A DNA stretch of 64,000 nt from Aeromonas rivipollensis (GTDB lineage Bacteria > Pseudomonadota > Gammaproteobacteria > Enterobacterales > Aeromonadaceae): assembly GCF_010974825.1 (NCBI RefSeq), contig NZ_JAAILA010000026.1, positions 62,001 through 126,000 on the forward strand, written 5' to 3'. The position numbers were made by a program, and so were the translations under genes. The notes below the pieces were generated by a model. The model did not search any database, had not been told where the DNA came from, and was given only the letters and a program-made list of their open reading frames with translations. Below are positions 1-64,000 of this stretch, one piece after another; within the stretch, counting starts at the first letter, position 1; each line of letters starts with the position of its first letter.

Positions 1-1
1 C

Positions 2-67
2 TATCACCTGATGCTGCTGTTTGGTCTGCTTATTCTGGATCACCACTGGCTGTGGCGGCTGTCGTAG
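2..67 (+). CDS. C-terminal fragment of a hydrophobic protein (cut by window edge)
   Basis: An open frame enters from the left edge and stops at a TAG ending at 67. It encodes about 21 residues, rich in Leu and aromatic residues and ending LWRLS, which looks like the last membrane segment of an integral membrane protein. Too little is present to name the family. It converges on the patD gene, and the roughly 75 bases between them hold no clear terminator. Confidence 0.5.
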   Translation, partial: YHLMLLFGLLILDHHWLWRLS

Positions 68-142
68 GGGAAGGTATCTGGCAGGGGATTTGCATCGTTG
101 TTTGCGCATTCAGGCTGGCCCCGGGGCCAGCCTGAATCATGT

Positions 143-1573
143 TCAGAGCTTGACCATGATGTGGCGCGGCACAGTGTAATCTTCCAGGGCGTAGAGGGAG
201 AGATCCTTGCCGTAACCGGACATCTTCATGCCGCCGTGGGGCATCTCCGAGGTGAGCATGAAGTGGGTGTTGATCCAGGTGCAGCCATATTGCAGGTGGC
301 TGGCCACCTTGCTGGCCAGACTCAGATCCCGGGTCCACACCGAGCTGGCGAGGCCGTAGTCCGAATCGTTGGCCCACTGCACCACCTGCTCGGCGTCGCC
401 AAAGCGGGTCACCGACACCACGGGGCCGAACACCTCCCGGCGCACGATTTCATCCTCCTGGCGGGCGTGGGCTATCAGGGTCGGCTCGAAGAAGAAGCCG
501 TTGCCGGGGCGGATCTTGCCGCCAGTCGTCACCTCCACGTGGCCGCTGCTCTGGGCCCGCTCCACGAAGCTGGCGACCCGGTTGCGCTGGCGGTCGGAGA
601 TGAGCGGCCCCATCTCCACCCCCTCTTCACGCTGGCCCCCCACCTTGATGGAGGCGACCGCCTCCGTCATGGCCGCGACGAACTTGTCGTAGATCTTGCC
701 CTGGGCATAGATGCGGCAGGCGGCGGTGCAGTCTTGCCCGGCGTTGTAGAAGCCGAAGGTGCGAATGCCTGCCACTACGGCCTCCAGATCCGCATCGTCG
801 AAGATGATGACGGGCGCCTTGCCACCCAGCTCAAGGTGGGTGCGCTTCATGGTGCGGGCGGCGCTCTGCAGTATCTTCTGGCCGGTGGCGATGTCACCGG
901 TGAGCGATACCATTCGCACCAGCGGGTGCTCCACCAGCGGCGCCCCCACGCTCTCGCCCCGGCCGCAGACGATGTTGATGACGCCGCGCGGGAAGATCTC
1001 GCTGGCGAGCTCGGCGAGGCGCAGGGCGGTGAGCGGGGTCTGCTCCGAGGGTTTGAGCACCACAGTATTGCCTGCCGCCAGCACTGGTGCCATCTTCCAG
1101 GCCGCCATCATCAGGGGGTAGTTCCAGGGGGCTATGCTGCCCACCACCCCTATGGGATCGCGACGGATCATGCTGGTGTGCCCCTCGATATACTCCCCCG
1201 CCAGCGGCCCTTGCAGGCAGCGGGCCGCCCCGGCGAAGAAGCGGAAGCAGTCCACCACTGCGGGCAGCTCGTCATTGAGCACCGCCAGATAGGGCTTGCC
1301 GCAGTTGAGGGATTCGAGCGCCGCGAACTCCTCGGCATGGCGCTCTATGGCATCCGCCAGGCGCAGCAGCAGGATACTGCGGCTTGCCGGGGTGGTGCGG
1401 CTCCACTGGGCGAAGGCGCGCTGGGCGCCGTTCACCGCCCGGTTCACCTGCTCGAACGACGCCTCGGGCACAGAGGCGATCAGCTCCCCGGTGGCGGGAT
1501 TGAGGATGGGCTCAGCCTGGCCGTCACCGGTCACGAACTGGCCGTCGATCAAGAGTTGGGTAGAGAATTTCAT
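143..1573 (-). CDS. patD: Gamma-aminobutyraldehyde dehydrogenase (PatD/YdcW type)
   Basis: NAD-dependent aldehyde dehydrogenase of about 476 residues that oxidises 4-aminobutanal to GABA in putrescine breakdown. The sequence follows E. coli PatD closely, including the oxyanion/NAD motif APWNYP, the general-base motif LELGGKAP (Glu near 248) and the catalytic cysteine in [12 protein letters not shown] (Cys near 282). I chose the ATG at 1571-1573 because AAGGA lies 7 bases upstream and the protein then starts like PatD. An ATG ten codons earlier (1603) overlaps the TAA of the preceding permease gene and is a possible alternative. It is the last gene of a five-gene minus-strand operon with an ABC importer, in the same order as E. 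coli ydcSTUVW, so the importer probably supplies the polyamine-derived substrate. Confidence 0.93.
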
Positions 1574-1602
1574 GGTTGCATCCTTGCGCAGGCGTTGAGT
1601 CA

Positions 1603-2403
1603 TTATTTGCCACTGCCGGCGACGTCCTGGCCGTCGCGGGTGAGGTAGTAGGCAAGCAGAATGGGAATGGTGGTCACGGCCACTATGATGAGGGCCACCA
1701 CGTTGGTGACGGGTCTGTCACGGGGACGGATCAGCTCCTGATACATCCAGATGGGCAGCGTGGTCTGCTGGCCCGCGGTGAAGGTGGTGACTATCACCTC
1801 GTCAAAGCTCAGGGCAAAGGCCAGCATGCCTCCCGCCAGCAGCGCCGTGGCGAGGTTGGGCAGGATGACGTAGCGCAGGGTCTGGAAGCCGTCGGCCCCG
1901 AGATCCATGGACGCCTCGATCAGCGACTGGTTGGTGCGGCGAAAACGGGCCAGGGCATTGTTGTAGACCACCACCACGCAGAAGGTGGCGTGGCCTATGA
2001 CTATGGTCCAGAAGCTGAACGGGATCTCCATCAGGCCGTAGGCGGAGCGCAGCGCTATGCCTGTGACTATACCGGGCAGGGCGATGGGCAGCACCAGCAA
2101 GAGCGACACCACCTCCTGGCCGAAGAAGCGGCTGCGGGCTATGGCTCCCGCCGCCAGGGTGCCGAGCACCATGGCCGCCAGGGTCGCCAGCCCGGCCACC
2201 TCCAGCGACAGCTGGATGGCGCGCCACACGTCGGGGCGATTCAGGGTCACCTCGAACCACTTGAGGGTGAGCCCGGGGGGCGGGAACTGGTAGCTCTTGC
2301 TCTCGCTGGTGAAGGCGTAGAGGAAGATGAACAGGATCGGGAAGTGCAGGAACAAGAGGCCGCCGATGGCCGCGTACTTGAGCAGGCCGGAGGCCTGGTT
2401 CAT
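1603..2403 (-). CDS. ydcV: ABC transporter permease YdcV
   Basis: Second permease of a spermidine/putrescine-type ABC importer (PotC-like), about 266 residues with six predicted membrane helices. The EAA loop that contacts the ATPase is visible as [20 protein letters not shown]. The stretch [15 protein letters not shown] is typical of PotC/YdcV. The start at 2403 matches the length of E. coli YdcV; an in-frame ATG at 2421 inside the preceding gene is also possible, and no strong ribosome-binding site decides between them. It lies 7 bases after ydcU and its TAA touches the upstream alternative ATG of patD, so translation of the operon is probably coupled. Substrate is inferred from the neighbouring patD. 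Confidence 0.88.
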
Positions 2404-2410
2404 GGGTGGA

Positions 2411-3375
2411 TTAGAGCGCATCGAAGGCCCCCAGACGTTTGGCAATGGTCAGGTAGATGGCGATGATAAGGATGGGCACCAGTGAGAAGGCGGCGGCGAA
2501 GGGCAGGTTGCCCGCCGTGCCCTGCTGCATGTAGACCACCTGGCCTATATACATGGTCGAGTTGCCTATGATGCCGGGGATGATGTAGTCCCCCAGCGTC
2601 AGGGAAAAGGTGAAGATGGAGCCCGCCACCACGCCGGGCAGTGCCAGCGGCAGTATCAGGGTGCGGAAGGTCTGGGCCGGGGTCGCCCCCAGATCGCTGC
2701 TCGCCTCCAGCAGGGAGCGCGGAATACGCTCCACCGCCGCCTGAATGGGCAGGATCATGAAGGGCAGCCAGACGTAGACGAAGACGATGAAGGTGCCGAG
2801 CCGCGAAAACGACAGGGAGGGGCCGCCAATCATCGGCAGGGAGAGGATGCCATCCAGCAGCCACTCCAGCCACAGGCTGTCCGCCAGCCAGCTGATCACC
2901 CCCTCCTTGGCCAGGATCAGCTTCCAGGCATAGACCCGCACCAGATAGCTGGACCAGAGCGGCAGCATGATGCCCACGTAGAACAGCGCCCGGGTCTTGC
3001 CGCTGGTGTAGCGCGCCATGTAGTAGGCGATGGGGAAGCCGAGCAGGGCGCAGGCCAGGGTCACCAGCAGCGACATGCCGACGGTACGGCCGATGACGTC
3101 CAGGTTTTCCGGCCGCAGCAGGGCGATGAAATTTTGCAGCCCCAGCTCGTGACGCACCTGACCGCTGAACTCGTCCAGCCCGAAGAAGGCGTTGGAGAGC
3201 AGCATCAGCAATGAGCCCACATAGATGATGCCGAGCCAGAGCAGGGGCGGCCCCAGCAGTATTCCCAGCAGCAGGCCGGGACGGCCGTAGAGCAGGGTGG
3301 AGAGGCGCCGCAGCGGTCGCAAGCGTGCAGGTTCGGTGGCGTGGCTCATGGCAAGGCTCGCACTGTGGGGGAGGC

Positions 3376-3379
<4 letters not shown>
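2411..3379 (-). CDS. ydcU: ABC transporter permease YdcU
   Basis: First permease of the importer (PotB-like), 322 residues. After a basic N-terminal tail of about 35 residues come six membrane helices, with the EAA motif near the C-terminal third ([20 protein letters not shown]). The stretch [13 protein letters not shown] is conserved in YdcU/PotB proteins. The ATG at 3377-3379 overlaps the ydcT stop in an ATGA, indicating translational coupling. A second ATG ten codons in (protein MSHATEP) could also serve. Partner of YdcV in forming the membrane channel, energised by YdcT and loaded by YdcS. Confidence 0.9.
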
Positions 3380-4389
<1,010 letters not shown>

Positions 4390-4412
4390 GGTACGTCCTT
4401 GTCATCGAACAG

Positions 4413-4432
4413 GGCCGGGTCTCCCCCCGGCC
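4413..4432 (-). other. Intercistronic hairpin between ydcS and ydcT
   Basis: Arms of seven GC-rich bases (GGCCGGG at 4413-4419 and CCCGGCC at 4426-4432) enclose a six-base loop in the 80-base gap after ydcS. There is no run of T after it, so it is unlikely to stop transcription outright. Such hairpins after binding-protein genes usually protect the upstream mRNA and give excess binding protein over the membrane parts; that role is inferred here. Confidence 0.5.
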
Positions 4433-4469
4433 TGTGGTGGGGCGATTTGCTGGTGTGGGCTGCCTGGAC

Positions 4470-5615
4470 TCAGCGGCCACCCAGGATGGCGATATAGTCG
4501 GAAACCCAGCGATAGTAAGGCACACAAGTCCCCTGGCTCTTGCACTGGGAGACAGGGGTACGCCAGAAGTGCACCTTGTCGAAGTTCTCTATGCCATTGG
4601 TCTTGCAGCCCTCTTTGCCCAGCAGGGCATTGCCCTCGCAGGCGGCGGGTACCACGGGCACAGAGCCGAACCAGGAGGCGAGATCCCCCTGCAGCTTGTT
4701 GTTCAGGGAGTGCTCCAGCCACTGGTAGGCACAGGTCAGGTGCTTGGCCTCGCTGTGCACCATGCTGGTGTCGGCCCAGCCGGTTACCCCTTCCTTGGGC
4801 ACTGTGGTGGCGATGGGCTGCTTGTCGGCGATCAGGGCATTGGCCTGGAAGGGCCAGGAGCCGGAGGCCACCACCCCCTCGTTCTTGAAGTCATCTATCT
4901 GGACGAAGGCGTCGTGCCAGTAGCGCCCCACCAGCTGGCGCTGCTTGCGCAGCAGATCGAGGGAGGCCTTGTACTGCTCCTCGTTCAGCTCGTAAGGATC
5001 CTTGATGCCGAGTGCCGGCTGGTGGGTCATCAGATAGAGGGCGGCATCGGCGATGTGGATGGGGCCGTCGAACGCCTGGACCCGCCCCTTGTTGGACTTG
5101 CCGTCCGGCAGGGTCTGCTCCTCGAACACCACGGACCAGGAGTCGGGCGCCTTGGGGAATACCTTGGTGTTGTACATCAGGATGTTGCCGCCCCACTGGT
5201 AGGGGACGCCGTAGTGCTTGCCCTCCACTGTGTGCCAGGGGGCATTCTGCAGGCGGGGATCTATCTTGCCGTAACTCGGGATGAGGGCCAGGTTGAGCGG
5301 CTGCACCTTGCCCCCCGCGATGAGGCGCAAGCTGGCGTCGCCGGAGGCGGTCACCAGATCGAAGCCCCCCTCGTTCATCAGGGCCACCATCTCGTCCGAG
5401 GTCGCGGCCGTCTTGACGCTGACCTTGCAGCCGGTCTCCTTCTCGAAGCCGGTCACCCAGTCGTAGTTCTTGTCGGTCTCGCCACGCTCTACGTAGCCTG
5501 CCCAGGCCACGATATTGAGCTGGCCTTCACCCTTGCCGAGCTCGGTCGGGGCGGCCTGGGTCTGGCCTGCCAGCAGGGCGGGGATCAGGGCCAGGGTCAG
5601 GGGGGTCAGTTTCAT
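4470..5615 (-). CDS. ydcS: ABC transporter periplasmic substrate-binding protein YdcS
   Basis: Periplasmic binding protein of 381 residues, the same length as E. coli YdcS, in the spermidine/putrescine-binding (PotD/F) family. The N-terminus MKLTPLTLALIPALLAGQ is a signal peptide cut after about residue 22 (QTQA/AP). The mature part begins with the family hallmark LNIVAWAGYVERG. The ATG at 5613-5615 has AAGGAG upstream; codons before it in the same frame are ignored. It is the first gene of the ydcSTUV-patD operon. E. coli YdcS has also been linked to polyhydroxybutyrate; nothing here tests that. Confidence 0.92.
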   Translation of the reverse strand: MKLTPLTLALIPALLAGQTQAAPTELGKGEGQLNIVAWAGYVERGETDKNYDWVTGFEKETGCKVSVKTAATSDEMVALMNEGGFDLVTASGDASLRLIAGGKVQPLNLALIPSYGKIDPRLQNAPWHTVEGKHYGVPYQWGGNILMYNTKVFPKAPDSWSVVFEEQTLPDGKSNKGRVQAFDGPIHIADAALYLMTHQPALGIKDPYELNEEQYKASLDLLRKQRQLVGRYWHDAFVQIDDFKNEGVVASGSWPFQANALIADKQPIATTVPKEGVTGWADTSMVHSEAKHLTCAYQWLEHSLNNKLQGDLASWFGSVPVVPAACEGNALLGKEGCKTNGIENFDKVHFWRTPVSQCKSQGTCVPYYRWVSDYIAILGGR

Positions 5616-5813
5616 CTTGCTCTCCTTGCATGATCTGGAGCCATGCGATACTGCAATGGCAATTAACATCCTGTTAACCAGTCATGAGCGTAGGAGAAGG
5701 CAGTGGTAATGAGAATTTCAATTTTTAACGCCAGAGGTATCTGCCAAATCGATATCGAGTGCAGATGAATCTTGTTTTTGATGACGGCACGGCGATCACC
5801 CTGAGGGTGCCGG

Positions 5814-6737
5814 CTAGCGGGAGACCGGCTGGCGGGCCCGCAGCCGGCTCTGATCCCGCGCTATGTCGATGAACTCGCGGGCGGTCCAGTCGAGCCGCGA
5901 GCCGCGGCGCCACACCAGACCGATGTCGATGGCGGGGATGGGCTCCTTGATGGGGCGGGCCTCCACCCGCTCCTGCTCCAGAGACCAGGGGCGATAGGCA
6001 AAGTCCGGCAGCAGGGCGACCCCGAGCTGGCTCGCCACCAGGCTGCGCACCGCTTCCACCGAGGCGGTGCGTAGCACAGTGCGAGGGGATATGCCGTAGC
6101 GGCGCAGGCCGGCCCCTATGATCTGATCCAGCTGATCGGCGGTGAGCGAGATCATGGGCTCGTCCCCCAACGCCTTGAGGGAGAGGGTCGATTCCGCGCA
6201 GAGGGGGTGGTTGGCGGCGAGCCAGAGCCGCAGGGGGGAACGGGTCAGCAGCTCGGTATCGAACGCCTCCTGGCGTATGGTGCGGTTGGTCATCAGTATC
6301 CCCACGTCCACCTCGCCGTTGACGATCTGATGCTCCAGAAACGGCTGCTCATCCTCCTTCACCTCGATGCGCACCGCCGGAAAGGCACGGCGAAAGCGGC
6401 CGATCGCCTCCGACAGGTAGTAGCCGGCCACCAGCGTGGTCACCCCTATGGTGAGCTGCCCCTGATCCTGCTGGGCAACCGCCTTGAGGGACTGGCCGGC
6501 TTCGGTCATGGCGCCGAGAATGCGCCTGGCATGGAGCAGGAACTGGTGGCCCTGGGCCGTCAGGGTGACGCCGCGCGGGTTGCGCTCGAACAGGGCGGCG
6601 CCGAGCTCGGTCTCCAGCTCGCGGATGGCGCTGGTGACCGCCGACTGGGAGATGTGCAGTTCGGCGGCGGCGCGGCTCACGGAGAAGCTGTCGGCCACCG
6701 CCACGAAGTAACGGATCTGGCGAAAGGTAAAATTCAT
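5814..6737 (-). CDS. LysR-family transcriptional regulator
   Basis: LysR-type regulator of 307 residues: an N-terminal winged helix-turn-helix in the first 60 residues (FSVSRAAAELHISQSAVTSA) followed by a periplasmic-binding-protein-like effector domain from about residue 90 (GQLTIGVTTLVAGYY). It lies upstream of the ydcS operon on the same strand, about 200 bases away, so control of that operon is plausible but unproven. The effector is unknown. The gap 5616-5813 contains AT-rich sequence suited to the ydcS promoter, but I could not assign boxes with confidence. Confidence 0.9.
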   Translation of the reverse strand: MNFTFRQIRYFVAVADSFSVSRAAAELHISQSAVTSAIRELETELGAALFERNPRGVTLTAQGHQFLLHARRILGAMTEAGQSLKAVAQQDQGQLTIGVTTLVAGYYLSEAIGRFRRAFPAVRIEVKEDEQPFLEHQIVNGEVDVGILMTNRTIRQEAFDTELLTRSPLRLWLAANHPLCAESTLSLKALGDEPMISLTADQLDQIIGAGLRRYGISPRTVLRTASVEAVRSLVASQLGVALLPDFAYRPWSLEQERVEARPIKEPIPAIDIGLVWRRGSRLDWTAREFIDIARDQSRLRARQPVSR

Positions 6738-6800
6738 CTGGGCATCCTGCCACGGGCGACGAGGTTGGCTGCCAGCTTAACCCCGAACTTCCTCCAAGCA

Positions 6801-6823
6801 AAAGGCGCCGTGATGGCGCCTTT
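6801..6823 (-). terminator. Hairpin terminator after nhaC
   Basis: A nine-base perfect stem (AAAGGCGCC at 6801-6809 and its complement at 6815-6823) with a five-base loop sits just after the nhaC stop. Read on the minus strand the stem ends in TTTT. It separates nhaC from the LysR gene downstream. Confidence 0.6.
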
Positions 6824-6842
6824 ATCATTATTTTTCCTGTTG

Positions 6843-8252
6843 TTAGCGGGAGCTGGCTGCCTCGATCACCGGCACCCGGTTCACCGCCTTGCCCAGGTAG
6901 GCGAGGGTGATGGTCACTATGATGCAGGTGAAGCTGAGCCACATGTAGGGCAGGTAGTCGAGGGTGGCCACCCCCAGCACCCCGGCCATGAAGATGCCGT
7001 TGTCGCTCCAGGGCACCATGCCGCAGGTGAGGGTGCCGCCGAACTCGGCATTGCGGGAGAGGTTCTTGCGCGCCAGTCCCAGCCGGTCGTAGTTCTTGGC
7101 CATGATCTTGGGGGTCAGGATCAGCGACACATACATGGCGGAGCCGAACACGTTGGCCAGGAAGGCGGTGCCTATGGTGTGGCTGGTCAGGCTGCCGACG
7201 CTGTTGATGCGCTTCTCGAAGGCACTGGCGATCACCGCCAGTATGCCGACCTTTTCCAGCAGGCCGCCAAAGCCCAAACCGAAGATGATGACGGCCACCG
7301 AGCCCAGCATGGACTCCATGCCGCCGCGACCCAGGATGTTGTCGATGAAGTCGACCCCTGAGGTGATGGCGAACGGGCTGTAGGCGGAGTGCATCGCCTT
7401 GACCGGGTCCATGTCCTGGAACAGGATGGCCCACACCAGACCCAGCAGGGCGCCGAAGCTGATCACCGGGAAGGCGGGTTTGCGGTTCGCCAGCAGGCCC
7501 AGCACCAGGATCACCGGCACTATGGCCAGCGGCGTGATGTTGAACTGCTTGTCGAGGGCCTCCATCACCAGATTGACCTGCTCCAGGCTGACGTTGCCGG
7601 AGTACTGCATGCCGACCACGGTGAACAGGGCCGCCGTGATGACGTAGGAGAAGAGGCTGATGGGCAGCATCCCCTTGATGTGCTCCACCACGTCGACGTT
7701 GGACATGGTCGACGCCAGCACCACTGAGTCGGAGAGGGGGGAGAGCTTGTCACCGAAGTAGACGCCGGAGAGCACGGCACCGGCCACCAGGGGCGCAGGC
7801 ACGCCGAGGCTGTGGCCGATCCCCATCATGGCGATACCGGCGGTGGCGGCAGAGCCCCAGGAGGTGCCAGTGGCCAGGGAGGTGAGGGAGCAGATGATCA
7901 GGGTCGCCAGCAGGAAGATGGAGGGGTGTATCACCTTGAGGCCGAAGTAGATGATGCTGGGGACTATGCCGCCGGCGATCCAGGTGCCGACCAGGGCGCC
8001 GACGGAGACCAGTATCAATATGGCTCCCATCCCCTTGGCGACGCCGTCGACGGCGGCCTGCTCCAGGGATTTGTAATCATGACCTAGCCGGATACCGAGC
8101 CCCATGATGACGAACCAGGCGATGAACAGCGCCAGCTGGATCGGCAGATCGAGCACGCTGGTGAACGAAAAGGCCAGGGCCAGAAAAATGGCCAGGCAGG
8201 CAAACACCTGCGCCATGCCAGGTAATCGGATGTGGTTTTGTTGGTTTTGCAT
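6843..8252 (-). CDS. nhaC: NhaC-family Na+/H+ antiporter
   Basis: Integral membrane protein of 469 residues with about 11-12 hydrophobic segments, matching the NhaC ion-transporter family. Family features include TSWGSAATAGIAMMGIG and the highly conserved GVYFGDKLSPLSDSVVLA in the middle of the protein, which carries the polar residues of the transport path. NhaC proteins exchange Na+ for protons, and some members move malate/lactate or amino acids instead, so the exact substrate is open. The gene is monocistronic, with a hairpin terminator downstream and a structured leader upstream (8288-8321). Confidence 0.88.
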   Translation of the reverse strand: MQNQQNHIRLPGMAQVFACLAIFLALAFSFTSVLDLPIQLALFIAWFVIMGLGIRLGHDYKSLEQAAVDGVAKGMGAILILVSVGALVGTWIAGGIVPSIIYFGLKVIHPSIFLLATLIICSLTSLATGTSWGSAATAGIAMMGIGHSLGVPAPLVAGAVLSGVYFGDKLSPLSDSVVLASTMSNVDVVEHIKGMLPISLFSYVITAALFTVVGMQYSGNVSLEQVNLVMEALDKQFNITPLAIVPVILVLGLLANRKPAFPVISFGALLGLVWAILFQDMDPVKAMHSAYSPFAITSGVDFIDNILGRGGMESMLGSVAVIIFGLGFGGLLEKVGILAVIASAFEKRINSVGSLTSHTIGTAFLANVFGSAMYVSLILTPKIMAKNYDRLGLARKNLSRNAEFGGTLTCGMVPWSDNGIFMAGVLGVATLDYLPYMWLSFTCIIVTITLAYLGKAVNRVPVIEAASSR

Positions 8253-8287
8253 AGATACTTCCTAAACTCTTGCTCGCCAAGGTCGGT

Positions 8288-8321
8288 CCCTCTCGTCCTG
8301 TGGATACACGTATCCCGAGGG
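8288..8321 (-). other. Nested hairpin in the nhaC leader
   Basis: About 40-70 bases before the nhaC start, an inner perfect stem (GGATAC at 8302-8307 and GTATCC at 8310-8315, two-base loop) is nested in an outer stem (CCCTC at 8288-8292 and GAGGG at 8317-8321). On the minus strand it would form in the 5' untranslated RNA. I do not recognise a known riboswitch consensus. It may be a regulatory leader or a site for a DNA-binding dimer. Confidence 0.4.
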
Positions 8322-8513
8322 GCCGCCCAAAAAGAGGCCGCAATCTACCACAAACCCGGGGCGCAAAATCCCAACTTATTTAGCAAAAATGCATTAATGT
8401 TTGATAAATCTACTCATTAGTTGATCTCATCGGCGCTTTTTTTGATTATCAGGCGGATGCAGGGCAAATAGCCAAAACTCATAGAGAAGTCCGATTGCAC
8501 TCCTCATAATCAC

Positions 8514-8534
8514 AAACGATAATTGTTATCGTTT
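8514..8534. promoter_or_regulatory. Perfect 9-bp inverted repeat, Fur-like operator
   Basis: AAACGATAA, spacer TTG, then TTATCGTTT: arms of nine bases with no mismatch. The core GATAAT-T-GTTATC resembles half-sites of a Fur-type box (consensus GATAAT repeated around a centre). It lies directly before the small membrane protein gene and about 270 bases upstream of nhaC, so it could repress the former in iron-replete cells. Identity as Fur rather than Zur, Mur or another dimeric repressor is an inference. Confidence 0.55.
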
Positions 8535-8555
8535 GATTCTGTGGGTAGCATCATC

Positions 8556-8765
8556 ATGATCTGGATAGTGCGGTGTCTCTTGCTGGCAGCCTTGCTGGCG
8601 GTGTTGGGCTGGGGTCAGGACAAGGCGTACGGCCTGTGGAGTCTGGGCTTCTTGCTGGCAGCCTGGGTCATGCTGGAACCCAGGCTGAGGCCGGCGCTGA
8701 TCCTGCTGCCGGTCGCGGGCATGACGGGGGTCGTCACCCTGCTCTGGCAGCAAAGCTGGCTATAG
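8556..8765 (+). CDS. Small membrane protein of unknown function
   Basis: About 69 residues. It is almost entirely hydrophobic, with two to three predicted membrane helices (MIWIVRCLLLAALLAVLG near the start, then WSLGFLLAAWVML and ALILLPVAGMTGVVTLL) separated by short polar turns (GQDKAYG, EPRLRP). I chose the ATG at 8556; a TTG at 8525-8527 or 8523 would lie inside the palindromic operator. The ribosome-binding site is weak (GTGGG). I do not recognise the family. The operator position suggests metal-dependent expression. Confidence 0.6.
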   Translation: MIWIVRCLLLAALLAVLGWGQDKAYGLWSLGFLLAAWVMLEPRLRPALILLPVAGMTGVVTLLWQQSWL

Positions 8766-8773
8766 GAAAGCGC

Positions 8774-9040
8774 TCAGCGGGAAGGAACGGCCTGGATCTT
8801 GTCATAGGCCAGGCGCAGTGAGGTCATGACCTTCTGCTCCATCTCGGTGCGTTCGGCATCCGTGGTGAAGTAGATCATGTCGACGTTGTGGCGTATGTAG
8901 TGAGAGGGGAGCTGATTGAGGGTAAGGCAGCAGAGATCGGCCAGTTGGTAGGGGGTCAGCGTCTGGTTAAGTCCCTGTTTTTCTATCTCTTTGAGCACCA
9001 GATGTTCATAGAAGTTGTGAATGTCGGTATCCAGGATCAT
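8774..9040 (-). CDS. ComFB-domain protein
   Basis: 88 residues matching the late-competence ComFB domain: NFYEHLVLKEIEK near the start, then a Cys pair (LADLCCLTLNQLPSHYIRH) where ComFB proteins carry their conserved cysteines and the Leu-Pro-Pro/His-Tyr motif, and a hydrophobic helix at the C-terminus. Its molecular function is poorly known even where studied (Bacillus ComFB; cyanobacterial relatives bind cyclic dinucleotides). The start at 9040 excludes upstream in-frame codons that run through the tRNA terminator. It lies downstream of the tRNA-Leu terminator and convergent with the small membrane protein gene. Confidence 0.8.
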   Translation of the reverse strand: MILDTDIHNFYEHLVLKEIEKQGLNQTLTPYQLADLCCLTLNQLPSHYIRHNVDMIYFTTDAERTEMEQKVMTSLRLAYDKIQAVPSR

Positions 9041-9095
9041 GGGAAAACCCCTGTGGTGGCATGGCATCCTCAACAGCATAGCCATGGCAGGGGCA

Positions 9096-9132
9096 AAAAC
9101 AAAAGGCCCGTCACTTTCGTGATGGGCCTTTT
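9096..9132 (-). terminator. Rho-independent terminator of the tRNA-Leu cluster
   Basis: A 14-base stem with one wobble/mismatch (9101-9114 with 9119-9132) and loop TTTC/GAAA, followed on the minus strand by TTTTGTTTTT. It lies 11 bases past the last tRNA-Leu and is the expected end of the tRNA transcript. Confidence 0.88.
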
Positions 9133-9142
9133 GCAGAATGAA

Positions 9143-9228
9143 TGGTGCGAAGAGAGGGACTCGAACCCTCACATCCGTGGGACACTAACACCTGAAGCTA
9201 GCGCGTCTACCAATTCCGCCACCTTCGC
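9143..9228 (-). tRNA. tRNA-Leu (CAG)
   Basis: An 86-base tRNA including encoded CCA. It begins GCGAAGGTGGCGGAATTGG, carries the anticodon CAG inside the loop TTCAGGT, has a long class II variable arm and the T-arm motif GGTTCGAGTCC. It is closely similar to E. coli leuT-type genes. Third gene of a three-copy cluster transcribed leftward. Confidence 0.97.
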
Positions 9229-9298
9229 ACACTGATTTTCTCCAGCTGGTTTTAAATGCTGTTGGAGCGCATTGCTCTGTGTTTACATGTCAGAATCA

Positions 9299-9384
9299 TG
9301 GTGCGAAGAGAGGGACTCGAACCCTCACACCCGGGGGGCACTAACACCTGAAGCTAGCGCGTCTACCAATTCCGCCACCTTCGC
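9299..9384 (-). tRNA. tRNA-Leu (CAG), variant variable arm
   Basis: Middle copy of the cluster, 86 bases with CCA, anticodon CAG. It is identical to its neighbours except in the variable arm, where a T-A pair is replaced by C-G on both sides (GTCC/GGAT becomes GCCC/GGGT) and the loop changes from CACG to CCCG. The paired change keeps the stem, so the copy is expected to be functional. Confidence 0.97.
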
Positions 9385-9435
9385 ACATTGTCATCAATCT
9401 TGTTTTACATGCCATCGATGGAGCATGTTGCAGTA

Positions 9436-9521
9436 TGGTGCGAAGAGAGGGACTCGAACCCTCACATCCGTGGGACACTAACACCTGAAGCTAGCGCGTC
9501 TACCAATTCCGCCACCTTCGC
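9436..9521 (-). tRNA. tRNA-Leu (CAG)
   Basis: First transcribed copy of the cluster, 86 bases with CCA, anticodon CAG. It matches the copy at 9143-9228 throughout. A strong sigma-70 promoter lies about 17 bases before its 5' end. Confidence 0.97.
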
Positions 9522-9537
9522 ATCACTGCGGTGGGGG

Positions 9538-9565
9538 ATTCTATAGAGTTTTGGGGGGCCGTCAA
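9538..9565 (-). promoter_or_regulatory. Sigma-70 promoter of the tRNA-Leu cluster
   Basis: Minus-strand boxes TTGACG (9560-9565) and TAGAAT (9538-9543) are separated by 16 bases. The following C/G-rich discriminator (CCCCCACCGC) is typical of stable-RNA promoters that respond to ppGpp. Confidence 0.8.
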
Positions 9566-9597
9566 CAGCCAAAGGGGACTTTTTTCGCTGTTGACGG
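9559..9597. repeat. 11-bp inverted repeat around the tRNA promoter -35 box
   Basis: CCGTCAACAGC at 9559-9569 is exactly complementary in reverse to 9587-9597, with 17 bases between. The inner copy contains the -35 box of the tRNA-Leu promoter. In RNA reading from glgA the stem could also act as a terminator, although the T-run lies in its loop rather than after it. Confidence 0.6.
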
Positions 9598-9637
9598 ATA
9601 AAGCCGTATCAAGGGCACAAAACTTCAGCAATCTGGG

Positions 9638-11098
9638 TCACACCGGGGCCAGTGCGTCCTGATACATCTGCTCGTACAGGGGAACGGAGTCGGCCCAGTC
9701 GAAGCGGGTGTGCATGGCATTTTGCTGCACGCGGGCAAACCGCTCCGGTTCCTGCAGGTAGTGGAGCAGGCTGCGGCGCATGGCATCGAGCAAGGTGCTG
9801 GCGGTGGGATCGTTGAAGCAGAACCCGGTCGCGTGCTCCGGATCGGCGTCCCAGTCCACCACTGTATCCTTGAGTCCGCCGACGGCTCTCACCAGCGGCA
9901 GAGTGCCATAGGCCAGGCTGTACATCTGGTTGAGGCCGCAGGGCTCGAACAGGGAGGGCATCAGGAAGAAATCGGCGCCCGCTTCCACCAGGTGGGCCAG
10001 ACGGTCGTCATAGGCGTTGATGAAGGCGAACCTGTCGGGATGTTGCTGGGCTATGGTCTGCAACTGGGCGGCGAGGGAGGGATCGCCGGAACCGACGATC
10101 ACCACCTGCACCTGATGCTGCAAAAACTTGTCCAGCGCCGGGATCAGCAGGTGCACCCCTTTCTGCTCGGTCAGTCGGCACACCATGCCATAGATGGGCA
10201 GGTTGCCGACGGGCAGCCCCGTCTCCTGTTGCAGGGCCCGTTTGCAGGCGTGCTTGCCGGCCAGGTGGTCGGCGTCATAGGTGGCGGGCAGCAGGGGATC
10301 GAAGGCGGGATCCCAATCCTGATAGTCACAGCCGTTGAGGATGCCGCGCAAGTCGCTCGCCCGTTGCTGGAACACGCTGGCCATGCCGTGAGCACCCAGG
10401 TGGGTCAGCAGCTCGCTGGCGTAGTTGGGGCTGACCGCATTGATCTTGTCCGCATAGAGCACACCGCATTTGAGCAGGTTGATGTGACCGTAGTCGTAGT
10501 TGATGCGTTGCTCGTAGTCCTGGATCTCCGGCACGGCCCAGAACTGCTGGCGATCGAACACCCCCTGGAAGGCCGCATTGTGGATGCTGATGACCGACCG
10601 GGTGCGCTGGAAGAAGGGATTGTGAGCGTGGCGCGTCTTGAGCAGCAGCGGCAGCAGGCCGGTGTGCCAGTCGTTGCAGTGAACTATGTCAGGGGCGAAG
10701 TTCAGCTGCTCGCAGGCGTGCAGGGCCGCCGCCGCCAGGAAGGCGAAACGCTCGCCGTTGTCGGGGTAGGCCTGATTGTTCTCGGCATAGAGCTGGGGCC
10801 GCTCGAAATAGGGTGGGCAATCGAGCAGATAGACGCAGATCCCGTCCAGTTCCAGCTGATAGATGCGATAGCTGATGTCGTCCCGCCCCTGAGGGGTGGG
10901 CAACCAGCGCGAGGCGAGAAGAACGGCCTCGTCCCGGCGCTTGAGCGTCTTGTAGAAGGGCAGGATGATGCGAACGTCGTGACCCCCCCGGGCGAGATGC
11001 TGCGGCAGGGCCTTGGCCACATCCGCCAGGCCCCCGGTCTTCACCAACCCCTCAACCTCAGAGGCTACAAACAGGACTTTCAGTGGGTTAATAGCCAA
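9638..11098 (-). CDS. glgA: Glycogen synthase GlgA
   Basis: ADP-glucose:glycogen glucosyltransferase (GT5 family), 486 residues. The N-terminal domain opens with KVLFVASEVEGLVKTGGLADV, carrying the KxGGL motif that binds ADP-glucose. The C-terminal Rossmann domain contains GMVCRLTEQKG and the donor-site motif SLFEPCGLNQ. No ATG exists close to the conserved start. The TTG at 11096-11098, preceded by AAGGGAG, gives the correct family start and overlaps the glgC stop by 11 bases, so GlgA translation is coupled to GlgC. Confidence 0.96.
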   Translation of the reverse strand: MAINPLKVLFVASEVEGLVKTGGLADVAKALPQHLARGGHDVRIILPFYKTLKRRDEAVLLASRWLPTPQGRDDISYRIYQLELDGICVYLLDCPPYFERPQLYAENNQAYPDNGERFAFLAAAALHACEQLNFAPDIVHCNDWHTGLLPLLLKTRHAHNPFFQRTRSVISIHNAAFQGVFDRQQFWAVPEIQDYEQRINYDYGHINLLKCGVLYADKINAVSPNYASELLTHLGAHGMASVFQQRASDLRGILNGCDYQDWDPAFDPLLPATYDADHLAGKHACKRALQQETGLPVGNLPIYGMVCRLTEQKGVHLLIPALDKFLQHQVQVVIVGSGDPSLAAQLQTIAQQHPDRFAFINAYDDRLAHLVEAGADFFLMPSLFEPCGLNQMYSLAYGTLPLVRAVGGLKDTVVDWDADPEHATGFCFNDPTASTLLDAMRRSLLHYLQEPERFARVQQNAMHTRFDWADSVPLYEQMYQDALAPV

Positions 11099-12305
11099 CT
11101 CTTGCTCCCTTAGGTACCACGACGATTCCGCCTTCGGATACGGTAAATCGCTCTCTGTCATGGTCCAGATTCTCACCGATCACGGTGCCGGGTGCAATTT
11201 CAACGTTTTTGTCGATGATGGCGCGTCGAATTGAGCAGCCTTCACCTATCTTCACATCCCCGAGCAGCACGGATTCGCTGATGTGGCTGCAGGGGCCTAT
11301 GTTGCAGCGAAAACCCAGGATGGATCGCTGGATCTGGCTGCCCTGAATGAAGCAACCGCCGGAGATCAAGGAGTTGGCAATCTTGACCTTGCACTCATCG
11401 GTGTCGATGAAGGTGGCGGGGGGCAGGGGCGGGTAGTGGGTGTGCAGCGGCCATTTGCGATTGTAGAGGGAGAAGGGGGTGTCGTCGGCCACCAGATCCA
11501 TGTGCGCCTGCCAATACGAATCCAGGGTCCCCACATCGCGCCAGTAGACGTTGGGCTTCTCACCGGGGATGACGTTGGTGCTGTAGTCGTAGACATAGAC
11601 GGGGGCGCGGGGGAACAGGCTGGGGATGATGTCCTTGCCGAAATCGTGGCTGGAGTTTTCCTCGGCGGCATCGCGCTTGAGCTCGCGGTAGAGCGCCTCG
11701 GTCTCGAAGATGTAGTTGCCCATGGAGACCAGGGCCTGGGTGGGATCCCCGGGGATGGGCTTCGGATGCCTGGGTTTCTCTTCAAAACCTATCATGCGGC
11801 CCTCCTGATCCACCTCGATCACCCCGAAGGCGCTCGCCTCCTCTATGGGCATGCGCAGGGCCGCCACGGTGAGGGCGGCGGCCTTCTGCTTGTGGAATGT
11901 CACCATCTGGCTCACATCCATCTTGTAGATATGGTCGGAGCCGAAGATGCAGACGTGCTCGGGGTCGGAGATCTCGATGAAGCGCAGGTTCTGATAGATG
12001 GCGTCGGCGGTGCCGTCATACCAGCGTTTGCCCATCCGCATCTGGGCCGGAATGGGATCGATGAAGCGATCCGTGATGCCGACTATGTTCCAGCCCTTCT
12101 TCATATGCAGGTAGAGGGACTGGGACTTGAACTGGGTGAGCACATAGATGCGCAGGAAGTCGGCGTTGACGAAGTTGTTGAGCACGAAGTCGATCAAACG
12201 GTAGCTGCCGCCAAAGGGGACAGAGGGCTTGCTGCGGGTGGTGGTCAGTGGCTGGAGTCGGGTTCCTTCGCCGCCAGCCAATATCATGGTGAGTATGCCT
12301 GCCAT
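11088..12305 (-). CDS. glgC: Glucose-1-phosphate adenylyltransferase GlgC
   Basis: ADP-glucose pyrophosphorylase, 405 residues, the committed step of glycogen synthesis. The nucleotidyltransferase motif GGEGTRLQPLT lies near the N-terminus, followed by the Rossmann-like catalytic domain with YDGTADAIYQN, and a C-terminal left-handed beta-helix rich in I/V repeats (ISESVLLGDVKIGEGCSIRR). The ATG at 12303-12305 has GGGAGAG upstream. The preceding terminator at about 12357-12378 makes glgCA a separate transcript from rsmC. Confidence 0.96.
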   Translation of the reverse strand: MAGILTMILAGGEGTRLQPLTTTRSKPSVPFGGSYRLIDFVLNNFVNADFLRIYVLTQFKSQSLYLHMKKGWNIVGITDRFIDPIPAQMRMGKRWYDGTADAIYQNLRFIEISDPEHVCIFGSDHIYKMDVSQMVTFHKQKAAALTVAALRMPIEEASAFGVIEVDQEGRMIGFEEKPRHPKPIPGDPTQALVSMGNYIFETEALYRELKRDAAEENSSHDFGKDIIPSLFPRAPVYVYDYSTNVIPGEKPNVYWRDVGTLDSYWQAHMDLVADDTPFSLYNRKWPLHTHYPPLPPATFIDTDECKVKIANSLISGGCFIQGSQIQRSILGFRCNIGPCSHISESVLLGDVKIGEGCSIRRAIIDKNVEIAPGTVIGENLDHDRERFTVSEGGIVVVPKGARVGY

Positions 12306-12356
12306 CGTATTTCTCTCCCTGAATTCATACTTTGAAAAGGTTTTCATGTTGCCGCG

Positions 12357-12378
12357 AAAAAACACCCCTAAAGGGGTG
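12357..12378 (-). terminator. Rho-independent terminator after rsmC
   Basis: On the minus strand CACCCCT, a two-base loop, AGGGGTG, then six T residues. It lies between rsmC and glgC and should end the rsmC transcript. Confidence 0.8.
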
Positions 12379-12453
12379 GTAAACGTTTTCTCGGTACCTT
12401 AGCAGATCCCGTCTGGCACTCTCTACTTGTTTTATTACAACCGTTGCACTTAT

Positions 12454-13482
12454 TTAGGCTTTGCCCAGATACACCTTGAATTTGCCATCGCTGGCTATCA
12501 CTTCGGTCCGTTTGAAGTGCGTATCCAGTATAGGTTGGTAACGCAGGAAGGCATTGGCGACTATGGTCAGGGCGCCATCGGCGGTCAAAAACTCGGGGGC
12601 CCTTGCCAGGAAGGTTTCGGTGGCGGCATAGAAGGTCTTGAGCCCGGCATGGAAGGGGGGATTCGAGACGATATGTTGGAATCTTTCGGCAATATCGGAA
12701 TAGACATCAGAGGCATAGACTCGCCCCTGCAAGCCGTTGACCGCCAGGGTGCGGCGGCTGGACTCGAGCGCCAGGGCGCTGATGTCTACCATGTTCACCG
12801 TCAATGCCGGGTTGCGTTTGGCCAAGATGGAGCCGATGACGCCGGCGCCACAGCCAAAGTCGAGCAGCTTGCCCTGCATGGGAGGGAGGCTCGCCAGCAG
12901 CATCTGGCTGCCGAGATCCAGGCCGTCGGCGCTGAAGACCCCCGGCAGTGCCATGACGGTCAGCTCGGTATCCCCGGCCTTGCACTCATAGCGGCTGAAC
13001 CAGGCATCCAGCTCGAAGGGGGCGACCGGCTTGCCGAGCTCGCCGTGATAGAGGGAGCAGCGGCGCGCGGAGTCGCGTTTTATCGGCTTCTCGCCATAGG
13101 GGGCCAGCAGCTTGTCTGCCCCGTTGATGCCACCCCGGTTCTCGCCGGCGAGGAACAGGTCTGCACCGCTTTCGAGCAGCGGCGCCATCATGGCCAGCAG
13201 ATATTGCGCCTCGGCCTTGGCCTTGGGCATCAGCAGCAGCAGGGCATCGAAACGAGGAGCACCGCCGAGCTGGTGATCGAACAGGATGCGCTCACCCAGG
13301 GCCGCCTGCTGGCTGAGGAAATAGCAGTAGTCTGTGGTGAAGACCGTCAGGGAGTCGGCCAGCTCGGCCAGCTGACGAGGGTAATCATCTTCCAGGGCGC
13401 CACACACCAACAGCCGTTTGCCGACAAAGAGGGCTTGATTACGTTCCAGCATCTGGCTGACGGCACTGACAGGACGGCTCAT
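12454..13482 (-). CDS. rsmC: 16S rRNA m2G1207 methyltransferase RsmC
   Basis: 342 residues with the duplicated methyltransferase-fold layout of RsmC: a degenerate N-terminal half and a C-terminal catalytic half. The SAM-binding motif is [13 protein letters not shown], followed by the acidic VDISALAL and the base-binding NPPFH. It methylates G1207 of 16S rRNA in the small subunit. It is transcribed alone, from a likely promoter with TATAAT at 13512-13517, and ended by the terminator at 12357. Confidence 0.94.
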
Positions 13483-13505
13483 TGGGACTCTCCACGCTTT
13501 TTTGG

Positions 13506-13526
13506 GCGGCCATTATACATGGCCGC
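13506..13526 (-). promoter_or_regulatory. rsmC promoter within an 8-bp palindrome
   Basis: GCGGCCAT (13506-13513) and ATGGCCGC (13519-13526) form a perfect inverted repeat around a five-base centre. On the minus strand the repeat contains a consensus TATAAT (13512-13517) about 30 bases before the rsmC start. The symmetric site could bind a dimeric regulator over the -10 box; that is inference. Confidence 0.5.
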
Positions 13527-13533
13527 TTTCGCC

Positions 13534-13724
13534 TTGACATTTATGCTGTGTTCCCGAAATATGCCCAGACACCTTATTTATCCAGAGATGATGCAATGCG
13601 GTCATGCGTATCGAAACGAAAGCATAAACACAGCCTGACATTCGGGCCTGCTGGCGTGCGCGCGTAACCTCTCATCCCTGAGACGATTCAAGCCCCGGTA
13701 GCGACCCCCGTACCGGGGCTTTTT
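13534..13724 (+). ncRNA. Candidate small RNA or orphan leader upstream of dapA
   Basis: A promoter-like pair (TTGACA at 13534-13539 and AAATAT at 13557-13562, spacing 17) is followed about 125 bases later by a strong rho-independent terminator: an 11-base perfect stem (13690-13700 with 13711-13721) and T-rich tail (to about 13727). No convincing protein is encoded between them. The 61-codon frame in the region has no ribosome-binding site or recognisable content. A transcript of about 150 bases would end before dapA. It could be a trans-acting sRNA or an attenuated dapA leader; I do not recognise a family. Confidence 0.4.
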
Positions 13725-13727
13725 ATT
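13690..13727 (+). terminator. Strong rho-independent terminator before dapA
   Basis: AAGCCCCGGTA, a ten-base loop, TACCGGGGCTT and then TTTTATT. It lies on the plus strand with no protein gene upstream on that strand, which is the main reason to suspect a non-coding transcript or attenuator. Confidence 0.85.
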
Positions 13728-13760
13728 GACCAATCCATCTGTTTAGGAGAAGGAAATCCC

Positions 13761-14633
13761 ATGTTTCAAGGTTCGATAGTTGCCCTGATCACCCCATTTC
13801 GACAGGGCCAGCTGGACGAGGCCGCACTGGCTCGCCTGGTGGAGTGGCACATAGAGCAGGGGACCCATGGCATAGTGCCGGTCGGTACCACGGGGGAGAG
13901 CCCGACCCTGACCCACGACGAGCATTGCCGGGTGGTGGAGCTGGTGGTCAAGCAGGTGGCGGGACGGATCCCTGTCATCGCCGGTGCGGGCTCCAACAAC
14001 CCGGTCGAAGCCATTGAATACACCCGTTTCGCCGAGCAGATGGGGGCGGATGCCACCCTGCATGTGGCCGGTTACTACAACCGCCCGAATCAGGAAGGCT
14101 TGTTCCACCACTTCAAGGCGGTCCACGACGCCACCACCAAGCCGATCATCGTCTACAACATTCCGCCCCGCGCCATCGTCGATGTGCAGCCGGCGACCCT
14201 GGCCCGGCTGGCCGAGCTGCCGCGCATCGCCGGCGTGAAGGACGCCACCGGCGATCTGGCCCGCCCCTGGACCGAACGCCAGCTCATCAAGAAACCCTTT
14301 GCCTGGCTCTCCGGTGAAGACGCCACCGCCGTCGCCTACAACATCGGTGGTGGTCAGGGCTGCATCTCGGTGACGGCCAACGTGGCCCCCAAGCTGGTGG
14401 CCGAGGTCCAGAACCTGACCCTGGCCGGCGAGTGGCAAGCTGCCCGCGAGCTGCAGGACAAGCTGATCCCGCTGCATCAGGCCATGTTCGCCGAGCCAAG
14501 CCCGGCGGGCGCCAAGTACGCGGTCTCCCTGCTGGGCCTGTGCAGCGAGGAGTGCCGTCTGCCGGTGATGCCGCTGTCTGACGCCACCCGCGAGCGGATC
14601 CGCGCCGCCATGCAGGCGTTGAATCTGTTGTAA
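13761..14633 (+). CDS. dapA: 4-hydroxy-tetrahydrodipicolinate synthase
   Basis: 290-residue DapA that condenses pyruvate with aspartate semialdehyde in lysine and diaminopimelate synthesis. The TIM-barrel fold is complete. The active-site Thr pair is in VGTTGESPTL, the Tyr in GYYNRPNQ and the Schiff-base lysine in IAGVKDATGD. AGGAGAAGGA precedes the ATG. Genomes of this group commonly carry a dapA elsewhere next to bamC, so this copy may be a second, differently regulated paralogue; that cannot be checked in the window. The terminator just upstream suggests its own promoter lies within 13725-13760 or that it depends on read-through. Confidence 0.93.
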   Translation: MFQGSIVALITPFRQGQLDEAALARLVEWHIEQGTHGIVPVGTTGESPTLTHDEHCRVVELVVKQVAGRIPVIAGAGSNNPVEAIEYTRFAEQMGADATLHVAGYYNRPNQEGLFHHFKAVHDATTKPIIVYNIPPRAIVDVQPATLARLAELPRIAGVKDATGDLARPWTERQLIKKPFAWLSGEDATAVAYNIGGGQGCISVTANVAPKLVAEVQNLTLAGEWQAARELQDKLIPLHQAMFAEPSPAGAKYAVSLLGLCSEECRLPVMPLSDATRERIRAAMQALNLL

Positions 14634-14728
14634 AAACTGGGCTCTGGATCTCGCTTTTGACTGCCAGGTCAATTAATGGCCAGGCTTTGCCGATATACTC
14701 GCTTGGATACAACCAAGGATGAATTGGC

Positions 14729-16369
14729 ATGCAAGAATGGGATCCAGAGCACTTCACCAGTTTTGAACATCTCTGTGAAGTGACCTTGGCCGCGGTCAGA
14801 GAAAAGACCGAGGCCGAGCAGATCTATCTGTGGCTGCGGGCGCCGACGCCCCAGCTCTATCACTACAGGCCCGAGCAGGGCTTGCTCTGCCTGAGCGCCG
14901 ATCTGCTCAGCTCCCTCGACCTGCCCCTCCTCTTCATAGAGCGCTCCCTCGATCTCGGCCAGTTGCTGGTAGAGCCCATTGCGCCGTCCAGCGCCATCTG
15001 GGAGAGCGTCGAGCCTGAGGCCCCGCGCCTGCGTGCCTGCTTCCCGCTCAAACGCCACAAGGGGCTGGAGGCCGTGGTCTATCTGGAAACCCGGCGCCGC
15101 CTCGATCGCCTGCCAAGGCGCCAGCAGCAGAGCATACAACTGCTGATGCACTACCTCGCCGCCGAGCTGGAGAGTCGGCGGCTCGCCGGTCAGGTCGATT
15201 TGGAGCGGGATCAGCGGATCCATACCCAGGCCGACCTCGTCCGCAGCCAGGCCCTGCAGGACTCCTTCCTCAGCATGCTGCAGGCGCTGCACCAGGTGGG
15301 GGTCAAGCTGTCGCGCTGTGACAGCGAGGATCGCCTGCTGCACGATGCCGTGGTGCTGGCACGCCAGGAGTTGCAGTTCGATCGCATCGCCATCTTCCTG
15401 ACGGACAGTGAATTCAAGACCATGCACGGGACCTGGGGCACCAACGAGGCGGGTGAGCTCATCGACGAGCGCCATTTCATCAGCCCCATTCCGGAGCACC
15501 CCACGGTGCAGGAGGCGCTGCGCCGCAAGGACTATGTGCTGGTGCTGGAAGACACCCCGCTCTATTACGAGAAGCAGGAGGTGGGGCGCGGCTGGAATGC
15601 CATGGTGTCGCTCTGGGACGGCACTACCCCGATCGGCTGGATCGCCGCCGACAACCTGCTCTGGCGTCGCCCGCTCAAGGCGTATCAGAGCGAGATCTTC
15701 AAGCAGTATGCCGCCGTGCTCTCCCAGTTGCTGATCCGCCAGCGCACTCAGGCGGCGCTCGAGCGTTTCAACCGTGAGCTGGAGCTGCGGGTGCAGGAGC
15801 GGACCCGGCAGCTGGCCGACACCAACCGGGCGCTGGAGGAGGCCAACCGGCGTCTTTCCTTATTGTCGCTGGAGGATCCCCTGACCGGGATCGCCAACCG
15901 CCGTCAATGGGACATCACCATGGAGCGGGAGTGGGAGCGGGCGCGTCGCCATCAGGGGGTATTGGCGGTGCTGATGATAGACGTGGATGAGTTCAAGTCC
16001 TACAACGACCACTTCGGCCATGGCAAGGGGGATCAGTGCCTGCAACGGGTCGCGGCCCTGCTGCAGGAGACGGAGCGGCGGCGCACCAATCTGGTGGCCC
16101 GCTATGGCGGCGAGGAGTTCGTGATCCTGCTGTGCGCCCCGCAACCCGGGGAGGCGGAGCGACTGGCGGAGCAGATCCACCAGGGACTGGAAGCCCTGCA
16201 GATCCCCCATCCGGCCTCCCGGGTGGCGGCGACGCTCACCGTCAGCATCGGCTTCAGCTATCTGATCCCCTCCTCGGACAAGGGGTGGCAGACCCTGACC
16301 GAGCAGGCGGATCAGGCGCTCTATCACGCCAAGTCCCAGGGGCGGGCCTGTACCCTGGCCTATCGCTGA
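14729..16369 (+). CDS. GAF-domain diguanylate cyclase
   Basis: 546-residue soluble protein. An N-terminal region of about 150 residues resembles a degenerate sensor domain. A GAF domain spans roughly residues 185-345 (DSEDRLLHDAVVLARQELQF), then a coiled coil (residues about 350-385, RTRQLADTNRALEEANRR), then a GGDEF domain from about residue 385 (LEDPLTGIANRRQWD). The active-site loop is GGEEF, competent for cyclic di-GMP synthesis. The inhibitory RxxD site reads RRTN, so product inhibition may be lost. No membrane segment is seen. AAGGAT lies before the ATG. The signal sensed is unknown. Confidence 0.9.
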   Translation: MQEWDPEHFTSFEHLCEVTLAAVREKTEAEQIYLWLRAPTPQLYHYRPEQGLLCLSADLLSSLDLPLLFIERSLDLGQLLVEPIAPSSAIWESVEPEAPRLRACFPLKRHKGLEAVVYLETRRRLDRLPRRQQQSIQLLMHYLAAELESRRLAGQVDLERDQRIHTQADLVRSQALQDSFLSMLQALHQVGVKLSRCDSEDRLLHDAVVLARQELQFDRIAIFLTDSEFKTMHGTWGTNEAGELIDERHFISPIPEHPTVQEALRRKDYVLVLEDTPLYYEKQEVGRGWNAMVSLWDGTTPIGWIAADNLLWRRPLKAYQSEIFKQYAAVLSQLLIRQRTQAALERFNRELELRVQERTRQLADTNRALEEANRRLSLLSLEDPLTGIANRRQWDITMEREWERARRHQGVLAVLMIDVDEFKSYNDHFGHGKGDQCLQRVAALLQETERRRTNLVARYGGEEFVILLCAPQPGEAERLAEQIHQGLEALQIPHPASRVAATLTVSIGFSYLIPSSDKGWQTLTEQADQALYHAKSQGRACTLAYR

Positions 16370-16526
16370 CTCGGGCCCGCCCTCTCTCCTTTGTCGCGGC
16401 ATCAGGGGGCGGCCCTCTTCCTCGGCATAAATGTGGTCGCAAGCGTTTCTCGCCCCTTGATGCGTGGCGATGATCCACGGGTCTGGCTAGAATGGGGGCC
16501 CATTTTCCACAGACAGATCCTGCACC

Positions 16527-17117
16527 ATGACCCTCTCCGGATTTCAAGGCCTGGTCTTCGACCTCGACGGCACCCTGGTGGACTCCATGTCCCTGCACCT
16601 GGCCGCCTGGGAGCATACCGCCCGCGAGTTTGGCTTTCAGTTCGATGCCGACTGGTTTTATGAGCTGGGTGGCATGCCCAGTCGCAAGATAGCCTTGCTG
16701 GTGGCCGAGGTGCAGCAGATAGCGCTGGATCCGCTGGTGGTGACGCGTTGCAAGACGGAGCACTACGTGGCCAACCTGCACAAGGCGACCCCCTTCCCGG
16801 CCATGCTGGATCTGGTCAGGCGCTATCACGGCCTCATCCCCATGGGCATAGGCACAGGTTCACCCCGCATCAATGCCGAGGCCGTGCTGCGCAATACCGG
16901 GCTGGATCGCTACTTCCCCGTGGTGGTGACCGCCGACGATGTGGAGCTGCACAAACCCCACCCGGATACCTTCCTGCTGGTGGCACAGCGACTCGGAGTC
17001 GAGCCAAAGGGCTGTCTGGTGTTCGAGGACACGGGCATAGGGGCGCAGGCCGGTGAGGCCGCGGGCATGCGGGTATGCATGGTCAAGGAAGGGAAGCCGG
17101 TCGGATTGACCTACTGA
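16527..17117 (+). CDS. yqaB: HAD-family sugar phosphatase YqaB
   Basis: 196-residue HAD hydrolase of the beta-phosphoglucomutase-like subfamily. Motif I is VFDLDGTLVDS with nucleophile and acid/base Asp residues, motif II is the Ser/Thr in GIGTGSP, and motifs III/IV are KPHPDTF and FEDTGIGAQA. Sequence and length best match E. coli YqaB (188 residues), which acts on fructose-1-phosphate and 6-phosphogluconate. The substrate here is inferred from that match. It converges on the Hfq-like gene. Confidence 0.85.
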   Translation: MTLSGFQGLVFDLDGTLVDSMSLHLAAWEHTAREFGFQFDADWFYELGGMPSRKIALLVAEVQQIALDPLVVTRCKTEHYVANLHKATPFPAMLDLVRRYHGLIPMGIGTGSPRINAEAVLRNTGLDRYFPVVVTADDVELHKPHPDTFLLVAQRLGVEPKGCLVFEDTGIGAQAGEAAGMRVCMVKEGKPVGLTY

Positions 17118-17156
17118 GCAAACGGGCTGGTCATCGAGGCCGCCTGGGGGAGAAGA

Positions 17157-17194
17157 CCCACTCTCATACGGGACAGGCATGACATGAGAGTGGG
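17157..17194. repeat. 11-bp perfect inverted repeat between yqaB and the Hfq-like gene
   Basis: CCCACTCTCAT (17157-17167) and ATGAGAGTGGG (17184-17194) flank a 16-base loop between two convergent genes. There is no T-run on either side, so it is not a standard terminator, although it may help end both transcripts or protect 3' ends. Confidence 0.6.
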
Positions 17195-17252
17195 GATGCG
17201 CGTCGTCACAGATTGACGCTGCGGCGAGCTCAGAGCGAGGAGGAGGCGAGCA

Positions 17253-17612
17253 TCACTGCTCGCTGCTACCGCCCTGATTGTCGTCATAACGGCTCGGGCC
17301 GCCGTGGGGGCGCGGGGCCATGGAGACCCGTGGCTTGCGGGCGCGCTGGATGCTGACCGCCGGGCGACCTGAGTGCATGGCGATGGTGGAGATCTTGGCC
17401 TTGTAGACCAGTTGCTGATTGCCATGGGCATCGGTCAACAGCACGCTGTACTGGTCGAAGCCGCTGATGGTCCCCTCCAGCTTGATGCCGCTCACCAGGA
17501 AGATGGCGACCTGACTGCGGTTCTTGCGCAACCAGTTGAGGGCAGAATCTTGCCCGTTCCCAAGAGAGAAGGCCTGCTCGATGGTGGAGTAGCTTGGGGA
17601 TTCAGTTGTCAT
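17253..17612 (-). CDS. Divergent Hfq-like Sm-fold protein
   Basis: 119 residues. Residues 21-83 align end to end with Hfq: QDSALNWLRKNR (Hfq has QDPFLNALRRER), VAIFLVSGIKLEGTISGFDQ ([20 protein letters not shown]), then LLTDAHGNQQLVYKAKIST (LLKNTVSQMVYKHAIST). Gln8, Asp9 and the arginine-rich rim are kept as Q21, D22 and R29-K30-N31-R32. The YKH motif of the proximal face is changed to YKA (His57 lost), Tyr25 is Phe, and the loop before the last strand is longer. A 20-residue N-terminal extension and a basic, Arg/Pro-rich C-terminal tail flank the core. The normal hfq is expected next to miaA/hflX elsewhere. A role as a second RNA chaperone is inferred. Confidence 0.85.
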   Translation of the reverse strand: MTTESPSYSTIEQAFSLGNGQDSALNWLRKNRSQVAIFLVSGIKLEGTISGFDQYSVLLTDAHGNQQLVYKAKISTIAMHSGRPAVSIQRARKPRVSMAPRPHGGPSRYDDNQGGSSEQ

Positions 17613-17646
17613 AAATTATTGTCCCGCGGAAAAAAAGTGGCGTTTG

Positions 17647-17675
17647 ATTGTGCTAAATGGTCACAGGCTTGTCAA
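17647..17675 (-). promoter_or_regulatory. Promoter of the Hfq-like gene
   Basis: Minus-strand TTGACA (17670-17675), 17 bases, then CACAAT (17647-17652), about 35 bases before the ATG. The -35 box is consensus. Confidence 0.6.
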
Positions 17676-17935
17676 AGTCATTCTCACCCCGCCGCCAAAG
17701 CATCGGTGAACAGGGGCTGATGTGCATGGGCTTGAGCAAATCTGCAGATAAATATGCCCCTCTTCCCTGGATGCAGAGTCGATCGATGCGACAAGACCCC
17801 CTTTCCAGGTCGCACCTATGCCCATGTATCTCGCGTCCCTTAAGGCCCTGTACATGAACAGGGCTGGTGGTTAGCGGCGGTGGCTGCAATAATTGGCGCC
17901 TCTGGCCGTTCGCGGCCTCATGCTGGGGTCTTATC
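17676..17935. other. Intergenic region between the Hfq-like gene and pqiA
   Basis: The 17613-17935 gap separates two divergent genes. Beyond the Hfq-like promoter it holds a candidate extended -10 for pqiA (TGCAATAAT near 17884-17892), which would place the transcript start near 17899 and so favours the TTG start of pqiA at 17936. I see no convincing gene, repeat or riboswitch in the rest. Confidence 0.4.
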
Positions 17936-19207
17936 TTGCATCCGGTTTCACACCAACACCCAATTACCTATACCCATGACGCGACCGCGTGCGAAGAGTG
18001 TGACCTGCTGGTGCCGGCCACCGCGCTGGCCGTGGGGGAGACGAGCAGCTGTCCCCGTTGCGGTCACACCCTGAGTGCACACCTGCCGCAGCAGGAGCGC
18101 AGGCCCATCGCCTACGGCTTTGCGGCGCTCATCATGTTCGTGCTCTCCAATGCCTTCACCTTCATGTCCTTCTCGGCCAAGGGAGTGGGGCAGGAGATGA
18201 CCTTCCTGCAGTGCATCACCACCCTGGTGGATCAGGGCTATCTGTTTCTGGGGGCCGTGCTGAGCCTGACCCTGATCGGCCTGCCACTGGTCTATATCGG
18301 CTCCATCATGCTGGTGCTGTGGCGGCTCGACAAGGATCTGCACAGCAATGCCCTGCGCTCCCTCGGCCGACTGCTGTGCCGGATCAAACCCTGGCTGATG
18401 GTGGATGTCTTCCTCATCGGGGTGCTCATCTCCCTGGTCAAGCTGATGGGCATGGCGGACGTCAAGATGGGGCTCTCGTTCTGGGCCTTCGTGGGCTACA
18501 CGGTGCTGCTGATCAAGATGATCTCGTCCCTGGACCGGATGTGGCTGTGGCAGCGGCTGTTCGGCACGACCGAAGTGAGGGAACTGGATCCCGAGGCCAG
18601 TGCCCTGGCGTGCGGGCTGGTGGGTTGCCACATCTGCGGCGCGCTCAATGACGGCGATGCCCATAGCTGTTCCCGTTGCGGCGATCGTCTCCATCACCGC
18701 AAACCAGGCGGTCTGAACCGCACCTGGGCACTGCTCATCACCTCGGTGATCCTCTATATCCCTGCCAACCTTTATCCCATCATGGACACCGTCTTTTTGG
18801 GGGACGACACTCCCTCCACCATCATGGGTGGTGTGGTGTTGCTCTGGGCCATGGGCTCCTACCCCATAGCCGCGGTGATCTTCTTCGCCAGCGTGGTGGT
18901 GCCCCTGGTGAAGATACTGGCACTGCTGTGGCTCTGCTACATGGTGCAGCGTGGCCGGGTCGGTTCTCCCCTTGGCAAGCTCAAGCTCTATCGCATGACC
19001 GAATTTGTGGGACGTTGGTCGATGATCGACGTCTTTGTGGTGGCCATATTGGCTGGCCTCATCCGGCTCGATAATCTGATGACCATCTACCCGGGCCCCG
19101 CGGCCATTGCTTTTGCCGGGGTCGTTTTAATCACCATGGTGGCCGCCATGAGTTTCGATTCCCGCCTGATCTGGGATTTACAACAAGGAGAGCGCGAACG
19201 TGAGTGA
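17936..19207 (+). CDS. pqiA: PqiA, integral membrane component of the Pqi lipid-transport system
   Basis: About 423 residues. Two zinc-ribbon-like motifs (CEECD...CPRCG near the N-terminus and CHICG...CSRCG near residue 235) each precede a bundle of four membrane helices, the duplicated layout of PqiA/LetA proteins. PqiA works with the MCE protein PqiB and lipoprotein PqiC to move phospholipids between the membranes. The start is uncertain: TTG at 17936 gives an N-terminus like E. coli PqiA, while a GTG at 17867 lies upstream of the likely promoter. pqiB overlaps its end by 8 bases. Confidence 0.88.
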   Translation: MHPVSHQHPITYTHDATACEECDLLVPATALAVGETSSCPRCGHTLSAHLPQQERRPIAYGFAALIMFVLSNAFTFMSFSAKGVGQEMTFLQCITTLVDQGYLFLGAVLSLTLIGLPLVYIGSIMLVLWRLDKDLHSNALRSLGRLLCRIKPWLMVDVFLIGVLISLVKLMGMADVKMGLSFWAFVGYTVLLIKMISSLDRMWLWQRLFGTTEVRELDPEASALACGLVGCHICGALNDGDAHSCSRCGDRLHHRKPGGLNRTWALLITSVILYIPANLYPIMDTVFLGDDTPSTIMGGVVLLWAMGSYPIAAVIFFASVVVPLVKILALLWLCYMVQRGRVGSPLGKLKLYRMTEFVGRWSMIDVFVVAILAGLIRLDNLMTIYPGPAAIAFAGVVLITMVAAMSFDSRLIWDLQQGERERE

Positions 19208-20846
19208 GCGTAAGACGAGGTGGAAACCGGGCTCTGACTTTATGAGCTCGGCCGCCGCTATCTGGATGGTGCCACTGCTGGCGCTGTTCATCGGAGCCTG
19301 GATGCTGTTCCAGCACTGGTATTCACAGGGCCCCAGCTTCACCCTGACGGTCGCCACCGCCGAGGGCATAGTGGCGGGCAAGACGGTGATCCGCTCCCGT
19401 GAGGTGGAAGTGGGTCGCATCGAGGCGGTGGAGCTCAGCGACGACTACAGCCATGCGGTGCTCAAGGCTCGTCTGACCAATGCCGCCGCCGGCATGCTAA
19501 AGAAGGACAGCCAGTTCTGGGTGGTCAAACCCAGGGTCGGACGGGAAGGGGTGTCGGGTCTTGGCACCCTGCTCTCCGGGGCCTACATCGAACTCGCCCC
19601 GGGCAAGAAGGGCAAGGCGCGCGGTGAATACGCCATGCTGGACAAGCCCCCGCTCGCCTCGGTGGACGCCAAGGGGCTGAGGCTCTCCCTCAGCAGCCGC
19701 GATGCGCGTGCCCTGGGGGTCGGCTCTCCCATCAGCTATCAGGGCTTCACCATAGGCCAGATAGAAGAGGCCAAGTTCCTGCCCGAGAAGAGCGAGATGC
19801 AGTACCAGCTCTTTATCAATGCCCCCTACGACATCCTGGTGAGCAGCAACTCCCGCTTCTGGCTGACGCCGGGCTTCGAGGTCTCCATGAGCAGTGAGGG
19901 GATGAAGGTGAAGATGGACTCGCTGGAGAGCCTGCTTGACGGCGGCATCACCATGGGGTTGCCGCCAGGCTGGACACCCGGTGAGCCGGTCAAGCAGATG
20001 GACAGCTTCACCCTGTTCCAGGACGAGGCGAGCGTGCTGGCCGGTAGCCTGGATCAGTTCATCGACTACGTCTTCCTGTTCGAGGACAACGTGGGTGGCC
20101 TGCACCCCGGGGCGGCGGTGCAGTACCGCGGCATCCGGGTCGGCACCGTCATCTCTGCCCCCTACCTCATCGACGACAAGGGGGTGCAGATCTTCCAGAG
20201 CCGGCAGATCCCCGTGCTGGCTCGCATCGAGGTGCAGCGCCTCTCCCATCGCTACGCCAATGCGGAGCGGGAGCAGTGGCGTGCCCTGTTCAGCAAGCAG
20301 TTCAAGGAGGGATTGCGGGCCAGTCTCAAGACGTCCAGTCTGCTGACCGGCGGCAAGGTGGTGGATCTCAACTTCTATCCGGATGCCCCCGCCTATAAGC
20401 CCATCAAGCTGGCAGGCTATCAGGTGTTCCCGACAGTGCAGGCCGGGCTGGATCAGATAGAGCGCAAGGTGAACCTCATCCTCGACAAGTTCGTCGACAT
20501 GGACATGGCCACCACGCTGACGCAGGTGAATACCACCCTGGCGACCCTGGACAAGACCCTCAAGCACATCAAGGCCGTGAGTGCCAATCTGGAGCAGTTC
20601 ACCGGTCAGCGTTCGACCCAGCAGTTGCCCGAGTCGCTCAACCAGAGCCTCAAGCAGTTGCAGGAGACAATGCAGGCCTATGATGCCGGCTCCCAGACCA
20701 ACCAGGAGCTGCGTCAGTCGGTGCAGTCTCTCAATCAGCTGATGGGGGAGTTGCAACCCCTGGTCCATTCACTGAACGAGCAGCCCAGTTCGCTGATCTT
20801 CGACCGCTCCCATCCCCAGGATCCTGAGCCCAAGCGAGGAAAATAA
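19200..20846 (+). CDS. pqiB: PqiB, three-MCE-domain periplasmic lipid-transport protein
   Basis: 548 residues, the usual PqiB length. One N-terminal membrane helix (AAAIWMVPLLALFIGAWML) anchors a periplasmic part with three MCE domains, recognisable from SFTLTVATAEGIVAGKTVIR, RLSLSSRDARALGVGSPISY and LHPGAAVQYRGIRVGTV. A long C-terminal helix (residues about 420-530) follows; in E. coli PqiB these helices form a coiled-coil needle bridging the periplasm. The GTG start at 19200 has AAGGAG upstream and overlaps pqiA. The last 12 or so codons are repeated downstream (see the mini-ORF at 20846). Confidence 0.94.
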   Translation: MSERKTRWKPGSDFMSSAAAIWMVPLLALFIGAWMLFQHWYSQGPSFTLTVATAEGIVAGKTVIRSREVEVGRIEAVELSDDYSHAVLKARLTNAAAGMLKKDSQFWVVKPRVGREGVSGLGTLLSGAYIELAPGKKGKARGEYAMLDKPPLASVDAKGLRLSLSSRDARALGVGSPISYQGFTIGQIEEAKFLPEKSEMQYQLFINAPYDILVSSNSRFWLTPGFEVSMSSEGMKVKMDSLESLLDGGITMGLPPGWTPGEPVKQMDSFTLFQDEASVLAGSLDQFIDYVFLFEDNVGGLHPGAAVQYRGIRVGTVISAPYLIDDKGVQIFQSRQIPVLARIEVQRLSHRYANAEREQWRALFSKQFKEGLRASLKTSSLLTGGKVVDLNFYPDAPAYKPIKLAGYQVFPTVQAGLDQIERKVNLILDKFVDMDMATTLTQVNTTLATLDKTLKHIKAVSANLEQFTGQRSTQQLPESLNQSLKQLQETMQAYDAGSQTNQELRQSVQSLNQLMGELQPLVHSLNEQPSSLIFDRSHPQDPEPKRGK

Positions 20847-20947
20847 TGATGTCCCTGACTTTGCCAACCCTTAATCGAGAGGCCAAATTCGTAGATCTTC
20901 GACCGCATCCATTCCCCCAGGATCCTGAGCCTAAGCGAGGAAAATGA
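20846..20947 (+). CDS. 33-codon mini-ORF made by a duplicated pqiB/pqiC junction
   Basis: The pqiB stop overlaps an ATG-ATG that opens a 33-residue frame. Its last residues (QDPEPKRGK) are the same as the last residues of PqiB, and its TGA lies inside the pqiC ATGATG. The DNA at 20795-20851 (pqiB tail, ribosome site, start) is repeated with small changes at 20894-20949. The mini-ORF therefore starts with the first copy of the pqiC start and ends with the second copy of the pqiB tail. It may simply be a duplication scar or may couple pqiC translation to pqiB. No protein function can be read from it. Confidence 0.55.
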   Translation: MMSLTLPTLNREAKFVDLRPHPFPQDPEPKRGK

Positions 20948-21516
20948 TGAAAAAACGGATGATGACCCTGGCCTTGCTGGGCCTGCTGGCGGGATGCAGC
21001 GCTGCCCCGACGACACTGCACTACTACTCGCTGGATGCGGAGATCCCGCAGTCGAACGGCGTCACGGCGCAGCCCCAGCACCAGCTGGTGCTGCGTCCCG
21101 TCGCCCTCTCTGGCCAGTTGGATCGGATGAGCCTGGTCTATCAGCTGGAGGGCAAGGAGCTGCACTTTGCCGAGTACCATCGCTGGGCGGGTTCGCTCGA
21201 CGCTCAGCTGAACCAGCTCACCCTCAATGGCCTCTCCAGCCGGTTGCCGGGCTGGGTAGTGCGTCAGGACGGGGCCCGCAAGGGACCTGTGCTGACCATC
21301 TCGGTTGAACGCTTCCAGGGGCGGCACGATGGTCGCGCCCTGCTCAGCGGCCGCTGGCGCTTGTTGACGGAGGAGGGGGTGGTACTGCGGGACGTGCCCT
21401 TCCAGCAGGAGCGGGTCTTGCCGGCCGATGGGTATGGTGCCCTGGTCGACGAGCTGGGGCAGGGCTGGCAGCAACTGCTCGATCAGATAGCGGCGGATGT
21501 ACGCACTCGCAGCTGA
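20944..21516 (+). CDS. pqiC: PqiC, outer-membrane lipoprotein of the Pqi system
   Basis: 190 residues, DUF330/PqiC (YmbA) family. The N-terminus MMKKRMMTLALLGLLAGCS is a lipoprotein signal with lipobox LAGC, Cys about residue 19, and no Asp at +2, so sorting to the outer membrane is expected. The body begins LHYYSLD, typical of the family. In E. coli PqiC caps PqiB at the outer membrane. The start ATGATG has the duplicated GCGAGGAAAA ribosome site before it. A strong terminator follows at 21528. Confidence 0.9.
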   Translation: MMKKRMMTLALLGLLAGCSAAPTTLHYYSLDAEIPQSNGVTAQPQHQLVLRPVALSGQLDRMSLVYQLEGKELHFAEYHRWAGSLDAQLNQLTLNGLSSRLPGWVVRQDGARKGPVLTISVERFQGRHDGRALLSGRWRLLTEEGVVLRDVPFQQERVLPADGYGALVDELGQGWQQLLDQIAADVRTRS

Positions 21517-21527
21517 ACGGGACAATG

Positions 21528-21557
21528 AAAAACGGGAGGCCTGGGCCTCCCGTTTTG
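21528..21557. terminator. Bidirectional terminator between pqiC and ompA
   Basis: AAAACGGGAGGCC and its reverse complement, separated by two bases, with A-run before and T-run after. It serves the convergent pqiABC and ompA transcripts. Confidence 0.88.
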
Positions 21558-21572
21558 TTATCTGACGCTGGG

Positions 21573-22604
21573 TTATTGCTGAACTTCCGATACCCCTTGT
21601 ACCTTGACCTCTACCCGGCGATCCGGGGCCAGGCAGACGATCAGGTCACGCCTGGACTGGTTGGTGCAGCTCTCGCCAGTGACAGGAGAGCTCTCGCCGT
21701 GCCCTTCCACGTTGACCTTGCCGGCAGGCAGCCCCTTGCCAACCAGATAGTCGGCGACTGTCTGTGCGCGCTGCTCGGACAGCTTCTGGTTATAGGCATC
21801 GGAGCCGAGACGGTCGGTATAGCCAATGACGGTGGCAGAGCCATCCTTGGGTCTGGCTTCCTCAATCTGGGTGTAAAGGGTATCCAGTGCCTGGCCGGCT
21901 TCCGGCTTGAGGGTGGCCTTGTTGAAGTCAAACAGCACATCCGAACTCAGGGTGAACTGCTTGTCGACCACCACGGGCTCGGGTGCCGGGGCCGGGGCTG
22001 CAACCGGCATGGCCGGCGGGACCTGGCCGAAGCGATAGACGGCGGCCAGGGAGAGCAGGCCGTTGTCCATGCGCAGGCCTGTGTCTTCACGACTGCCGTA
22101 AGGGGTGCTGTATTGGTACTCGAGACGAGCTGCCCAGTCCAGGTTGAAGGCGTACTCGGCGCCAAGCGCACCGACGAAGGTGAAGTCGTTGTCGTTGTCC
22201 AGCTTGTCACTGCTGGTCCAGCCGTAACCACCGCCGACGCGACCATAGAGATCCAGGTTTTCAGCTACCGGGAAGCCGAGCTTCAGGGTCAGCTGCGCCA
22301 GCTGCGCCTCGACATCGTCGTTGAAGACGGCTGCATTCCGGGTGCCGTTGTATTTGAGTTTGCCAAGGTAGTCGTAACCGAGTTCGATCCCCAGGTTCTG
22401 GTTGATCTGGTAACCGGCGAAGACACCGGCCCCCACTTCGTCGTCATCCTTGTCTTCGGTGGAGATGCTGTTGCTCTCGTCGACGCCGTAGAAGTTGGAC
22501 CAACCCAGTTTGGCACCGCCATACCAGGTATTGTCTTGTCCGGCTGCCTGAGCGTTGGCCGCAAGCAAGCCTGAAACCAGCAAGGTAATCAGTGTTTTGT
22601 TCAT
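21573..22604 (-). CDS. ompA: OmpA-family outer-membrane porin
   Basis: 343 residues. A 20-residue signal peptide (MNKTLITLLVSGLLAANAQA/AG) is followed by an eight-stranded beta-barrel (to about residue 195, WYGGAKLGWSNFYG onward), a Pro/Ala/Glu linker (APAPAPEPVV) and a C-terminal OmpA peptidoglycan-binding domain (DVLFDFNKATLKPEAGQALD; GYTDRLGSDAYNQKLSEQRA). The binding Asp/Arg positions are present. The paired Cys in GESCTNQSRRDLIVCLAPDRR is typical of gammaproteobacterial OmpA. Aeromonas often has tandem ompA genes; only one is present here. Confidence 0.95.
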   Translation of the reverse strand: MNKTLITLLVSGLLAANAQAAGQDNTWYGGAKLGWSNFYGVDESNSISTEDKDDDEVGAGVFAGYQINQNLGIELGYDYLGKLKYNGTRNAAVFNDDVEAQLAQLTLKLGFPVAENLDLYGRVGGGYGWTSSDKLDNDNDFTFVGALGAEYAFNLDWAARLEYQYSTPYGSREDTGLRMDNGLLSLAAVYRFGQVPPAMPVAAPAPAPEPVVVDKQFTLSSDVLFDFNKATLKPEAGQALDTLYTQIEEARPKDGSATVIGYTDRLGSDAYNQKLSEQRAQTVADYLVGKGLPAGKVNVEGHGESSPVTGESCTNQSRRDLIVCLAPDRRVEVKVQGVSEVQQ

Positions 22605-22861
22605 ATGAAGCCTCTGCAATTTGTCTGTGGGAGAGATCGAATTTGTGTCGCCTCGCCTCATGGGTTGGGCCTGTGTCTAGCCACAACATGTTTAAACGTA
22701 GCTCGCTTTTTAAAATCCACAAGCAACTGATATGAAACATATTGTGATAACCATCTGCATCATAGTGGAGTCGGCTGATGACCGTGGGGGCATGACCCGA
22801 TTCTGTGATGAGTGTCATACGAGTTTTGTTGGTTCGCTGTGGGAAACAACTGGCTCCAATG

Positions 22862-22888
22862 AAGAGGCCGACGTGAAGTCGGCCTCTT
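22862..22888 (-). terminator. Hairpin terminator after the GCAT gene
   Basis: AAGAGGCCGAC and GTCGGCCTCTT enclose a five-base loop just past the acyltransferase stop. The stem is perfect over 11 bases; the T-run after it on the minus strand is short. Confidence 0.65.
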
Positions 22889-22903
22889 GCATCTGCTTGC
22901 ACA

Positions 22904-23911
22904 TCACTGGGGGATGAACTCGTACTCACGTTCGATGAAGGTGGCGGCGCGCTCGCTCAGGGCGGCGTGCACGGCCGTGGTCGGGTGGACCTGATCCCAG
23001 AACATCTTGCCTTCACAGTTGAGCTCGCTGGCGCTGCGGCGAGTCATCGGACTGGCAACGGCCTGAGCCAGCAAGGGGTTGCCGGCGATGGCGAGGCGCT
23101 CCTGCGCATTGAAGGGGGCAAGCTGGCTGTCTGTGGTGGCACTGCGGGACGAGAACGGCTTCCACACATAGCCCCCGCCGTAGCAGGCGTTCTCTGTGTC
23201 ACTCAGGCCGAAGTTCTGCGGATCCCGCAGCATCTCGGCGAATTGCTTGTCGATCTCGAACAGCTTCACCATGCCGGTAGGGGCCAGCTGGCGTGCCAGG
23301 TTCAGCAGCAGCTCGTTGTGATAGCGGGAGACATGGCTGGCCGCCTCCACCACCTTCTGGCTGCGAGCCGAGGGGTTCTGGCCCAGATCCGGCAGGTTGA
23401 ACAGCAGGATCTGTTTTGCCCCATGAAGCACCATGCGGTTGGCCGAGTCACTGATGACGTCGCGCACCCGCTTGGCGTCCAGCTCGGTATTCCAGCCATA
23501 GGCCAGATAGTCGTTGGCGCCGACCCAGAGGATCACCAGATCGTCCTCCTTGAAGCTGTCCTTCTCCAGGAATTGGGTGATCTCATAGTCCAGATTGTTG
23601 ATGACCTGATACTTGGGATTCCAGGAGATCTTGTTGTAAGCCACGGCAGTGGCACCGCCTTCCGCTTCATTGACTATTTTCAGCCCCGGGAACGGCTGGG
23701 TCAGCTGCTCCAGCCAGACGGGGCCGTTGGAGAAGCGGCCCTGGTAGTAGGGCGGGCTGGAGGGAAGATAACCGCGCATCTTGCCGTACATCTTGCCGGT
23801 GTCGGAGAGGCTGTCGCCGAACATCACTATGCGGGAGAAGGGGGGGCGCGTCTCGGCGGCATGGGCCGTCAGGGCGAAGAGCCCCAGTAAACACAGAAGC
23901 CATTTGTTCAT
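22904..23911 (-). CDS. satA: Glycerophospholipid:cholesterol acyltransferase (GCAT)
   Basis: Secreted GDSL lipase/acyltransferase, 336 residues, very close to the Aeromonas hydrophila and A. salmonicida GCAT (called SatA, PlaC or GcaT). An 18-residue signal peptide precedes AETRPPFSRIV. The catalytic Ser is in FGDSLSD (block I), block III is WVGANDY, and the His/Asp pair is in FWDQVHPTT (block V). It transfers acyl groups from phospholipids to cholesterol and acts as a phospholipase and haemolysin. GCAT is a known substrate of the Exe type II system, whose genes lie in this same window. The start at 23911 excludes an in-frame upstream extension. Confidence 0.95.
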   Translation of the reverse strand: MNKWLLCLLGLFALTAHAAETRPPFSRIVMFGDSLSDTGKMYGKMRGYLPSSPPYYQGRFSNGPVWLEQLTQPFPGLKIVNEAEGGATAVAYNKISWNPKYQVINNLDYEITQFLEKDSFKEDDLVILWVGANDYLAYGWNTELDAKRVRDVISDSANRMVLHGAKQILLFNLPDLGQNPSARSQKVVEAASHVSRYHNELLLNLARQLAPTGMVKLFEIDKQFAEMLRDPQNFGLSDTENACYGGGYVWKPFSSRSATTDSQLAPFNAQERLAIAGNPLLAQAVASPMTRRSASELNCEGKMFWDQVHPTTAVHAALSERAATFIEREYEFIPQ

Positions 23912-24149
23912 CTTGCTGTTCTCATGGAGTGGATGCAGGCGCTGCCTGCGGGCTGTTCCTCGAAGGCAAGGGGCTGGGGACCCCTGTTGCCAGGCTGCAC
24001 GGTATCCACTCGAATACAATCTTGCAGCAAGCCATGGGCATTAAATCGATTGCGGTCACACTGGTCTCCCCTGGATGGGGGAGGCTTCACGTTTGTTTCA
24101 CGCCAGCCCGGGCAAGATGCCTGCATACCCCAATGACAGGAGCGTGAAA

Positions 24150-24530
24150 ATGAACAAAGCAAAGGTAATCGGCCTGGTGGCCCTGATGTCCGTCTCTTCT
24201 TTCGCCATGGCGGCCTACACCGGTCCCCAGGAGCAGAACAAGGTCTCGGTCGCGCAGTTGAAAGACGTGGCAGATGATCAGTGGGTGACCCTGGAAGGCA
24301 AGCTGGTCAAGCACCTTGGCGGCGAGAACTACACTTTCCGCGATGAGAGCGGCGAAGTGGAAGTGGAAGTGGACGGGGACGTGTGGCGCGGCGTCGAAGT
24401 GGGCCCGAACGATCTGATCCGTATCCGCGGCGAGGTTGACCACAGCTGGAACAAGACAGAGGTCGAGGTCGAGCACCTGGAGAAGGTAGGTGCCGCTCCC
24501 CAGAGCAAGGGCGGCTTCATCGCCAAGTAA
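24150..24530 (+). CDS. ygiW: YgiW/YdeI-family periplasmic OB-fold protein
   Basis: 126 residues of the BOF (bacterial OB-fold) family. A signal peptide (MNKAKVIGLVALMSVSSFAMA/AY) is followed by the family motifs TGPQEQNKVSV, DDQWVTLEGKLVKHLGGENYTF and LIRIRGEVDHSW. Members are periplasmic proteins linked to resistance to peroxide, metals and cationic peptides; the ligand is not known. AGGAG precedes the ATG, and a strong terminator follows. It is divergent from the GCAT gene. Confidence 0.9.
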   Translation: MNKAKVIGLVALMSVSSFAMAAYTGPQEQNKVSVAQLKDVADDQWVTLEGKLVKHLGGENYTFRDESGEVEVEVDGDVWRGVEVGPNDLIRIRGEVDHSWNKTEVEVEHLEKVGAAPQSKGGFIAK

Positions 24531-24550
24531 GTTTGCAGACCATGCAGGCA

Positions 24551-24584
24551 GCAAGGGCGCTACATAAGCGCCCTTGCTGTTTTT
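24551..24584 (+). terminator. Rho-independent terminator after ygiW
   Basis: GCAAGGGCGCT and AGCGCCCTTGC with a five-base loop, followed by TGTTTTTG. It also faces the end of mltC. Confidence 0.88.
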
Positions 24585-24594
24585 GTGGCTGCCG

Positions 24595-25695
24595 TCAGCC
24601 CGCCCGGACGGCGACGGTACGCTTGAACCCCTTCTCGGCCTGATTGACCTTGTAGAGGTAGCGACGGGCCTCCGCCTTGGGGTGCTGCTCGGTCAGCACC
24701 TGATAGACAGCCTCGGGAGAGAGGCGGTTAATCATGTCAGGGGCTGCCTTGCGGTTGCTGGAGAAGGTGTTGAGCACCCCGCCCGCACCGCCGTTGTAGG
24801 CGGAGATCACCGCATAGCGACGGGATTGGGGATCCTGGATATCCGCCAGATAGACGGTCTGCAGCAGGTGCAGATAGGCAGTCCCCACGTCTATGTTGTA
24901 GGCCGGATTGAACAGATCCTCCCGGGTCGGCTGGCCGTTCTTGCCCTTGACCCGCACATAAACGTCCCGTCCGGCGGTGGCCGGGATCACCTGCATCAGG
25001 CCATAGGCATTGGCATGGCTGACCGCATAGGGGTTGAAGCTGCTCTCTGTCTTGATCACCGCATAGATCAGGCTCTCGGCGACCCCGTATTTGCGGGAGG
25101 CCTCGCGGATGATGCTGGCGTACTTGTAGCCGCGCTTGTCCTCATGGTTGGCCACCATGGGGATGTCGACGAAGAAGATGGTGCGAATGCCGAGGGTGCG
25201 CTTCTTCATCGCGCTGGCCAGCAGGTAGTCGGCATAGCGCTCCGCGCGCCAGCCGGAACGGATGGCCTGACCCTGGGTGTCCAGCACCTGGCCATAGAGG
25301 AAGGGCTCGCCACCCGGCATGATCTCTCTATCCGAATAGAGATCCACTTCCGCCGGATCGTCCGGGGTCAGCAGCGTCTCTATGATGGCGCGGCGCAGGT
25401 GGGCGCGGGGATCTATGCCCGAGACAGTCTCCACCATGATGTGGCCGCTGGAGAAGTCGACGTGGGCCCGGCTCTTGTATTGATCCGTGTATTTGACGTA
25501 GTCAAACTTGCCCGCAAACAGTGCCTCGCGTCCCCATATCTCGTTCACGTTATGGGAGAGCGCACTGATCATGTGTTCGAAGCCGCGGATGTCCTTGCCG
25601 TTGACCAGATCCTCGTCTTCTGCCCCGGGTTTGGGAGAAGAGGAGCAGGCAGAGAGAAACAGCAGGGCGCACAGCAGCCAAAAAATTCGACCCAT
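24595..25695 (-). CDS. mltC: Membrane-bound lytic murein transglycosylase C
   Basis: 366 residues (E. coli MltC 359). The lipoprotein signal MGRIFWLLCALLFLSACS carries the lipobox LSAC. The catalytic SLT domain lies in the C-terminal half: IYAVIKTESSFNPYAVSHANA contains the catalytic Glu, and AYGLMQVIPATAGRDVY and AYNGGAGGV are the other family motifs. It cleaves peptidoglycan with formation of 1,6-anhydromuramyl ends at the outer membrane. It follows mutY and yggX as in E. coli. GAGGAT lies before the ATG at 25695. Confidence 0.95.
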   Translation of the reverse strand: MGRIFWLLCALLFLSACSSSPKPGAEDEDLVNGKDIRGFEHMISALSHNVNEIWGREALFAGKFDYVKYTDQYKSRAHVDFSSGHIMVETVSGIDPRAHLRRAIIETLLTPDDPAEVDLYSDREIMPGGEPFLYGQVLDTQGQAIRSGWRAERYADYLLASAMKKRTLGIRTIFFVDIPMVANHEDKRGYKYASIIREASRKYGVAESLIYAVIKTESSFNPYAVSHANAYGLMQVIPATAGRDVYVRVKGKNGQPTREDLFNPAYNIDVGTAYLHLLQTVYLADIQDPQSRRYAVISAYNGGAGGVLNTFSSNRKAAPDMINRLSPEAVYQVLTEQHPKAEARRYLYKVNQAEKGFKRTVAVRAG

Positions 25696-25873
25696 AAGAT
25701 CCTCAAACTGGGCGGTGGGGCCGCCCGTCACTCATTTGCCTTGAACCAGAAGAGGGCCAGCCGTCGATGGGCACTCACCTGGATCACGGGGACAACGCAT
25801 TGGCACAGTGCCGGGAGCCCCATGGCCACAGATGCCGGGCTTCGGCACTCTGCGCCCTGCTCGCCGACTCGGT

Positions 25874-26142
25874 TTACTGGCTGGGAGGGGTGTAACCGTC
25901 GATGGCCACTTCACCCGCTTCAAACAGGTAGTTCACCATCTCTTTTTCCAGCAGCTGGCGATGCTCGAGATTCATCATGTTCAGCTTCTTCTCGTTGATC
26001 AGCATCACCTGTTTCTTCTGCCATTCGGTCCAGGCTTCCTTGCTGATGTTGTCGAAGATCCGCTTGCCGAGTTCGCCGGGATAGAGTTGGAAATCCAGGC
26101 CAGGACCCTCTTTTTTCAGACGCTGGCAAAATACGGTACGGC

Positions 26143-26146
<4 letters not shown>
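25874..26146 (-). CDS. yggX: YggX, Fe(II)-trafficking/oxidative damage protection protein
   Basis: 90 residues, full family length, starting [18 protein letters not shown] with the conserved Cys7 and the [15 protein letters not shown] motif. It protects iron-sulfur clusters from oxidation, and it is located downstream of mutY, itself an Fe-S protein. Its ATG overlaps the mutY TGA (ATGA), so translation is coupled. The 25732-25873 gap before mltC holds no gene that I can see. Confidence 0.95.
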
Positions 26147-27216
<1,070 letters not shown>

Positions 27217-27228
27217 ATTATTCTCATA

Positions 27229-27327
27229 TTATTGATTTAAAACAAAATTAACCCACGTGTAGCAGTCTTTGTGCTGATACCAGTACAACGCACGGGTGGC
27301 GAAAGTGCTGTTATCTGAATGGCTCAC
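27229..27327 (-). pseudogene. Duplicated mutY start forming a 32-codon mini-ORF
   Basis: A GTG at 27325-27327 opens a 32-residue frame whose first 18 residues ([17 protein letters not shown] after the start) copy MutY ([17 protein letters not shown]). The DNA repeat covers 27164-27236 and 27275-27347 at a spacing of 111 bases. Synonymous differences (Arg CGG/CGT, Tyr TAC/TAT) show that the copies have diverged. The frame stops just before the real mutY start. It is most simply a fragment of a duplicated gene start; a leader-peptide role is possible. Confidence 0.6.
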
Positions 27328-27421
27328 GGTGTTCTCATGTTTTGATTAAAAAGGGGAGCTCTCGGGCTCCCTCTTGAAATGCCGGCCAGGCCCGCAGGCC
27401 CGGCTTGCCATTGTGGCTCGC

Positions 27422-28108
27422 TCAGCCGCGCCAGTCCTGCAGCGCCTTGAGGCTGACATGCTGACCGCCGACCTGCAGGATGATGTAATCCTGGGCGATG
27501 GCGACCAGCAGCACCCCGGGGGCGACCTCGCTGCCCTCGTGCAACTCCCGCCCGTTGAGCACCACGGCGCGTTTGGCCGGGTCGGAGGAGAAGTTGTGGG
27601 CGCCATAGGTCAGGGGAAGTACCTGCTGCTTCAGCGCAGGATCCAGGGCGCTGATCGGCATGGCGCCGGACTGGGGCTGGGCCTGGGGTGCCGTCTCTTC
27701 CACCAGGGGGGTGTTGTTGAGGGCCATCATGATGCGCTCTGCCAGGCTTTGGGTGCCGTTGCCGGCGGTTGCCGTCGCGGGAGCCGCGGCAGCGGCTTTG
27801 GGCTGCACCACGGGCTCAGGCAAAGGCGGGGGCAGCGGGCGGGTGATCATGGGTCTGGGCTCGACCCGCACGAAGGGGGGCGTCACCACCTCCTTCACCT
27901 CGATCTGCTGTTCGATGGGCTTGAGGTGATAGAGGTGCCAGCCATAGTTGGCGGCCGCCCCCATGATCAGGGCAAGGGGCGCCAGCAGCCACCAGATCCA
28001 GCGGCGGTCAGGCTCCTCCTCCTGGCTCACGGGCAGGCCCATGAGGGGCATGTGGGGGGTAAACTGGGGTTGATCGGCGCGGCGCAAGGCCTTGAGCAGG
28101 GTAGACAT
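27422..28108 (-). CDS. exeB: Type II secretion assembly protein ExeB
   Basis: 228 residues, GspB family. A short cytoplasmic N-terminus (MSTLLKALRRADQ), one membrane helix (WIWWLLAPLALIMGAAANYGW), a Pro-rich periplasmic linker (RPLPPPLPEPVVQPK), an Ala-rich stretch and a C-terminal domain (GVLLVAIAQDYIILQVGG) resembling the GspC HR domain. With ExeA it forms the complex that binds peptidoglycan and lets the ExeD secretin assemble in the outer membrane. It overlaps exeA by one base (TGATG). Confidence 0.95.
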   Translation of the reverse strand: MSTLLKALRRADQPQFTPHMPLMGLPVSQEEEPDRRWIWWLLAPLALIMGAAANYGWHLYHLKPIEQQIEVKEVVTPPFVRVEPRPMITRPLPPPLPEPVVQPKAAAAAPATATAGNGTQSLAERIMMALNNTPLVEETAPQAQPQSGAMPISALDPALKQQVLPLTYGAHNFSSDPAKRAVVLNGRELHEGSEVAPGVLLVAIAQDYIILQVGGQHVSLKALQDWRG

Positions 28109-29751
28109 CAGGAGGCCTCCTCCACCAGGGGATCCATGGTGTCATCCACCACGGCATCCAGATCGACAGGGGTGCTGGCACGCAGGGATTCATCCTCCAG
28201 CCTCGGCATGGGTTCACCGGCCACGGCATTCAGGCGCAGCAGGGTATTGCTGCCGGCGATGCCGTCCGGGGTCAGTCCCTGCTCGCGCTGGAACTGCTGC
28301 AGCTTGTTCTTGAGGGTGGCATCGAAGCGGCTCACCTTGCGATCCGGTTGCTGCATGGCGCGGCTCAGCGCATTGTCCAGCCACTGCACCTGGGTTGCAC
28401 CGGCATTACTGCCGATCAGGGTCACCCCGCCCTTGGGCATGCGCCACAGCAGGGTATAACTGCCCCCCCAGGCGTCGGACAGCCACTGCCTGTCCACCTG
28501 CCAGCTCTGATTGCCGATGAGCAAGGAGGCCTTGTCCGGCCCGAGACTCACCAGGGTGGCATAGTAGAGGCCGCCGGTCTCGTCGGTCAGGCTGATGAGG
28601 GCCGGGTGTTGCAGGGCCTGCAGTTGTGCCAGGCTGGCTTCCCCCTCCTGGCAGCGCAGCCCGGCGCGGGGGGCATCGTCACAGGTCGACTCCTCCAGCT
28701 CGGTCTGGTAGCCCCACACCCTGTAGAGATTCTGCATGGCCACACCGGGGTCCAGTGCCTGATTGATGGCGCGGGTCAGCTGCTCCTGCTGCTCAGGGGT
28801 GTCATCCACCTTGACCGGCACTTCCACCTTGACCAGGGGGCGGGTCGGGAAGACCCCGAACCACTGCCAGCCCCACCAGCCGGTGGCGACCAGCAGGGCG
28901 CCGGCCAGCGCGACCAGCAGACCGGATTGCCAGGTGCCCTCGTCGCGAATGCCGCTCACCTCATAGGCCGACTGGCTGATGTCGCCGTGCACTATCTTGT
29001 GGCTGCCGCGGGCGAAGGCGGCGATCAGGGCGCGATCGCAGATGAGGTTGATGAGGCGCGGGATGCCGCCGGAGAGGCGATGCAGAGTCTGGATCGCCTT
29101 GGGGGTGAAGATGGGCTGGACGCAGCCTGCCACCTGCAGCCGGAAGCGCACATAGGCATCCACGTCCTGGCGGGAGAGCGGCAGCAGGTGATAGCGGGCC
29201 GTGATGCGCTGGGCCAGCTGGCGCAGCAGGGGCTGGCGCAACATCTGTTGCAGCTCCGGCTGGCCGATGAGCACCACCTGCAGCAGCTTCTTCTCGTCTG
29301 TCTCCAGATTGGTGAGCAGTCGTAACTGCTCCAACACGCCGGGGAGCAGATGCTGGGCTTCATCCACCAGCACCACGCTGCGCTTGCCCGCCGCCAGATT
29401 GGCCAGCAGGTGGTCGCGAATGAGATCGAACAGCTGCTTGAGGCTGGCCTCCTGGGCATAGGGCAACTGGAACTCGTCACAGATGGCCGCCAGCAGATCC
29501 CGCTCAGTCAGGGAAGGATTGAGGATGTAGGCGATCTCGGTCTCGGCGGGCAACTGCTGGAGCAGGCAGCGGGAGACTGTGGTCTTGCCCGTCCCCACTT
29601 CCCCCGTCAGCAGCACGAAGCCGCCACCGTCCTGCAACCCGTAGTTGAGGTGGGCGAGGGCCTCCCCGTGACGTTCGCTCATATAGAGGTATTTGGGGTT
29701 GGGCGAGATGGAGAACGGGGGCTCCGACAGACCGAAGAACTGTGTGTACAT
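28108..29751 (-). CDS. exeA: Type II secretion ATPase ExeA
   Basis: 547 residues, the length known for Aeromonas ExeA. The cytoplasmic AAA domain has Walker A GEVGTGKT at residues 50-57 and Walker B SVVLVDEAQH. One membrane helix (LLVALAGALLVATGWWGW) lies near residue 280. The periplasmic part ends in a peptidoglycan-binding domain (LQQFQREQGLTPDGIAGSNT, near residues 480-510). ExeA multimerises on peptidoglycan to open a path for the ExeD secretin. The start at 29751 was chosen over upstream codons for this length and the GGATCCTT before it. A promoter lies at 29780-29808. Confidence 0.95.
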   Translation of the reverse strand: MYTQFFGLSEPPFSISPNPKYLYMSERHGEALAHLNYGLQDGGGFVLLTGEVGTGKTTVSRCLLQQLPAETEIAYILNPSLTERDLLAAICDEFQLPYAQEASLKQLFDLIRDHLLANLAAGKRSVVLVDEAQHLLPGVLEQLRLLTNLETDEKKLLQVVLIGQPELQQMLRQPLLRQLAQRITARYHLLPLSRQDVDAYVRFRLQVAGCVQPIFTPKAIQTLHRLSGGIPRLINLICDRALIAAFARGSHKIVHGDISQSAYEVSGIRDEGTWQSGLLVALAGALLVATGWWGWQWFGVFPTRPLVKVEVPVKVDDTPEQQEQLTRAINQALDPGVAMQNLYRVWGYQTELEESTCDDAPRAGLRCQEGEASLAQLQALQHPALISLTDETGGLYYATLVSLGPDKASLLIGNQSWQVDRQWLSDAWGGSYTLLWRMPKGGVTLIGSNAGATQVQWLDNALSRAMQQPDRKVSRFDATLKNKLQQFQREQGLTPDGIAGSNTLLRLNAVAGEPMPRLEDESLRASTPVDLDAVVDDTMDPLVEEAS

Positions 29752-29779
29752 AAGGATCCATTCCATTGTTATGGGCGGC

Positions 29780-29808
29780 AGGTTAAAGCCTCCCCAGAGG
29801 GATGTCAA
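29780..29808 (-). promoter_or_regulatory. Promoter of exeAB
   Basis: Minus-strand TTGACA (29803-29808), 17 bases, then TAACCT (29780-29785), about 30 bases before exeA. The -35 box is consensus. Confidence 0.6.
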
Positions 29809-30001
29809 AGACCCGGACGCCATAAGAGGGGCATCATAGCCGGTGCCTCAAATGCCGGTGGTGATCGCGCCCGGATTATGGCGATAAGCGGCCATCTTCC
29901 GGTGCTTTCTCCCGGGTTGGCGGGCGGGCCTCTTGCGGGCGCATCGTCTATGACGGCCAAAAGCGGTATCATCGAGGCAGGTTTATCGAGGGAGAGTGCG
30001 C

Positions 30002-31240
30002 GTGCAGATTTATCTGGTTGGGGGGGCGGTCCGTGATCGTCTGTTGGGATTGCCCCAGGGGGACAGGGACCATCTGGTGGTCGGTGCCACAGTGGAACAG
30101 ATGCTGAGCCTGGGGTTCACCCAGGTCGGCCGCGACTTTCCGGTGTTTCTCCACCCCAGCACCCAGCAGGAGTACGCCCTGGCGCGCACCGAGCGCAAGC
30201 AGGGGCAGGGCTATACCGGCTTCGTCTGCCACGCCGCCCCCGAGGTGACGCTCGAACAAGATCTGCTGCGCCGGGATCTCACCATCAACGCCATCGCCGA
30301 AGACGAGAGCGGGCAACTGCACGATCCCTATGGCGGCCTCCGGGATCTGGAGGCGCGGCTGCTGCGCCACGTCTCCCCGGCCTTTGCCGAGGATCCCCTG
30401 CGCATCCTGCGGGTGGCGCGCTTCGCCGCCCGTTTCCATGAGCAGGGTTTCGTGGTGGCCCCCGAGACCCTGGCCCTGATGCGGGAGATGACCGACGCCG
30501 GCGAGCTCGCCCACCTGACCCCGGAGCGGGTCTGGAAGGAGCTGGAGAAGGTACTGCTGGGGCAGACCCCCAGGGTCTTCTTCGAGGTATTGCGCGACTG
30601 CGGCGCCCTCAAGGCGCTCTTCCCCGAGCTGGACGCCCTGTTCGGGGTGCCGGCCCCCGCCAAGTGGCACCCTGAGATAGACACCGGCATCCACACCCTT
30701 ATGGTGCTGGATCAGGCCTGCCAGCGCTCCCCGGATCTGCCGGTCCGCTTCGCCGCCCTCTGCCACGACTTTGGCAAGGGCCTGACCCCGCCCGCGTTCT
30801 GGCCAAGCCATCACGGCCACGGCCAGAAAGGGTTGCCGCTCATCCGGGATTTCTGCGAGCGGTTCAGGGTGCCGAACGACTGCCGCGACCTGGCCCTGCT
30901 GGTGAGCGATCTGCACACCCACATCCACATCGCCTTCGATCTCAAGCCGCCGACCCTGCTGAAGGTGTTCGACAAGGCGGATGCCTGGCGCAGGCCGGAG
31001 CGCTTCGCCCAGCTGCTGGATGCCTGCCGCGCCGACTTCCACGGTCGTACCGGTTTCGAAGAGAAGGTCTACAGCCAGCCGGACTATGTGGCCCAGGCCC
31101 TGGCGGCGGCCCAGGCTGTGCCGGTCAAGGAGATAGTAGCGGCGGGCTTCAAGGGGGAGGGGATCCGCGAGCAACTCGCCAAGCGGCGGCTCGATGCCAT
31201 CAGCCGGGTGCGCGACGAGTGGACCTTTATCGACGAATAA
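30002..31240 (+). CDS. cca: CCA-adding tRNA nucleotidyltransferase
   Basis: 412-residue class II CCA-adding enzyme of the E. coli type with a C-terminal HD domain. Motif A is [13 protein letters not shown], with the two-metal DRD carboxylates (GDRDHLVVG). Motif B/C is [12 protein letters not shown] and motif D includes [16 protein letters not shown]. The HD phosphohydrolase motif is ALCHDFGKG. It adds or repairs the 3' CCA of tRNAs. The GTG at 30002 has GGGAG at a proper distance; the GTG two codons earlier is too close. It is divergent from exeA. Confidence 0.95.
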
Positions 31241-31289
31241 GCGTCGATGAGCTAAGCGTCAGCGACCGTTTGAGGCAACGCAGAGGCAT

Positions 31290-31321
31290 AAAAAAGCCCG
31301 GGTCAGTGACCCGGGCTTTTT
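31290..31321. terminator. Bidirectional terminator between cca and pit
   Basis: A 15-base nearly perfect palindrome (AAAAAGCCCGGGTCA and its complement around one base) with A- and T-runs on both sides. It serves the two convergent genes. Confidence 0.92.
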
Positions 31322-31334
31322 GCTGTGAGGCTGC

Positions 31335-32600
31335 TTAAGAGAAACAGGCCTGCAGCACATAGAAGATGGCGATGGCCAGGATGGCGCCGGCGGGCAGGGT
31401 GATGACCCAGGAGACCACTATGTTGCGCAGCACGCCCAGGTTCAAGGCGGCTATGCCACGGGCCAGACCCACCCCCATCACTGCACCGACCAGAGTCTGG
31501 GTGGTGGAGATGGGCAGACCTGTACCCGAGGCGATCACCACTGTGGCGGCGGTAGCCAGCTGGGCGGCGAAGCCACGGCTCGGGGTCAGGTGGGTGATGC
31601 CGGTGCCGACGGTGGCCATTACCTTCTCACCCATGGTGGCCAGACCTATGACGATACCTATGCCGCCAAGGGGCAGTATCCACCAGGCGATGTGGGAATT
31701 GCCGGTGATCTGGCCGGCACTCTCGACTGTGGATACCACGGCGGAGAGCGGGCCAATGGCGTTAGCCACGTCGTTGGAGCCGTGGGCGAAGGCCATGGCA
31801 CAGGCGGTGATCACCATCAGGATGCCGAACACCTTCTCCACGTTGGCGAAGTGCATCTTGTTGTCATCCTGCGGGTTGTACTGCTGACCGCGAATGTAGA
31901 ACCAGCCGCCGATGGAGAGGGTTACCGAGATGGCGATGGAGAGCAGTATGCCCTCGCCGTCGCTCAGGTGCAGACCTACGTGGGTCAGCCCCTTCTTGAT
32001 GGTCACGAGACAGATGACCAGCGCGGTCAGGAACATGTAGAAGGGGACATAGCGCTTGGCGTTGGCCAGCGGGTTATCGGTGTTGAAGATGAGCTTCTGC
32101 ACGCTGATGAACATGAAGTAGGCGATGATGCCCGAGATGGCCGGTGTGACTACCCAGGAGCCGACTATGCCGCCAAACTTGCTCCACTGCACCGCTTCCG
32201 GGCCGACGCTCACCACGGCGAAGCCGACGATGGCGCCGATGATGGAGTGGGTGGTGGAGACGGGCCAGCCGAAGTAGGAGGCCAGGATCAGCCAGAGGCC
32301 GGCCGCCAGCAGGGAGGCTATCATGCCAAGCACCAGCAGATCCGGGGTATCGGTGAAGGCATTGGTATCTATGATGCCGTTGCGGATGGTCGCCGTGACT
32401 TCGCCACCGGCCAGATAGGCACCGGCGAACTCGAAGATCATGGCGATGATGATCGCCTGACGTATGGTCAGAGACTTGGTGCCGACCGATGTGCCCATGG
32501 CGTTGGCGACGTCGTTCGCACCTATGCCCCAGGCCATCAAAAAGCCGAACAAGGCCGCCACGAGCACCAGGGTGGTGCCGTAATTTGCGATAATGTCCAT
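31335..32600 (-). CDS. pit: Low-affinity inorganic phosphate transporter (PiT family)
   Basis: 421-residue membrane protein with about ten helices. The PiT signature occurs twice, in inverted halves: GIGANDVANAMGTS near residue 27 and AHGSNDVANAIGPL near residue 270. It is likely an H+ or Na+ symporter for phosphate; sequence alone does not decide the ion. It follows a DUF47/PhoU-like gene by 25 bases, the usual two-gene unit in Vibrionales and relatives, where the partner is thought to modulate the transporter. Confidence 0.92.
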   Translation of the reverse strand: MDIIANYGTTLVLVAALFGFLMAWGIGANDVANAMGTSVGTKSLTIRQAIIIAMIFEFAGAYLAGGEVTATIRNGIIDTNAFTDTPDLLVLGMIASLLAAGLWLILASYFGWPVSTTHSIIGAIVGFAVVSVGPEAVQWSKFGGIVGSWVVTPAISGIIAYFMFISVQKLIFNTDNPLANAKRYVPFYMFLTALVICLVTIKKGLTHVGLHLSDGEGILLSIAISVTLSIGGWFYIRGQQYNPQDDNKMHFANVEKVFGILMVITACAMAFAHGSNDVANAIGPLSAVVSTVESAGQITGNSHIAWWILPLGGIGIVIGLATMGEKVMATVGTGITHLTPSRGFAAQLATAATVVIASGTGLPISTTQTLVGAVMGVGLARGIAALNLGVLRNIVVSWVITLPAGAILAIAIFYVLQACFS

Positions 32601-32625
32601 TAGTAGTGTTTACCCAGTCAGTCGA

Positions 32626-33306
32626 TTACGAACGAGCCAGCATCAGTTCCAGACGGGCGCCAACGCGCTCGGCCTGATCAGCCAGGTCACCTACCCATTC
32701 GAGGATCTTGTAGAGGAACATAACGTCGATCGGATTGTACTTGTGCTCAACGGCTTGCAGCTGTTGGCGCAGCCCGATCTGCATGGTGTCAGTATCGTCC
32801 TCGATAAGATCCAGCTGGTGGATCATCTCGGCAACCATTTCAACTTCACGTCCTTTAAAGCCGGTTTCGAGCAGCTCATCGAGTTCTCCGATGGCTTTTT
32901 CGGCTTGGGCGGTCGCATCGATACAACGTTTGAGATAGGCCATGAAATCGGCACGCATCTCGGTGGGGAATTCCATTTTGCGGCCAAGCATGCGGCCGGA
33001 AATATCCTTGGCACGGTTGGCAATCTTGTCCTGTTGCGTCAGCAGTTCCAGCAGATCGGTACGGGCGACCGGCAGAAACAGACCGCGAGGCAGTTTGAGG
33101 CGAATTTCGCGTTTGAGAATGTCCGCTTCTTTTTCCAGCTGGGCTATCTGTTGCCGGATTTTCTCGGCATCTTCCCAACGGTCTTCGGCAACGGCATCAA
33201 AGAAGGGAACCAATTGCTGGGAGCACTGGTGAACCTTGACGATATGCTTCTGCAGCGGCTTGATGGGGGACTTGGCAAAAAGACCCAAAATAGTATTTAC
33301 TGGCAT
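32626..33306 (-). CDS. DUF47/PhoU-like regulator of the Pit transporter
   Basis: 226 residues, all-alpha, of the TIGR00153 family. It starts MPVNTILGLFAKSPIKPLQ, with conserved acidic/His metal-ligand helices (EKEADILKREIRLKLPRGLF, EDDTDTMQ). Relatives form PhoU-like bundles and are encoded beside pit genes, as here. The ATG at 33306 is preferred; a TTG two codons earlier is possible. First gene of the pit operon. No Pho box was recognised upstream. Confidence 0.88.
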   Translation of the reverse strand: MPVNTILGLFAKSPIKPLQKHIVKVHQCSQQLVPFFDAVAEDRWEDAEKIRQQIAQLEKEADILKREIRLKLPRGLFLPVARTDLLELLTQQDKIANRAKDISGRMLGRKMEFPTEMRADFMAYLKRCIDATAQAEKAIGELDELLETGFKGREVEMVAEMIHQLDLIEDDTDTMQIGLRQQLQAVEHKYNPIDVMFLYKILEWVGDLADQAERVGARLELMLARS

Positions 33307-33475
33307 GGCCAAACCTGTGTCGGTGAAAAAACACTCGATACGATTTTATGAGGGGCGCAGGATAACCGAACTGTGCCATCAATAAAACCGTGAATTAATC
33401 CTTATCTATCGCTGGCATTATATCCTCGCGACCCGGATCATGCCCCCCAAAGTTGCCTGCCTGCCCGGAATGACT

Positions 33476-34420
33476 ATGCAAACTGAGATCGAGATAAAGT
33501 TTTTCGTCACCAGCAATATTCAAGAGTCTCTCTCCAACTCTCTGAATTCACTTGAAATTATCTCCTCTGAGCAAGTCAGGCTCGGCAATGTCTATTTCGA
33601 TACGCCCAAGCTGGATTTGCGCCGGCTCGACATGGGATTGCGGATCCGCCGCAGCGACCATTTTTCCGAGCAGACGATTAAATGCCGTGGCCAGGTGGTC
33701 GGCGGGCTGCACGCCAGACCCGAATACAATGCCCCGGTGAGCGGGGATCTGCCGACCCTGTCCGCCTTTCCTGATGACATCTGGCCGAGTCTGGCCGTGC
33801 GCGACGAGATCCAGTCCAGTCTGGTGGCCCAGTTCAGCACCGACTTCCTGCGCCGTCACTGGCTCATCGCCTTCGAGGGGGCCCAGATAGAGCTGGCCTG
33901 GGATCGGGGGGAGATTGTCGGTGTCCTGGGGCGCACCGAGATCGACGAGCTTGAGCTGGAGCTCAAGTCAGGCGACGCCCGCGCCCTGTTCGGGCTGGCC
34001 GCGCGCCTGGCGGAGCTGGGGGGCGTCAGGTTGGGGGCCCAATCCAAGGCGCAGCGCGGCTATCGGCTGGCGGGGCTCGGCAAGCCGCTGGCGGCGCAAC
34101 CCTTGCCGGATGTCGGCGGGCTCGATGGCAAGGCCTGCATCACGCTCGGCCTGCAGCTCTGGCAGCATCACGAGCAGCTCTGGCTGGAGTGCGGGGACGA
34201 GGAACGGCCGCTGGCACTGCAAGGGATGCTGCAGGGTTGTGACCTGGTGGCCGAGGCCGCCGAGAACCTGGCGCAGTCCCCTGCCTGGTTGCCCGCACTT
34301 AGGGTGCAGCAGCACTTGCTGGCAGAGGCTGAGGAAGAACGGCTTTCGGCCCTGCTGCACGGCGCCGATCTCGTGGGCCTGCAACTGGCCATAGCGGCCT
34401 GGTTGCACCTGGATTCTTGA
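33476..34420 (+). CDS. ygiF: CYTH-domain inorganic triphosphatase (YgiF-like), short C-terminus
   Basis: About 314 residues. The N-terminal CYTH domain is clear: EIEIKFF supplies the ExExK motif, with tunnel residues in GLRIRR, TIKCRG, GLHARPEYN and ELELELKSGD. The middle (FSTDFLRRHWLIAFEGAQIE, SKAQRGYRL) matches E. coli YgiF, a tripolyphosphatase. E. coli YgiF has 433 residues with a full C-terminal CHAD domain. Here only about 100 residues follow and they lack the His-rich CHAD pattern, so the CHAD part is truncated or strongly diverged. ATG at 33470 is an alternative start. It is divergent from the pit operon. Confidence 0.85.
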   Translation: MQTEIEIKFFVTSNIQESLSNSLNSLEIISSEQVRLGNVYFDTPKLDLRRLDMGLRIRRSDHFSEQTIKCRGQVVGGLHARPEYNAPVSGDLPTLSAFPDDIWPSLAVRDEIQSSLVAQFSTDFLRRHWLIAFEGAQIELAWDRGEIVGVLGRTEIDELELELKSGDARALFGLAARLAELGGVRLGAQSKAQRGYRLAGLGKPLAAQPLPDVGGLDGKACITLGLQLWQHHEQLWLECGDEERPLALQGMLQGCDLVAEAAENLAQSPAWLPALRVQQHLLAEAEEERLSALLHGADLVGLQLAIAAWLHLDS

Positions 34421-34443
34421 GGGTTCAGGTTTGCACTGAATGC

Positions 34444-34473
34444 AAAAAAGGTGAGCCCAGGCTCACCTTTTTG
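34444..34473 (+). terminator. Rho-independent terminator between ygiF and slyB
   Basis: AAAAAGGTGAGCC and its complement with a two-base loop, flanked by A- and T-runs. It works for both convergent genes. Confidence 0.9.
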
Positions 34474-34500
34474 TTTGCTGATGGAAAGCGCCCGACGGGC

Positions 34501-34971
34501 TCAGTTCACCACGGCCACGTTGATGCTGCCATTGCCCTGGGTCATGCGGACCCGGGCGCCGGGCACGAAGGTGGGGCTGGCCTTTTGCACCACGACGATG
34601 GATTCGCCGGTCTCTTTCTTGATCTCGAGCTCGACGCCATCGACCTGGTTGAGCTTGTCACCGGCAGCCTTGCCTGCTGCGGCACCCGCGATGGCACCCC
34701 CGGCGGCGGCGATGTCGCTGCCGCGACCGCCCCCTATGGTGCTGCCGAGCAGGCCACCGACCACGGCGCCGCCTATGGTGCCGATCAGGGAGTTCTCATC
34801 GGCCTGGATCTTCACCGGGCGGGTGGAGATGATGGTGCCGTAGCTGACGGTCTGGACCTGCTTGGCGCGATCCTTGGTGTAGACATCGCCGGAGTAGACG
34901 TCGCTGTTGGCACAGCCGGTGATGGCGGTGGTGGCGGCCAGCAGGGTAACGAGAGCGATACGTTTCAACAT
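34501..34971 (-). CDS. slyB: SlyB-like outer-membrane lipoprotein
   Basis: 156 residues. The signal MLKRIALVTLLAATTAITGC has lipobox ITGC and Ala at +2, favouring the outer membrane. The central glycine-zipper segment (GTIGGAVVGGLLGSTIGGG and AAAGGAIAGAAAGKAAGD) and the C-terminal IVVVQKASPTFVPGARVR are typical of SlyB/PcP (17 kDa antigen) proteins. In enterobacteria SlyB is PhoP-controlled and forms discs that stabilise outer-membrane proteins. AGGAGG lies before the ATG. Confidence 0.9.
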   Translation of the reverse strand: MLKRIALVTLLAATTAITGCANSDVYSGDVYTKDRAKQVQTVSYGTIISTRPVKIQADENSLIGTIGGAVVGGLLGSTIGGGRGSDIAAAGGAIAGAAAGKAAGDKLNQVDGVELEIKKETGESIVVVQKASPTFVPGARVRMTQGNGSINVAVVN

Positions 34972-35102
34972 GATGGGCCTCCTGGGCGGGCATCGGGTTA
35001 ATCGGTTTGATGCATTCCACTCTACGCCAACCGGATTGTGCATTAAACCCGCAAAGTGTAACCAATTATGTGACCTGAACGATGGTCAGCCTTCGACACG
35101 GG

Positions 35103-35555
35103 TCAGGTCAGGGCCTTTTCCAGCAGCAGGCGATCCTCCCCGGGGCCGAAATAGCCGGGCTCCTCGGCCAGCAGGGCGTAGCCCAGGCGCAAGTAGAGGC
35201 GCTGGGCCGGATTGGCCGGATCCACGGTCAGCCTGACTCGCGCCACCTGCAGCTCCGCCAGTGCCTGCTCCACTCGCAGCATCATGCGCTCGGCCAGGCC
35301 AAAGCCGCGGGCTTCGGGCCGCACCGCCAGAGAGAGCAGCCAGCCCTGCGACCGATCCTGACCCAGGCCCCCCAGGGCATAGCCCAGCAGCCTGCCCTCC
35401 AGTTCCGCCACGACCAGCAGGGCGGGCCACAGATCCATGGCCTGACGGAAGAAGAAGGCGGGGTAGACATCCTCCCCGAAGACGTCGGCGTCGATCTGCC
35501 AGATGGCGTGCATGTCGGCGTGGGTGGCAATGCGCAAAACGGGGGACGGCTGCAT
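35103..35555 (-). CDS. GNAT-family N-acetyltransferase
   Basis: 150 residues with the GNAT fold: acceptor region YPAFFFRQAMD, strand beta-4 LLVVAELEGRLLGYALG, the acetyl-CoA-binding motif VRPEARGFGLAERMM (R-x-x-G-x-A form), and the C-terminal RLYLRLGYALL. It resembles RimI-like and small-molecule acetyltransferases, but the substrate cannot be inferred. AGGAG precedes the ATG at 35555. It is alone on its transcript. Confidence 0.85.
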   Translation of the reverse strand: MQPSPVLRIATHADMHAIWQIDADVFGEDVYPAFFFRQAMDLWPALLVVAELEGRLLGYALGGLGQDRSQGWLLSLAVRPEARGFGLAERMMLRVEQALAELQVARVRLTVDPANPAQRLYLRLGYALLAEEPGYFGPGEDRLLLEKALT

Positions 35556-35710
35556 CTGGGCTCCTGTGATGGCGGCTGCCGGGGGGCAGTCAAAAGAGGG
35601 CACAGGGTAGTGGTCCCGTCAGGCCGATGCAAGCGGGTCTGGTTCGGAGGGCGGGCAGGGGAGATGAACAGATCGCGGCGCCCGGCAGGGAGATATGCCG
35701 CTATGGAGGC

Positions 35711-35738
35711 AAAAAAACAGGGCCCGCAGGCCCTGTTT
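35711..35738 (-). terminator. Rho-independent terminator of the aminopeptidase P gene
   Basis: AAACAGGGCC, a four-base loop, GGCCCTGTTT and, read on the minus strand, seven T residues. Confidence 0.9.
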
Positions 35739-35764
35739 CACCGGACAACCTCGGTTGTCTGCGA

Positions 35765-37567
35765 TCAGATGAGGCGGGTCGCCTGCTCCAGCCAGGCGAG
35801 ATCCTCGCCGTCCAGCAGCGGGCTCAGGCGGCGGTAGACCTCGGCATGGTAGTCGTTGATCCAGCGGAACTCGGTCTGGCTCAGCAGGCTGCGATCGATG
35901 AGGCGGGTATCGAACGGCACATAGGTCAGCCGTTCGAAGCCCAGCATTGCCAGCTCGCCCACCTGCTCCAGCTCGGTCACCACCACCAGGTTCTCGCAGC
36001 GGATGCCGAAGCCGTTTTCCCGGTAGTACCCCGGCTCGTTGGAGAGCACCATGCCCGGTTGCAGGGCCACCAGGCTGCCCTTGGGGGCGATGCGCTGCGG
36101 GCCTTCATGCACGCTCAGGAAGTGGCCGACCCCGTGGCCTGTGCCATGGTCGTAGTTGTAACCGGCCTGCCACAGGGGCATGCGGGCCAGCACGTCGAGC
36201 TGGATGCCGGCGGTGCCGCGGGGGAAGCGGGCCTGATCCAGGGCGATATGACCCTGCAGCACCCGGGTGAACATGGCCTTGTGCTCGTCGGTGACTTCAC
36301 CGACCTTGACGGTACGGGTGATGTCGGTGGTGCCGTCCAGATACTGAGCGCCGGAGTCCACCAGGTAGATGCTGTCCTGGCCGAAGGGACGCGGGGTGCC
36401 GTTGGTGTGACGGTAGTGGCACATGGCGGCGTTGGGGCCGAGCGCCGATATGGTGTCAAAGCTCGGCTCGACGTAGTGATCCTGCTCGCGGCGGAAGGCT
36501 TCCAGGCGATCGGCCAGGGTGCCCTCATCCATATCCTGATAGTCACCGGAGGCGATAAGGCGATCCAGCCAGGCGAGGAAGCGGGTAACGGCGACGCCGT
36601 CGCGCAGATGGGCGCGCTGCATGCCCGCCAGCTCCACGGCGTTCTTGCACGCCTTGGGCAGCATGGTCGGATCCTGCCCTGCCACCAGGATGGCGCCCGC
36701 CTCTTCCATGGTGAGCTGGGTCCAGGCGTTGGCAGTGTTGGGATCGGCCAGCACCTTCTGCTGATCCTCGCCGATGCGCTGCAGCACGTCACCCAGCTTG
36801 TCGATGGGGTAGACGGAGACATCCTGCCCCACGTGGCGGGTGAAGGCGATGCAGTCGATCTTGTCGGTGTCGACGAAGAAATCCATGCTGGTGTTGGCGT
36901 AGAGCACCGCAAAGCCCAGCACCACCGGCAGCCGCTCCACGTCGCGGCCACGCAGGTTGAGCAGCCAGTTGATGGGCTCGGCCTGGGTCAGCAGCACGGC
37001 ATCCAGCCCGCGCTTGCGCAGATCTGCCGCCAGCAGCTCGCGCTTGGCCTGGCTGGACTGGCCCGCCAGCTCCTCGCTGTAGAGGATGACAGGAGTCTTG
37101 GTCGGGGCGGGGCGATCGCTCCAGTGCAGATCGATGGGGTTCTCATCGACCCGAACCAGCGCTATGCCGCGCTCGGCCAGGATTGGCTTGGCGCTCTGGT
37201 ACCAGGCGAGGCTGTGCAGGCGGGGATCGAAGCCGACCCGGGCGCCGGACGGCAGTTGTTCTGCCAGCCACTGGACGTGGGGATCTTCGTTCAAGTGAAG
37301 AAACTCAAACAGCTCGGCCGGTGCCTGCATGCGGGCCTGCACCGTATAACGACCGTCGACGAACAGGGCCGCCCGCTGCGCCAGTATGATGGCGAGGCCG
37401 GCGGAGCCGTTGAAACCCGTGATCCAGTCCAGACGTTCGGCATAGGCGGGAATGTACTCCCCCAGGTGCTCGTCGTCGTGGGGAACGATGAAGGCGTCCA
37501 GTTCCAACGTGGCCAGAGTGGCCCTGACCTGGGCGACGCGGGTTTCAATAATCTCGAAATGATTCAT
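35765..37567 (-). CDS. Large aminopeptidase P family Xaa-Pro peptidase (M24B)
   Basis: 600 residues, about 160 longer than E. coli PepP and resembling the three-domain XPNPEP1 type found in eukaryotes and some bacteria. Two creatinase-N-like domains (FIVPHDDEHLGEYIPAYAERL starts the first) precede the pita-bread catalytic domain. All five metal ligands are visible: LVDSGAQY, GTTDITRT, HGTGHGVGHFLSVHEGP, LSNEPGYY and ENLVVV. It should remove N-terminal residues before proline. It is transcribed with the upstream GntR regulator (33-base gap), which suggests a dedicated peptide-use unit. Confidence 0.92.
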   Translation of the reverse strand: MNHFEIIETRVAQVRATLATLELDAFIVPHDDEHLGEYIPAYAERLDWITGFNGSAGLAIILAQRAALFVDGRYTVQARMQAPAELFEFLHLNEDPHVQWLAEQLPSGARVGFDPRLHSLAWYQSAKPILAERGIALVRVDENPIDLHWSDRPAPTKTPVILYSEELAGQSSQAKRELLAADLRKRGLDAVLLTQAEPINWLLNLRGRDVERLPVVLGFAVLYANTSMDFFVDTDKIDCIAFTRHVGQDVSVYPIDKLGDVLQRIGEDQQKVLADPNTANAWTQLTMEEAGAILVAGQDPTMLPKACKNAVELAGMQRAHLRDGVAVTRFLAWLDRLIASGDYQDMDEGTLADRLEAFRREQDHYVEPSFDTISALGPNAAMCHYRHTNGTPRPFGQDSIYLVDSGAQYLDGTTDITRTVKVGEVTDEHKAMFTRVLQGHIALDQARFPRGTAGIQLDVLARMPLWQAGYNYDHGTGHGVGHFLSVHEGPQRIAPKGSLVALQPGMVLSNEPGYYRENGFGIRCENLVVVTELEQVGELAMLGFERLTYVPFDTRLIDRSLLSQTEFRWINDYHAEVYRRLSPLLDGEDLAWLEQATRLI

Positions 37568-37600
37568 GTCGTTATTGCCAGATTGTGATGATGTGAGTGT

Positions 37601-38266
37601 TCACTGATTGTGGCCGCTTGCCAGGATCTGTCGGATCGACTGGCCTGCCGCCTCGATATGTTGCTTGAGCAGGACCACTGCCTCGTGCTTGCGGCGGGCG
37701 CGGCACAGCTCCAGCAGGTGGGCGTGTTCGCGCTCGGCCTTGTCCACGCCGCCCTGGGCGAACAGCAGTTCGAAGCGCACATAGCGATCGCAGCTCAGAT
37801 TGATCTGGGCGATGAGATCCAGTGCCTGGGGACGATTGGCGGCCTGATAGAGGGTGGCGTGAAAACTGTGGTTCAACTCGGCCCAGTGCTCGATCTGGGT
37901 GCCGGACTCCAGCGCCAGATCAAACTGGGCCAGGATGGCTTGCGCCTTGGCGAAGGTCTCCTCCGTCATCAGGTCGACGGCGTGGAACAGGGTATCGGCT
38001 TCCAGCAGTGCCCGCAAATAAAAGAGCTCCTCGATGGCCGAGGCGTCCAGCATGGTGACCACGGCGCCGCGATGGGCCTCGAACTTCACCAGCCCCTGGG
38101 CCTCCAGCTGCATCAGCGCCTCCCGCACCGGAATGCGGCTCACCGCCAGCTCCTTGGCGATGGCGTCCTGGCGCAAGGGGGCGCCGGCGGGAAACTCCCC
38201 ACGCAATATCCGGCCGCGGAGGTTCTCCATCACCATCTGGGTTCGGGTCTTGTAGGGTAGGGTCAT
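37601..38266 (-). CDS. GntR-family (FadR/FCD) transcriptional regulator
   Basis: About 221 residues. The N-terminal winged helix-turn-helix spans residues 10-75 (LRGRILRGEFPAGAPLRQD, AVSRIPVREALMQLEAQGL), and the FCD ligand domain follows with metal-binding His residues (HSFHATLYQAANRP). It is first in a two-gene unit with the aminopeptidase P. A tandem TTGTATA at 38293-38306, close to the FCD-type consensus, lies 27 bases upstream and may be its own operator. The effector is unknown. Confidence 0.88.
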   Translation of the reverse strand: MTLPYKTRTQMVMENLRGRILRGEFPAGAPLRQDAIAKELAVSRIPVREALMQLEAQGLVKFEAHRGAVVTMLDASAIEELFYLRALLEADTLFHAVDLMTEETFAKAQAILAQFDLALESGTQIEHWAELNHSFHATLYQAANRPQALDLIAQINLSCDRYVRFELLFAQGGVDKAEREHAHLLELCRARRKHEAVVLLKQHIEAAGQSIRQILASGHNQ

Positions 38267-38292
38267 GCTTGAGTCACGGGCAGGTTGCAAAA

Positions 38293-38306
38293 TTGTATAT
38301 TGTATA
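38293..38306. promoter_or_regulatory. Tandem TTGTATA heptamers upstream of the GntR gene
   Basis: Two identical heptamers TTGTATA are placed back to back. Read on the minus strand they give TATACAA twice and could include the -10 region. Either an autoregulatory operator or a promoter element. Confidence 0.4.
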
Positions 38307-38379
38307 AAGTTTGGCTGAATCTAACGCGCAACCGCCTGCAAGGCAAGGTTTGGCGGGATCCATATGCCGCGTATTGGCC

Positions 38380-38412
38380 AAAAAAATACCGGCCAGCTGG
38401 GCTGACCGGTAT
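38380..38412 (-). terminator. Rho-independent terminator after pckA
   Basis: ATACCGG...CCGGTAT extended by CAGC/GCTG with one mismatch, three-base loop, followed on the minus strand by seven T residues. Confidence 0.88.
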
Positions 38413-38439
38413 GGGGTTGTCACCTGGACGGGACGCAGC

Positions 38440-40065
38440 TTACAGCTGCGGGCCCGCAGCGACCAGGCGTTTGCCTTCGTCGTTGTCGGTGAAGCGCTCG
38501 AAGTTCTTGATGAAGCGCTGGGCCAGATCCTGGGCCTTGGCGTCCCACTCCGCCTGGTCGGCATAAGTGTCGCGCGGGTCGAGGATGGCCGGGTTCACAT
38601 CGTGCAGCTCGGTCGGCACTTCCAGGTTGAAGATAGGCAGCACCTTGGTCGGCGCCTGCTCGATGGAACCATCCAGGATGGCATCTATGATGGCGCGGGT
38701 GTCCTTGATGGAGATGCGCTTGCCGGTGCCGTTCCAGCCGGTGTTGACCAGATAGGCTTCGGCTCCTGAGGCTTCCATCCGCTTCACCAGCTCCTGACCG
38801 TACTTGGTCGGGTGCAGGCTGAGGAAGGCGGCGCCGAAGCAGGAGGAGAAGGTCGGCGTCGGCTCTGTGATGCCGCGCTCGGTACCGGCCAGCTTGGCGG
38901 TGAAGCCTGACAGGAAGTGGTACTTGGTCTGCTCCTTGGTCAGCTTGGCGACCGGAGGCAGCACCCCGAAGGCGTCGGCGGTCAGGAAGATCACCTTGTT
39001 GGCGTGACCCGCCTTGGAGACCGGCTTGACGATGTTCTCGATGTGATAGATGGGGTAGGAGACGCGGGTGTTCTCGGTCTTGGAGCCATCATCGAAGTCT
39101 ATGGTGCCGTCGGCTGCGACCGTCACGTTCTCCAGCAGGGCGTCGCGACGGATGGCGTTGTAGATATCCGGCTCGGCTTCCTTGGAGAGCTTGATGGTCT
39201 TGGCGTAGCAGCCCCCTTCGAAGTTGAACACGCCGTGGTCGTCCCAGCCGTGCTCGTCGTCACCGATGAGCTGGCGCTTGGGATCGGTGGAGAGGGTAGT
39301 CTTGCCGGTACCGGAGAGGCCGAAGAAGATGGCCACGTCCCCATCCTTGCCCACGTTGGCGGAGCAGTGCATGGAGGCGATGCCGCGCAGGGGCAGGAAG
39401 TAGTTCATCATGGAGAACATGCCCTTCTTCATCTCGCCACCGTACCAGGTGCCACCGATGAGCTGCATCTTCTCTGTCATGTTGAAGGCGACGAAGTTCT
39501 CGGAGTTGAGACCCTGCTCCTTCCAGTTCGGGTTGGTGCACTTGGCACCGTTCATCACCACGAAGTCCGGCTTGAAGGTCTTGAGCTCTTCCTCGCTCGG
39601 GCGGATGAACATGTTCTTCACGAAGTGCGCCTGCCAGGCCACCTCTGTGATGATGCGCACCGCCAGGCGGGTGTCCGGGTTGGCGCCGCAGTAGCCATCC
39701 ACCACGAACAGGCGCTTGCCGGAGAGCTGTTTGGTCACCAGGGATTTCAGATCTGACCACACTTCCGGGGTGATTGCCTTGTTATCGTTCTTGCCCTGGT
39801 CAGACCACCACACAGTATCCTGGGTGGTGCCGTCCTTGACGATATATTTATCTTTCGGGGAACGACCGGTGAAGATGCCGGTGTTGACATTGACGGCGCC
39901 GAGTTCGGTAACGACGCCACGTTCGAATCCTTCCAGGTCTGGGCGGGTCTCTTCTGCGAAAAGCTGCTCATAGGAGGGGTTGCGAACGATTTCCTGGCTG
40001 TTTTTGATACCGTACTGGTCCAGTTTCAGTTGTTGTGCCAGGGCGGGTTCTACCACGATAGTCAT
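38440..40065 (-). CDS. pckA: Phosphoenolpyruvate carboxykinase (ATP)
   Basis: 541 residues, ATP-dependent PEPCK that converts oxaloacetate to phosphoenolpyruvate, the first step of gluconeogenesis. The substrate motif is [14 protein letters not shown], the kinase-1a P-loop is [12 protein letters not shown], and the metal site includes the conserved DDEHGWDD and [10 protein letters not shown]. The arginine in GRSPKD and the C-terminal adenine-binding region ([11 protein letters not shown]) are intact. The leader contains a hairpin at 40117-40133. It is monocistronic. Confidence 0.97.
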
Positions 40066-40116
40066 TATGTTCTCCTGGGTTCAGAGGTGTGTAGGGTTCT
40101 ATCTGGCGTCCATACT

Positions 40117-40137
40117 ACTACCTAGGTGGTAGTTTTT
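40117..40137. other. Hairpin in the pckA upstream region
   Basis: ACTACC and GGTAGT enclose TAGGT, about 50 bases before the pckA start. On the plus strand it is followed by TTTTT and so looks like a weak terminator pointing away from pckA, although no plus-strand gene precedes it. It may instead be an operator or leader element. Confidence 0.35.
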
Positions 40138-40189
40138 AGCGATCGCCATCAAACTTTATAAAATAGGGTATTTTTTTGTTATTTAAGTT

Positions 40190-40213
40190 AAAGGCGGGTT
40201 TTGCCCGCCTTTA
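40190..40213 (-). terminator. Hairpin after hslO
   Basis: AAAGGCGGG and CCCGCCTTT with a five-base loop directly after the hslO stop; AT-rich sequence follows on the minus strand, but the T-run is interrupted. Confidence 0.6.
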
Positions 40214-40214
40214 T

Positions 40215-41099
40215 TTAGTGTAACTTGTTTGCATCATTACCGGGAGCCCCGCTGAACAGGGTTTCGATGTCTATTCCATCAAATTGATAGTGAGCGCCGC
40301 AGTAATCACAGTGCATGTCGATCTTGCCGAGCTCCTGCACCATGGCCACCGCTTCCTCCTTCTCTATCTGCAGCAGAGCCCCTTCGCAGCGAGCGCGGGA
40401 GCAGGTGCAGCGGAACTCGATCGCCTGGGGATCGAACACCCGTACCTTGTCTTGATGGTAGAGGCGGTAGAGGATCTCTTCGGCCTCCAGACCGAACAAC
40501 TCTTCATCCTTGATGGTGCTGGTGAGCTGGATCAGGTGGTCGAAGTCGGCGCCGTGATCCTCGCTCCGGGCGGGCAACTCCTGCAGCAGTATGCCGGCAG
40601 CGCGGGGCTGGCCCTGGTGGTGGCCGGTGCGGATCCAGAGCCGGGTGGCGAGTTGCTCGGACTGGGCGAAGTACTGCTCGAGGCAGGTCGCCAGGGTGTC
40701 GGCCTCGAGGGCTATGATGCCCTGATAGCGCTCGCCCTCTTCAGGGGTGATGGTGATCACCAGCTGGCCGTTGCCTACCAGGCTCTGCAGCTTGTCGTCG
40801 GTCGGCAGCTCCCCTTCATAGCGGGCCACGCCGCGCAGTTGCTGGTTGTGATCGCCGTTGATCACCGCCAGACGCACCGGGCCGTCCCCTTGCAGCTGCA
40901 CGGTGATCGAGCCTTCGAACTTGAGGGTGGCGGTCAGCAGGCTGGTGGCGACCAGCAGTTCACCCAGCAGTTTCTGTACCTGGACCGGGTAGTTCTGGGC
41001 ATCGACGATGTGACGATAGGTACTATCCAGCTGGACCAGCTCCCCCCGGACTTCGTACTCTTCGAACAGATAGCGATACAGGAGATCTTGGTTACTCAT
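40215..41099 (-). CDS. hslO: Redox-regulated chaperone Hsp33
   Basis: 294 residues (E. coli 292). The N-terminal chaperone domain is well conserved ([23 protein letters not shown]-like [21 protein letters not shown]). The C-terminal zinc-redox switch has the four cysteines in the CxC and CxxC pattern (FRCTCSR and HCDYCGAH). Oxidation of these cysteines releases zinc and activates the holdase. Two adjacent ATG codons exist; the second gives the start used here. hslR lies about 100 bases upstream on the same strand, the same partnership as in E. coli. Confidence 0.96.
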
Positions 41100-41204
41100 C
41101 ATGCTTTCCTAGGGTTTTCTGGGGGAAAAGATAAATACATTGTTAAACAGGTGGTTAGGAACTAATTCCCGCTCCTGTCGTCATAAAGGGGCCACAAGGG
41201 CGAG

Positions 41205-41603
41205 TCAGTATTGCTTGACCTTGATCAGCTGGCGTCGCTCCTGCTTGTCGGGGCGGCGCTCCGGGCTTGGGGCGAACTGGCTGTTGAAGCGTCTCGCCTC
41301 GCTGTTCTGGGCCCGCTTCTTCAGACTTTCCTCGGTCTCTTCATAGAGCAGCTGGGCCAGGGGGGCGGCCTTGCGCTGCTCGCTCACCTCGAGCACCCGC
41401 ACCTCCCGTTCGTCCTGGCCCTGCCAGAAACGGACGAGGGCGCCGACCTCGACGGCCTTGCCCGGTTTGCTGCGCTGGCCGTTGTAGTGCACCTTGCCGC
41501 CGTCGATCTGATCCCGCGCCAGGCTGCGGGTCTTGTAGAAGCGTGCCGCCCACAGCCACTTGTCGAGGCGGACCTGAGTGCTGCTTTGTGCTGGATTCGA
41601 CAT
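41205..41603 (-). CDS. hslR: Heat shock protein 15, ribosome recycling factor
   Basis: 132 residues (E. coli 133). The S4 RNA-binding domain occupies residues 10-70 (VRLDKWLWAARFYKTRSLA, GKVHYNGQRSKPG), followed by a basic C-terminal tail (RRFNSQFAPSPERRPDKQER). Hsp15 binds free 50S subunits carrying nascent chains after heat shock. It is divergent from exeC across about 190 bases. Confidence 0.95.
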   Translation of the reverse strand: MSNPAQSSTQVRLDKWLWAARFYKTRSLARDQIDGGKVHYNGQRSKPGKAVEVGALVRFWQGQDEREVRVLEVSEQRKAAPLAQLLYEETEESLKKRAQNSEARRFNSQFAPSPERRPDKQERRQLIKVKQY

Positions 41604-41793
41604 GGATCGGCTCCGGGATGGCTGAAAAGGGAGCCTGATTATACCAGAGGCAGGGCCCGGGATAGAAACAGGGGGAAGCGGGGTGTGACGGAATCTGAAT
41701 TTTCACAGCTTCATCCCATCCGGTCGGTTGTCTCTGGGTCCATTGCCGTACACAATAGCCAACCGATTTGGATGCCAGAATATTTTGATAAAG

Positions 41794-42672
41794 ATGACGC
41801 TACCGTTCAGGGATGACTTGTTGAGCTCCCTTCTGGCTCGCTGCAAGTCAGTGCCACTCTCCCGTTTCAGCCAGCCTCTGTTCTGGCTGCTGCTGCTGTT
41901 GCTGGCCCAGCAGTGCGCCGTGCTCACCTGGCGTCTGTTCGATCTCACCCAATCCCCCCGGCCGCTGCCCTGGCAGCCAGCGGTCACTCCGGGCCAGGGC
42001 GCCGGACCTGCCCGCCTCGATCTTGGCAACCTCAGCCGTCTCTCCCTGTTTGGCAAGGCGCCGCAGCCGCAGGCCGACAAGGTGGCCCAGGCGGCCCTGA
42101 TCGATGCCCCCAAGACCCAGCTCAATGCCCAGCTCAACGGGGTGCTGGCCAGTACAGAACCCAGCAAGTCCATCGCCATCATCGCCCACAACGGCCTGCA
42201 GAACTCCTATGGCATAGGGGATTACATCGACGGCACCCAGGCCAGGATCCGTCAGGTGTTTGCCGACAGGGTCATCATAGCCCGGGACGGCCGTGACGAG
42301 ACCCTGATGCTGGATGGGGAAGAGTACGGCAAGCCGCTGCCCAAGGTGACGCGACAGGGGGCCGAGCTCTCTTCCGTTCGCAGCGAATTGATGAGCAATC
42401 CTGGCAAGATCACCGATTATCTCAATATTTCTCCGGTCCGGGTGGATGGTCGCATGGTCGGCTATCGCCTCAATCCGGGCAGCAATCCTGAAGTGTTCAA
42501 TCAACTCGGACTGGTCGCCAACGATCTGGCGGTCAGCATCAATGGTCTGGATCTGCGGGACAACGCACAGGCCATGCAGGCGATGCAGCAAGTGGCGGGC
42601 GCCACGGAAATGACCGTCACCGTCGAGCGGCAAGGACAGCTCTACGACGTCTATGTCGGCTTGTCAGAATAA
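41794..42672 (+). CDS. exeC: Type II secretion protein ExeC (GspC)
   Basis: 292 residues. Short cytoplasmic N-terminus, one membrane helix (LFWLLLLLLAQQCAVLTW), periplasmic HR domain (ISRLSLFGKAPQ... with LNGVLAS), and a C-terminal PDZ domain (VDGRMVGYRLNPGSNPEVFNQ region). GspC links the inner-membrane platform to the ExeD secretin and helps select substrates. First gene of the 12-gene exeC-N operon. The ATG at 41794 gives the usual length; the ribosome-binding site is weak. Confidence 0.95.
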   Translation: MTLPFRDDLLSSLLARCKSVPLSRFSQPLFWLLLLLLAQQCAVLTWRLFDLTQSPRPLPWQPAVTPGQGAGPARLDLGNLSRLSLFGKAPQPQADKVAQAALIDAPKTQLNAQLNGVLASTEPSKSIAIIAHNGLQNSYGIGDYIDGTQARIRQVFADRVIIARDGRDETLMLDGEEYGKPLPKVTRQGAELSSVRSELMSNPGKITDYLNISPVRVDGRMVGYRLNPGSNPEVFNQLGLVANDLAVSINGLDLRDNAQAMQAMQQVAGATEMTVTVERQGQLYDVYVGLSE

Positions 42673-42693
42673 TGAATTGGAGTAGCACCAAGA

Positions 42694-44751
42694 ATGATAA
42701 ATAAAGGGAAGGGCTGGCGTCTGGCCACTGTGGCGGCAGCCTTGATGATGGCTGGCTCTGCCTGGGCCACCGAGTATTCCGCCAGTTTCAAGAATGCCGA
42801 CATCGAAGAGTTCATTAACACGGTCGGCAAGAACCTGAACAAGACCATCATCATAGAGCCCTCGGTGCGCGGCAAGATCAACGTCCGCAGTTACGATCTG
42901 CTCAATGAGGATCAGTACTACCAGTTCTTCCTGAGCGTGCTCGACGTCTATGGCTTTGCCGTGGTGCCCATGAACAACGGCGTGCTCAAGGTGGTGCGCT
43001 CCAAGGATGCCAAGACCTCGGCCATCCCTGTGGTGGATGACAGCAACCCCGGCGTGGGTGACGAGATGGTGACCCGGGTGGTGCCGGTGCGCAACGTCTC
43101 GGTACGGGAACTTGCTCCCCTGCTGCGCCAGCTCAACGACAACGCCGGTGGCGGCAACGTGGTGCATTACGAGCCCTCCAACGTGCTGCTCATCACAGGC
43201 CGCGCGGCCGTGGTGAATCGTCTGGTCGAGGTGGTGCGCCGAGTCGACAAGGCGGGTGATCAGGATATGGACGTCATCAAGCTGAAGTTCGCCTCCGCCG
43301 GCGAGATGGTGCGACTGGTGACCAACCTCAACAAGGATGGCAGCAATCAGGGGACCAACGCCTCCCTGCTGCTCTCCCCCAAGGTGGTGGCCGACGAGCG
43401 TACCAACTCAGTGGTGATCAGCGGTGAACCCCAGGCCCGTGCCCGCATCATCCAGATGGTGCGCCAGCTCGACCGGGATCTGCAGAGCCAGGGCAACACC
43501 CGGGTCTTCTACCTCAAATATGGCAAGGCCAAGGATCTGGTGGACGTGCTCAAGGGGGTCAGCTCCAGCATAGCGGCCGACAAGAAGGGCGGCGCGGCCA
43601 CCACAGCCACCGGTGGTGGCGCCAGCATAGGGGGCGGCCAGCTCGCCATCTCCGCCGACGAGACCACCAATGCCCTGGTGATCACCGCCCAGCCTGACGT
43701 CATGGCCGAGCTGGAGCAGGTCATCGCCAAACTCGACATCCGCCGCGCCCAGGTGCTGGTGGAGGCGATCATCGTCGAGATCCAGGATGGCGACGGCCTC
43801 AACCTCGGGGTGCAGTGGGGCAATGCCAACGGCGGCGGCACCCAGTTCACCAATACCGGTCTGCCCATAGGGCCGGCCATCATCGCGGGCAAGGATTACA
43901 AGGACAACGGCAACACAGAGGGGCTCGAAAACCTGCTCGGTGATTTTAGCGGCATGGCGGCGGGCTTCTACAAGGGGGATTGGGCCATGCTGGTGACGGC
44001 GCTCTCCACCAACACCAAGAACGACATCCTCTCGACCCCGAGCATAGTCACCATGGACAACAAGGAAGCCTCCTTCAACGTCGGCCAGGAAGTGCCGGTG
44101 CAGAGCGGCTCCCAGAGCTCCACCACCAGCGACCAGGTGTTCAACACCATAGAGCGCAAGACGGTGGGCACCAAGCTGGTGGTGACGCCCCAGATCAACG
44201 AAGGGGATTCTGTGCTGCTCAACATAGAGCAGGAAGTCTCCAGCGTGGCGCAGACCCAGGCGACGGGTACCGCTAATCTCGGCCCCACCTTCGATACCCG
44301 TACCGTCAAGAACGCCGTGCTGGTGAAGAGTGGCGAGACAGTGGTGCTGGGCGGCCTGATGGACGAGCAGACCAAGGAGCAGATCTCCAAGGTGCCAATA
44401 TTGGGGGATATCCCGGTGCTGGGCTACCTGTTCCGCTCCACCTCCAACACCACGGCCAAGCGCAACCTGATGGTCTTTATCCGGCCGACCATATTGCGCG
44501 ATGCCAACGTCTATTCCGGGGTCTCCAGCAACAAGTACACCCTGTTCAGGGCCGAACAGTTGAACCTGGCGGCCGAGGAGGGCTATGCCACCTCGCCCCC
44601 CCGTCAGGTGCTGCCGGCCTATGGTCAGGATGTGATGCTCTCCCCCGAGGTGCAAAAGCAGATTGACCTGATGAGGGCCCAGCAGCAGTCCACCGCCACC
44701 GGGGCCAGAACCCAGGTGCAGGGGCAACCCTTCGTGCAGGGTCAACCCTGA
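42694..44751 (+). CDS. exeD: Type II secretion secretin ExeD (GspD)
   Basis: 685 residues. A signal peptide ([16 protein letters not shown]) precedes the N0 domain ([17 protein letters not shown]) and three KH-like N domains. The secretin core includes [20 protein letters not shown] and the signature [11 protein letters not shown]-like [16 protein letters not shown]. It forms the outer-membrane channel whose insertion needs ExeAB. The C-terminal tail is Gln-rich. The TGA overlaps the exeE ATG by one base. Confidence 0.96.
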
Positions 44752-46256
44752 TGGCGAGCTACTCACTGGACGGGGTCGCGCAACCGGCGGCACTGCCCGA
44801 GCTGCCGTTTGCCTTCGCCCGCAACTTCGGGGTGATCCTGACCGAACGCCAGGGCGCCCCCGTGCTGCTCTGTCGTCAGGGGGTGACACCGCAGACCTTG
44901 CTGGAGGTGCGCCGGGTGGCGGGCTGCGCCTTCGCGGTGGAGCAGCTGGGTCATGACGAGTTCGAGACGCTCTTGATGGCCCACTATCAGCGCGACTCCT
45001 CCGAGGCGCGCCAGCTGATGGAGGATCTCGGCAACGAGATGGATTTCTTCGCCCTGGCCGAAGAGCTGCCCCAGAGCGAGGATCTGCTGGACGCCGACGA
45101 CGACGCCCCCATCATCCGCCTCATCAACGCCATGCTGAGCGAGGCGATCAAGGAGGAGGCGTCCGACATCCACATCGAGACCTTCGAACGGGCCCTGGTC
45201 ATTCGCTTCCGCATCGATGGGGTGCTGCGGGAGATTCTGCGCCCCCATCGCAAGCTCGCTTCCCTGCTGGTGTCGCGCATCAAGGTCATGTCCCGCATGG
45301 ACATAGCCGAGAAACGGGTGCCCCAGGATGGCCGCATCTCACTGCGCATCGGCGGCCGCGCCGTCGACGTGCGGGTCTCCACCATGCCGTCCAGCTACGG
45401 CGAGCGGGTGGTGCTGCGTCTGCTCGACAAGAACAACGTGCGCCTCGAGCTCAAGCAGCTCGGCATGACGCTGGCCAATCGCAACATCATCAGCGAGCTC
45501 ATCCGCAAGCCCCACGGCATCATACTGGTGACGGGCCCGACCGGCTCGGGCAAGTCCACCACCCTCTATGCGGCGCTCTCCGAGATCAACTCCCGGGATC
45601 GCAACATTCTCACGGTGGAAGATCCCATCGAATATGACCTGGAAGGGGTCGGCCAGACCCAGGTCAACACCAAGGTCGACATGACCTTCGCCCGGGGCCT
45701 GCGCGCCATACTGCGCCAGGATCCGGACGTGGTGATGGTGGGGGAAATTCGTGACCTCGAAACCGCCCAGATCGCGGTGCAGGCGTCCCTCACCGGTCAC
45801 CTGGTGATGTCGACCCTGCACACCAACACCGCCATCGGTGCCATCACCCGGATGCGGGACATGGGCATCGAGCCCTTCCTGCTCTCCTCATCCTTGCTGG
45901 CGGTGCTGGCCCAGCGGCTGGTGCGCACCCTCTGCCCGGATTGCCGTGCCCCGCATCCCATCTCGGAGCAGGAGCGGATCGCCATGGGCATAGAGCTGGC
46001 GCCGGATCAGCAGATGTGGCGCCCGGTAGGCTGCGAGCAGTGCAACCACACCGGCTATCGCGGCCGGACCGGCATCCACGAGCTGGTGGTGATCGACGAG
46101 GCGGTGCGCGAGGCGATTCACAGTGCCAGCGGCGAGCTGGCCATAGAGCGCCTGATCCGGGGCCATACCCCCAGCATACGCCGCGACGGCATCGACAAGG
46201 TGCTCCAGGGGCAGACCAGCCTCGAAGAGGTGCTGCGCGTGACCCGGGAAGACTAA
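44751..46256 (+). CDS. exeE: Type II secretion ATPase ExeE (GspE)
   Basis: 501 residues. The N1/N2 domains bind ExeL. The catalytic part has Walker [11 protein letters not shown], the Asp box [11 protein letters not shown], Walker [15 protein letters not shown] and the His box [13 protein letters not shown]. The zinc-binding tetracysteine is in LCPDC and [11 protein letters not shown]. It powers pseudopilus assembly. All active-site motifs are intact. Confidence 0.97.
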
Positions 46257-46257
46257 G

Positions 46258-47478
46258 ATGGCTGCGTTCGAATACAAGGCCCTCGACCCCAGAGGCAGAC
46301 AGAAGTCCGGGGTGATGGAGGGGGACTCCGCCCGTCAGGTGCGCCAGTTGCTGCGCGAGCAGGGGCTGACCCCCCTCGAGGTGAACGAGACCACGGAGAA
46401 AGCGAAGCGGGAGGCCAATCGCTTCGTGCTGTTTCGCCGTGGCGCCTCCACCTCGGAGCTGGCCCTCATCACCCGTCAGCTGGCGACCCTGGTGGGCGCA
46501 GGGTTGACCATAGAAGAGGCGCTGCGGGCAGTGGCCGAGCAGTGCGAGAAGGCCCACCTGCGCAGCCTGGTGGCCACGGTGCGCAGCAAGGTGGTAGAAG
46601 GTTACTCGCTGGCCGATTCGCTGGGAGCCTTCCCCCATGTGTTCGATCAGCTGTTTCGCTCCATGGTGGCGGCCGGTGAGAAGTCCGGTCACCTGGAGAA
46701 GGTGCTCAACCGCCTCGCCGACTACACGGAGCAGCGCCAGCACATGCGCACCAAGCTGCTGCAGGCGATGATCTACCCCATAGTCCTCACCCTGGTGGCC
46801 GTGGGCGTCATCTCCATACTGCTCACCGCAGTGGTGCCCAAGGTGGTGGCCCAGTTCGAACACATGGGCCAGCAACTGCCCGCCACCACCCGTTTCCTCA
46901 TCGGCACCAGCGAGTTGATGCAGCACTACGGCCTCTGGTTCCTGGTGCTGCTCGGCATCGGTGGCCTGGTCTGGCGCTGGTGGCTCACGGACGCTGGACG
47001 GCGCCGCCACTGGCATCAGGTGGTGCTGCGCCTGCCGGTCATCGGCCGGGTCAGCCGCGGCCTCAACACCGCCCGTTTCGCCCGCACCTTAAGCATCCTC
47101 AACGCCAGCGCGGTGCCGCTGCTGGAGGGGATGAAGATCTCGGGGGAGGTGCTCTCCAACGACTTTGCCCGCCACCGCATCGGCGAGGCGACCGAGCGGG
47201 TGCGGGAGGGGACCAGCCTGCGCAAGGCGCTGGATGAAACCAAGATTTTCCCGCCCATGATGCTGCACATGATCGCCTCCGGCGAGCAGAGCTGCGAGCT
47301 CGACAGCATGCTGGAGCGGGCGGCGGACAACCAGGACAGGGAGTTCGAAACCCAGGTGAATATCGCCCTCGGCGTGTTCGAGCCCATGCTGGTGGTCTCC
47401 ATGGCAGGGGTGGTGCTCTTTATCGTGATGTCGATCCTGCAGCCGATCCTCGAACTCAACAATATGGTCAATCTCTGA
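46258..47478 (+). CDS. exeF: Type II secretion platform protein ExeF (GspF)
   Basis: 406 residues with the repeated GspF/PilC domain (first copy LITRQLATLVGAGLTIEEAL, second copy FARTLSILNASAVPLLEGM) and three membrane helices. It is the polytopic inner-membrane core that rotates pseudopilins into the fibre under ExeE. The ATG follows the exeE stop by one base. Confidence 0.96.
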   Translation: MAAFEYKALDPRGRQKSGVMEGDSARQVRQLLREQGLTPLEVNETTEKAKREANRFVLFRRGASTSELALITRQLATLVGAGLTIEEALRAVAEQCEKAHLRSLVATVRSKVVEGYSLADSLGAFPHVFDQLFRSMVAAGEKSGHLEKVLNRLADYTEQRQHMRTKLLQAMIYPIVLTLVAVGVISILLTAVVPKVVAQFEHMGQQLPATTRFLIGTSELMQHYGLWFLVLLGIGGLVWRWWLTDAGRRRHWHQVVLRLPVIGRVSRGLNTARFARTLSILNASAVPLLEGMKISGEVLSNDFARHRIGEATERVREGTSLRKALDETKIFPPMMLHMIASGEQSCELDSMLERAADNQDREFETQVNIALGVFEPMLVVSMAGVVLFIVMSILQPILELNNMVNL

Positions 47479-47514
47479 TGGCCTGTGCCATCTCATTTCG
47501 TTAGGGAGTAAGTC

Positions 47515-47946
47515 ATGCAAAAGCGTCGTCAATCCGGTTTCACCCTGCTGGAAGTCATGGTGGTCATCGTGATCCTGGGGATCCTGGCCAGCCTGGTGGT
47601 GCCCAATCTGATGGGCAACAAGGAGAAGGCGGATCAGCAGAAAGCCGTCTCCGACATAGTGGCGCTGGAAAACGCCCTCGACATGTACAAGCTGGACAAC
47701 AACCGCTACCCGACCACAGAGCAGGGGCTGGATGCCCTGGTCAACAAGCCGACCGCGTCGCCCGAGCCGCGCAGCTACCGGGAAGGGGGCTACATCAAGC
47801 GCCTGCCGCAGGATCCCTGGGGCAACCAGTACCAGCTGCTGAGCCCGGGCCAGTTCGGCAAGCTCGACATCTTCAGCATGGGGCTGGACGGCGAAGCCGG
47901 GACGGATGACGACATAGGCAACTGGAACCTGAAGGATTTCCAATAA
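47515..47946 (+). CDS. exeG: Major pseudopilin ExeG (GspG)
   Basis: 143 residues. The prepilin leader of eight residues ends in Gly and is followed by FTLLEVMVVIVILGILASLV with Glu at +5. The C-terminus (GEAGTDDDIGNWN) is the conserved calcium-binding loop of GspG. It is processed by prepilin peptidase (not in this window) and forms the pseudopilus shaft. A GGGAG ribosome site lies upstream in the 36-base gap. Confidence 0.97.
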   Translation: MQKRRQSGFTLLEVMVVIVILGILASLVVPNLMGNKEKADQQKAVSDIVALENALDMYKLDNNRYPTTEQGLDALVNKPTASPEPRSYREGGYIKRLPQDPWGNQYQLLSPGQFGKLDIFSMGLDGEAGTDDDIGNWNLKDFQ

Positions 47947-47981
47947 GTGTCTGAGCGCCCGCTGAACCGGATCCTGTGCCC

Positions 47982-48533
47982 ATGAGGCGCCATCGTCAGG
48001 CGGGTTTCACCCTGCTGGAGGTCTTGCTGGTCACCATGTTGATGGGGCTGGTGGCCACCGCCGTCGTCCTCAGCATGGGGGGCGCCCGGGGGGACAGGGA
48101 GCTCGACCAGCAGGCGCGTCGTCTCATGGCGACCCTGCAACAGGCGCAGGAGTATTCGGTGATGGATGGCCGGTTGCTGGGATTGAGAGTCGAGCAGAGC
48201 GGCTGGCAGTTTATGTCCCGCAACCCCAAGGATCGCAAGTGGCAGGCACTGACCGGCGACAAGCTGCTGGGGCCGGTGCAACTGCCGGAGGGGATCACTC
48301 TGGCCGTCGAGCTGGAGGGGTTCAGCTGGCGCACCGAATCGGACGAGAAGAGCGAGCAGGGCCGCGACGAGAAGGAGCGCACGCCCCAGATCTTCATCTT
48401 TCCGGGGGGGGAGCTCACCCCCTTCGTGCTGACCCTGAGCCAGCAGGACGAGGATCTGAGCTACCTGCGCACCCTCAAGGGGGACGAGTTCGGTCGCCTC
48501 TATCTGCTGCAAGACGAAGAGGAAGAAGAGTGA
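47982..48533 (+). CDS. exeH: Minor pseudopilin ExeH (GspH)
   Basis: About 183 residues. Leader MRRHRQAG, then [21 protein letters not shown]. The globular part ends in an acidic tail of repeated Glu (LLQDEEEEE). A GTG two codons upstream (47976) is a possible start. Its TGA overlaps the exeI GTG. Confidence 0.94.
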
Positions 48534-48949
48534 CGGGCACCAGCGCAGGCGGCGAGGGAGTTCGCAGCATCGCCCCGGCGGGCGGGCCCGCCAGGGCGCG
48601 CGGCATGACGCTGCTGGAGGTCATGGTGGCGCTGGCGGTATTTGCCATCGCCGGCCTTGCGGTGATGAAGACCGCCAGCGAGCACCTCTCCGGCCTCAAC
48701 TACCTGGAGCAGAAGACCCTGGCGACCTGGGTGGTGGAGAACCAGCTGGTGCAGCAGAAGCTCGAGGGCAAGTGGCCGGGAGACAGCTGGGTGGAAGGGG
48801 ACGAGGAGATGGCCGGGCAGACCTGGTACTGGCGCTATCGTGGCGTCGCCACCAGCGACAACAACTTCAAGGCCCTGGACGTGGAGGTGCGCACCGCGCC
48901 CAAGGCAGAGAGCCCTGTGGCCATGATGCGGACCTATATCAGCCGATGA
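48530..48949 (+). CDS. exeI: Minor pseudopilin ExeI (GspI)
   Basis: 139 residues from a GTG overlapping the exeH stop. The prepilin site [20 protein letters not shown] has Gly at -1 and Glu at +5. The leader is then 25 residues, rich in Gly and Ala, much longer than the 6-8 usual in GspI. No start codon closer to the motif exists except the Met at +1 itself. With ExeJ and ExeK it forms the pseudopilus tip. Confidence 0.92.
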
Positions 48950-49665
48950 TCCCGAGCAACACCCGCCTTTCCCGCCACAGTGGCTTTACCCTGCTTGAGA
49001 GGTTGCTGCGGCCATCGCCCATGTCGGTGACCTCAGGCCGACGCTCTGTCCGCCAGGCCGGCTTTACCCTGCTTGAGATGCTGGTGGCCATTGCCATCTT
49101 CGCCAGCCTCAGCATGGGGGCCTATCAGGTGCTGCAGGGGGTGCTCACCAGCGACGAGGTGGCCAAGCGCAAGGAGGTTCGCCTCTCCGAGCTGCAGCTC
49201 GCCTTCAGCCTGCTGGAGCGTGACATCACCCAGATGGTGCCGCGCAGCGGCCGCATCGAAGGCGAGAACAACAAGGTGCTGCTGGCGGCCTCCCGCTTCG
49301 GCCAGCAGAGCGATGACTGGGGCATGGCCTTCATCCGTGGCGGCTGGCTCAATCCGGACGGCATGCTGCCGCGCTCCGGCTTGCAGCGGGTGGGCTGGCG
49401 GCTCAAGGAGCAGACCCTGGAGCGGCTCAGCTACCTCTATCCGGACCCCGCTATCGGCACAGGCCCGCGCATTCAGCCGGTGCTGACCGGGGTGACGGCC
49501 CTGCGGCTCTATTTCTACGACAAGGGCATGTGGAAGGAGGAGTGGACCCAGCGCGACCTGCTGCCCTATGGGCTGGCGGTGGAGCTGGATCTGGCGGATT
49601 ACGGCACCATTCGTCGCCAGTTCCTGATCGGGGCCGGCGGTCAGAGGGCGGACAATGGCAATTAA
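48946..49665 (+). CDS. exeJ: Minor pseudopilin ExeJ (GspJ) with a duplicated prepilin motif
   Basis: 239 residues if translation starts at the ATG overlapping the exeI TGA. Two prepilin cleavage motifs follow each other: [14 protein letters not shown] (Gly13-Phe14) and [19 protein letters not shown] (Gly39-Phe40). The DNA of the first (48973-49020) is a diverged copy of the second at a spacing of 78 bases, in frame. Only the second continues into a proper hydrophobic helix, so it is the working site; the ATG at 49021 (protein MSVTSGRRS) may be the original start but lacks a good ribosome site. The remainder is a normal GspJ. Confidence 0.93.
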
Positions 49666-49765
49666 GCGTCATTTTTCTCCGGCCATCATGGGGGATAACG
49701 GCACCCTTGGTCGCCGCCAGTTCCTGATCGGGGCCGGTGGTCAGAGGGCTGACAATGGCAGCTAG
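49655..49765 (+). CDS. 36-codon mini-ORF from a duplicated exeJ/exeK junction
   Basis: The DNA at 49602-49671 (exeJ tail, AGAGGG ribosome site, exeK start) is repeated at 49698-49771, 96-100 bases on. The first copy of the exeK start (ATGGCAATTAAGCGTC) opens a 36-residue frame that ends with a copy of the ExeJ tail ([17 protein letters not shown]) and stops inside the real exeK start. Copy differences include synonymous ones (Gly GGC/GGT, Ala GCG/GCT). No independent function is seen. Confidence 0.55.
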
Positions 49766-50765
49766 GCGTCGCTCCCGCCCCGGTCGGCAAGGGGGCATGG
49801 CCCTGCTGGTGGTGCTGCTTATTCTGTCGGTGATGGTGATCATCGCCAGCAACATGAGCGGCCGGTTGCAGCTGGAGCTGCGCCGGACCAGCAACCTCAC
49901 GGCTGGCAAGCAGGCCTGGTGGTATGCCATGTCGGCGGAGGCGCTGGTGATCAAGGTGCTCAACCAGGACTTCAAGGATGACCCCGATGTGGTCAACCTG
50001 GGCCAGAACTGGGCACGGCAAGATGCCGTCTTCCCGGTGGACGACGGCACCCTGTCCGGGCGGGTGAGGGATCTGCAATCCTGCTTCAACCTCAACAGCC
50101 TGAGCCTGGCCCTGAAAGAGGGTGAGAGCGGCGATGATCTCGATGCGCAACCCTATCAATTCAAGGCGTTCCGGGCGCTGCTCGAGGCGCTGGAGGTGGA
50201 TGAGTACGAGGCGGTGCAGCTCACCGACGCCATCCGCGACTGGACCGACAAGAATACCCAGCTGGTCTCGAGTAACGGGGCCGAGGATGCCTATTACGAG
50301 GGGCTCAATCCCCCCTATCTGGTGGCGAACCAGTGGCTGCTGGGCACGGACGAATTGCGGGCCGTGCGCGGGGTGAGCAGCGAGCTCTACGCCCGGCTCG
50401 CCCCCTATGTGTGCACCCTGCCAAACGACAAGCTGGTGGTGAACATCAACACCATCAAGCCGGAGCAGGCGGCCCTGCTGGTGGGGCTCTATCAGGGCAA
50501 GATAGGGCTGGACGACGCCAAGCGGGTGCTGACCAACCGCCCCAAGAAGGGGTGGAAGGAGAAGAAGGAGATGACGGATGAGCTGTCGATACAACCGGGC
50601 AGCATCACTGGGCTGGACGGCGCGCTGGACATCAAGAGCAGCTTCTTCGAGGCCCGTCTGCTGGCAGAGGTGGGTGATGTGCGGGCCCGGCTGGAGACTG
50701 TCTTCCAGCGCGGCAAGGACAACAAGCTGGTGATGCTGCGCCGTCTGAACGACGGTGCCGAATAA
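49755..50765 (+). CDS. exeK: Minor pseudopilin ExeK (GspK)
   Basis: 336 residues. The leader [14 protein letters not shown] precedes [20 protein letters not shown]; as in other GspK proteins, position +5 is not Glu, fitting its place at the very tip. The large globular domain follows. The ATG at 49755 has AGAGGG upstream; a GTG at 49737 is an alternative. The ribosome site and start are duplicated 100 bases upstream. Confidence 0.95.
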
Positions 50766-50883
50766 CAGGGAGATGGCAGGCCTCTGGCCCCCTCTGTCCC
50801 GCCCCTTATATCTGGACTGCAGCCGACGGCTGCGGCCCCGCCCATCGACGAGGATGCTGGCGGGCATGGCAGGAGAATTATTT

Positions 50884-52068
50884 GTGAGCGAGAGTCTGGT
50901 CATCCGTCTGGGGACCAATGCGCAGCAGCCGGTGCACTGGCTGGTGTGGTCGACGCAGGAGCAGGAGATCATCGCCTCCGGCACCCTGGCCTCGGCCCAT
51001 GCCCTGGGTGAGCTGCAGGAGCGTGCCGGTGGCCGCCCCGTGGTGACCCTGGTGCCCGGCAGCGATCTCATCTTCCGGCGGGTCAGCCTGCCGGGCAAGT
51101 ACAGTCGTCAGGCCGCGGCGGCGTTGCCCTATCTGCTCGAGGAGCAGATCGCCTCCGACGTGGATGAGCTGCATCTGGTGGTGCTGGGTCATCAGGGGCA
51201 GGACGTGGATCTGATGGCGGTGGACAAGGCGAAGATGCAGGAGTGGCTGGCGTGGCTGCAGCAGGCGGGGCTCAAGACCCTGCAACTGCTGCCGGACGTG
51301 CTGGCCCTGCCGCCCGCCGCCGAGGGGTGGTCTGCCCTGCAACTCGGCGCCGAGTGGCTGATCCGCCAGGGCCCTGTCCAGGGGATAGTCGCCGACGAGC
51401 CGCTGCTGGCCATGCTGCTGGAGGCACAGGCCGAACCCGTCACCATCCATAGCCATACCCCGGCTCCCGCCATCGCGGCCGCCAACTGGCAGGCGGCGGA
51501 TCCCGAACTGCCCATGCTGCTGCTGGCGAAAGGGGCGATCGCTTGCCAGGCGAACCTGTTGCAGGGGCCCTATCGACCCCAGACCGAATACGGCCGTTAC
51601 TGGCTGCAGTGGCGCAAGGTGGCGGTGCTGGCGGGGATACTGCTGCTGGTGGCCCTGGCCCAGCGCGGGGTGCAGCTCTATCAACTGGCGGAGCAGGACA
51701 AGGCCCTCAAGGCCGAGATCCGGCAGGTCTATACCCGGATCTTCCCGGGGGAGACCCGGATCGTCAACGTTCGCAGCCAGATGAACCAGCACCTCAAGTC
51801 CCTGGGGCAGGCCCCGCAGGGTGGGGTCCTGCTGCTGCTGACCGAGCTGGCGCCTGTGTTTGCCGAGGTGCCCGGTCTCAAGCCCGAAGTGATGCGTTTC
51901 GACGCGGCCAGGGGCGAGCTCAGGTTGCAGGTCACGGCCCCCGGTTTCACCGAGATAGAGCGTTTTCGCGAGCTGGCGGGCAAGCGCTTCGAGGTGCAGC
52001 AGGGTGAGGTGCGAAGTCATGAGGGCAAGGTGGAAGGGGCGCTGGTGCTGAAGGGGAAATCATCATGA
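50884..52068 (+). CDS. exeL: Type II secretion protein ExeL (GspL)
   Basis: 394 residues from GTG at 50884, with AGGAG upstream. The cytoplasmic actin-like domain ([20 protein letters not shown] onward) binds ExeE; one membrane helix ([18 protein letters not shown]) is followed by a ferredoxin-like periplasmic domain that pairs with ExeM. The frame is open for another 37 codons upstream to an ATG at 50773, through the unusual 118-base gap after exeK. It overlaps exeM in an ATGA. Confidence 0.94.
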
Positions 52069-52556
52069 TGGACAAACTGCAAGGCTGGTGGCGTGGCATC
52101 AGTCCCCGCGAACAGCGGCTGGTGGCGGTGGGGGGTTGCGCCCTGCTGATCGGGCTCTGCTACTGGGTCATCTGGCAGCCCGTCGCCAATCGCATCGACG
52201 AGCGGCAGCGGCAGGTGGCCAACCAGCAGCAGACGCTCGCCTGGTTGAAAGAGAAGGGGCAGGAGGTGCTGGCGATGCAGGGGGGCCAAGGCCGCCAGAT
52301 CGACACCAGCGGCACCCTGGACGGGGTGGTGAACCGCACTGCCTTCAACCAGAAGATCAAGATAGCCCGGCTGCAACCCCAGGGGCAGGAGCTGCAGGTG
52401 TGGATAGACACAGTCCCGTTCGAGGATCTGCTGCTCTGGCTGGCGACCCTCTCCGATCAGTATGGAGTCCAGGTGCAGATCATAGAGGTGGCCCGGGAGG
52501 GGCTGGCGCCCGGCCTGGTCAAGGTCAGGCGTTTGCAGTTGAGCCGTCCCCAATGA
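52065..52556 (+). CDS. exeM: Type II secretion protein ExeM (GspM)
   Basis: 163 residues. One membrane helix near the N-terminus ([19 protein letters not shown]), a coiled-coil segment ([19 protein letters not shown]) and a periplasmic ferredoxin-like domain. It stabilises ExeL in the platform. Its TGA overlaps an ATG that opens a mini-ORF. Confidence 0.95.
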
Positions 52557-52657
52557 CACCAAACGTACCGAGCGCCGTCCGGTTTTTGGCATGGCGCTCC
52601 GTGTTGGCTCCTGGCTTGGCCCGGGCCGGATCCTTGCAGTCGAGTCCTGTTCTATGA
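52553..52657 (+). CDS. 34-codon mini-ORF between exeM and exeN
   Basis: An ATGA at the exeM stop opens a 34-residue frame that itself ends in an ATGA with the exeN start, 101 bases later. The sequence around the two ATGA sites is related (TTGCAGTTGAG and TTGCAGTCGAG before; ATGACACCAAACGT and ATGAAACAAAAAGT after), which suggests a diverged tandem duplication of the exeM/exeN junction. The peptide itself matches nothing I know. Confidence 0.45.
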   Translation: MTPNVPSAVRFLAWRSVLAPGLARAGSLQSSPVL

Positions 52658-53412
52658 AACAAAAAGTCCTGATCGCCGCCCTGTTTCTGGTGGCCTATCT
52701 CGGTTTCCTGCTGGTGACGTTGCCCGCCACCCTGGTGGTGCGCCATCTGCCGCTGCCCCCCAACCTGGTGCAGCTGGAAGGGGTGAGCGGTACCCTCTGG
52801 AGCGGCCAGATTGCCCGGCTGCAATATGCCAGCGAGTCCCTGACCCAGCTGCGCTGGGAGCTCGACGGCTGGTCGCTGCTGCGTCTGGCTCCCGAGGTGT
52901 CGGTGCGTTTCGGCGACCGCGCCGGCCTCAACGGTCAGGGGGTGATCGGTTGGAATGGCGCCGCCTTCGGTCGTGACATCACCCTCAACGCCCCCGCTCC
53001 CTGGCTGCTGGCGCGGGTGCCCACGCGCCTGCCCTTCCCCCTGACGGCGGCGGGTCAGCTGCAACTCAAGGTCGATCAGTTCGCCCAGGGCAAGCCCTGG
53101 TGTGAGGAGCTCTACGGCAACCTCAACTGGTACGGCGCCGAGGCCGACACCCCGGCGGGCAAGCTGCTGCTGGGGGACCCCGAGCTCAAGCTGACCTGTC
53201 TCGATTCCCGTCTGGTGGCCGAGCTCAAGCAGAGCTCCGAGGCGGTGCAGGTGCAGGGCAAGCTGGAGTTGCAGGCCAATCGCCAGTATCTGTTCCAGGG
53301 CACCCTAAAGCCTGGGCCCGAGCTGCCGGATCAGATGAAGCAGGGGCTGCCCTTCCTCGGTCAACCCGACGGCCAGGGCCGCTTCCCGCTGCGCTATCAG
53401 GGCCGGATCTGA
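52654..53412 (+). CDS. exeN: Type II secretion protein ExeN (GspN)
   Basis: 252 residues. An N-terminal membrane anchor (LIAALFLVAYLGFLLVTLP) is followed by a periplasmic domain with the GspN pattern (VSGTLWSGQIARLQY, LTAAGQLQLKV, two Cys). GspN is present in only some type II systems and its role is not settled. Last gene of the operon. The frame is open upstream to 52591 but the ATG at 52654 fits the family. Confidence 0.93.
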   Translation: MKQKVLIAALFLVAYLGFLLVTLPATLVVRHLPLPPNLVQLEGVSGTLWSGQIARLQYASESLTQLRWELDGWSLLRLAPEVSVRFGDRAGLNGQGVIGWNGAAFGRDITLNAPAPWLLARVPTRLPFPLTAAGQLQLKVDQFAQGKPWCEELYGNLNWYGAEADTPAGKLLLGDPELKLTCLDSRLVAELKQSSEAVQVQGKLELQANRQYLFQGTLKPGPELPDQMKQGLPFLGQPDGQGRFPLRYQGRI

Positions 53413-53430
53413 GGGCGCTGTTCTTGGCAG

Positions 53431-53458
53431 ACCACACCCCGCTTCGGCGGGGTGTGGT
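53431..53458. terminator. Strong hairpin between exeN and the LuxR-type gene
   Basis: A perfect 12-base stem (ACCACACCCCGC and its complement) closed by a stable TTCG tetraloop. There is no long T-run, but its strength and its place between convergent genes suggest that it ends both transcripts. Confidence 0.75.
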
Positions 53459-53460
53459 CG

Positions 53461-54354
53461 TTATGGGGCGGGCGTCTCTGGTGCGCCGCTCAGGGGCCTG
53501 GTGATGAGGTGGTTGAGAAAGAGGCTGAACAGCTCGGCCCGGGAGCCGAGGCGCAGCTTGCCGTAGAGGTGCTTGCGGTGATTCTTCACTGTGCCGCTGC
53601 CGATGCCGAGTTCGGCGGCGATTGTCTCGGTATCCAGCCCCTGCAGCAGCAGGCTCGCCACCTGCCGCTCCCGGCGGGTGAGCCTGTCACCACCCACGCT
53701 GGTCATCGCCTGCTCCACGGCAGCCTTGAGGCTGGCGCCGTCCAGGCTTGCCGGTGCTCCCAGCACCCTATCCTTTGCCGTACTCTTCGCCGTACTATCC
53801 GTGGCCCTCGTCGCCGCGCTCTGGGCCAGCAGCGGTACTGCCTCCCGCCACTGCTGGCGGCACAGGGAATGCACCAGGGGGAACAAGGCTTCCAGCCTGG
53901 CGCGCTCCTCTTGGCGAAGGCTCTGGCGCTTGTCGAGGCGGCCCAGAAACAGCATCAGGGTGAGACCGCCGCGTACCGGCAGGATCAGCCCCACCTCCTC
54001 CTGCCAGCCGGTGGCCTGATAGAAGTGGTGGCGGTATTCGGGATCCAGACGCCCCTTTGACACCTGCGCCAGGGTCCAGACTCCGGCGGGGAGGCCGTCC
54101 TTGAGCGCCTGCATAAAGGGATCCTGGTTGAAGTGGCTGGTGAGGTAGCTGTCAAACAGCAGGGCTCGCTGATGGTTGAGGTTGTCGTAGAGGTAGACGG
54201 GCCGCTGCCCCACCCCGAGCAGCAGGGCGCAGTCGAACGCTACCTGCTGCTGGATGAGGCGCACCAGGGCCGCCGCAAAGGCCGGGCTGTGCAGGGCATC
54301 GACGACGACGGTCAGGCTCTGGGTCAGCGAATCTGTGGCGAGGGGCTGGCTCAT
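53461..54354 (-). CDS. LuxR-type transcriptional regulator
   Basis: 297 residues. The C-terminal LuxR helix-turn-helix is clear ([43 protein letters not shown]). The N-terminal 190 residues form a sensor domain that I cannot assign with confidence. It has some resemblance to autoinducer-binding folds ([11 protein letters not shown]), but no adjacent luxI and no clear set of acyl-homoserine-lactone residues. A Thr/Ser/Ala-rich linker joins the two. The start at 54354 excludes a long in-frame upstream stretch. Targets are unknown. Confidence 0.85.
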
Positions 54355-54499
54355 GGCGACGGGCTCCGGGTGGCGGGGAGAGGCTCCCCGATATGGGCGG
54401 GATGCTAGCACGAGAGTGGTAAAACTGTCCCCTGGGGGACATATCTGCCACGGGCCAGAACGGCGAGTATGGCGACTTTCCCCTGCTGTTGGAGACCCC

Positions 54500-55768
54500 A
54501 TGATCGACCCCCATTTGCTCACCGACCTGACCGAGCGTGGCCTGGTGGCCCAGATGTCCGACCCGGCGGCCCTGGCCTCCCACCTCGCCACGGCGCGCAC
54601 CCTCTACTGCGGCTTCGATCCCACCGCCGGCAGCCTGCACATAGGCCACCTGGTGCCGCTCCTGATGTTGCGCCGCTTCCAGCTGGCGGGCCACACCCCT
54701 GTGGCCCTGGTAGGCGGAGCAACCGGCCTCATTGGCGATCCCAGCTTCAAGGCGACCGAGCGCAGCCTCAACAGCGCCGAAACCGTGCAGGGCTGGGTGG
54801 CCAGCCTGTCGGCCCAGATCAAGGCACTGCTGCCCGCGAGCGAGGGGCTGGCGGCCCCTGTGCTGGTCAACAACACCGACTGGATGGGGCAGATGTCCGC
54901 CCTCGATTTTCTGCGGGACATCGGCAAGCACTTCTCGGTCAACGCCATGCTGGCGCGGGAATCGGTGCGCCAGCGGCTGGCCCGCCCGGATCAGGGGATC
55001 TCCTTTACCGAGTTCTCCTATGCCCTGCTGCAATCCCAGGATTTCGCCGTGCTCAACCAGCGCCTCGGCTGCACCCTGCAGATCGGCGGCAACGATCAGT
55101 GGGGCAACATCACCAGCGGCATGGATCTCACCCGCCGGCTGCATCAGGCCCAGGTTCACGGCATGACACTTCCCCTCATCACCAAGGCGGACGGCACCAA
55201 GTTCGGCAAGACCGAGGGGGGCGCCATCTGGCTGGATCCGGCGCTCACCTCGCCCTACGCCTTCCATCAGTTCTGGCTCGGTACCGCAGACGAGGATGTC
55301 TACCGCTTCCTGCGCTACTACAGCTTTATGCCGCTGGCCGAGATTGCCGCGCTGGAGGCGGAAGACGCCGGTCGGCAGGGACGCAAGCAGGCTCAGCAGG
55401 TGCTGGCGGACGAGCTGACCGAACTGGTGCACGGCAAGGGGGCACTGGCGGCGGCGCGGCGCATCGGCGAGCTGCTGTTTTGCGGCGACGTGGCCCGCCT
55501 CGGCGAGAGCGATCTCGCCCAGTTGGCCCAGGATGGCCTGCCTTGCAGTCGCATCGAGGGAGCCACAGATCTGGTGACCCTGCTGGTCGAGAGCGGTCTG
55601 GCAAGCTCGAAGCGGGTGGCCCGCGAGTTGCTAGGGGCGGGCGCCATCAGCCTCAACGGCGTGATAAAACAGGATGAGCAGCTGAGTGCAGAGGATCGGC
55701 TGTTTGAGCGCTACCTGCTGCTGCGCCGGGGCAAGAAACAGTACCGGCTGGTGGAGTGGGTGGACTAG
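54500..55768 (+). CDS. tyrS: Tyrosyl-tRNA synthetase
   Basis: 422-residue class I synthetase of the TyrS-1 type (E. coli 424). The HIGH motif is [11 protein letters not shown], the KMSKS equivalent is KFGKTEGG, and the tyrosine pocket includes [10 protein letters not shown] and GGNDQWGNI. The C-terminal S4 domain ([19 protein letters not shown]) binds tRNA. GGAG lies before the ATG. A terminator follows at 55788. Confidence 0.97.
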
Positions 55769-55787
55769 CTCGCCCGACATCAATGAG

Positions 55788-55812
55788 AAAGGGCTGCCCA
55801 GGCAGCCCTTTT
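55788..55812 (+). terminator. Rho-independent terminator after tyrS
   Basis: AAAGGGCTGCC, short loop, GGCAGCCCTTTT, then TCATT. Confidence 0.88.
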
Positions 55813-55872
55813 CATTGTGTGTCTCGGCCCCTCAGCTGCCCGGCATGCAGGGGGGGAGGCCCTGCCTAAGGA

Positions 55873-55944
55873 TCAAAGGGTCAGCGGCAGCAACTCGGCG
55901 TAGTCGCGGAACATGCAGGGGAAGGTGGTCAGTGGTTTCCCCAT
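55873..55944 (-). pseudogene. Duplicated 3' end of yrfG
   Basis: A 65-base segment (55871-55935) repeats the last codons and stop of yrfG 96 bases downstream of the real end. In the same reading sense it encodes TTFPCMFRDYAELLPLTL and stops, against TAFPAIRDYAELLPLTL at the YrfG end. Differences such as GAG TTG for GAA CTG are synonymous. A short open frame of 23 codons covers it, but it reads as a gene-end fragment, not a gene. Confidence 0.65.
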
Positions 55945-55968
55945 CGCTGCGCTGCGCCAAATGCCGAA

Positions 55969-56637
55969 TCAAAGGGTCAGCGGCAGCAGTTCGGCGTAGT
56001 CGCGGATCGCCGGGAAGGCGGTAATCTGCTGTTCCGGCTGGCGACTGTCCGGGTTCTGGATGGCGAGCTGATAACCGATGCCGTAGTCGGCGGCGGCGCG
56101 CAGGATCCGCTCGCTGTCATCGACAAACAGGGTGCGGGCCGGATCGAACGCCAGTCGCTCGGCCAGCGCCTGCCAGCAGTGCTGGCTCTCCTTCGACCAG
56201 CCCAGCTCATGGGTGCTCACCATAAGATCCAGATGCTCGGCGAGGCCGAGCCGCGCATCCTTCACCGACAGGCTGGCAGGGTGGGCATTGGTGAAGAGCA
56301 CCAGCTGCTTGCCCGCCGCCCGCAGGGCGGCCAGGAAGGGGATGACATGGGGCCGCCACTGGATCTTCTCCAGGATCTCCTGCTTGAGGGCGCTGATGTC
56401 GAGCCCGAGCGTCCGGCTCCAGTAATCGACGCAGTACCAGTCTAGGGTGCCGCTGACGGCCTGATAGTGGGCCTCGATCTGCGCCTTGGCGTCGGCCAGC
56501 GGCAGGCCGAGGCGCGCGGCGTAGCGCTCGGGCACCAGCTGCTGCCAGAGGTGGCTGTCAAAATGAAGGTCGATCAGGGTGCCATCCATGTCGAGCAGAA
56601 CTGTGTCTATCTGGTGCCAGGGCAGTTGGGTGGGCAT
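55969..56637 (-). CDS. yrfG: GMP/IMP nucleotidase YrfG
   Basis: 222-residue HAD hydrolase (E. coli YrfG 222). Motif I is VLLDMDGTLIDLHFD, motif II LFTNAHP, motif III the Lys in WSKESQ and motif IV LFVDDSERIL. The HFDSHLW cap region is typical of YrfG, a purine 5'-nucleotidase. AGAGG precedes the ATG. In E. coli yrfG lies near nudE and hslRO; here nudE is the divergent neighbour. The end of the gene is duplicated downstream. Confidence 0.94.
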   Translation of the reverse strand: MPTQLPWHQIDTVLLDMDGTLIDLHFDSHLWQQLVPERYAARLGLPLADAKAQIEAHYQAVSGTLDWYCVDYWSRTLGLDISALKQEILEKIQWRPHVIPFLAALRAAGKQLVLFTNAHPASLSVKDARLGLAEHLDLMVSTHELGWSKESQHCWQALAERLAFDPARTLFVDDSERILRAAADYGIGYQLAIQNPDSRQPEQQITAFPAIRDYAELLPLTL

Positions 56638-56783
56638 GGGGCCTCTTTGTGTCGGACTGGGTGGGGAAAACGGGGCGCATTATAACGGATTTTTCAGGCA
56701 CCTTTCCGGCCCTTGCCCCGTGGTGTTCCCTCGGGGAGTCGTTTACTCTTGAAGCACTCTTTTTTAACGAGCAGTCAGCCCCG

Positions 56784-57392
56784 ATGAGTGACCCCCACAA
56801 GTGCAAACCCGAACACGTCCGCGTCGAGGCCATGGCCCACGACAAGCGCAAGCCGGAGATCATCAAGGCCGAGCTGGTGGCCGAGAGTCGGCTGTTCAAG
56901 GTGGAATCCCTGCATCTGAAATTCAGCAATGGGGAGGAGCGGGTCTACGAGCGGATGCGCGGCGGCAACAGAGGTGCCGTCATGGTGGTGCCCCTGTTCG
57001 ATGCCCACACCCTGCTGCTGGTGCGCGAATACGCGGCAGGCACTCACTCCTACGAGCTGGGCTTCCCCAAGGGGCTGATCGATCCCGGCGAAGATGCCTT
57101 CGAGGCGGGCAACCGGGAGCTGATGGAGGAGGCGGGCTTCGGGGCCCGTGACCTCATTCCCCTCAAGCAGGTCTCCCTGGCTCCCGGCTATTTTTCCAGC
57201 CGGATGGACATACTGCTGGCGCGGGATCTCTACCCCGAGCAGCGGATCGGCGATGAGCCCGAGCCCCTCGAGGTGATCCCCTGGCCCCTCAATCGCATCG
57301 ACGAATTGCTGGCGCGACCCGACTTCACCGAGTCGCGCAGCATCAGTGCCCTGCTGCTGGCCAGCAAATGGCTGGCGGAGCAGGAAAGCTAG
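56784..57392 (+). CDS. nudE: ADP compounds hydrolase NudE
   Basis: 202 residues from ATG 56784. The Nudix box is GLIDPGEDAFEAGNRELMEEAGF, complete. NudE hydrolyses ADP-ribose, Ap3A and NADH. E. coli NudE starts at the position of the second ATG (56832, protein MAHDKRKPEIIKAE). The first 16 codons (DPHKCKPEHVRVEA) look like a diverged in-frame copy of that start, so the protein may begin at either site. Divergent from yrfG, as in enterobacteria. Confidence 0.92.
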   Translation: MSDPHKCKPEHVRVEAMAHDKRKPEIIKAELVAESRLFKVESLHLKFSNGEERVYERMRGGNRGAVMVVPLFDAHTLLLVREYAAGTHSYELGFPKGLIDPGEDAFEAGNRELMEEAGFGARDLIPLKQVSLAPGYFSSRMDILLARDLYPEQRIGDEPEPLEVIPWPLNRIDELLARPDFTESRSISALLLASKWLAEQES

Positions 57393-57433
57393 CCCAAGCC
57401 TGGGCAAAGGTAATAAAAACAGAGGATAACAAG

Positions 57434-58246
57434 ATGCAGGAGTTGTTGGCCTGGATACCTGGGGTCAAGGAGATAGCCCGCGAAGCGGGGCGTATCCTTC
57501 ACGAAATCTATCACGGCGGTCAGTTCGAGCGTCAGCTGAAGGAGGATGCGACCCCGGTCACCAGTGCCGATCTTGCTGCCGATGCCTACCTCAAGCAGGC
57601 GCTGTCGGCGCTCACCCCCCATGTGCCCGTGCTGACCGAAGAGGCTGCCGATGTGCCCTTCAGCCAGCGTGCCAACTGGCGGCAATACTGGCTGGTGGAC
57701 CCCCTGGACGGCACCGGCGAGTTCATCGCCGGCAGCGGTGACTTCGCCACCCTGATCGCCCTGGTGCGGGACAATGTCCCCGTGCTCGGGGTCATCTATG
57801 CCCCCGAGGCCGACGTGCTCTACTGGGCGGTGCGCGGTCACGGCGCCTTCAAGGAGGTGAACGGCGAGGTGCATCCCATCAGCGCCATGCACCACGAGCA
57901 CGACCAGCCCGACTCCCTGGTGGTGGCCATCAGCCGCCGCCAGAAGCTGGAGAACCTGACCCGCCGCCTCAACCCGGCCATCAACTACGAGCTGATCCCG
58001 CTTGGCTCAAGCTCCCTCAAGTCCTGCCTGGTGGCGGAAGGGGCGGCAGACTGCTATGTGCGGCTCGGCCCCACCGGCGAGTGGGACACCGCCGCCGCCC
58101 AGTGCATCGTCGAGGCGGCGGGGGGGCGCATCCTCAGCCTGGCGTTGCAGCCGCTCAGCTACAACGAAACCGAGTCGTTGGAGAACCCTGACTTCATTGT
58201 GATGGGGGACCCGGATCTCGCCTGGGGCAAGATCCTGACTCACTGA
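57434..58246 (+). CDS. cysQ: 3'(2'),5'-bisphosphate nucleotidase CysQ
   Basis: 270 residues of the inositol monophosphatase fold. Metal ligands are in LTEEAA, DPLDGTGEF and GEWDTAAAQCIVEAAGG. It removes the 3'-phosphate of PAP formed in sulfate assimilation. It follows nudE by 41 bases and is probably cotranscribed with it. AGAGGATAA lies before the ATG. Note the variant GTGEF where many homologues have GTKEF. Confidence 0.95.
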   Translation: MQELLAWIPGVKEIAREAGRILHEIYHGGQFERQLKEDATPVTSADLAADAYLKQALSALTPHVPVLTEEAADVPFSQRANWRQYWLVDPLDGTGEFIAGSGDFATLIALVRDNVPVLGVIYAPEADVLYWAVRGHGAFKEVNGEVHPISAMHHEHDQPDSLVVAISRRQKLENLTRRLNPAINYELIPLGSSSLKSCLVAEGAADCYVRLGPTGEWDTAAAQCIVEAAGGRILSLALQPLSYNETESLENPDFIVMGDPDLAWGKILTH

Positions 58247-58273
58247 GCCGGTTGAAATGTAGCCGAATCATCC

Positions 58274-58301
58274 AATCAGGCGGCCTCGTGGCCGCCTGAT
58301 T
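58274..58301 (+). terminator. Hairpin terminator after cysQ
   Basis: AATCAGGCGGCC, loop TCGT, and the complementary arm. The stem is strong, the T-run weak. Confidence 0.7.
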
Positions 58302-58658
58302 GCTTGGTGTGATCCGCTGGCTTGTCACGACATATTCAGGTGTATTCGCTACTTTAATGGATTGCTGTAGTGGATCATCACAGCCAAACCCAAAGCGCTG
58401 GCATCTCTTTTCATGTAATTCTGAAAACTTAGAATTGGTCGAAATAAAAAATCGACCAATAGTGATATTTTGGTTTTATATTTCGTCAAATTGCCTATTT
58501 AAAGGTTTATCAGAACGAGGTGGGCTGGAAATTCCGCCCAATCTCACTGGCTGAACCGAGTTTTGCCAGTGAGATCTGCCAATGCCGATTTTTGAGAATT
58601 AAATGCTAAAGGAGCACAATATTCTTAGATTTTAATACTATATATAAGTGGTTTATCA
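58302..58658. other. AT-rich intergenic region upstream of the SdaC-like gene
   Basis: About 357 bases, clearly richer in A and T than the surrounding sequence, with no credible gene. It contains an 11-base perfect inverted repeat (ATCTCACTGGC at 58541-58551 and its complement at 58565-58575), a smaller GGGC/GCCC hairpin just before it (about 58522-58539), an unused-looking AAGGAG near 58609 and a TATATATAAG stretch near 58641 that could be the -10 region. It could hold a regulated promoter, a structured leader or an sRNA; I recognise no known motif. Confidence 0.5.
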
Positions 58659-59927
58659 ATGAGTTCATCTGCAGAGGTCTCCCGGGAGTTATCCGGTTCC
58701 CACTCCACCACTGCCGGCACCGGCTGGCGTCGTCACGATACCCACTGGGTCATCAGCCTGTTTGGCACCGCGGTCGGCGCCGGCATCCTGTTCCTGCCCA
58801 TCAACCTGGGTCTGGGGGGCATCTGGCCCCTGGTTATCGTCGCCGTGCTGGCCGGCCCCATGACCTTCCTGGCCCACCGCGGGCTGGCGCGCTTCGTGCT
58901 CTCTTCCTCCCGCCCCCACGCCGACTTCACCGAGGTGGCGGAGGAGCATTTCGGCAAGATGGCCGGTCGCCTCATCTCGGCGCTCTACTTCCTCTCCATC
59001 TTCCCTATCCTGCTCATCTACGGCGTCGGGCTGACCAACACTGTGGAGAGCTTCATGATCAACCAGCTCGGCATGGATGCCCCGAATCGGGTGATGCTCT
59101 CCGGCCTGCTGGTGTTCGCCATGATTGCGGTGATGATGGCGGGGGAGAAGGCGATGCTGCGGGCTTTTGCCTTTATGGTCTACCCGTTGGCGGCCATTCT
59201 GGCGGCGCTCTCCTGCTATTTGATCCCCCAGTGGCAGTGGCCACAAATGACCGCCTTCGAGGGGACCAGCTTCCTCAACACCGTCTGGCTGGCGCTGCCG
59301 GTGACAGTGTTCGCCTTCAGCCACGCGGCCGCCATCTCCGGCTTTGCCAACGTGCAGCGCCGTGAATATGGCGAGCAGGCGGAGGCCAAGAGCGGCCTGA
59401 TCCTGCGCAACACCACAGTCATGCTGGTGGGCTTCGTGCTCTTCTTCGTCTTCTCCTGCGTGCTGAGCCTCTCCCCGGCCCAGCTGGCCGAGGCCAAGGC
59501 CCAGAACGTCTCGGTGCTCTCCTATCTCGCCAACATCACAGACAACCCTGTGATAGTGACCCTGGGGCCGCTGATCGCCTTCATCGCCATCAGCTCCTCC
59601 TTCCTCGGCCACTTCCTCGGTGCCCGGGAGAGCCTCAAGAGCCTGATCGCCAAGCCCACAGGGCTGTCGCTGGCCAAGTCGGACAAGCTGGGCATCGCCC
59701 TGATGTTCTTCGCCATCTGGGGGGCGGCTGTCATCAACCCCGGCATCCTGGGTCTGATGGAGACCCTCTCCGGCCCCGTCATCGCCATGATCCTCTTCAT
59801 CATGCCGGTGATTGCGATCTACAAGGTGGAGGCGCTGGCCCGCTTCCGTCAGGGCTGGGTGAACGGCTTTATCCTGCTGACCGGGTCGCTGGCTGTCTCG
59901 GCCCTGGTCTTCAGCCTGCTTAAGTAA
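58659..59927 (+). CDS. HAAAP-family amino acid transporter (SdaC-like, serine)
   Basis: 422 residues with 11 predicted helices. It follows E. coli SdaC closely along its length: GTAVGAGILFLPINLGLGG, TEVAEEHFGKMAGRLI, FFVFSCVLSLSPAQLAEAKAQNVSVLSYLAN and SSFLGHFLGARES. SdaC is a proton/serine symporter; paralogues carry threonine or tyrosine, so serine is the likely but unproven substrate. The ATG has no good ribosome site, and the mRNA leader appears to be AT-rich. Confidence 0.88.
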   Translation: MSSSAEVSRELSGSHSTTAGTGWRRHDTHWVISLFGTAVGAGILFLPINLGLGGIWPLVIVAVLAGPMTFLAHRGLARFVLSSSRPHADFTEVAEEHFGKMAGRLISALYFLSIFPILLIYGVGLTNTVESFMINQLGMDAPNRVMLSGLLVFAMIAVMMAGEKAMLRAFAFMVYPLAAILAALSCYLIPQWQWPQMTAFEGTSFLNTVWLALPVTVFAFSHAAAISGFANVQRREYGEQAEAKSGLILRNTTVMLVGFVLFFVFSCVLSLSPAQLAEAKAQNVSVLSYLANITDNPVIVTLGPLIAFIAISSSFLGHFLGARESLKSLIAKPTGLSLAKSDKLGIALMFFAIWGAAVINPGILGLMETLSGPVIAMILFIMPVIAIYKVEALARFRQGWVNGFILLTGSLAVSALVFSLLK

Positions 59928-59950
59928 CAGCTGCGCTGCGGCCAGAAAAA

Positions 59951-59978
59951 GAAGAGGCGACCCCGGGGTCGCCTCTTC
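59951..59978. terminator. Perfect 28-bp palindrome, bidirectional terminator
   Basis: GAAGAGGCGACCCC followed directly by its reverse complement. It lies between the convergent transporter gene and csaA. Confidence 0.8.
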
Positions 59979-59999
59979 TCATTTCATGGGGCCAGGGCA

Positions 60000-60338
60000 T
60001 CAGCCCAGCTTGGCGCCGTTCTCCACCGCCTGCTCCGGGATGGCCATCACCACGGCGCCATCGGCCCGGTAGAAGCCGGTCAGCAGAAACTCCGACTGTA
60101 TGGGGCCTATCTGCTTGGCCGGGAAGTTCACCACGGCGACGATTTGGCGCCCCACCAGATCTTCCGGCTGATAGAGATCCGTTATCTGGGCGCTGCTCTT
60201 GCGCACCCCGAGCTCGGGACCGAAATCCGCCCACACCTTGTAGGCAGGCTTGCGCGCCTCGGGGAAGGGCTCGACCCGCACCAGGGTGCCCACTCTCAGC
60301 TCCACCATCTCGAACTCTTGCCAGCTTATGGTCTGCAT
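60000..60338 (-). CDS. csaA: CsaA-type tRNA-binding domain protein
   Basis: 112 residues consisting of one tRNA-binding OB-fold. It matches Bacillus CsaA along its length ([59 protein letters not shown]). CsaA is described as a dimer with chaperone-like and export-related activity in Bacillus. GGAGGAG precedes the ATG; upstream in-frame codons are ignored. Confidence 0.92.
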
Positions 60339-60422
60339 CTTGGCTCCTCCTTTCACACACCTCGCATTGGCGCCAGCATGCCTCGAAACGGCAGCCCCTG
60401 TCTTCGGCAAGGGGCCGGACTG

Positions 60423-61193
60423 TTATGGCTGCGGGCCGTTTTGCTGGCGCCAGCGCGACGGGGTCAACCCCGTCTCGGCCAGGAAGCGCTCGGCGAAGGC
60501 TCCCTGATCCTGATAGCCGCAGCGGCTGGCCACTTCGCCGATGGGCAGGGCACTGTGGGCCAGCAGGGTGCGTGCCAGCGCCATGCGCCGCCCGCGGATG
60601 TAGTGGGAGGCGCTCATGCCGAACTGCTGGCGAAAGGCGTGCTTGAACTGGCTCTGGCCGAGGCAGGCAACAGCGGCGAGCCGCTCGTTGCCAAGGGGCT
60701 CGGCGAGGTGGGTCTCGATGTGGCGCTGCACTCTTGTCATGCGCGGAGCCAGGGCGGGGCCCATGCCCTGACCCTGGGCCAGGAGGTTGAGCCAGATCTG
60801 CTCCATGCCGACCACATGACGACCCTGGCGCACCATCTGATGTAGGAAGGCGAGATAGTGGCGCTGGGGCTCGTCCAGGGGGATGAAGGGGCGCTCGCCC
60901 AGCGCCGCGGGTAGCCAGTGGCTCTCCTGCACCAGGAAGGAGAGCGCCGGATCGGCGGCGTAGTCGTGACGTTCACCCGGGGCTATGACGCAGGCAAAGC
61001 CGGGGGCGAGGCGGCGCCCCTGGCCCTGCACCTCGATCTCGAGGGGGCCGTCCAGGGGGATCACCAGCTGGGCGAAGTCGTGGCTGTGGCTGCTGATGTC
61101 GCTCTGGTAGCGGCGCAGGCTGAACGGGCAGGGGGCGGATAGGGATGACGCGGCACCGGGCCGCGTCATCGAAGAGGGGGGATTATGTGCCAT
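60423..61193 (-). CDS. AraC-family transcriptional regulator
   Basis: 256 residues. An N-terminal cupin-like sensor domain (SHSHDFAQLVIPLDGPLEIEV, GERHDY) precedes the C-terminal double helix-turn-helix (LAAVACLGQSQFKHAFRQQFG and EVASRCGYQDQGAFAERF). The pattern is of the small-metabolite AraC type. It follows metJ by 11 bases on the same strand and could be cotranscribed with it, but a role in methionine control is not implied. Confidence 0.88.
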   Translation of the reverse strand: MAHNPPSSMTRPGAASSLSAPCPFSLRRYQSDISSHSHDFAQLVIPLDGPLEIEVQGQGRRLAPGFACVIAPGERHDYAADPALSFLVQESHWLPAALGERPFIPLDEPQRHYLAFLHQMVRQGRHVVGMEQIWLNLLAQGQGMGPALAPRMTRVQRHIETHLAEPLGNERLAAVACLGQSQFKHAFRQQFGMSASHYIRGRRMALARTLLAHSALPIGEVASRCGYQDQGAFAERFLAETGLTPSRWRQQNGPQP

Positions 61194-61204
61194 GGGCCGC
61201 CGTA

Positions 61205-61528
61205 TTACTCGGCGTCGAAATCTTCGATCTCTTTGCCCAGCGCCTCCATGATGGCGCGCGCCTCGGCGGGGACGCTGTCCGGATGATCCTTGCGCAGATC
61301 GTCGTCACAGGGCAGCGGTTGACCGGTGAATGCGTGCAGGAAGGCCTCACAGAGCAGCTCGCTGTTGGTCGCATGACGCAGGTTGTTCACCTGGCGACGG
61401 GTGCGCTCATCGGTCAACACCTTCAGCACCTTGAGCGGGATCGAGACGGTAATCTTCTTGACCTGTTCGCTCTTCTTGCCGTGCTCCGCATAGGGGCTGA
61501 CGTAGTCGCCGTTCCACTCTGTACCCAT
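61205..61528 (-). CDS. metJ: Methionine repressor MetJ
   Basis: 107 residues, very close to E. coli MetJ ([56 protein letters not shown] region, ribbon-helix-helix). It binds S-adenosylmethionine and represses met genes at tandem met boxes. Three such boxes lie at 61610-61633 between metJ and metB, so it should control its own gene and metBL. Confidence 0.98.
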
Positions 61529-61609
61529 GTTCCACCTGTTCTCGTTTGGCCGTGAGCGCGGATTTTAACCCTTAAGGAATTCAATGGCAATCCAACAGCA
61601 AAGCCATTT

Positions 61610-61633
61610 AGACGTCTAGAAGTGTTGACGGCT
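61610..61633. promoter_or_regulatory. MetJ operator: three tandem met boxes
   Basis: AGACGTCT (61610-61617) is a perfect met box, followed in register by AGAAGTGT (61618-61625) and TGACGGCT (61626-61633), each with six of eight bases. Two or more adjacent boxes are needed for MetJ binding. Confidence 0.85.
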
Positions 61634-61653
61634 TTTTTGAGGTGGCGTAAGGT
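61625..61653 (+). promoter_or_regulatory. metBL promoter
   Basis: TTGACG (61625-61630), 17 bases, TAAGGT (61648-61653). The -35 box lies inside the last met box, so MetJ should block RNA polymerase. The transcript would carry a leader of about 160 bases before metB. Confidence 0.6.
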
Positions 61654-61737
61654 GGTTCACCATAGGCCAGCAATGGCAGGATAGCCGTGGCAGAGGCACA
61701 GCGGCCATCGTCCAGATACACTTCAAGGAGAGCGGAA

Positions 61738-61833
61738 ATGACCCACAAGGCCACCCTGGCGGTACGTTGTATCGGACATAGAGACAGATCAACTGCACAG
61801 TCACAGCGCCAAGGAGAGCATCATGAGTCATAA
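61738..61833 (+). CDS. Duplicated metB start: 31-codon mini-ORF in the metB leader
   Basis: AAGGAGAGC and an ATG at 61738 open a 31-residue frame whose first residues (THKATLAVR) copy MetB (SHKATLAVR). The repeat unit is 85 bases (61724-61770 against 61809-61855), and the frame ends inside the real metB start. CAC/CAT and CGT/CGC are synonymous differences. It could be a duplication scar or an upstream ORF that affects metB translation. Confidence 0.55.
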   Translation: MTHKATLAVRCIGHRDRSTAQSQRQGEHHES

Positions 61834-63001
61834 GGCCACCCTGGCGGTACGCACCGGGATTGAGACAGACACACAGCACGGTGCCGTGGTGCCCCCCATC
61901 TACCTCTCCAGCAACTACACCTTTGCCGACTTTGGCGAGCCCCGTCAATACGATTATGCCCGCTCAGGCAACCCGACCCGCACCAATCTGGCGGACGCGC
62001 TGGCGGCCCTGGAAGGGGGCGCCGGCGCCGTGGTGACCGGCACCGGCATGGGAGCCGTCCATCTGGTGACCACGGCCCTGCTCAAGGCGGGGGATCTGCT
62101 GATCGCCCCCCACGACTGCTACGGCGGTACCTGGCGGCTGTTCGAGTATCTGGCGGCCAAGGGCCACTACAGGGTGCAGTTCGTCGATCAGGGGGATGAA
62201 GCCGCGCTCGCCGAGGCCCTGGCGCAGCAACCGGCCCTGGTGTGGGTAGAGACCCCCTCCAACCCCCTGCTGAGGGTGGTGGACGTGGCCGCCATCGCCG
62301 CCGCCTCCCATGAGGTGGGTGCCAAGGTGGTGGTGGACAACACCTTCCTCTCCCCGCTGCTGCAACAGCCGCTCTCGCTGGGTGCGGACGTGGTGGTGCA
62401 CTCCACCACCAAGTACATCAACGGCCACTCCGACGTGGTGGGCGGGGTCGCGATCGCCAAGGACCAGGCACTGGCCGAGTCCCTGGTGTGGTGGGCCAAC
62501 TGTCTGGGGCTCACCTCCGGCGCCTTCGACTCCTACCTCACCCTGCGTGGCCTGCGCACCCTGGCGCCGCGCCTGCGTGCCCATCAGGAGAACACGGACA
62601 GGATCCTCGCCTTCCTGCAGCAGCAGCCGCTGGTCAAAAAAATCTATCACCCCAGCCTGCCAAGCCACCCGGGTCACGAGATTGCGCGCCGTCAACAGTC
62701 CGGCTTCGGCGCCATGCTAAGTTTTGAACTCGATTGCAACGAGACGGGGCTGCGTGCCTTCCTCGCGGCGCTGCGGCTGTTCTCGGTGGCGGAGTCCCTC
62801 GGCGGGGTGGAGAGTCTGGTGGCCCATCCGGCCAGCATGACCCACAGAGCCATGACTCCGGCGGCGCAGCAGGCGGCGGGCATCAGCGCCCAGTTGCTAC
62901 GCCTCTCTGTGGGCATAGAACACGGTGAAGACCTGGTGGCCGATCTGGCTCAAGGCTTTGAACAGGCGCAGTTGGCACAACAGGCAGAACAGGTGAAGTA
63001 A
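61823..63001 (+). CDS. metB: Cystathionine gamma-synthase MetB
   Basis: 392-residue PLP enzyme that joins O-succinylhomoserine and cysteine to cystathionine. The PLP lysine is in VVHSTTKYINGHSDVVGG; other family motifs are YARSGNPTR, PHDCYGGTWR, VETPSNPLLRVVD and the C-terminal SLGGVESLVAHPASMTH. AAGGAG precedes the ATG. It overlaps metL by one base (TAATG), the standard metBL operon. Confidence 0.97.
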   Translation: MSHKATLAVRTGIETDTQHGAVVPPIYLSSNYTFADFGEPRQYDYARSGNPTRTNLADALAALEGGAGAVVTGTGMGAVHLVTTALLKAGDLLIAPHDCYGGTWRLFEYLAAKGHYRVQFVDQGDEAALAEALAQQPALVWVETPSNPLLRVVDVAAIAAASHEVGAKVVVDNTFLSPLLQQPLSLGADVVVHSTTKYINGHSDVVGGVAIAKDQALAESLVWWANCLGLTSGAFDSYLTLRGLRTLAPRLRAHQENTDRILAFLQQQPLVKKIYHPSLPSHPGHEIARRQQSGFGAMLSFELDCNETGLRAFLAALRLFSVAESLGGVESLVAHPASMTHRAMTPAAQQAAGISAQLLRLSVGIEHGEDLVADLAQGFEQAQLAQQAEQVK

Positions 63002-64000
63002 TGGAACAGCAACAACAAGGAGAGAGTGCGGTGGCGGCAGAGAGAGCCTTGAAGCGGCGTCATGTGCACAAGTTTGGCGGCAGCAGTCTGGCGGATCCTG
63101 TCTGCTATCGCCGGGTCGCCAGCATTCTCGAACAACAGGCCGAGCAGCAGGGCGGGGGCAGAGAGCTGGTGGTGGTCTCCGCCGCCGGCAAGACCACCAA
63201 CCGGTTGATCCAGCTGGTGGAGCTGGCCGAGGCGGGTGACGAGGCCGCAGGCGAAGCCATCACTGCCCTGCACGCCTACCAGCAGAGCCTGATCGACGGC
63301 CTGCTGGAGGGGGAGTTGCTGCTCGACTTGAGCCAGCAGCTGACCGACGACATGCAGCAGATCGCCAAGACCCTGGAAGGGCAGTTTGATCGCTTCGAGC
63401 GCAACGGCCTGCTGGCCTTTGGCGAGGTGTGGTCGGCGCGCCTGCTGGCCGCCCTGCTCACCAGCCGTGGCGACAAGGCCATCTGGCTCGACGCCCGCAG
63501 CTTCCTGCGCGCCGAGGATGGCGCCCTGGTCAAGGTGGATGCCGCCATCTCCGGCGAGCTGCTCAAGGCGCGTCTGGCGGAGCACCCCGGCCGCATAGTG
63601 GTGACCGGCTTCATCGCCGCCGACATGGAGGGGCGCTCCCTGCTGCTCGGCCGCAACGGCTCCGACTACAGCGCCAGCCTCTTGGCTGCCCTGGCGGACG
63701 GGGAGTCCACCACCATCTGGAGCGACGTGGCCGGTGTCTACAGCGCCGATCCTCGCCGGGTGAAGGAGGCGCGCCTGCTGGAGCGCCTGAGTCTGGCGGA
63801 GGCCAACGAGCTGGCCCGCCTCGGCTCCTCCGTGCTCCATTCCCGTACCCTGCAACCCGTGGCCGACAGCCGCCAGCGCCTCACCCTGCGCTGCAGCTAC
63901 AACCCGGACGAGGGCTGCACCCACATACTGCGCCGGGCACCGCGCTCCGGCGGGGCGCGCATCGTCTCCTCGGTAGATCAGATAGCCCTCATCGAACTCA
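63001..64000 (+). CDS. metL: Bifunctional aspartokinase II/homoserine dehydrogenase II (5' part)
   Basis: The first 333 codons of metL, cut by the window edge. The aspartokinase domain shows KFGGSSLADPVCYRRVA, GFIAADMEGRSLLLGRNGSDYSA and WSDVAGVYSADPRRVKEA. The homoserine dehydrogenase half would follow outside the window. It supplies aspartyl phosphate and homoserine to the methionine branch and is under MetJ control with metB. Confidence 0.96.
   Translation, partial: MEQQQQGESAVAAERALKRRHVHKFGGSSLADPVCYRRVASILEQQAEQQGGGRELVVVSAAGKTTNRLIQLVELAEAGDEAAGEAITALHAYQQSLIDGLLEGELLLDLSQQLTDDMQQIAKTLEGQFDRFERNGLLAFGEVWSARLLAALLTSRGDKAIWLDARSFLRAEDGALVKVDAAISGELLKARLAEHPGRIVVTGFIAADMEGRSLLLGRNGSDYSASLLAALADGESTTIWSDVAGVYSADPRRVKEARLLERLSLAEANELARLGSSVLHSRTLQPVADSRQRLTLRCSYNPDEGCTHILRRAPRSGGARIVSSVDQIALIEL

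Follow-up and report, generated by a model that had tools for sequence, protein, structure and literature searches.

The window, a stretch of 64,000 nucleotides from Aeromonas rivipollensis (contig NZ_JAAILA010000026.1, positions 62,001 to 126,000), contains diverged direct repeats at the pqiB/pqiC, mutY, exeJ/exeK, exeM/exeN, and metB junctions. All five had been named in the original prediction, and all were recovered, with offsets of 85 to 111 bp and with mini-open reading frames (mini-ORFs) of the expected 31 to 36 codons. On the forward strand, the working copy of the end of pqiB (positions 20777 to 20849; PqiB by NCBIfam) is followed at an offset of 99 to 101 bp by a second copy (20876 to 20950) that extends into the start of pqiC; a mini-ORF of 33 codons (20846 to 20947), the start of which lies within the working copy, overlaps both the pqiB stop and the pqiC start. 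The start of mutY, on the reverse strand, is present as a working copy (27146 to 27230) and a displaced copy (27257 to 27341) at an offset of 111 bp, with a mini-ORF of 32 codons upstream of the gene on the same strand (27229 to 27327).

The exe repeats lie on the forward strand. In exeJ, the product of which is GspJ, the prepilin cleavage segment of the leader is repeated in frame, as had been predicted (48972 to 49086; copies at 48972 and 49050, offset 78 bp). The end of the same gene occurs as a working copy (49611 to 49670) and, at an offset of 100 bp and 90% identity, as a second copy (49711 to 49770) that overlaps the exeK start at 49755, with a mini-ORF of 36 codons (49655 to 49765). 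The end of exeM and the bases after it (52504 to 52589) recur at an offset of 101 bp in a diverged copy (52605 to 52690; 58 of 86 positions identical) that runs into the start of exeN, placed at 52654 and named by position only; the mini-ORF here has 34 codons (52553 to 52657) and overlaps the exeM stop and the exeN start. An expected extra copy of the yrfG tail was likewise found past the gene end (55872 to 55910, reverse strand), 96 bp from the working end (55968 to 56006, reverse strand). A further repeat, thought possible at nudE, was not found, since a low-threshold scan of positions 55001 to 58700 returned the yrfG repeat only. At metB, on the forward strand, the working start (61823 to 61851) is preceded by a diverged copy (61738 to 61766), with ATG codons at 61738 and 61823 (offset 85 bp), and a mini-ORF of 31 codons (61738 to 61833) ends within metB codon 4.

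A 464-kb sample of this genome was surveyed using gene calls from a simple in-house caller, the starts of which are approximate. It contained 19 diverged repeats with a spacing of 55 to 200 bp and a score of at least 22, a cut that excludes the metB (score 21.5, just below it), exeM/exeN, and exeJ start repeats of the window; the exeM/exeN repeat is also one that the standard scan did not catch. A gene start or stop is spanned by 16 of the 19, and none lies inside a gene, where 73% would be expected at random. Equal frequency within genes had been named beforehand as the result that would speak against the repeats, and the outcome was the opposite. At the same score cut, 28 repeats were found at offsets of 40 to 300 bp versus none at 2,000 to 2,260 bp with tRNA genes still included, and 22 at 30 to 300 bp versus none at 2,000 to 2,270 bp after their removal. 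Repeat abundance in the window exceeds chance, and gene-border repeats are widespread in this Aeromonas genome. No such repeats were found in 100 kb from each of two other Aeromonas species (G016 and G036), and a single boundary case was found in 1.0 Mb from outside the genus (100 kb from each of eight genomes and 200 kb of Escherichia coli K-12). Around pepA (80 loci, 3 from Aeromonas, 1.56 Mb in total), six repeats were flagged as boundary repeats: one in Aeromonas piscicola, two at one place in Colwellia, and three resembling simple or in-gene repeats.

The position of the units at gene borders is mainly explained by the fact that a unit within a gene breaks it, whereas a unit spanning the border keeps both genes whole. 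Such a neutral filter would place 61% of the repeats in this genome and 64% of a pooled set at boundaries, compared with the observed 16/19 and 39/44; the pooled count mixes this genome with G023, a second strain of the same species with which it has units in common, and the test on this genome alone gives a P value of 0.029. The bias is therefore largely what would be predicted if the units arose by plain tandem duplication in place, through replication slippage, followed by neutral decay of the redundant half, with boundary cases alone surviving. Perfect duplications are few, however, as the repeat is shorter than its offset in 18 of the 19 cases.

The same locus-specific units occur in several Aeromonas species, and their presence is patchy. 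Among the 30 genomes in which the respective junction was read, the second pqiB copy is present in two (this genome and G018) and is absent from G023, and the upstream metB copy is present in four. Copy number also changes, and does so in whole units, as slippage would have it: at exeJ/exeK an exact 100-bp unit is present in zero to three extra copies among genomes of the genus. Nine of the 15 boundary repeats that could be compared with G023 differ between the two strains, and over 366 kb, 13 boundary units are present in one strain and absent in the other, each adding roughly one unit to the sequence while the resident end survives as one of the two copies. An assembly effect, which had been listed among the possible causes, is refuted because the same units recur in independent assemblies of other Aeromonas genomes, including the single-contig genomes G023 (exeJ/exeK, metB, pepA, and the locus C34:89345), G015 (exeJ/exeK, mutY, and C34:89345), and G010. 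Of the indels of at least 30 bp between the two strains, 21 of 35 fall at 71 to 171 bp; this size class loses force as a stand-alone signature, given that it also appears between E. coli strains (4 of 9 indels at 70 to 175 bp in 139 kb). Unit presence is also homoplasic: on a tree limited to the 23 genomes having all six loci, a minimum of 19 changes was required for these loci, versus 24.6 with shuffled labels, a count that scores different inserts and copy numbers at one locus as a single state.

Differences between the copies show a third-position bias, with 30, 26, and 92 at codon positions 1, 2, and 3 (this genome, G010, and G015 only; offsets below 55 dropped); one stretch (G010 38973) was counted as both a stop and a start repeat, and single counting gives 28, 24, and 86. 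Decay of a dead copy together with silent change in the live one would, by a rough estimate, give about 1:1:1.8, and the observed ratio is steeper than slippage followed by decay would predict. Weak homology flanks the conserved core on both sides (P = 7e-8 and 5e-7), as slippage would also leave; this suggests that the units began as ordinary tandem duplications and argues that many of the joints were homologous. Tandem duplication, as originally proposed, is thus right as a description of anatomy. At mutY, the displaced copy matches the empty allele of G023 at 47 of 49 positions and the working copy at 39 of 49. Among the 13 units that differ between the two strains, the empty allele resembles the displaced copy more in five and the working copy more in five (a point in favor of slippage), with three ties. 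A foreign working end therefore does not hold up as a universal rule, and grafting of a foreign end is not shown for every unit. In six of six pairs, the mutY units diverge more between species than the adjoining gene does, which fits drift of old units rather than recent transfer; the same comparison at metB gave a mixed picture. The pqi, mutY, and metB units are free of indels in all 13 of the pairs examined (identity, 79 to 100%), and the first five units measured at C34:89345 vary in length from 127 to 139. Units of different loci had no sequence in common when 37 units from this genome and G023 were searched against 464 kb. Matches were to their own locus, plus four weak short ones (E = 0.004), and four G023 units had no match; a dispersed intergenic repeat of the REP, ERIC, or MITE type was rejected, as matches are essentially confined to the unit's own locus.

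The lineage of each copy could be read best at pepA. In G003, the working end and flank scored best with G021 (62), followed by G025, G022, and G001 (56) and G004 (54), and the 3' flank alone scored 27 with G025, G021, and G001, while shuffles gave at most 13. The displaced end and flank scored best with G034, G017, and G033, which are among the relatives of G003 at pqiB, mutY, metB, and pepA; G001 is also a relative of G003, yet its pepA end reads like that of G025. The two pepA ends of G003 thus resemble different clades. This is the clearest case, in which the working end and 3' flank match another clade and the displaced end matches the genome's own, and it is the only one in which a donor clade was identified. 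An own-clade displaced end beside an other-clade working end also counts against slippage, which we regard overall as an unlikely, although by no means negligible, explanation.

A second pepA insert is common to this genome, G023, and G026, with 1 difference in 93 bases between this genome and G026, while the identity of the flanks to those of this genome is 91% and 90%. The displaced ends match each genome's own relative best (G019 for this genome and G023, G007 for G026), and no good match was found for the working end of the insert in this genome and G026 (best score, 34). At C34:89345 in this genome, the displaced leader is identical to that of its relative G019 and the working leader has TCCGGAGATGTT at its end, like the leaders of other clades; in G001 the displaced leader resembles the leader of its relative G013, and the working leader nearly matches those of G008 and G015, from each of which it differs at 2 of 28 positions. 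These comparisons suggest that DNA of related strains was joined at pepA and C34:89345 in A. rivipollensis. The earlier proposal of such joining is supported, most clearly at pepA in G003, although not for all units. The insert common to diverged flanks, and the indel size class seen between the conspecific strains, might instead reflect a dedicated mobile process that uses a single crossover at a gene end to add units of about 100 bp, each specific to its locus, like tiny integrative elements. This appears very improbable: units of different loci do not match, so that a core common to all insertions is absent, the size class is present in E. coli as well, and ordinary recombination suffices for the same outcome.

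We consider it probable, taking these observations together, that a gene end or start is grafted in through recombination with related lineages, displacing the resident one, and that mainly boundary-spanning units survive selection. Each locus would have its own tandem unit of about 75 to 170 bp, consisting of a gene end (or start) and adjoining DNA, and recombination among related strains and species would account for both the spread and the loss of units. In the most clear-cut of the recent events, a foreign end and flank would be joined to the host gene, and the old end of the host would come next, displaced outside the gene, with the mirror-image arrangement at gene starts. The route may be single-crossover or template-switch recombination, and grafting may be the general route by which units arise.

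The mini-ORFs would then be by-products that arise where a junction with overlapping stop and start is copied in tandem. It had been proposed that selection for translational coupling might account for the repeats, and the mini-ORFs could be translated and retained to couple the translation of two genes or as leader peptides. The expected stop is retained and the frame open in 19 of 20, the lack of indels in the pqi, mutY, and metB units also counts in favor, and in all four metB carriers read, codons 2 and 3 are altered relative to the 26 noncarriers read and supply the mini-ORF stop. However, the offsets of 49 repeats show no preferred reading frame (17, 12, and 20 by offset modulo 3), by which frame-driven selection on all units is rejected, and the spacer peptide of the exeJ/exeK unit is unconstrained (pN/pS, 1.43; first 15 codons compared). 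Unit length at C34:89345 is variable, many species have no units, and some units are missing in the conspecific strain. No coupling is possible at yrfG, since that gene and its neighbor are convergent, with their ends face to face. The exeJ start repeat lies within the cleaved leader, where lengths of one frame only were found, and exeI/exeJ junction lengths were 2 modulo 3 in all 30 genomes read. The support for functional importance is weak; the mini-ORFs are better seen as a consequence of geometry, and their retention for coupling or as leader peptides seems quite improbable.

Some integrative elements carry a substitute gene end, so that the foreign end works and the resident end is displaced. 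The Aeromonas arrangement is similar in this respect, but its unit of about 100 bp has no visible recombinase or cargo and its core differs at each locus. Close direct repeats in bacterial genomes are local, diverged, and derived from tandem duplication; unlike these, the Aeromonas repeats are bound to gene borders and are abundant in some genomes and not in others sampled. The layout alone at pepA in this genome, G026, and G003 would also fit a Campbell-type duplication, with an insert between two hybrid donor/host copies. In an E. coli study of homology-facilitated illegitimate recombination (HFIR), single-crossover integration of incoming homologous DNA left a duplicated target-gene stretch of 109 to 950 bp in 14 sequenced clones (PMC3240628). 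The likeness is clear, but there a plasmid was integrated and lacZ was lost, whereas Aeromonas gains only about 100 bp, at many places, with the gene whole. One HFIR hallmark is that one end is joined by homology and the other nonhomologously, mostly at 3 to 10 bp of microhomology, and the layouts of pepA in G003 and of C34:89345 would be compatible with it, although the homology on both sides of the core points to homologous joints in many cases; a second, the deletion of a similar-sized resident stretch, differs from the net gain at the 13 boundary units. Merodiploids formed during transformation of Streptococcus pneumoniae also involve tandem duplication during DNA uptake, but those span about 100 to 900 kb and arise by unequal crossing-over at repeats (PMC3784515). 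Natural transformation of Bacillus subtilis introduces many short donor segments as patches within mosaic sites, a likeness to the units proposed here; no tandem gene-end copies are described for these mosaics in the sections consulted (PMC13344027). A search of open-access literature, covering titles and the beginnings of abstracts, found no description of gene-end tandem units in Aeromonas.

More tentatively, it is possible that an active process in part of Aeromonas inserts or exchanges locus-specific border units of about 100 bp, grafting a foreign end and flank, displacing the resident end by one unit, and spreading short tracts between species. If so, novel gene ends and leaders, as well as chance ORFs, would be generated continually, and an extrapolation from the 13 units in 366 kb implies that one to two hundred gene borders would distinguish two conspecific strains. 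Core genes could have their leaders and 3' flanks swapped, start-site annotation would be affected, and false small ORFs would be created. The units would also provide many natural joints for direct tests of the mechanism of interspecies short-tract exchange, and recombination would be rebuilding the gene borders of some Aeromonas at a frequency well above that implied by coding-region alignments.

Each of the five junctions named in the original prediction (pqiB/pqiC, mutY, exeJ/exeK, exeM/exeN, and metB) carries a diverged direct repeat with an offset of 85 to 111 bases, with divergence between copies greatest at exeM/exeN (58 of 86 bases identical). The in-frame repeat in the exeJ leader (offset 78) and the copy of the yrfG tail (offset 96) claimed along with them were also recovered; a search at nudE, where a similar event had been thought possible, found no repeat. 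PqiB, MutY, GspJ, GspK, the yrfG-type nucleotidase, cystathionine gamma-synthase (MetB), and leucyl aminopeptidase (PepA) passed their NCBIfam cut-offs, PqiC and the GspM-family model gave matches below cut-off, and ExeN had no NCBIfam match, so that its name rests on position. The nearest named relatives of PepA among the matches returned were from A. tecta and A. piscicola. The window also holds a tRNA gene array (9134-9522) with near-identical copies 137 to 293 bases apart, and alignment breaks suggest that its copy number differs between this genome (G000) and G023.

The extra copies, hereafter units, consist of a gene end or start with adjacent DNA, so that each filled allele has a working copy and a displaced one. 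They were followed in 36 other Aeromonas genomes, one of them (G023) conspecific. At exeJ/exeK (29 loci read), the distance from the gene end to a fixed point in exeK was, in genomes of the same type as the own, 29, 129, 229, or 329 bases, with 38 to 44 in three, which makes the unit exactly 100 bp, present in zero to three extra copies: one in G000, G023, G012, G002, and G015, two in G007, and three in G019. In a further clade (loci L009, L010, L012, L014, L017, L018, L027, L029, and L031), the exeJ end is extended instead by low-complexity sequence in which AAC, GGC, and AGC codons abound. Of 30 genomes read, G000 and G018 have the pqi unit, which the conspecific G023 lacks; the metB unit was found in 4 of 30 genomes, and the mutY unit at 4 of 21 loci read, 9 further loci having no anchor; different inserts occupy the same place at mutY in G005, G024, and G007. 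Several further copies of the yrfG tail are present in G025 (19 of 30 loci without anchor). The exeI/exeJ region (window 48946-49086) ranges from 62 to 251 bases between species. Several species have two or three copies, and in several the prepilin cleavage motif of the ExeJ leader is repeated two or three times; the length of the region is 2 modulo 3 in all 30 genomes, as expected if the whole region is read as a cleaved ExeJ leader. For six loci on a 23-genome tree, at least 19 gains and losses are needed, against a mean of 24.6 with shuffled labels, so that presence follows descent only weakly.

Repeats 30 to 300 bases apart were sought at a score of 22, with tRNA genes taken out, in 464 kb of the own genome and 100 kb each of G010, G015, G016, and G036, which gave 22, 8, 5, 0, and 0, respectively. 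Outside the genus, 10 were counted in 1.0 Mb, made up of 400 kb from the same family, 400 kb from further families in the order, and 200 kb from E. coli K-12; control offsets of 2000 to 2270 gave none in the Aeromonas samples and 4 elsewhere. At offsets of 55 to 200, the own genome had 16 repeats on gene boundaries, 3 between genes, and none within genes. Random placement would put 73% inside genes and 61% of the remainder on a boundary (P = 0.029 for 16 versus 3). Pooled with G010, G015, and G023, whose units are partly the same, 39 of 44 lay on a boundary against 64% expected (P = 0.0002), with 5 more intragenic; outside the genus the figure was 1 of 7, with 1 more intragenic. Loss of units that break genes thus accounts for most of the preference for boundaries and leaves a modest excess. 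The median offset was 102 to 105 bases, and 18 of the 19 own repeats were shorter than their offset, which makes perfect duplication a rarity; no likeness was found between units of different loci. Among the stronger survey repeats was a tandem tRNA gene array at C34:149903-150288 of the own genome (locus L168), excluded from the counts. A boundary duplication with an offset of 128 in Colwellia (L305 and L306) lies at apparently the same junction as those in A. piscicola (L237) and at C34:139712 of the own genome, upstream of pepA, which we take to be lptF/lptG; this junction may thus be prone to duplication in other families as well.

Alignment of G000 with G023 (366 kb, 96% identity) contained 35 indels of at least 30 bp, 21 of them of 71 to 171 bp. 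Of 18 listed, the scan had flagged a boundary repeat at 13 and none at the other 5. Among 15 comparable boundary repeats of G000, 6 also occur in G023, 6 are cleanly missing there, and 3 otherwise differ in length; for 14 of G023, the numbers are 6 shared, 7 absent from G000, and 1 otherwise different. In 139 kb from three E. coli strain pairs, 9 indels of at least 30 bp were seen, 4 of them of 70 to 175 bp and between genes, which we infer to be known intergenic repeats. The size class is therefore not special on its own; the tie to gene ends is. In 13 boundary units with filled and empty alleles, the displaced copy was nearer to the empty allele in 5 and the working copy in another 5; the remaining 3 were ties. 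Neither pure in-place decay of a dead copy, which predicts that the working copy is nearer throughout, nor a foreign working end, which predicts that the displaced copy is nearer, can be the sole rule.

Individual loci speak to origin. In G003, the working end of pepA and about 40 bases after it best match the corresponding native sequence in G021, G025, G022, G004, and G001 (the G001 end reads as that of G025), and the displaced end and flank best match G034, G017, and G033, which group among the relatives of G003 at four loci. In G000, G023, and G026, one 93-base insert (1 difference between G000 and G026) provides a recoded pepA end, behind which each genome retains its own ancestral one; a search for a donor of this insert found none. 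The locus C34:89345 is the mirror image of this layout, at a gene start: in G000, the displaced leader is identical to that of G019 and the working leader is of another type known from other clades, and in G001, the displaced leader resembles that of G013 and the working leader is close to those of G008 and G015. Differences between copies at codon positions 1, 2, and 3 (own genome, G010, and G015) numbered 18, 20, and 57 for stop-type units and 12, 6, and 35 for start-type units, summing to 28, 24, and 86 with one double count left out. This bias is steeper than the roughly 1:1:1.8 that we estimate for a dead and a constrained copy, which suggests that until recently both copies were constrained. 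Outside the conserved core, weak similarity to the host persists in both flanks over 30 units (P = 7e-8 and 5e-7 versus swapped pairs), 9 and 13 single units exceeding the 95% null. From this homology, many units appear to have begun as full tandem duplications and to have decayed outside the part serving as gene end.

The mini-ORFs between the copies stop as expected in 19 of 20 read in several genomes, and 1 runs on; overall pN/pS is 0.34 to 0.57. At exeJ/exeK, the first 15 codons compared give 1.43, and the remaining ones, a copy of the end of ExeJ, give 0.20. No frame preference was found over all repeats (17, 12, and 20 by frame). Codons 2 and 3 of metB, AGT CAT in all 4 carriers versus ACC CAC in all 26 noncarriers read, create the mini-ORF stop, and the four carriers may represent one event. 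In our view, the mini-ORFs are a by-product; the one at metB may have a role.

Homology-facilitated illegitimate recombination (HFIR) proper entails a matching deletion and does not fit the Aeromonas units. A precedent for the product is offered by a study of E. coli, in which the PCR product of a duplication was obtained from 56 of 60 candidate clones and 14 sequenced clones had duplications of 109 to 950 bp, put down there to single crossing-over (PMC3240628). The best explanation is probably recombination with related lineages, in which a gene end is grafted and the resident end is displaced; the even split of the copies and the single donor clade identified have slightly lowered our confidence in it. 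By the simplest route, an incoming strand from a related strain would pair within the conserved coding portion; the joint on the other side, formed by single crossover of a short or circularized fragment or by template switching, would drop back into the resident gene end, which would be retained as the displaced copy. Homologous recombination can then multiply units already in place, remove them, or spread them further.
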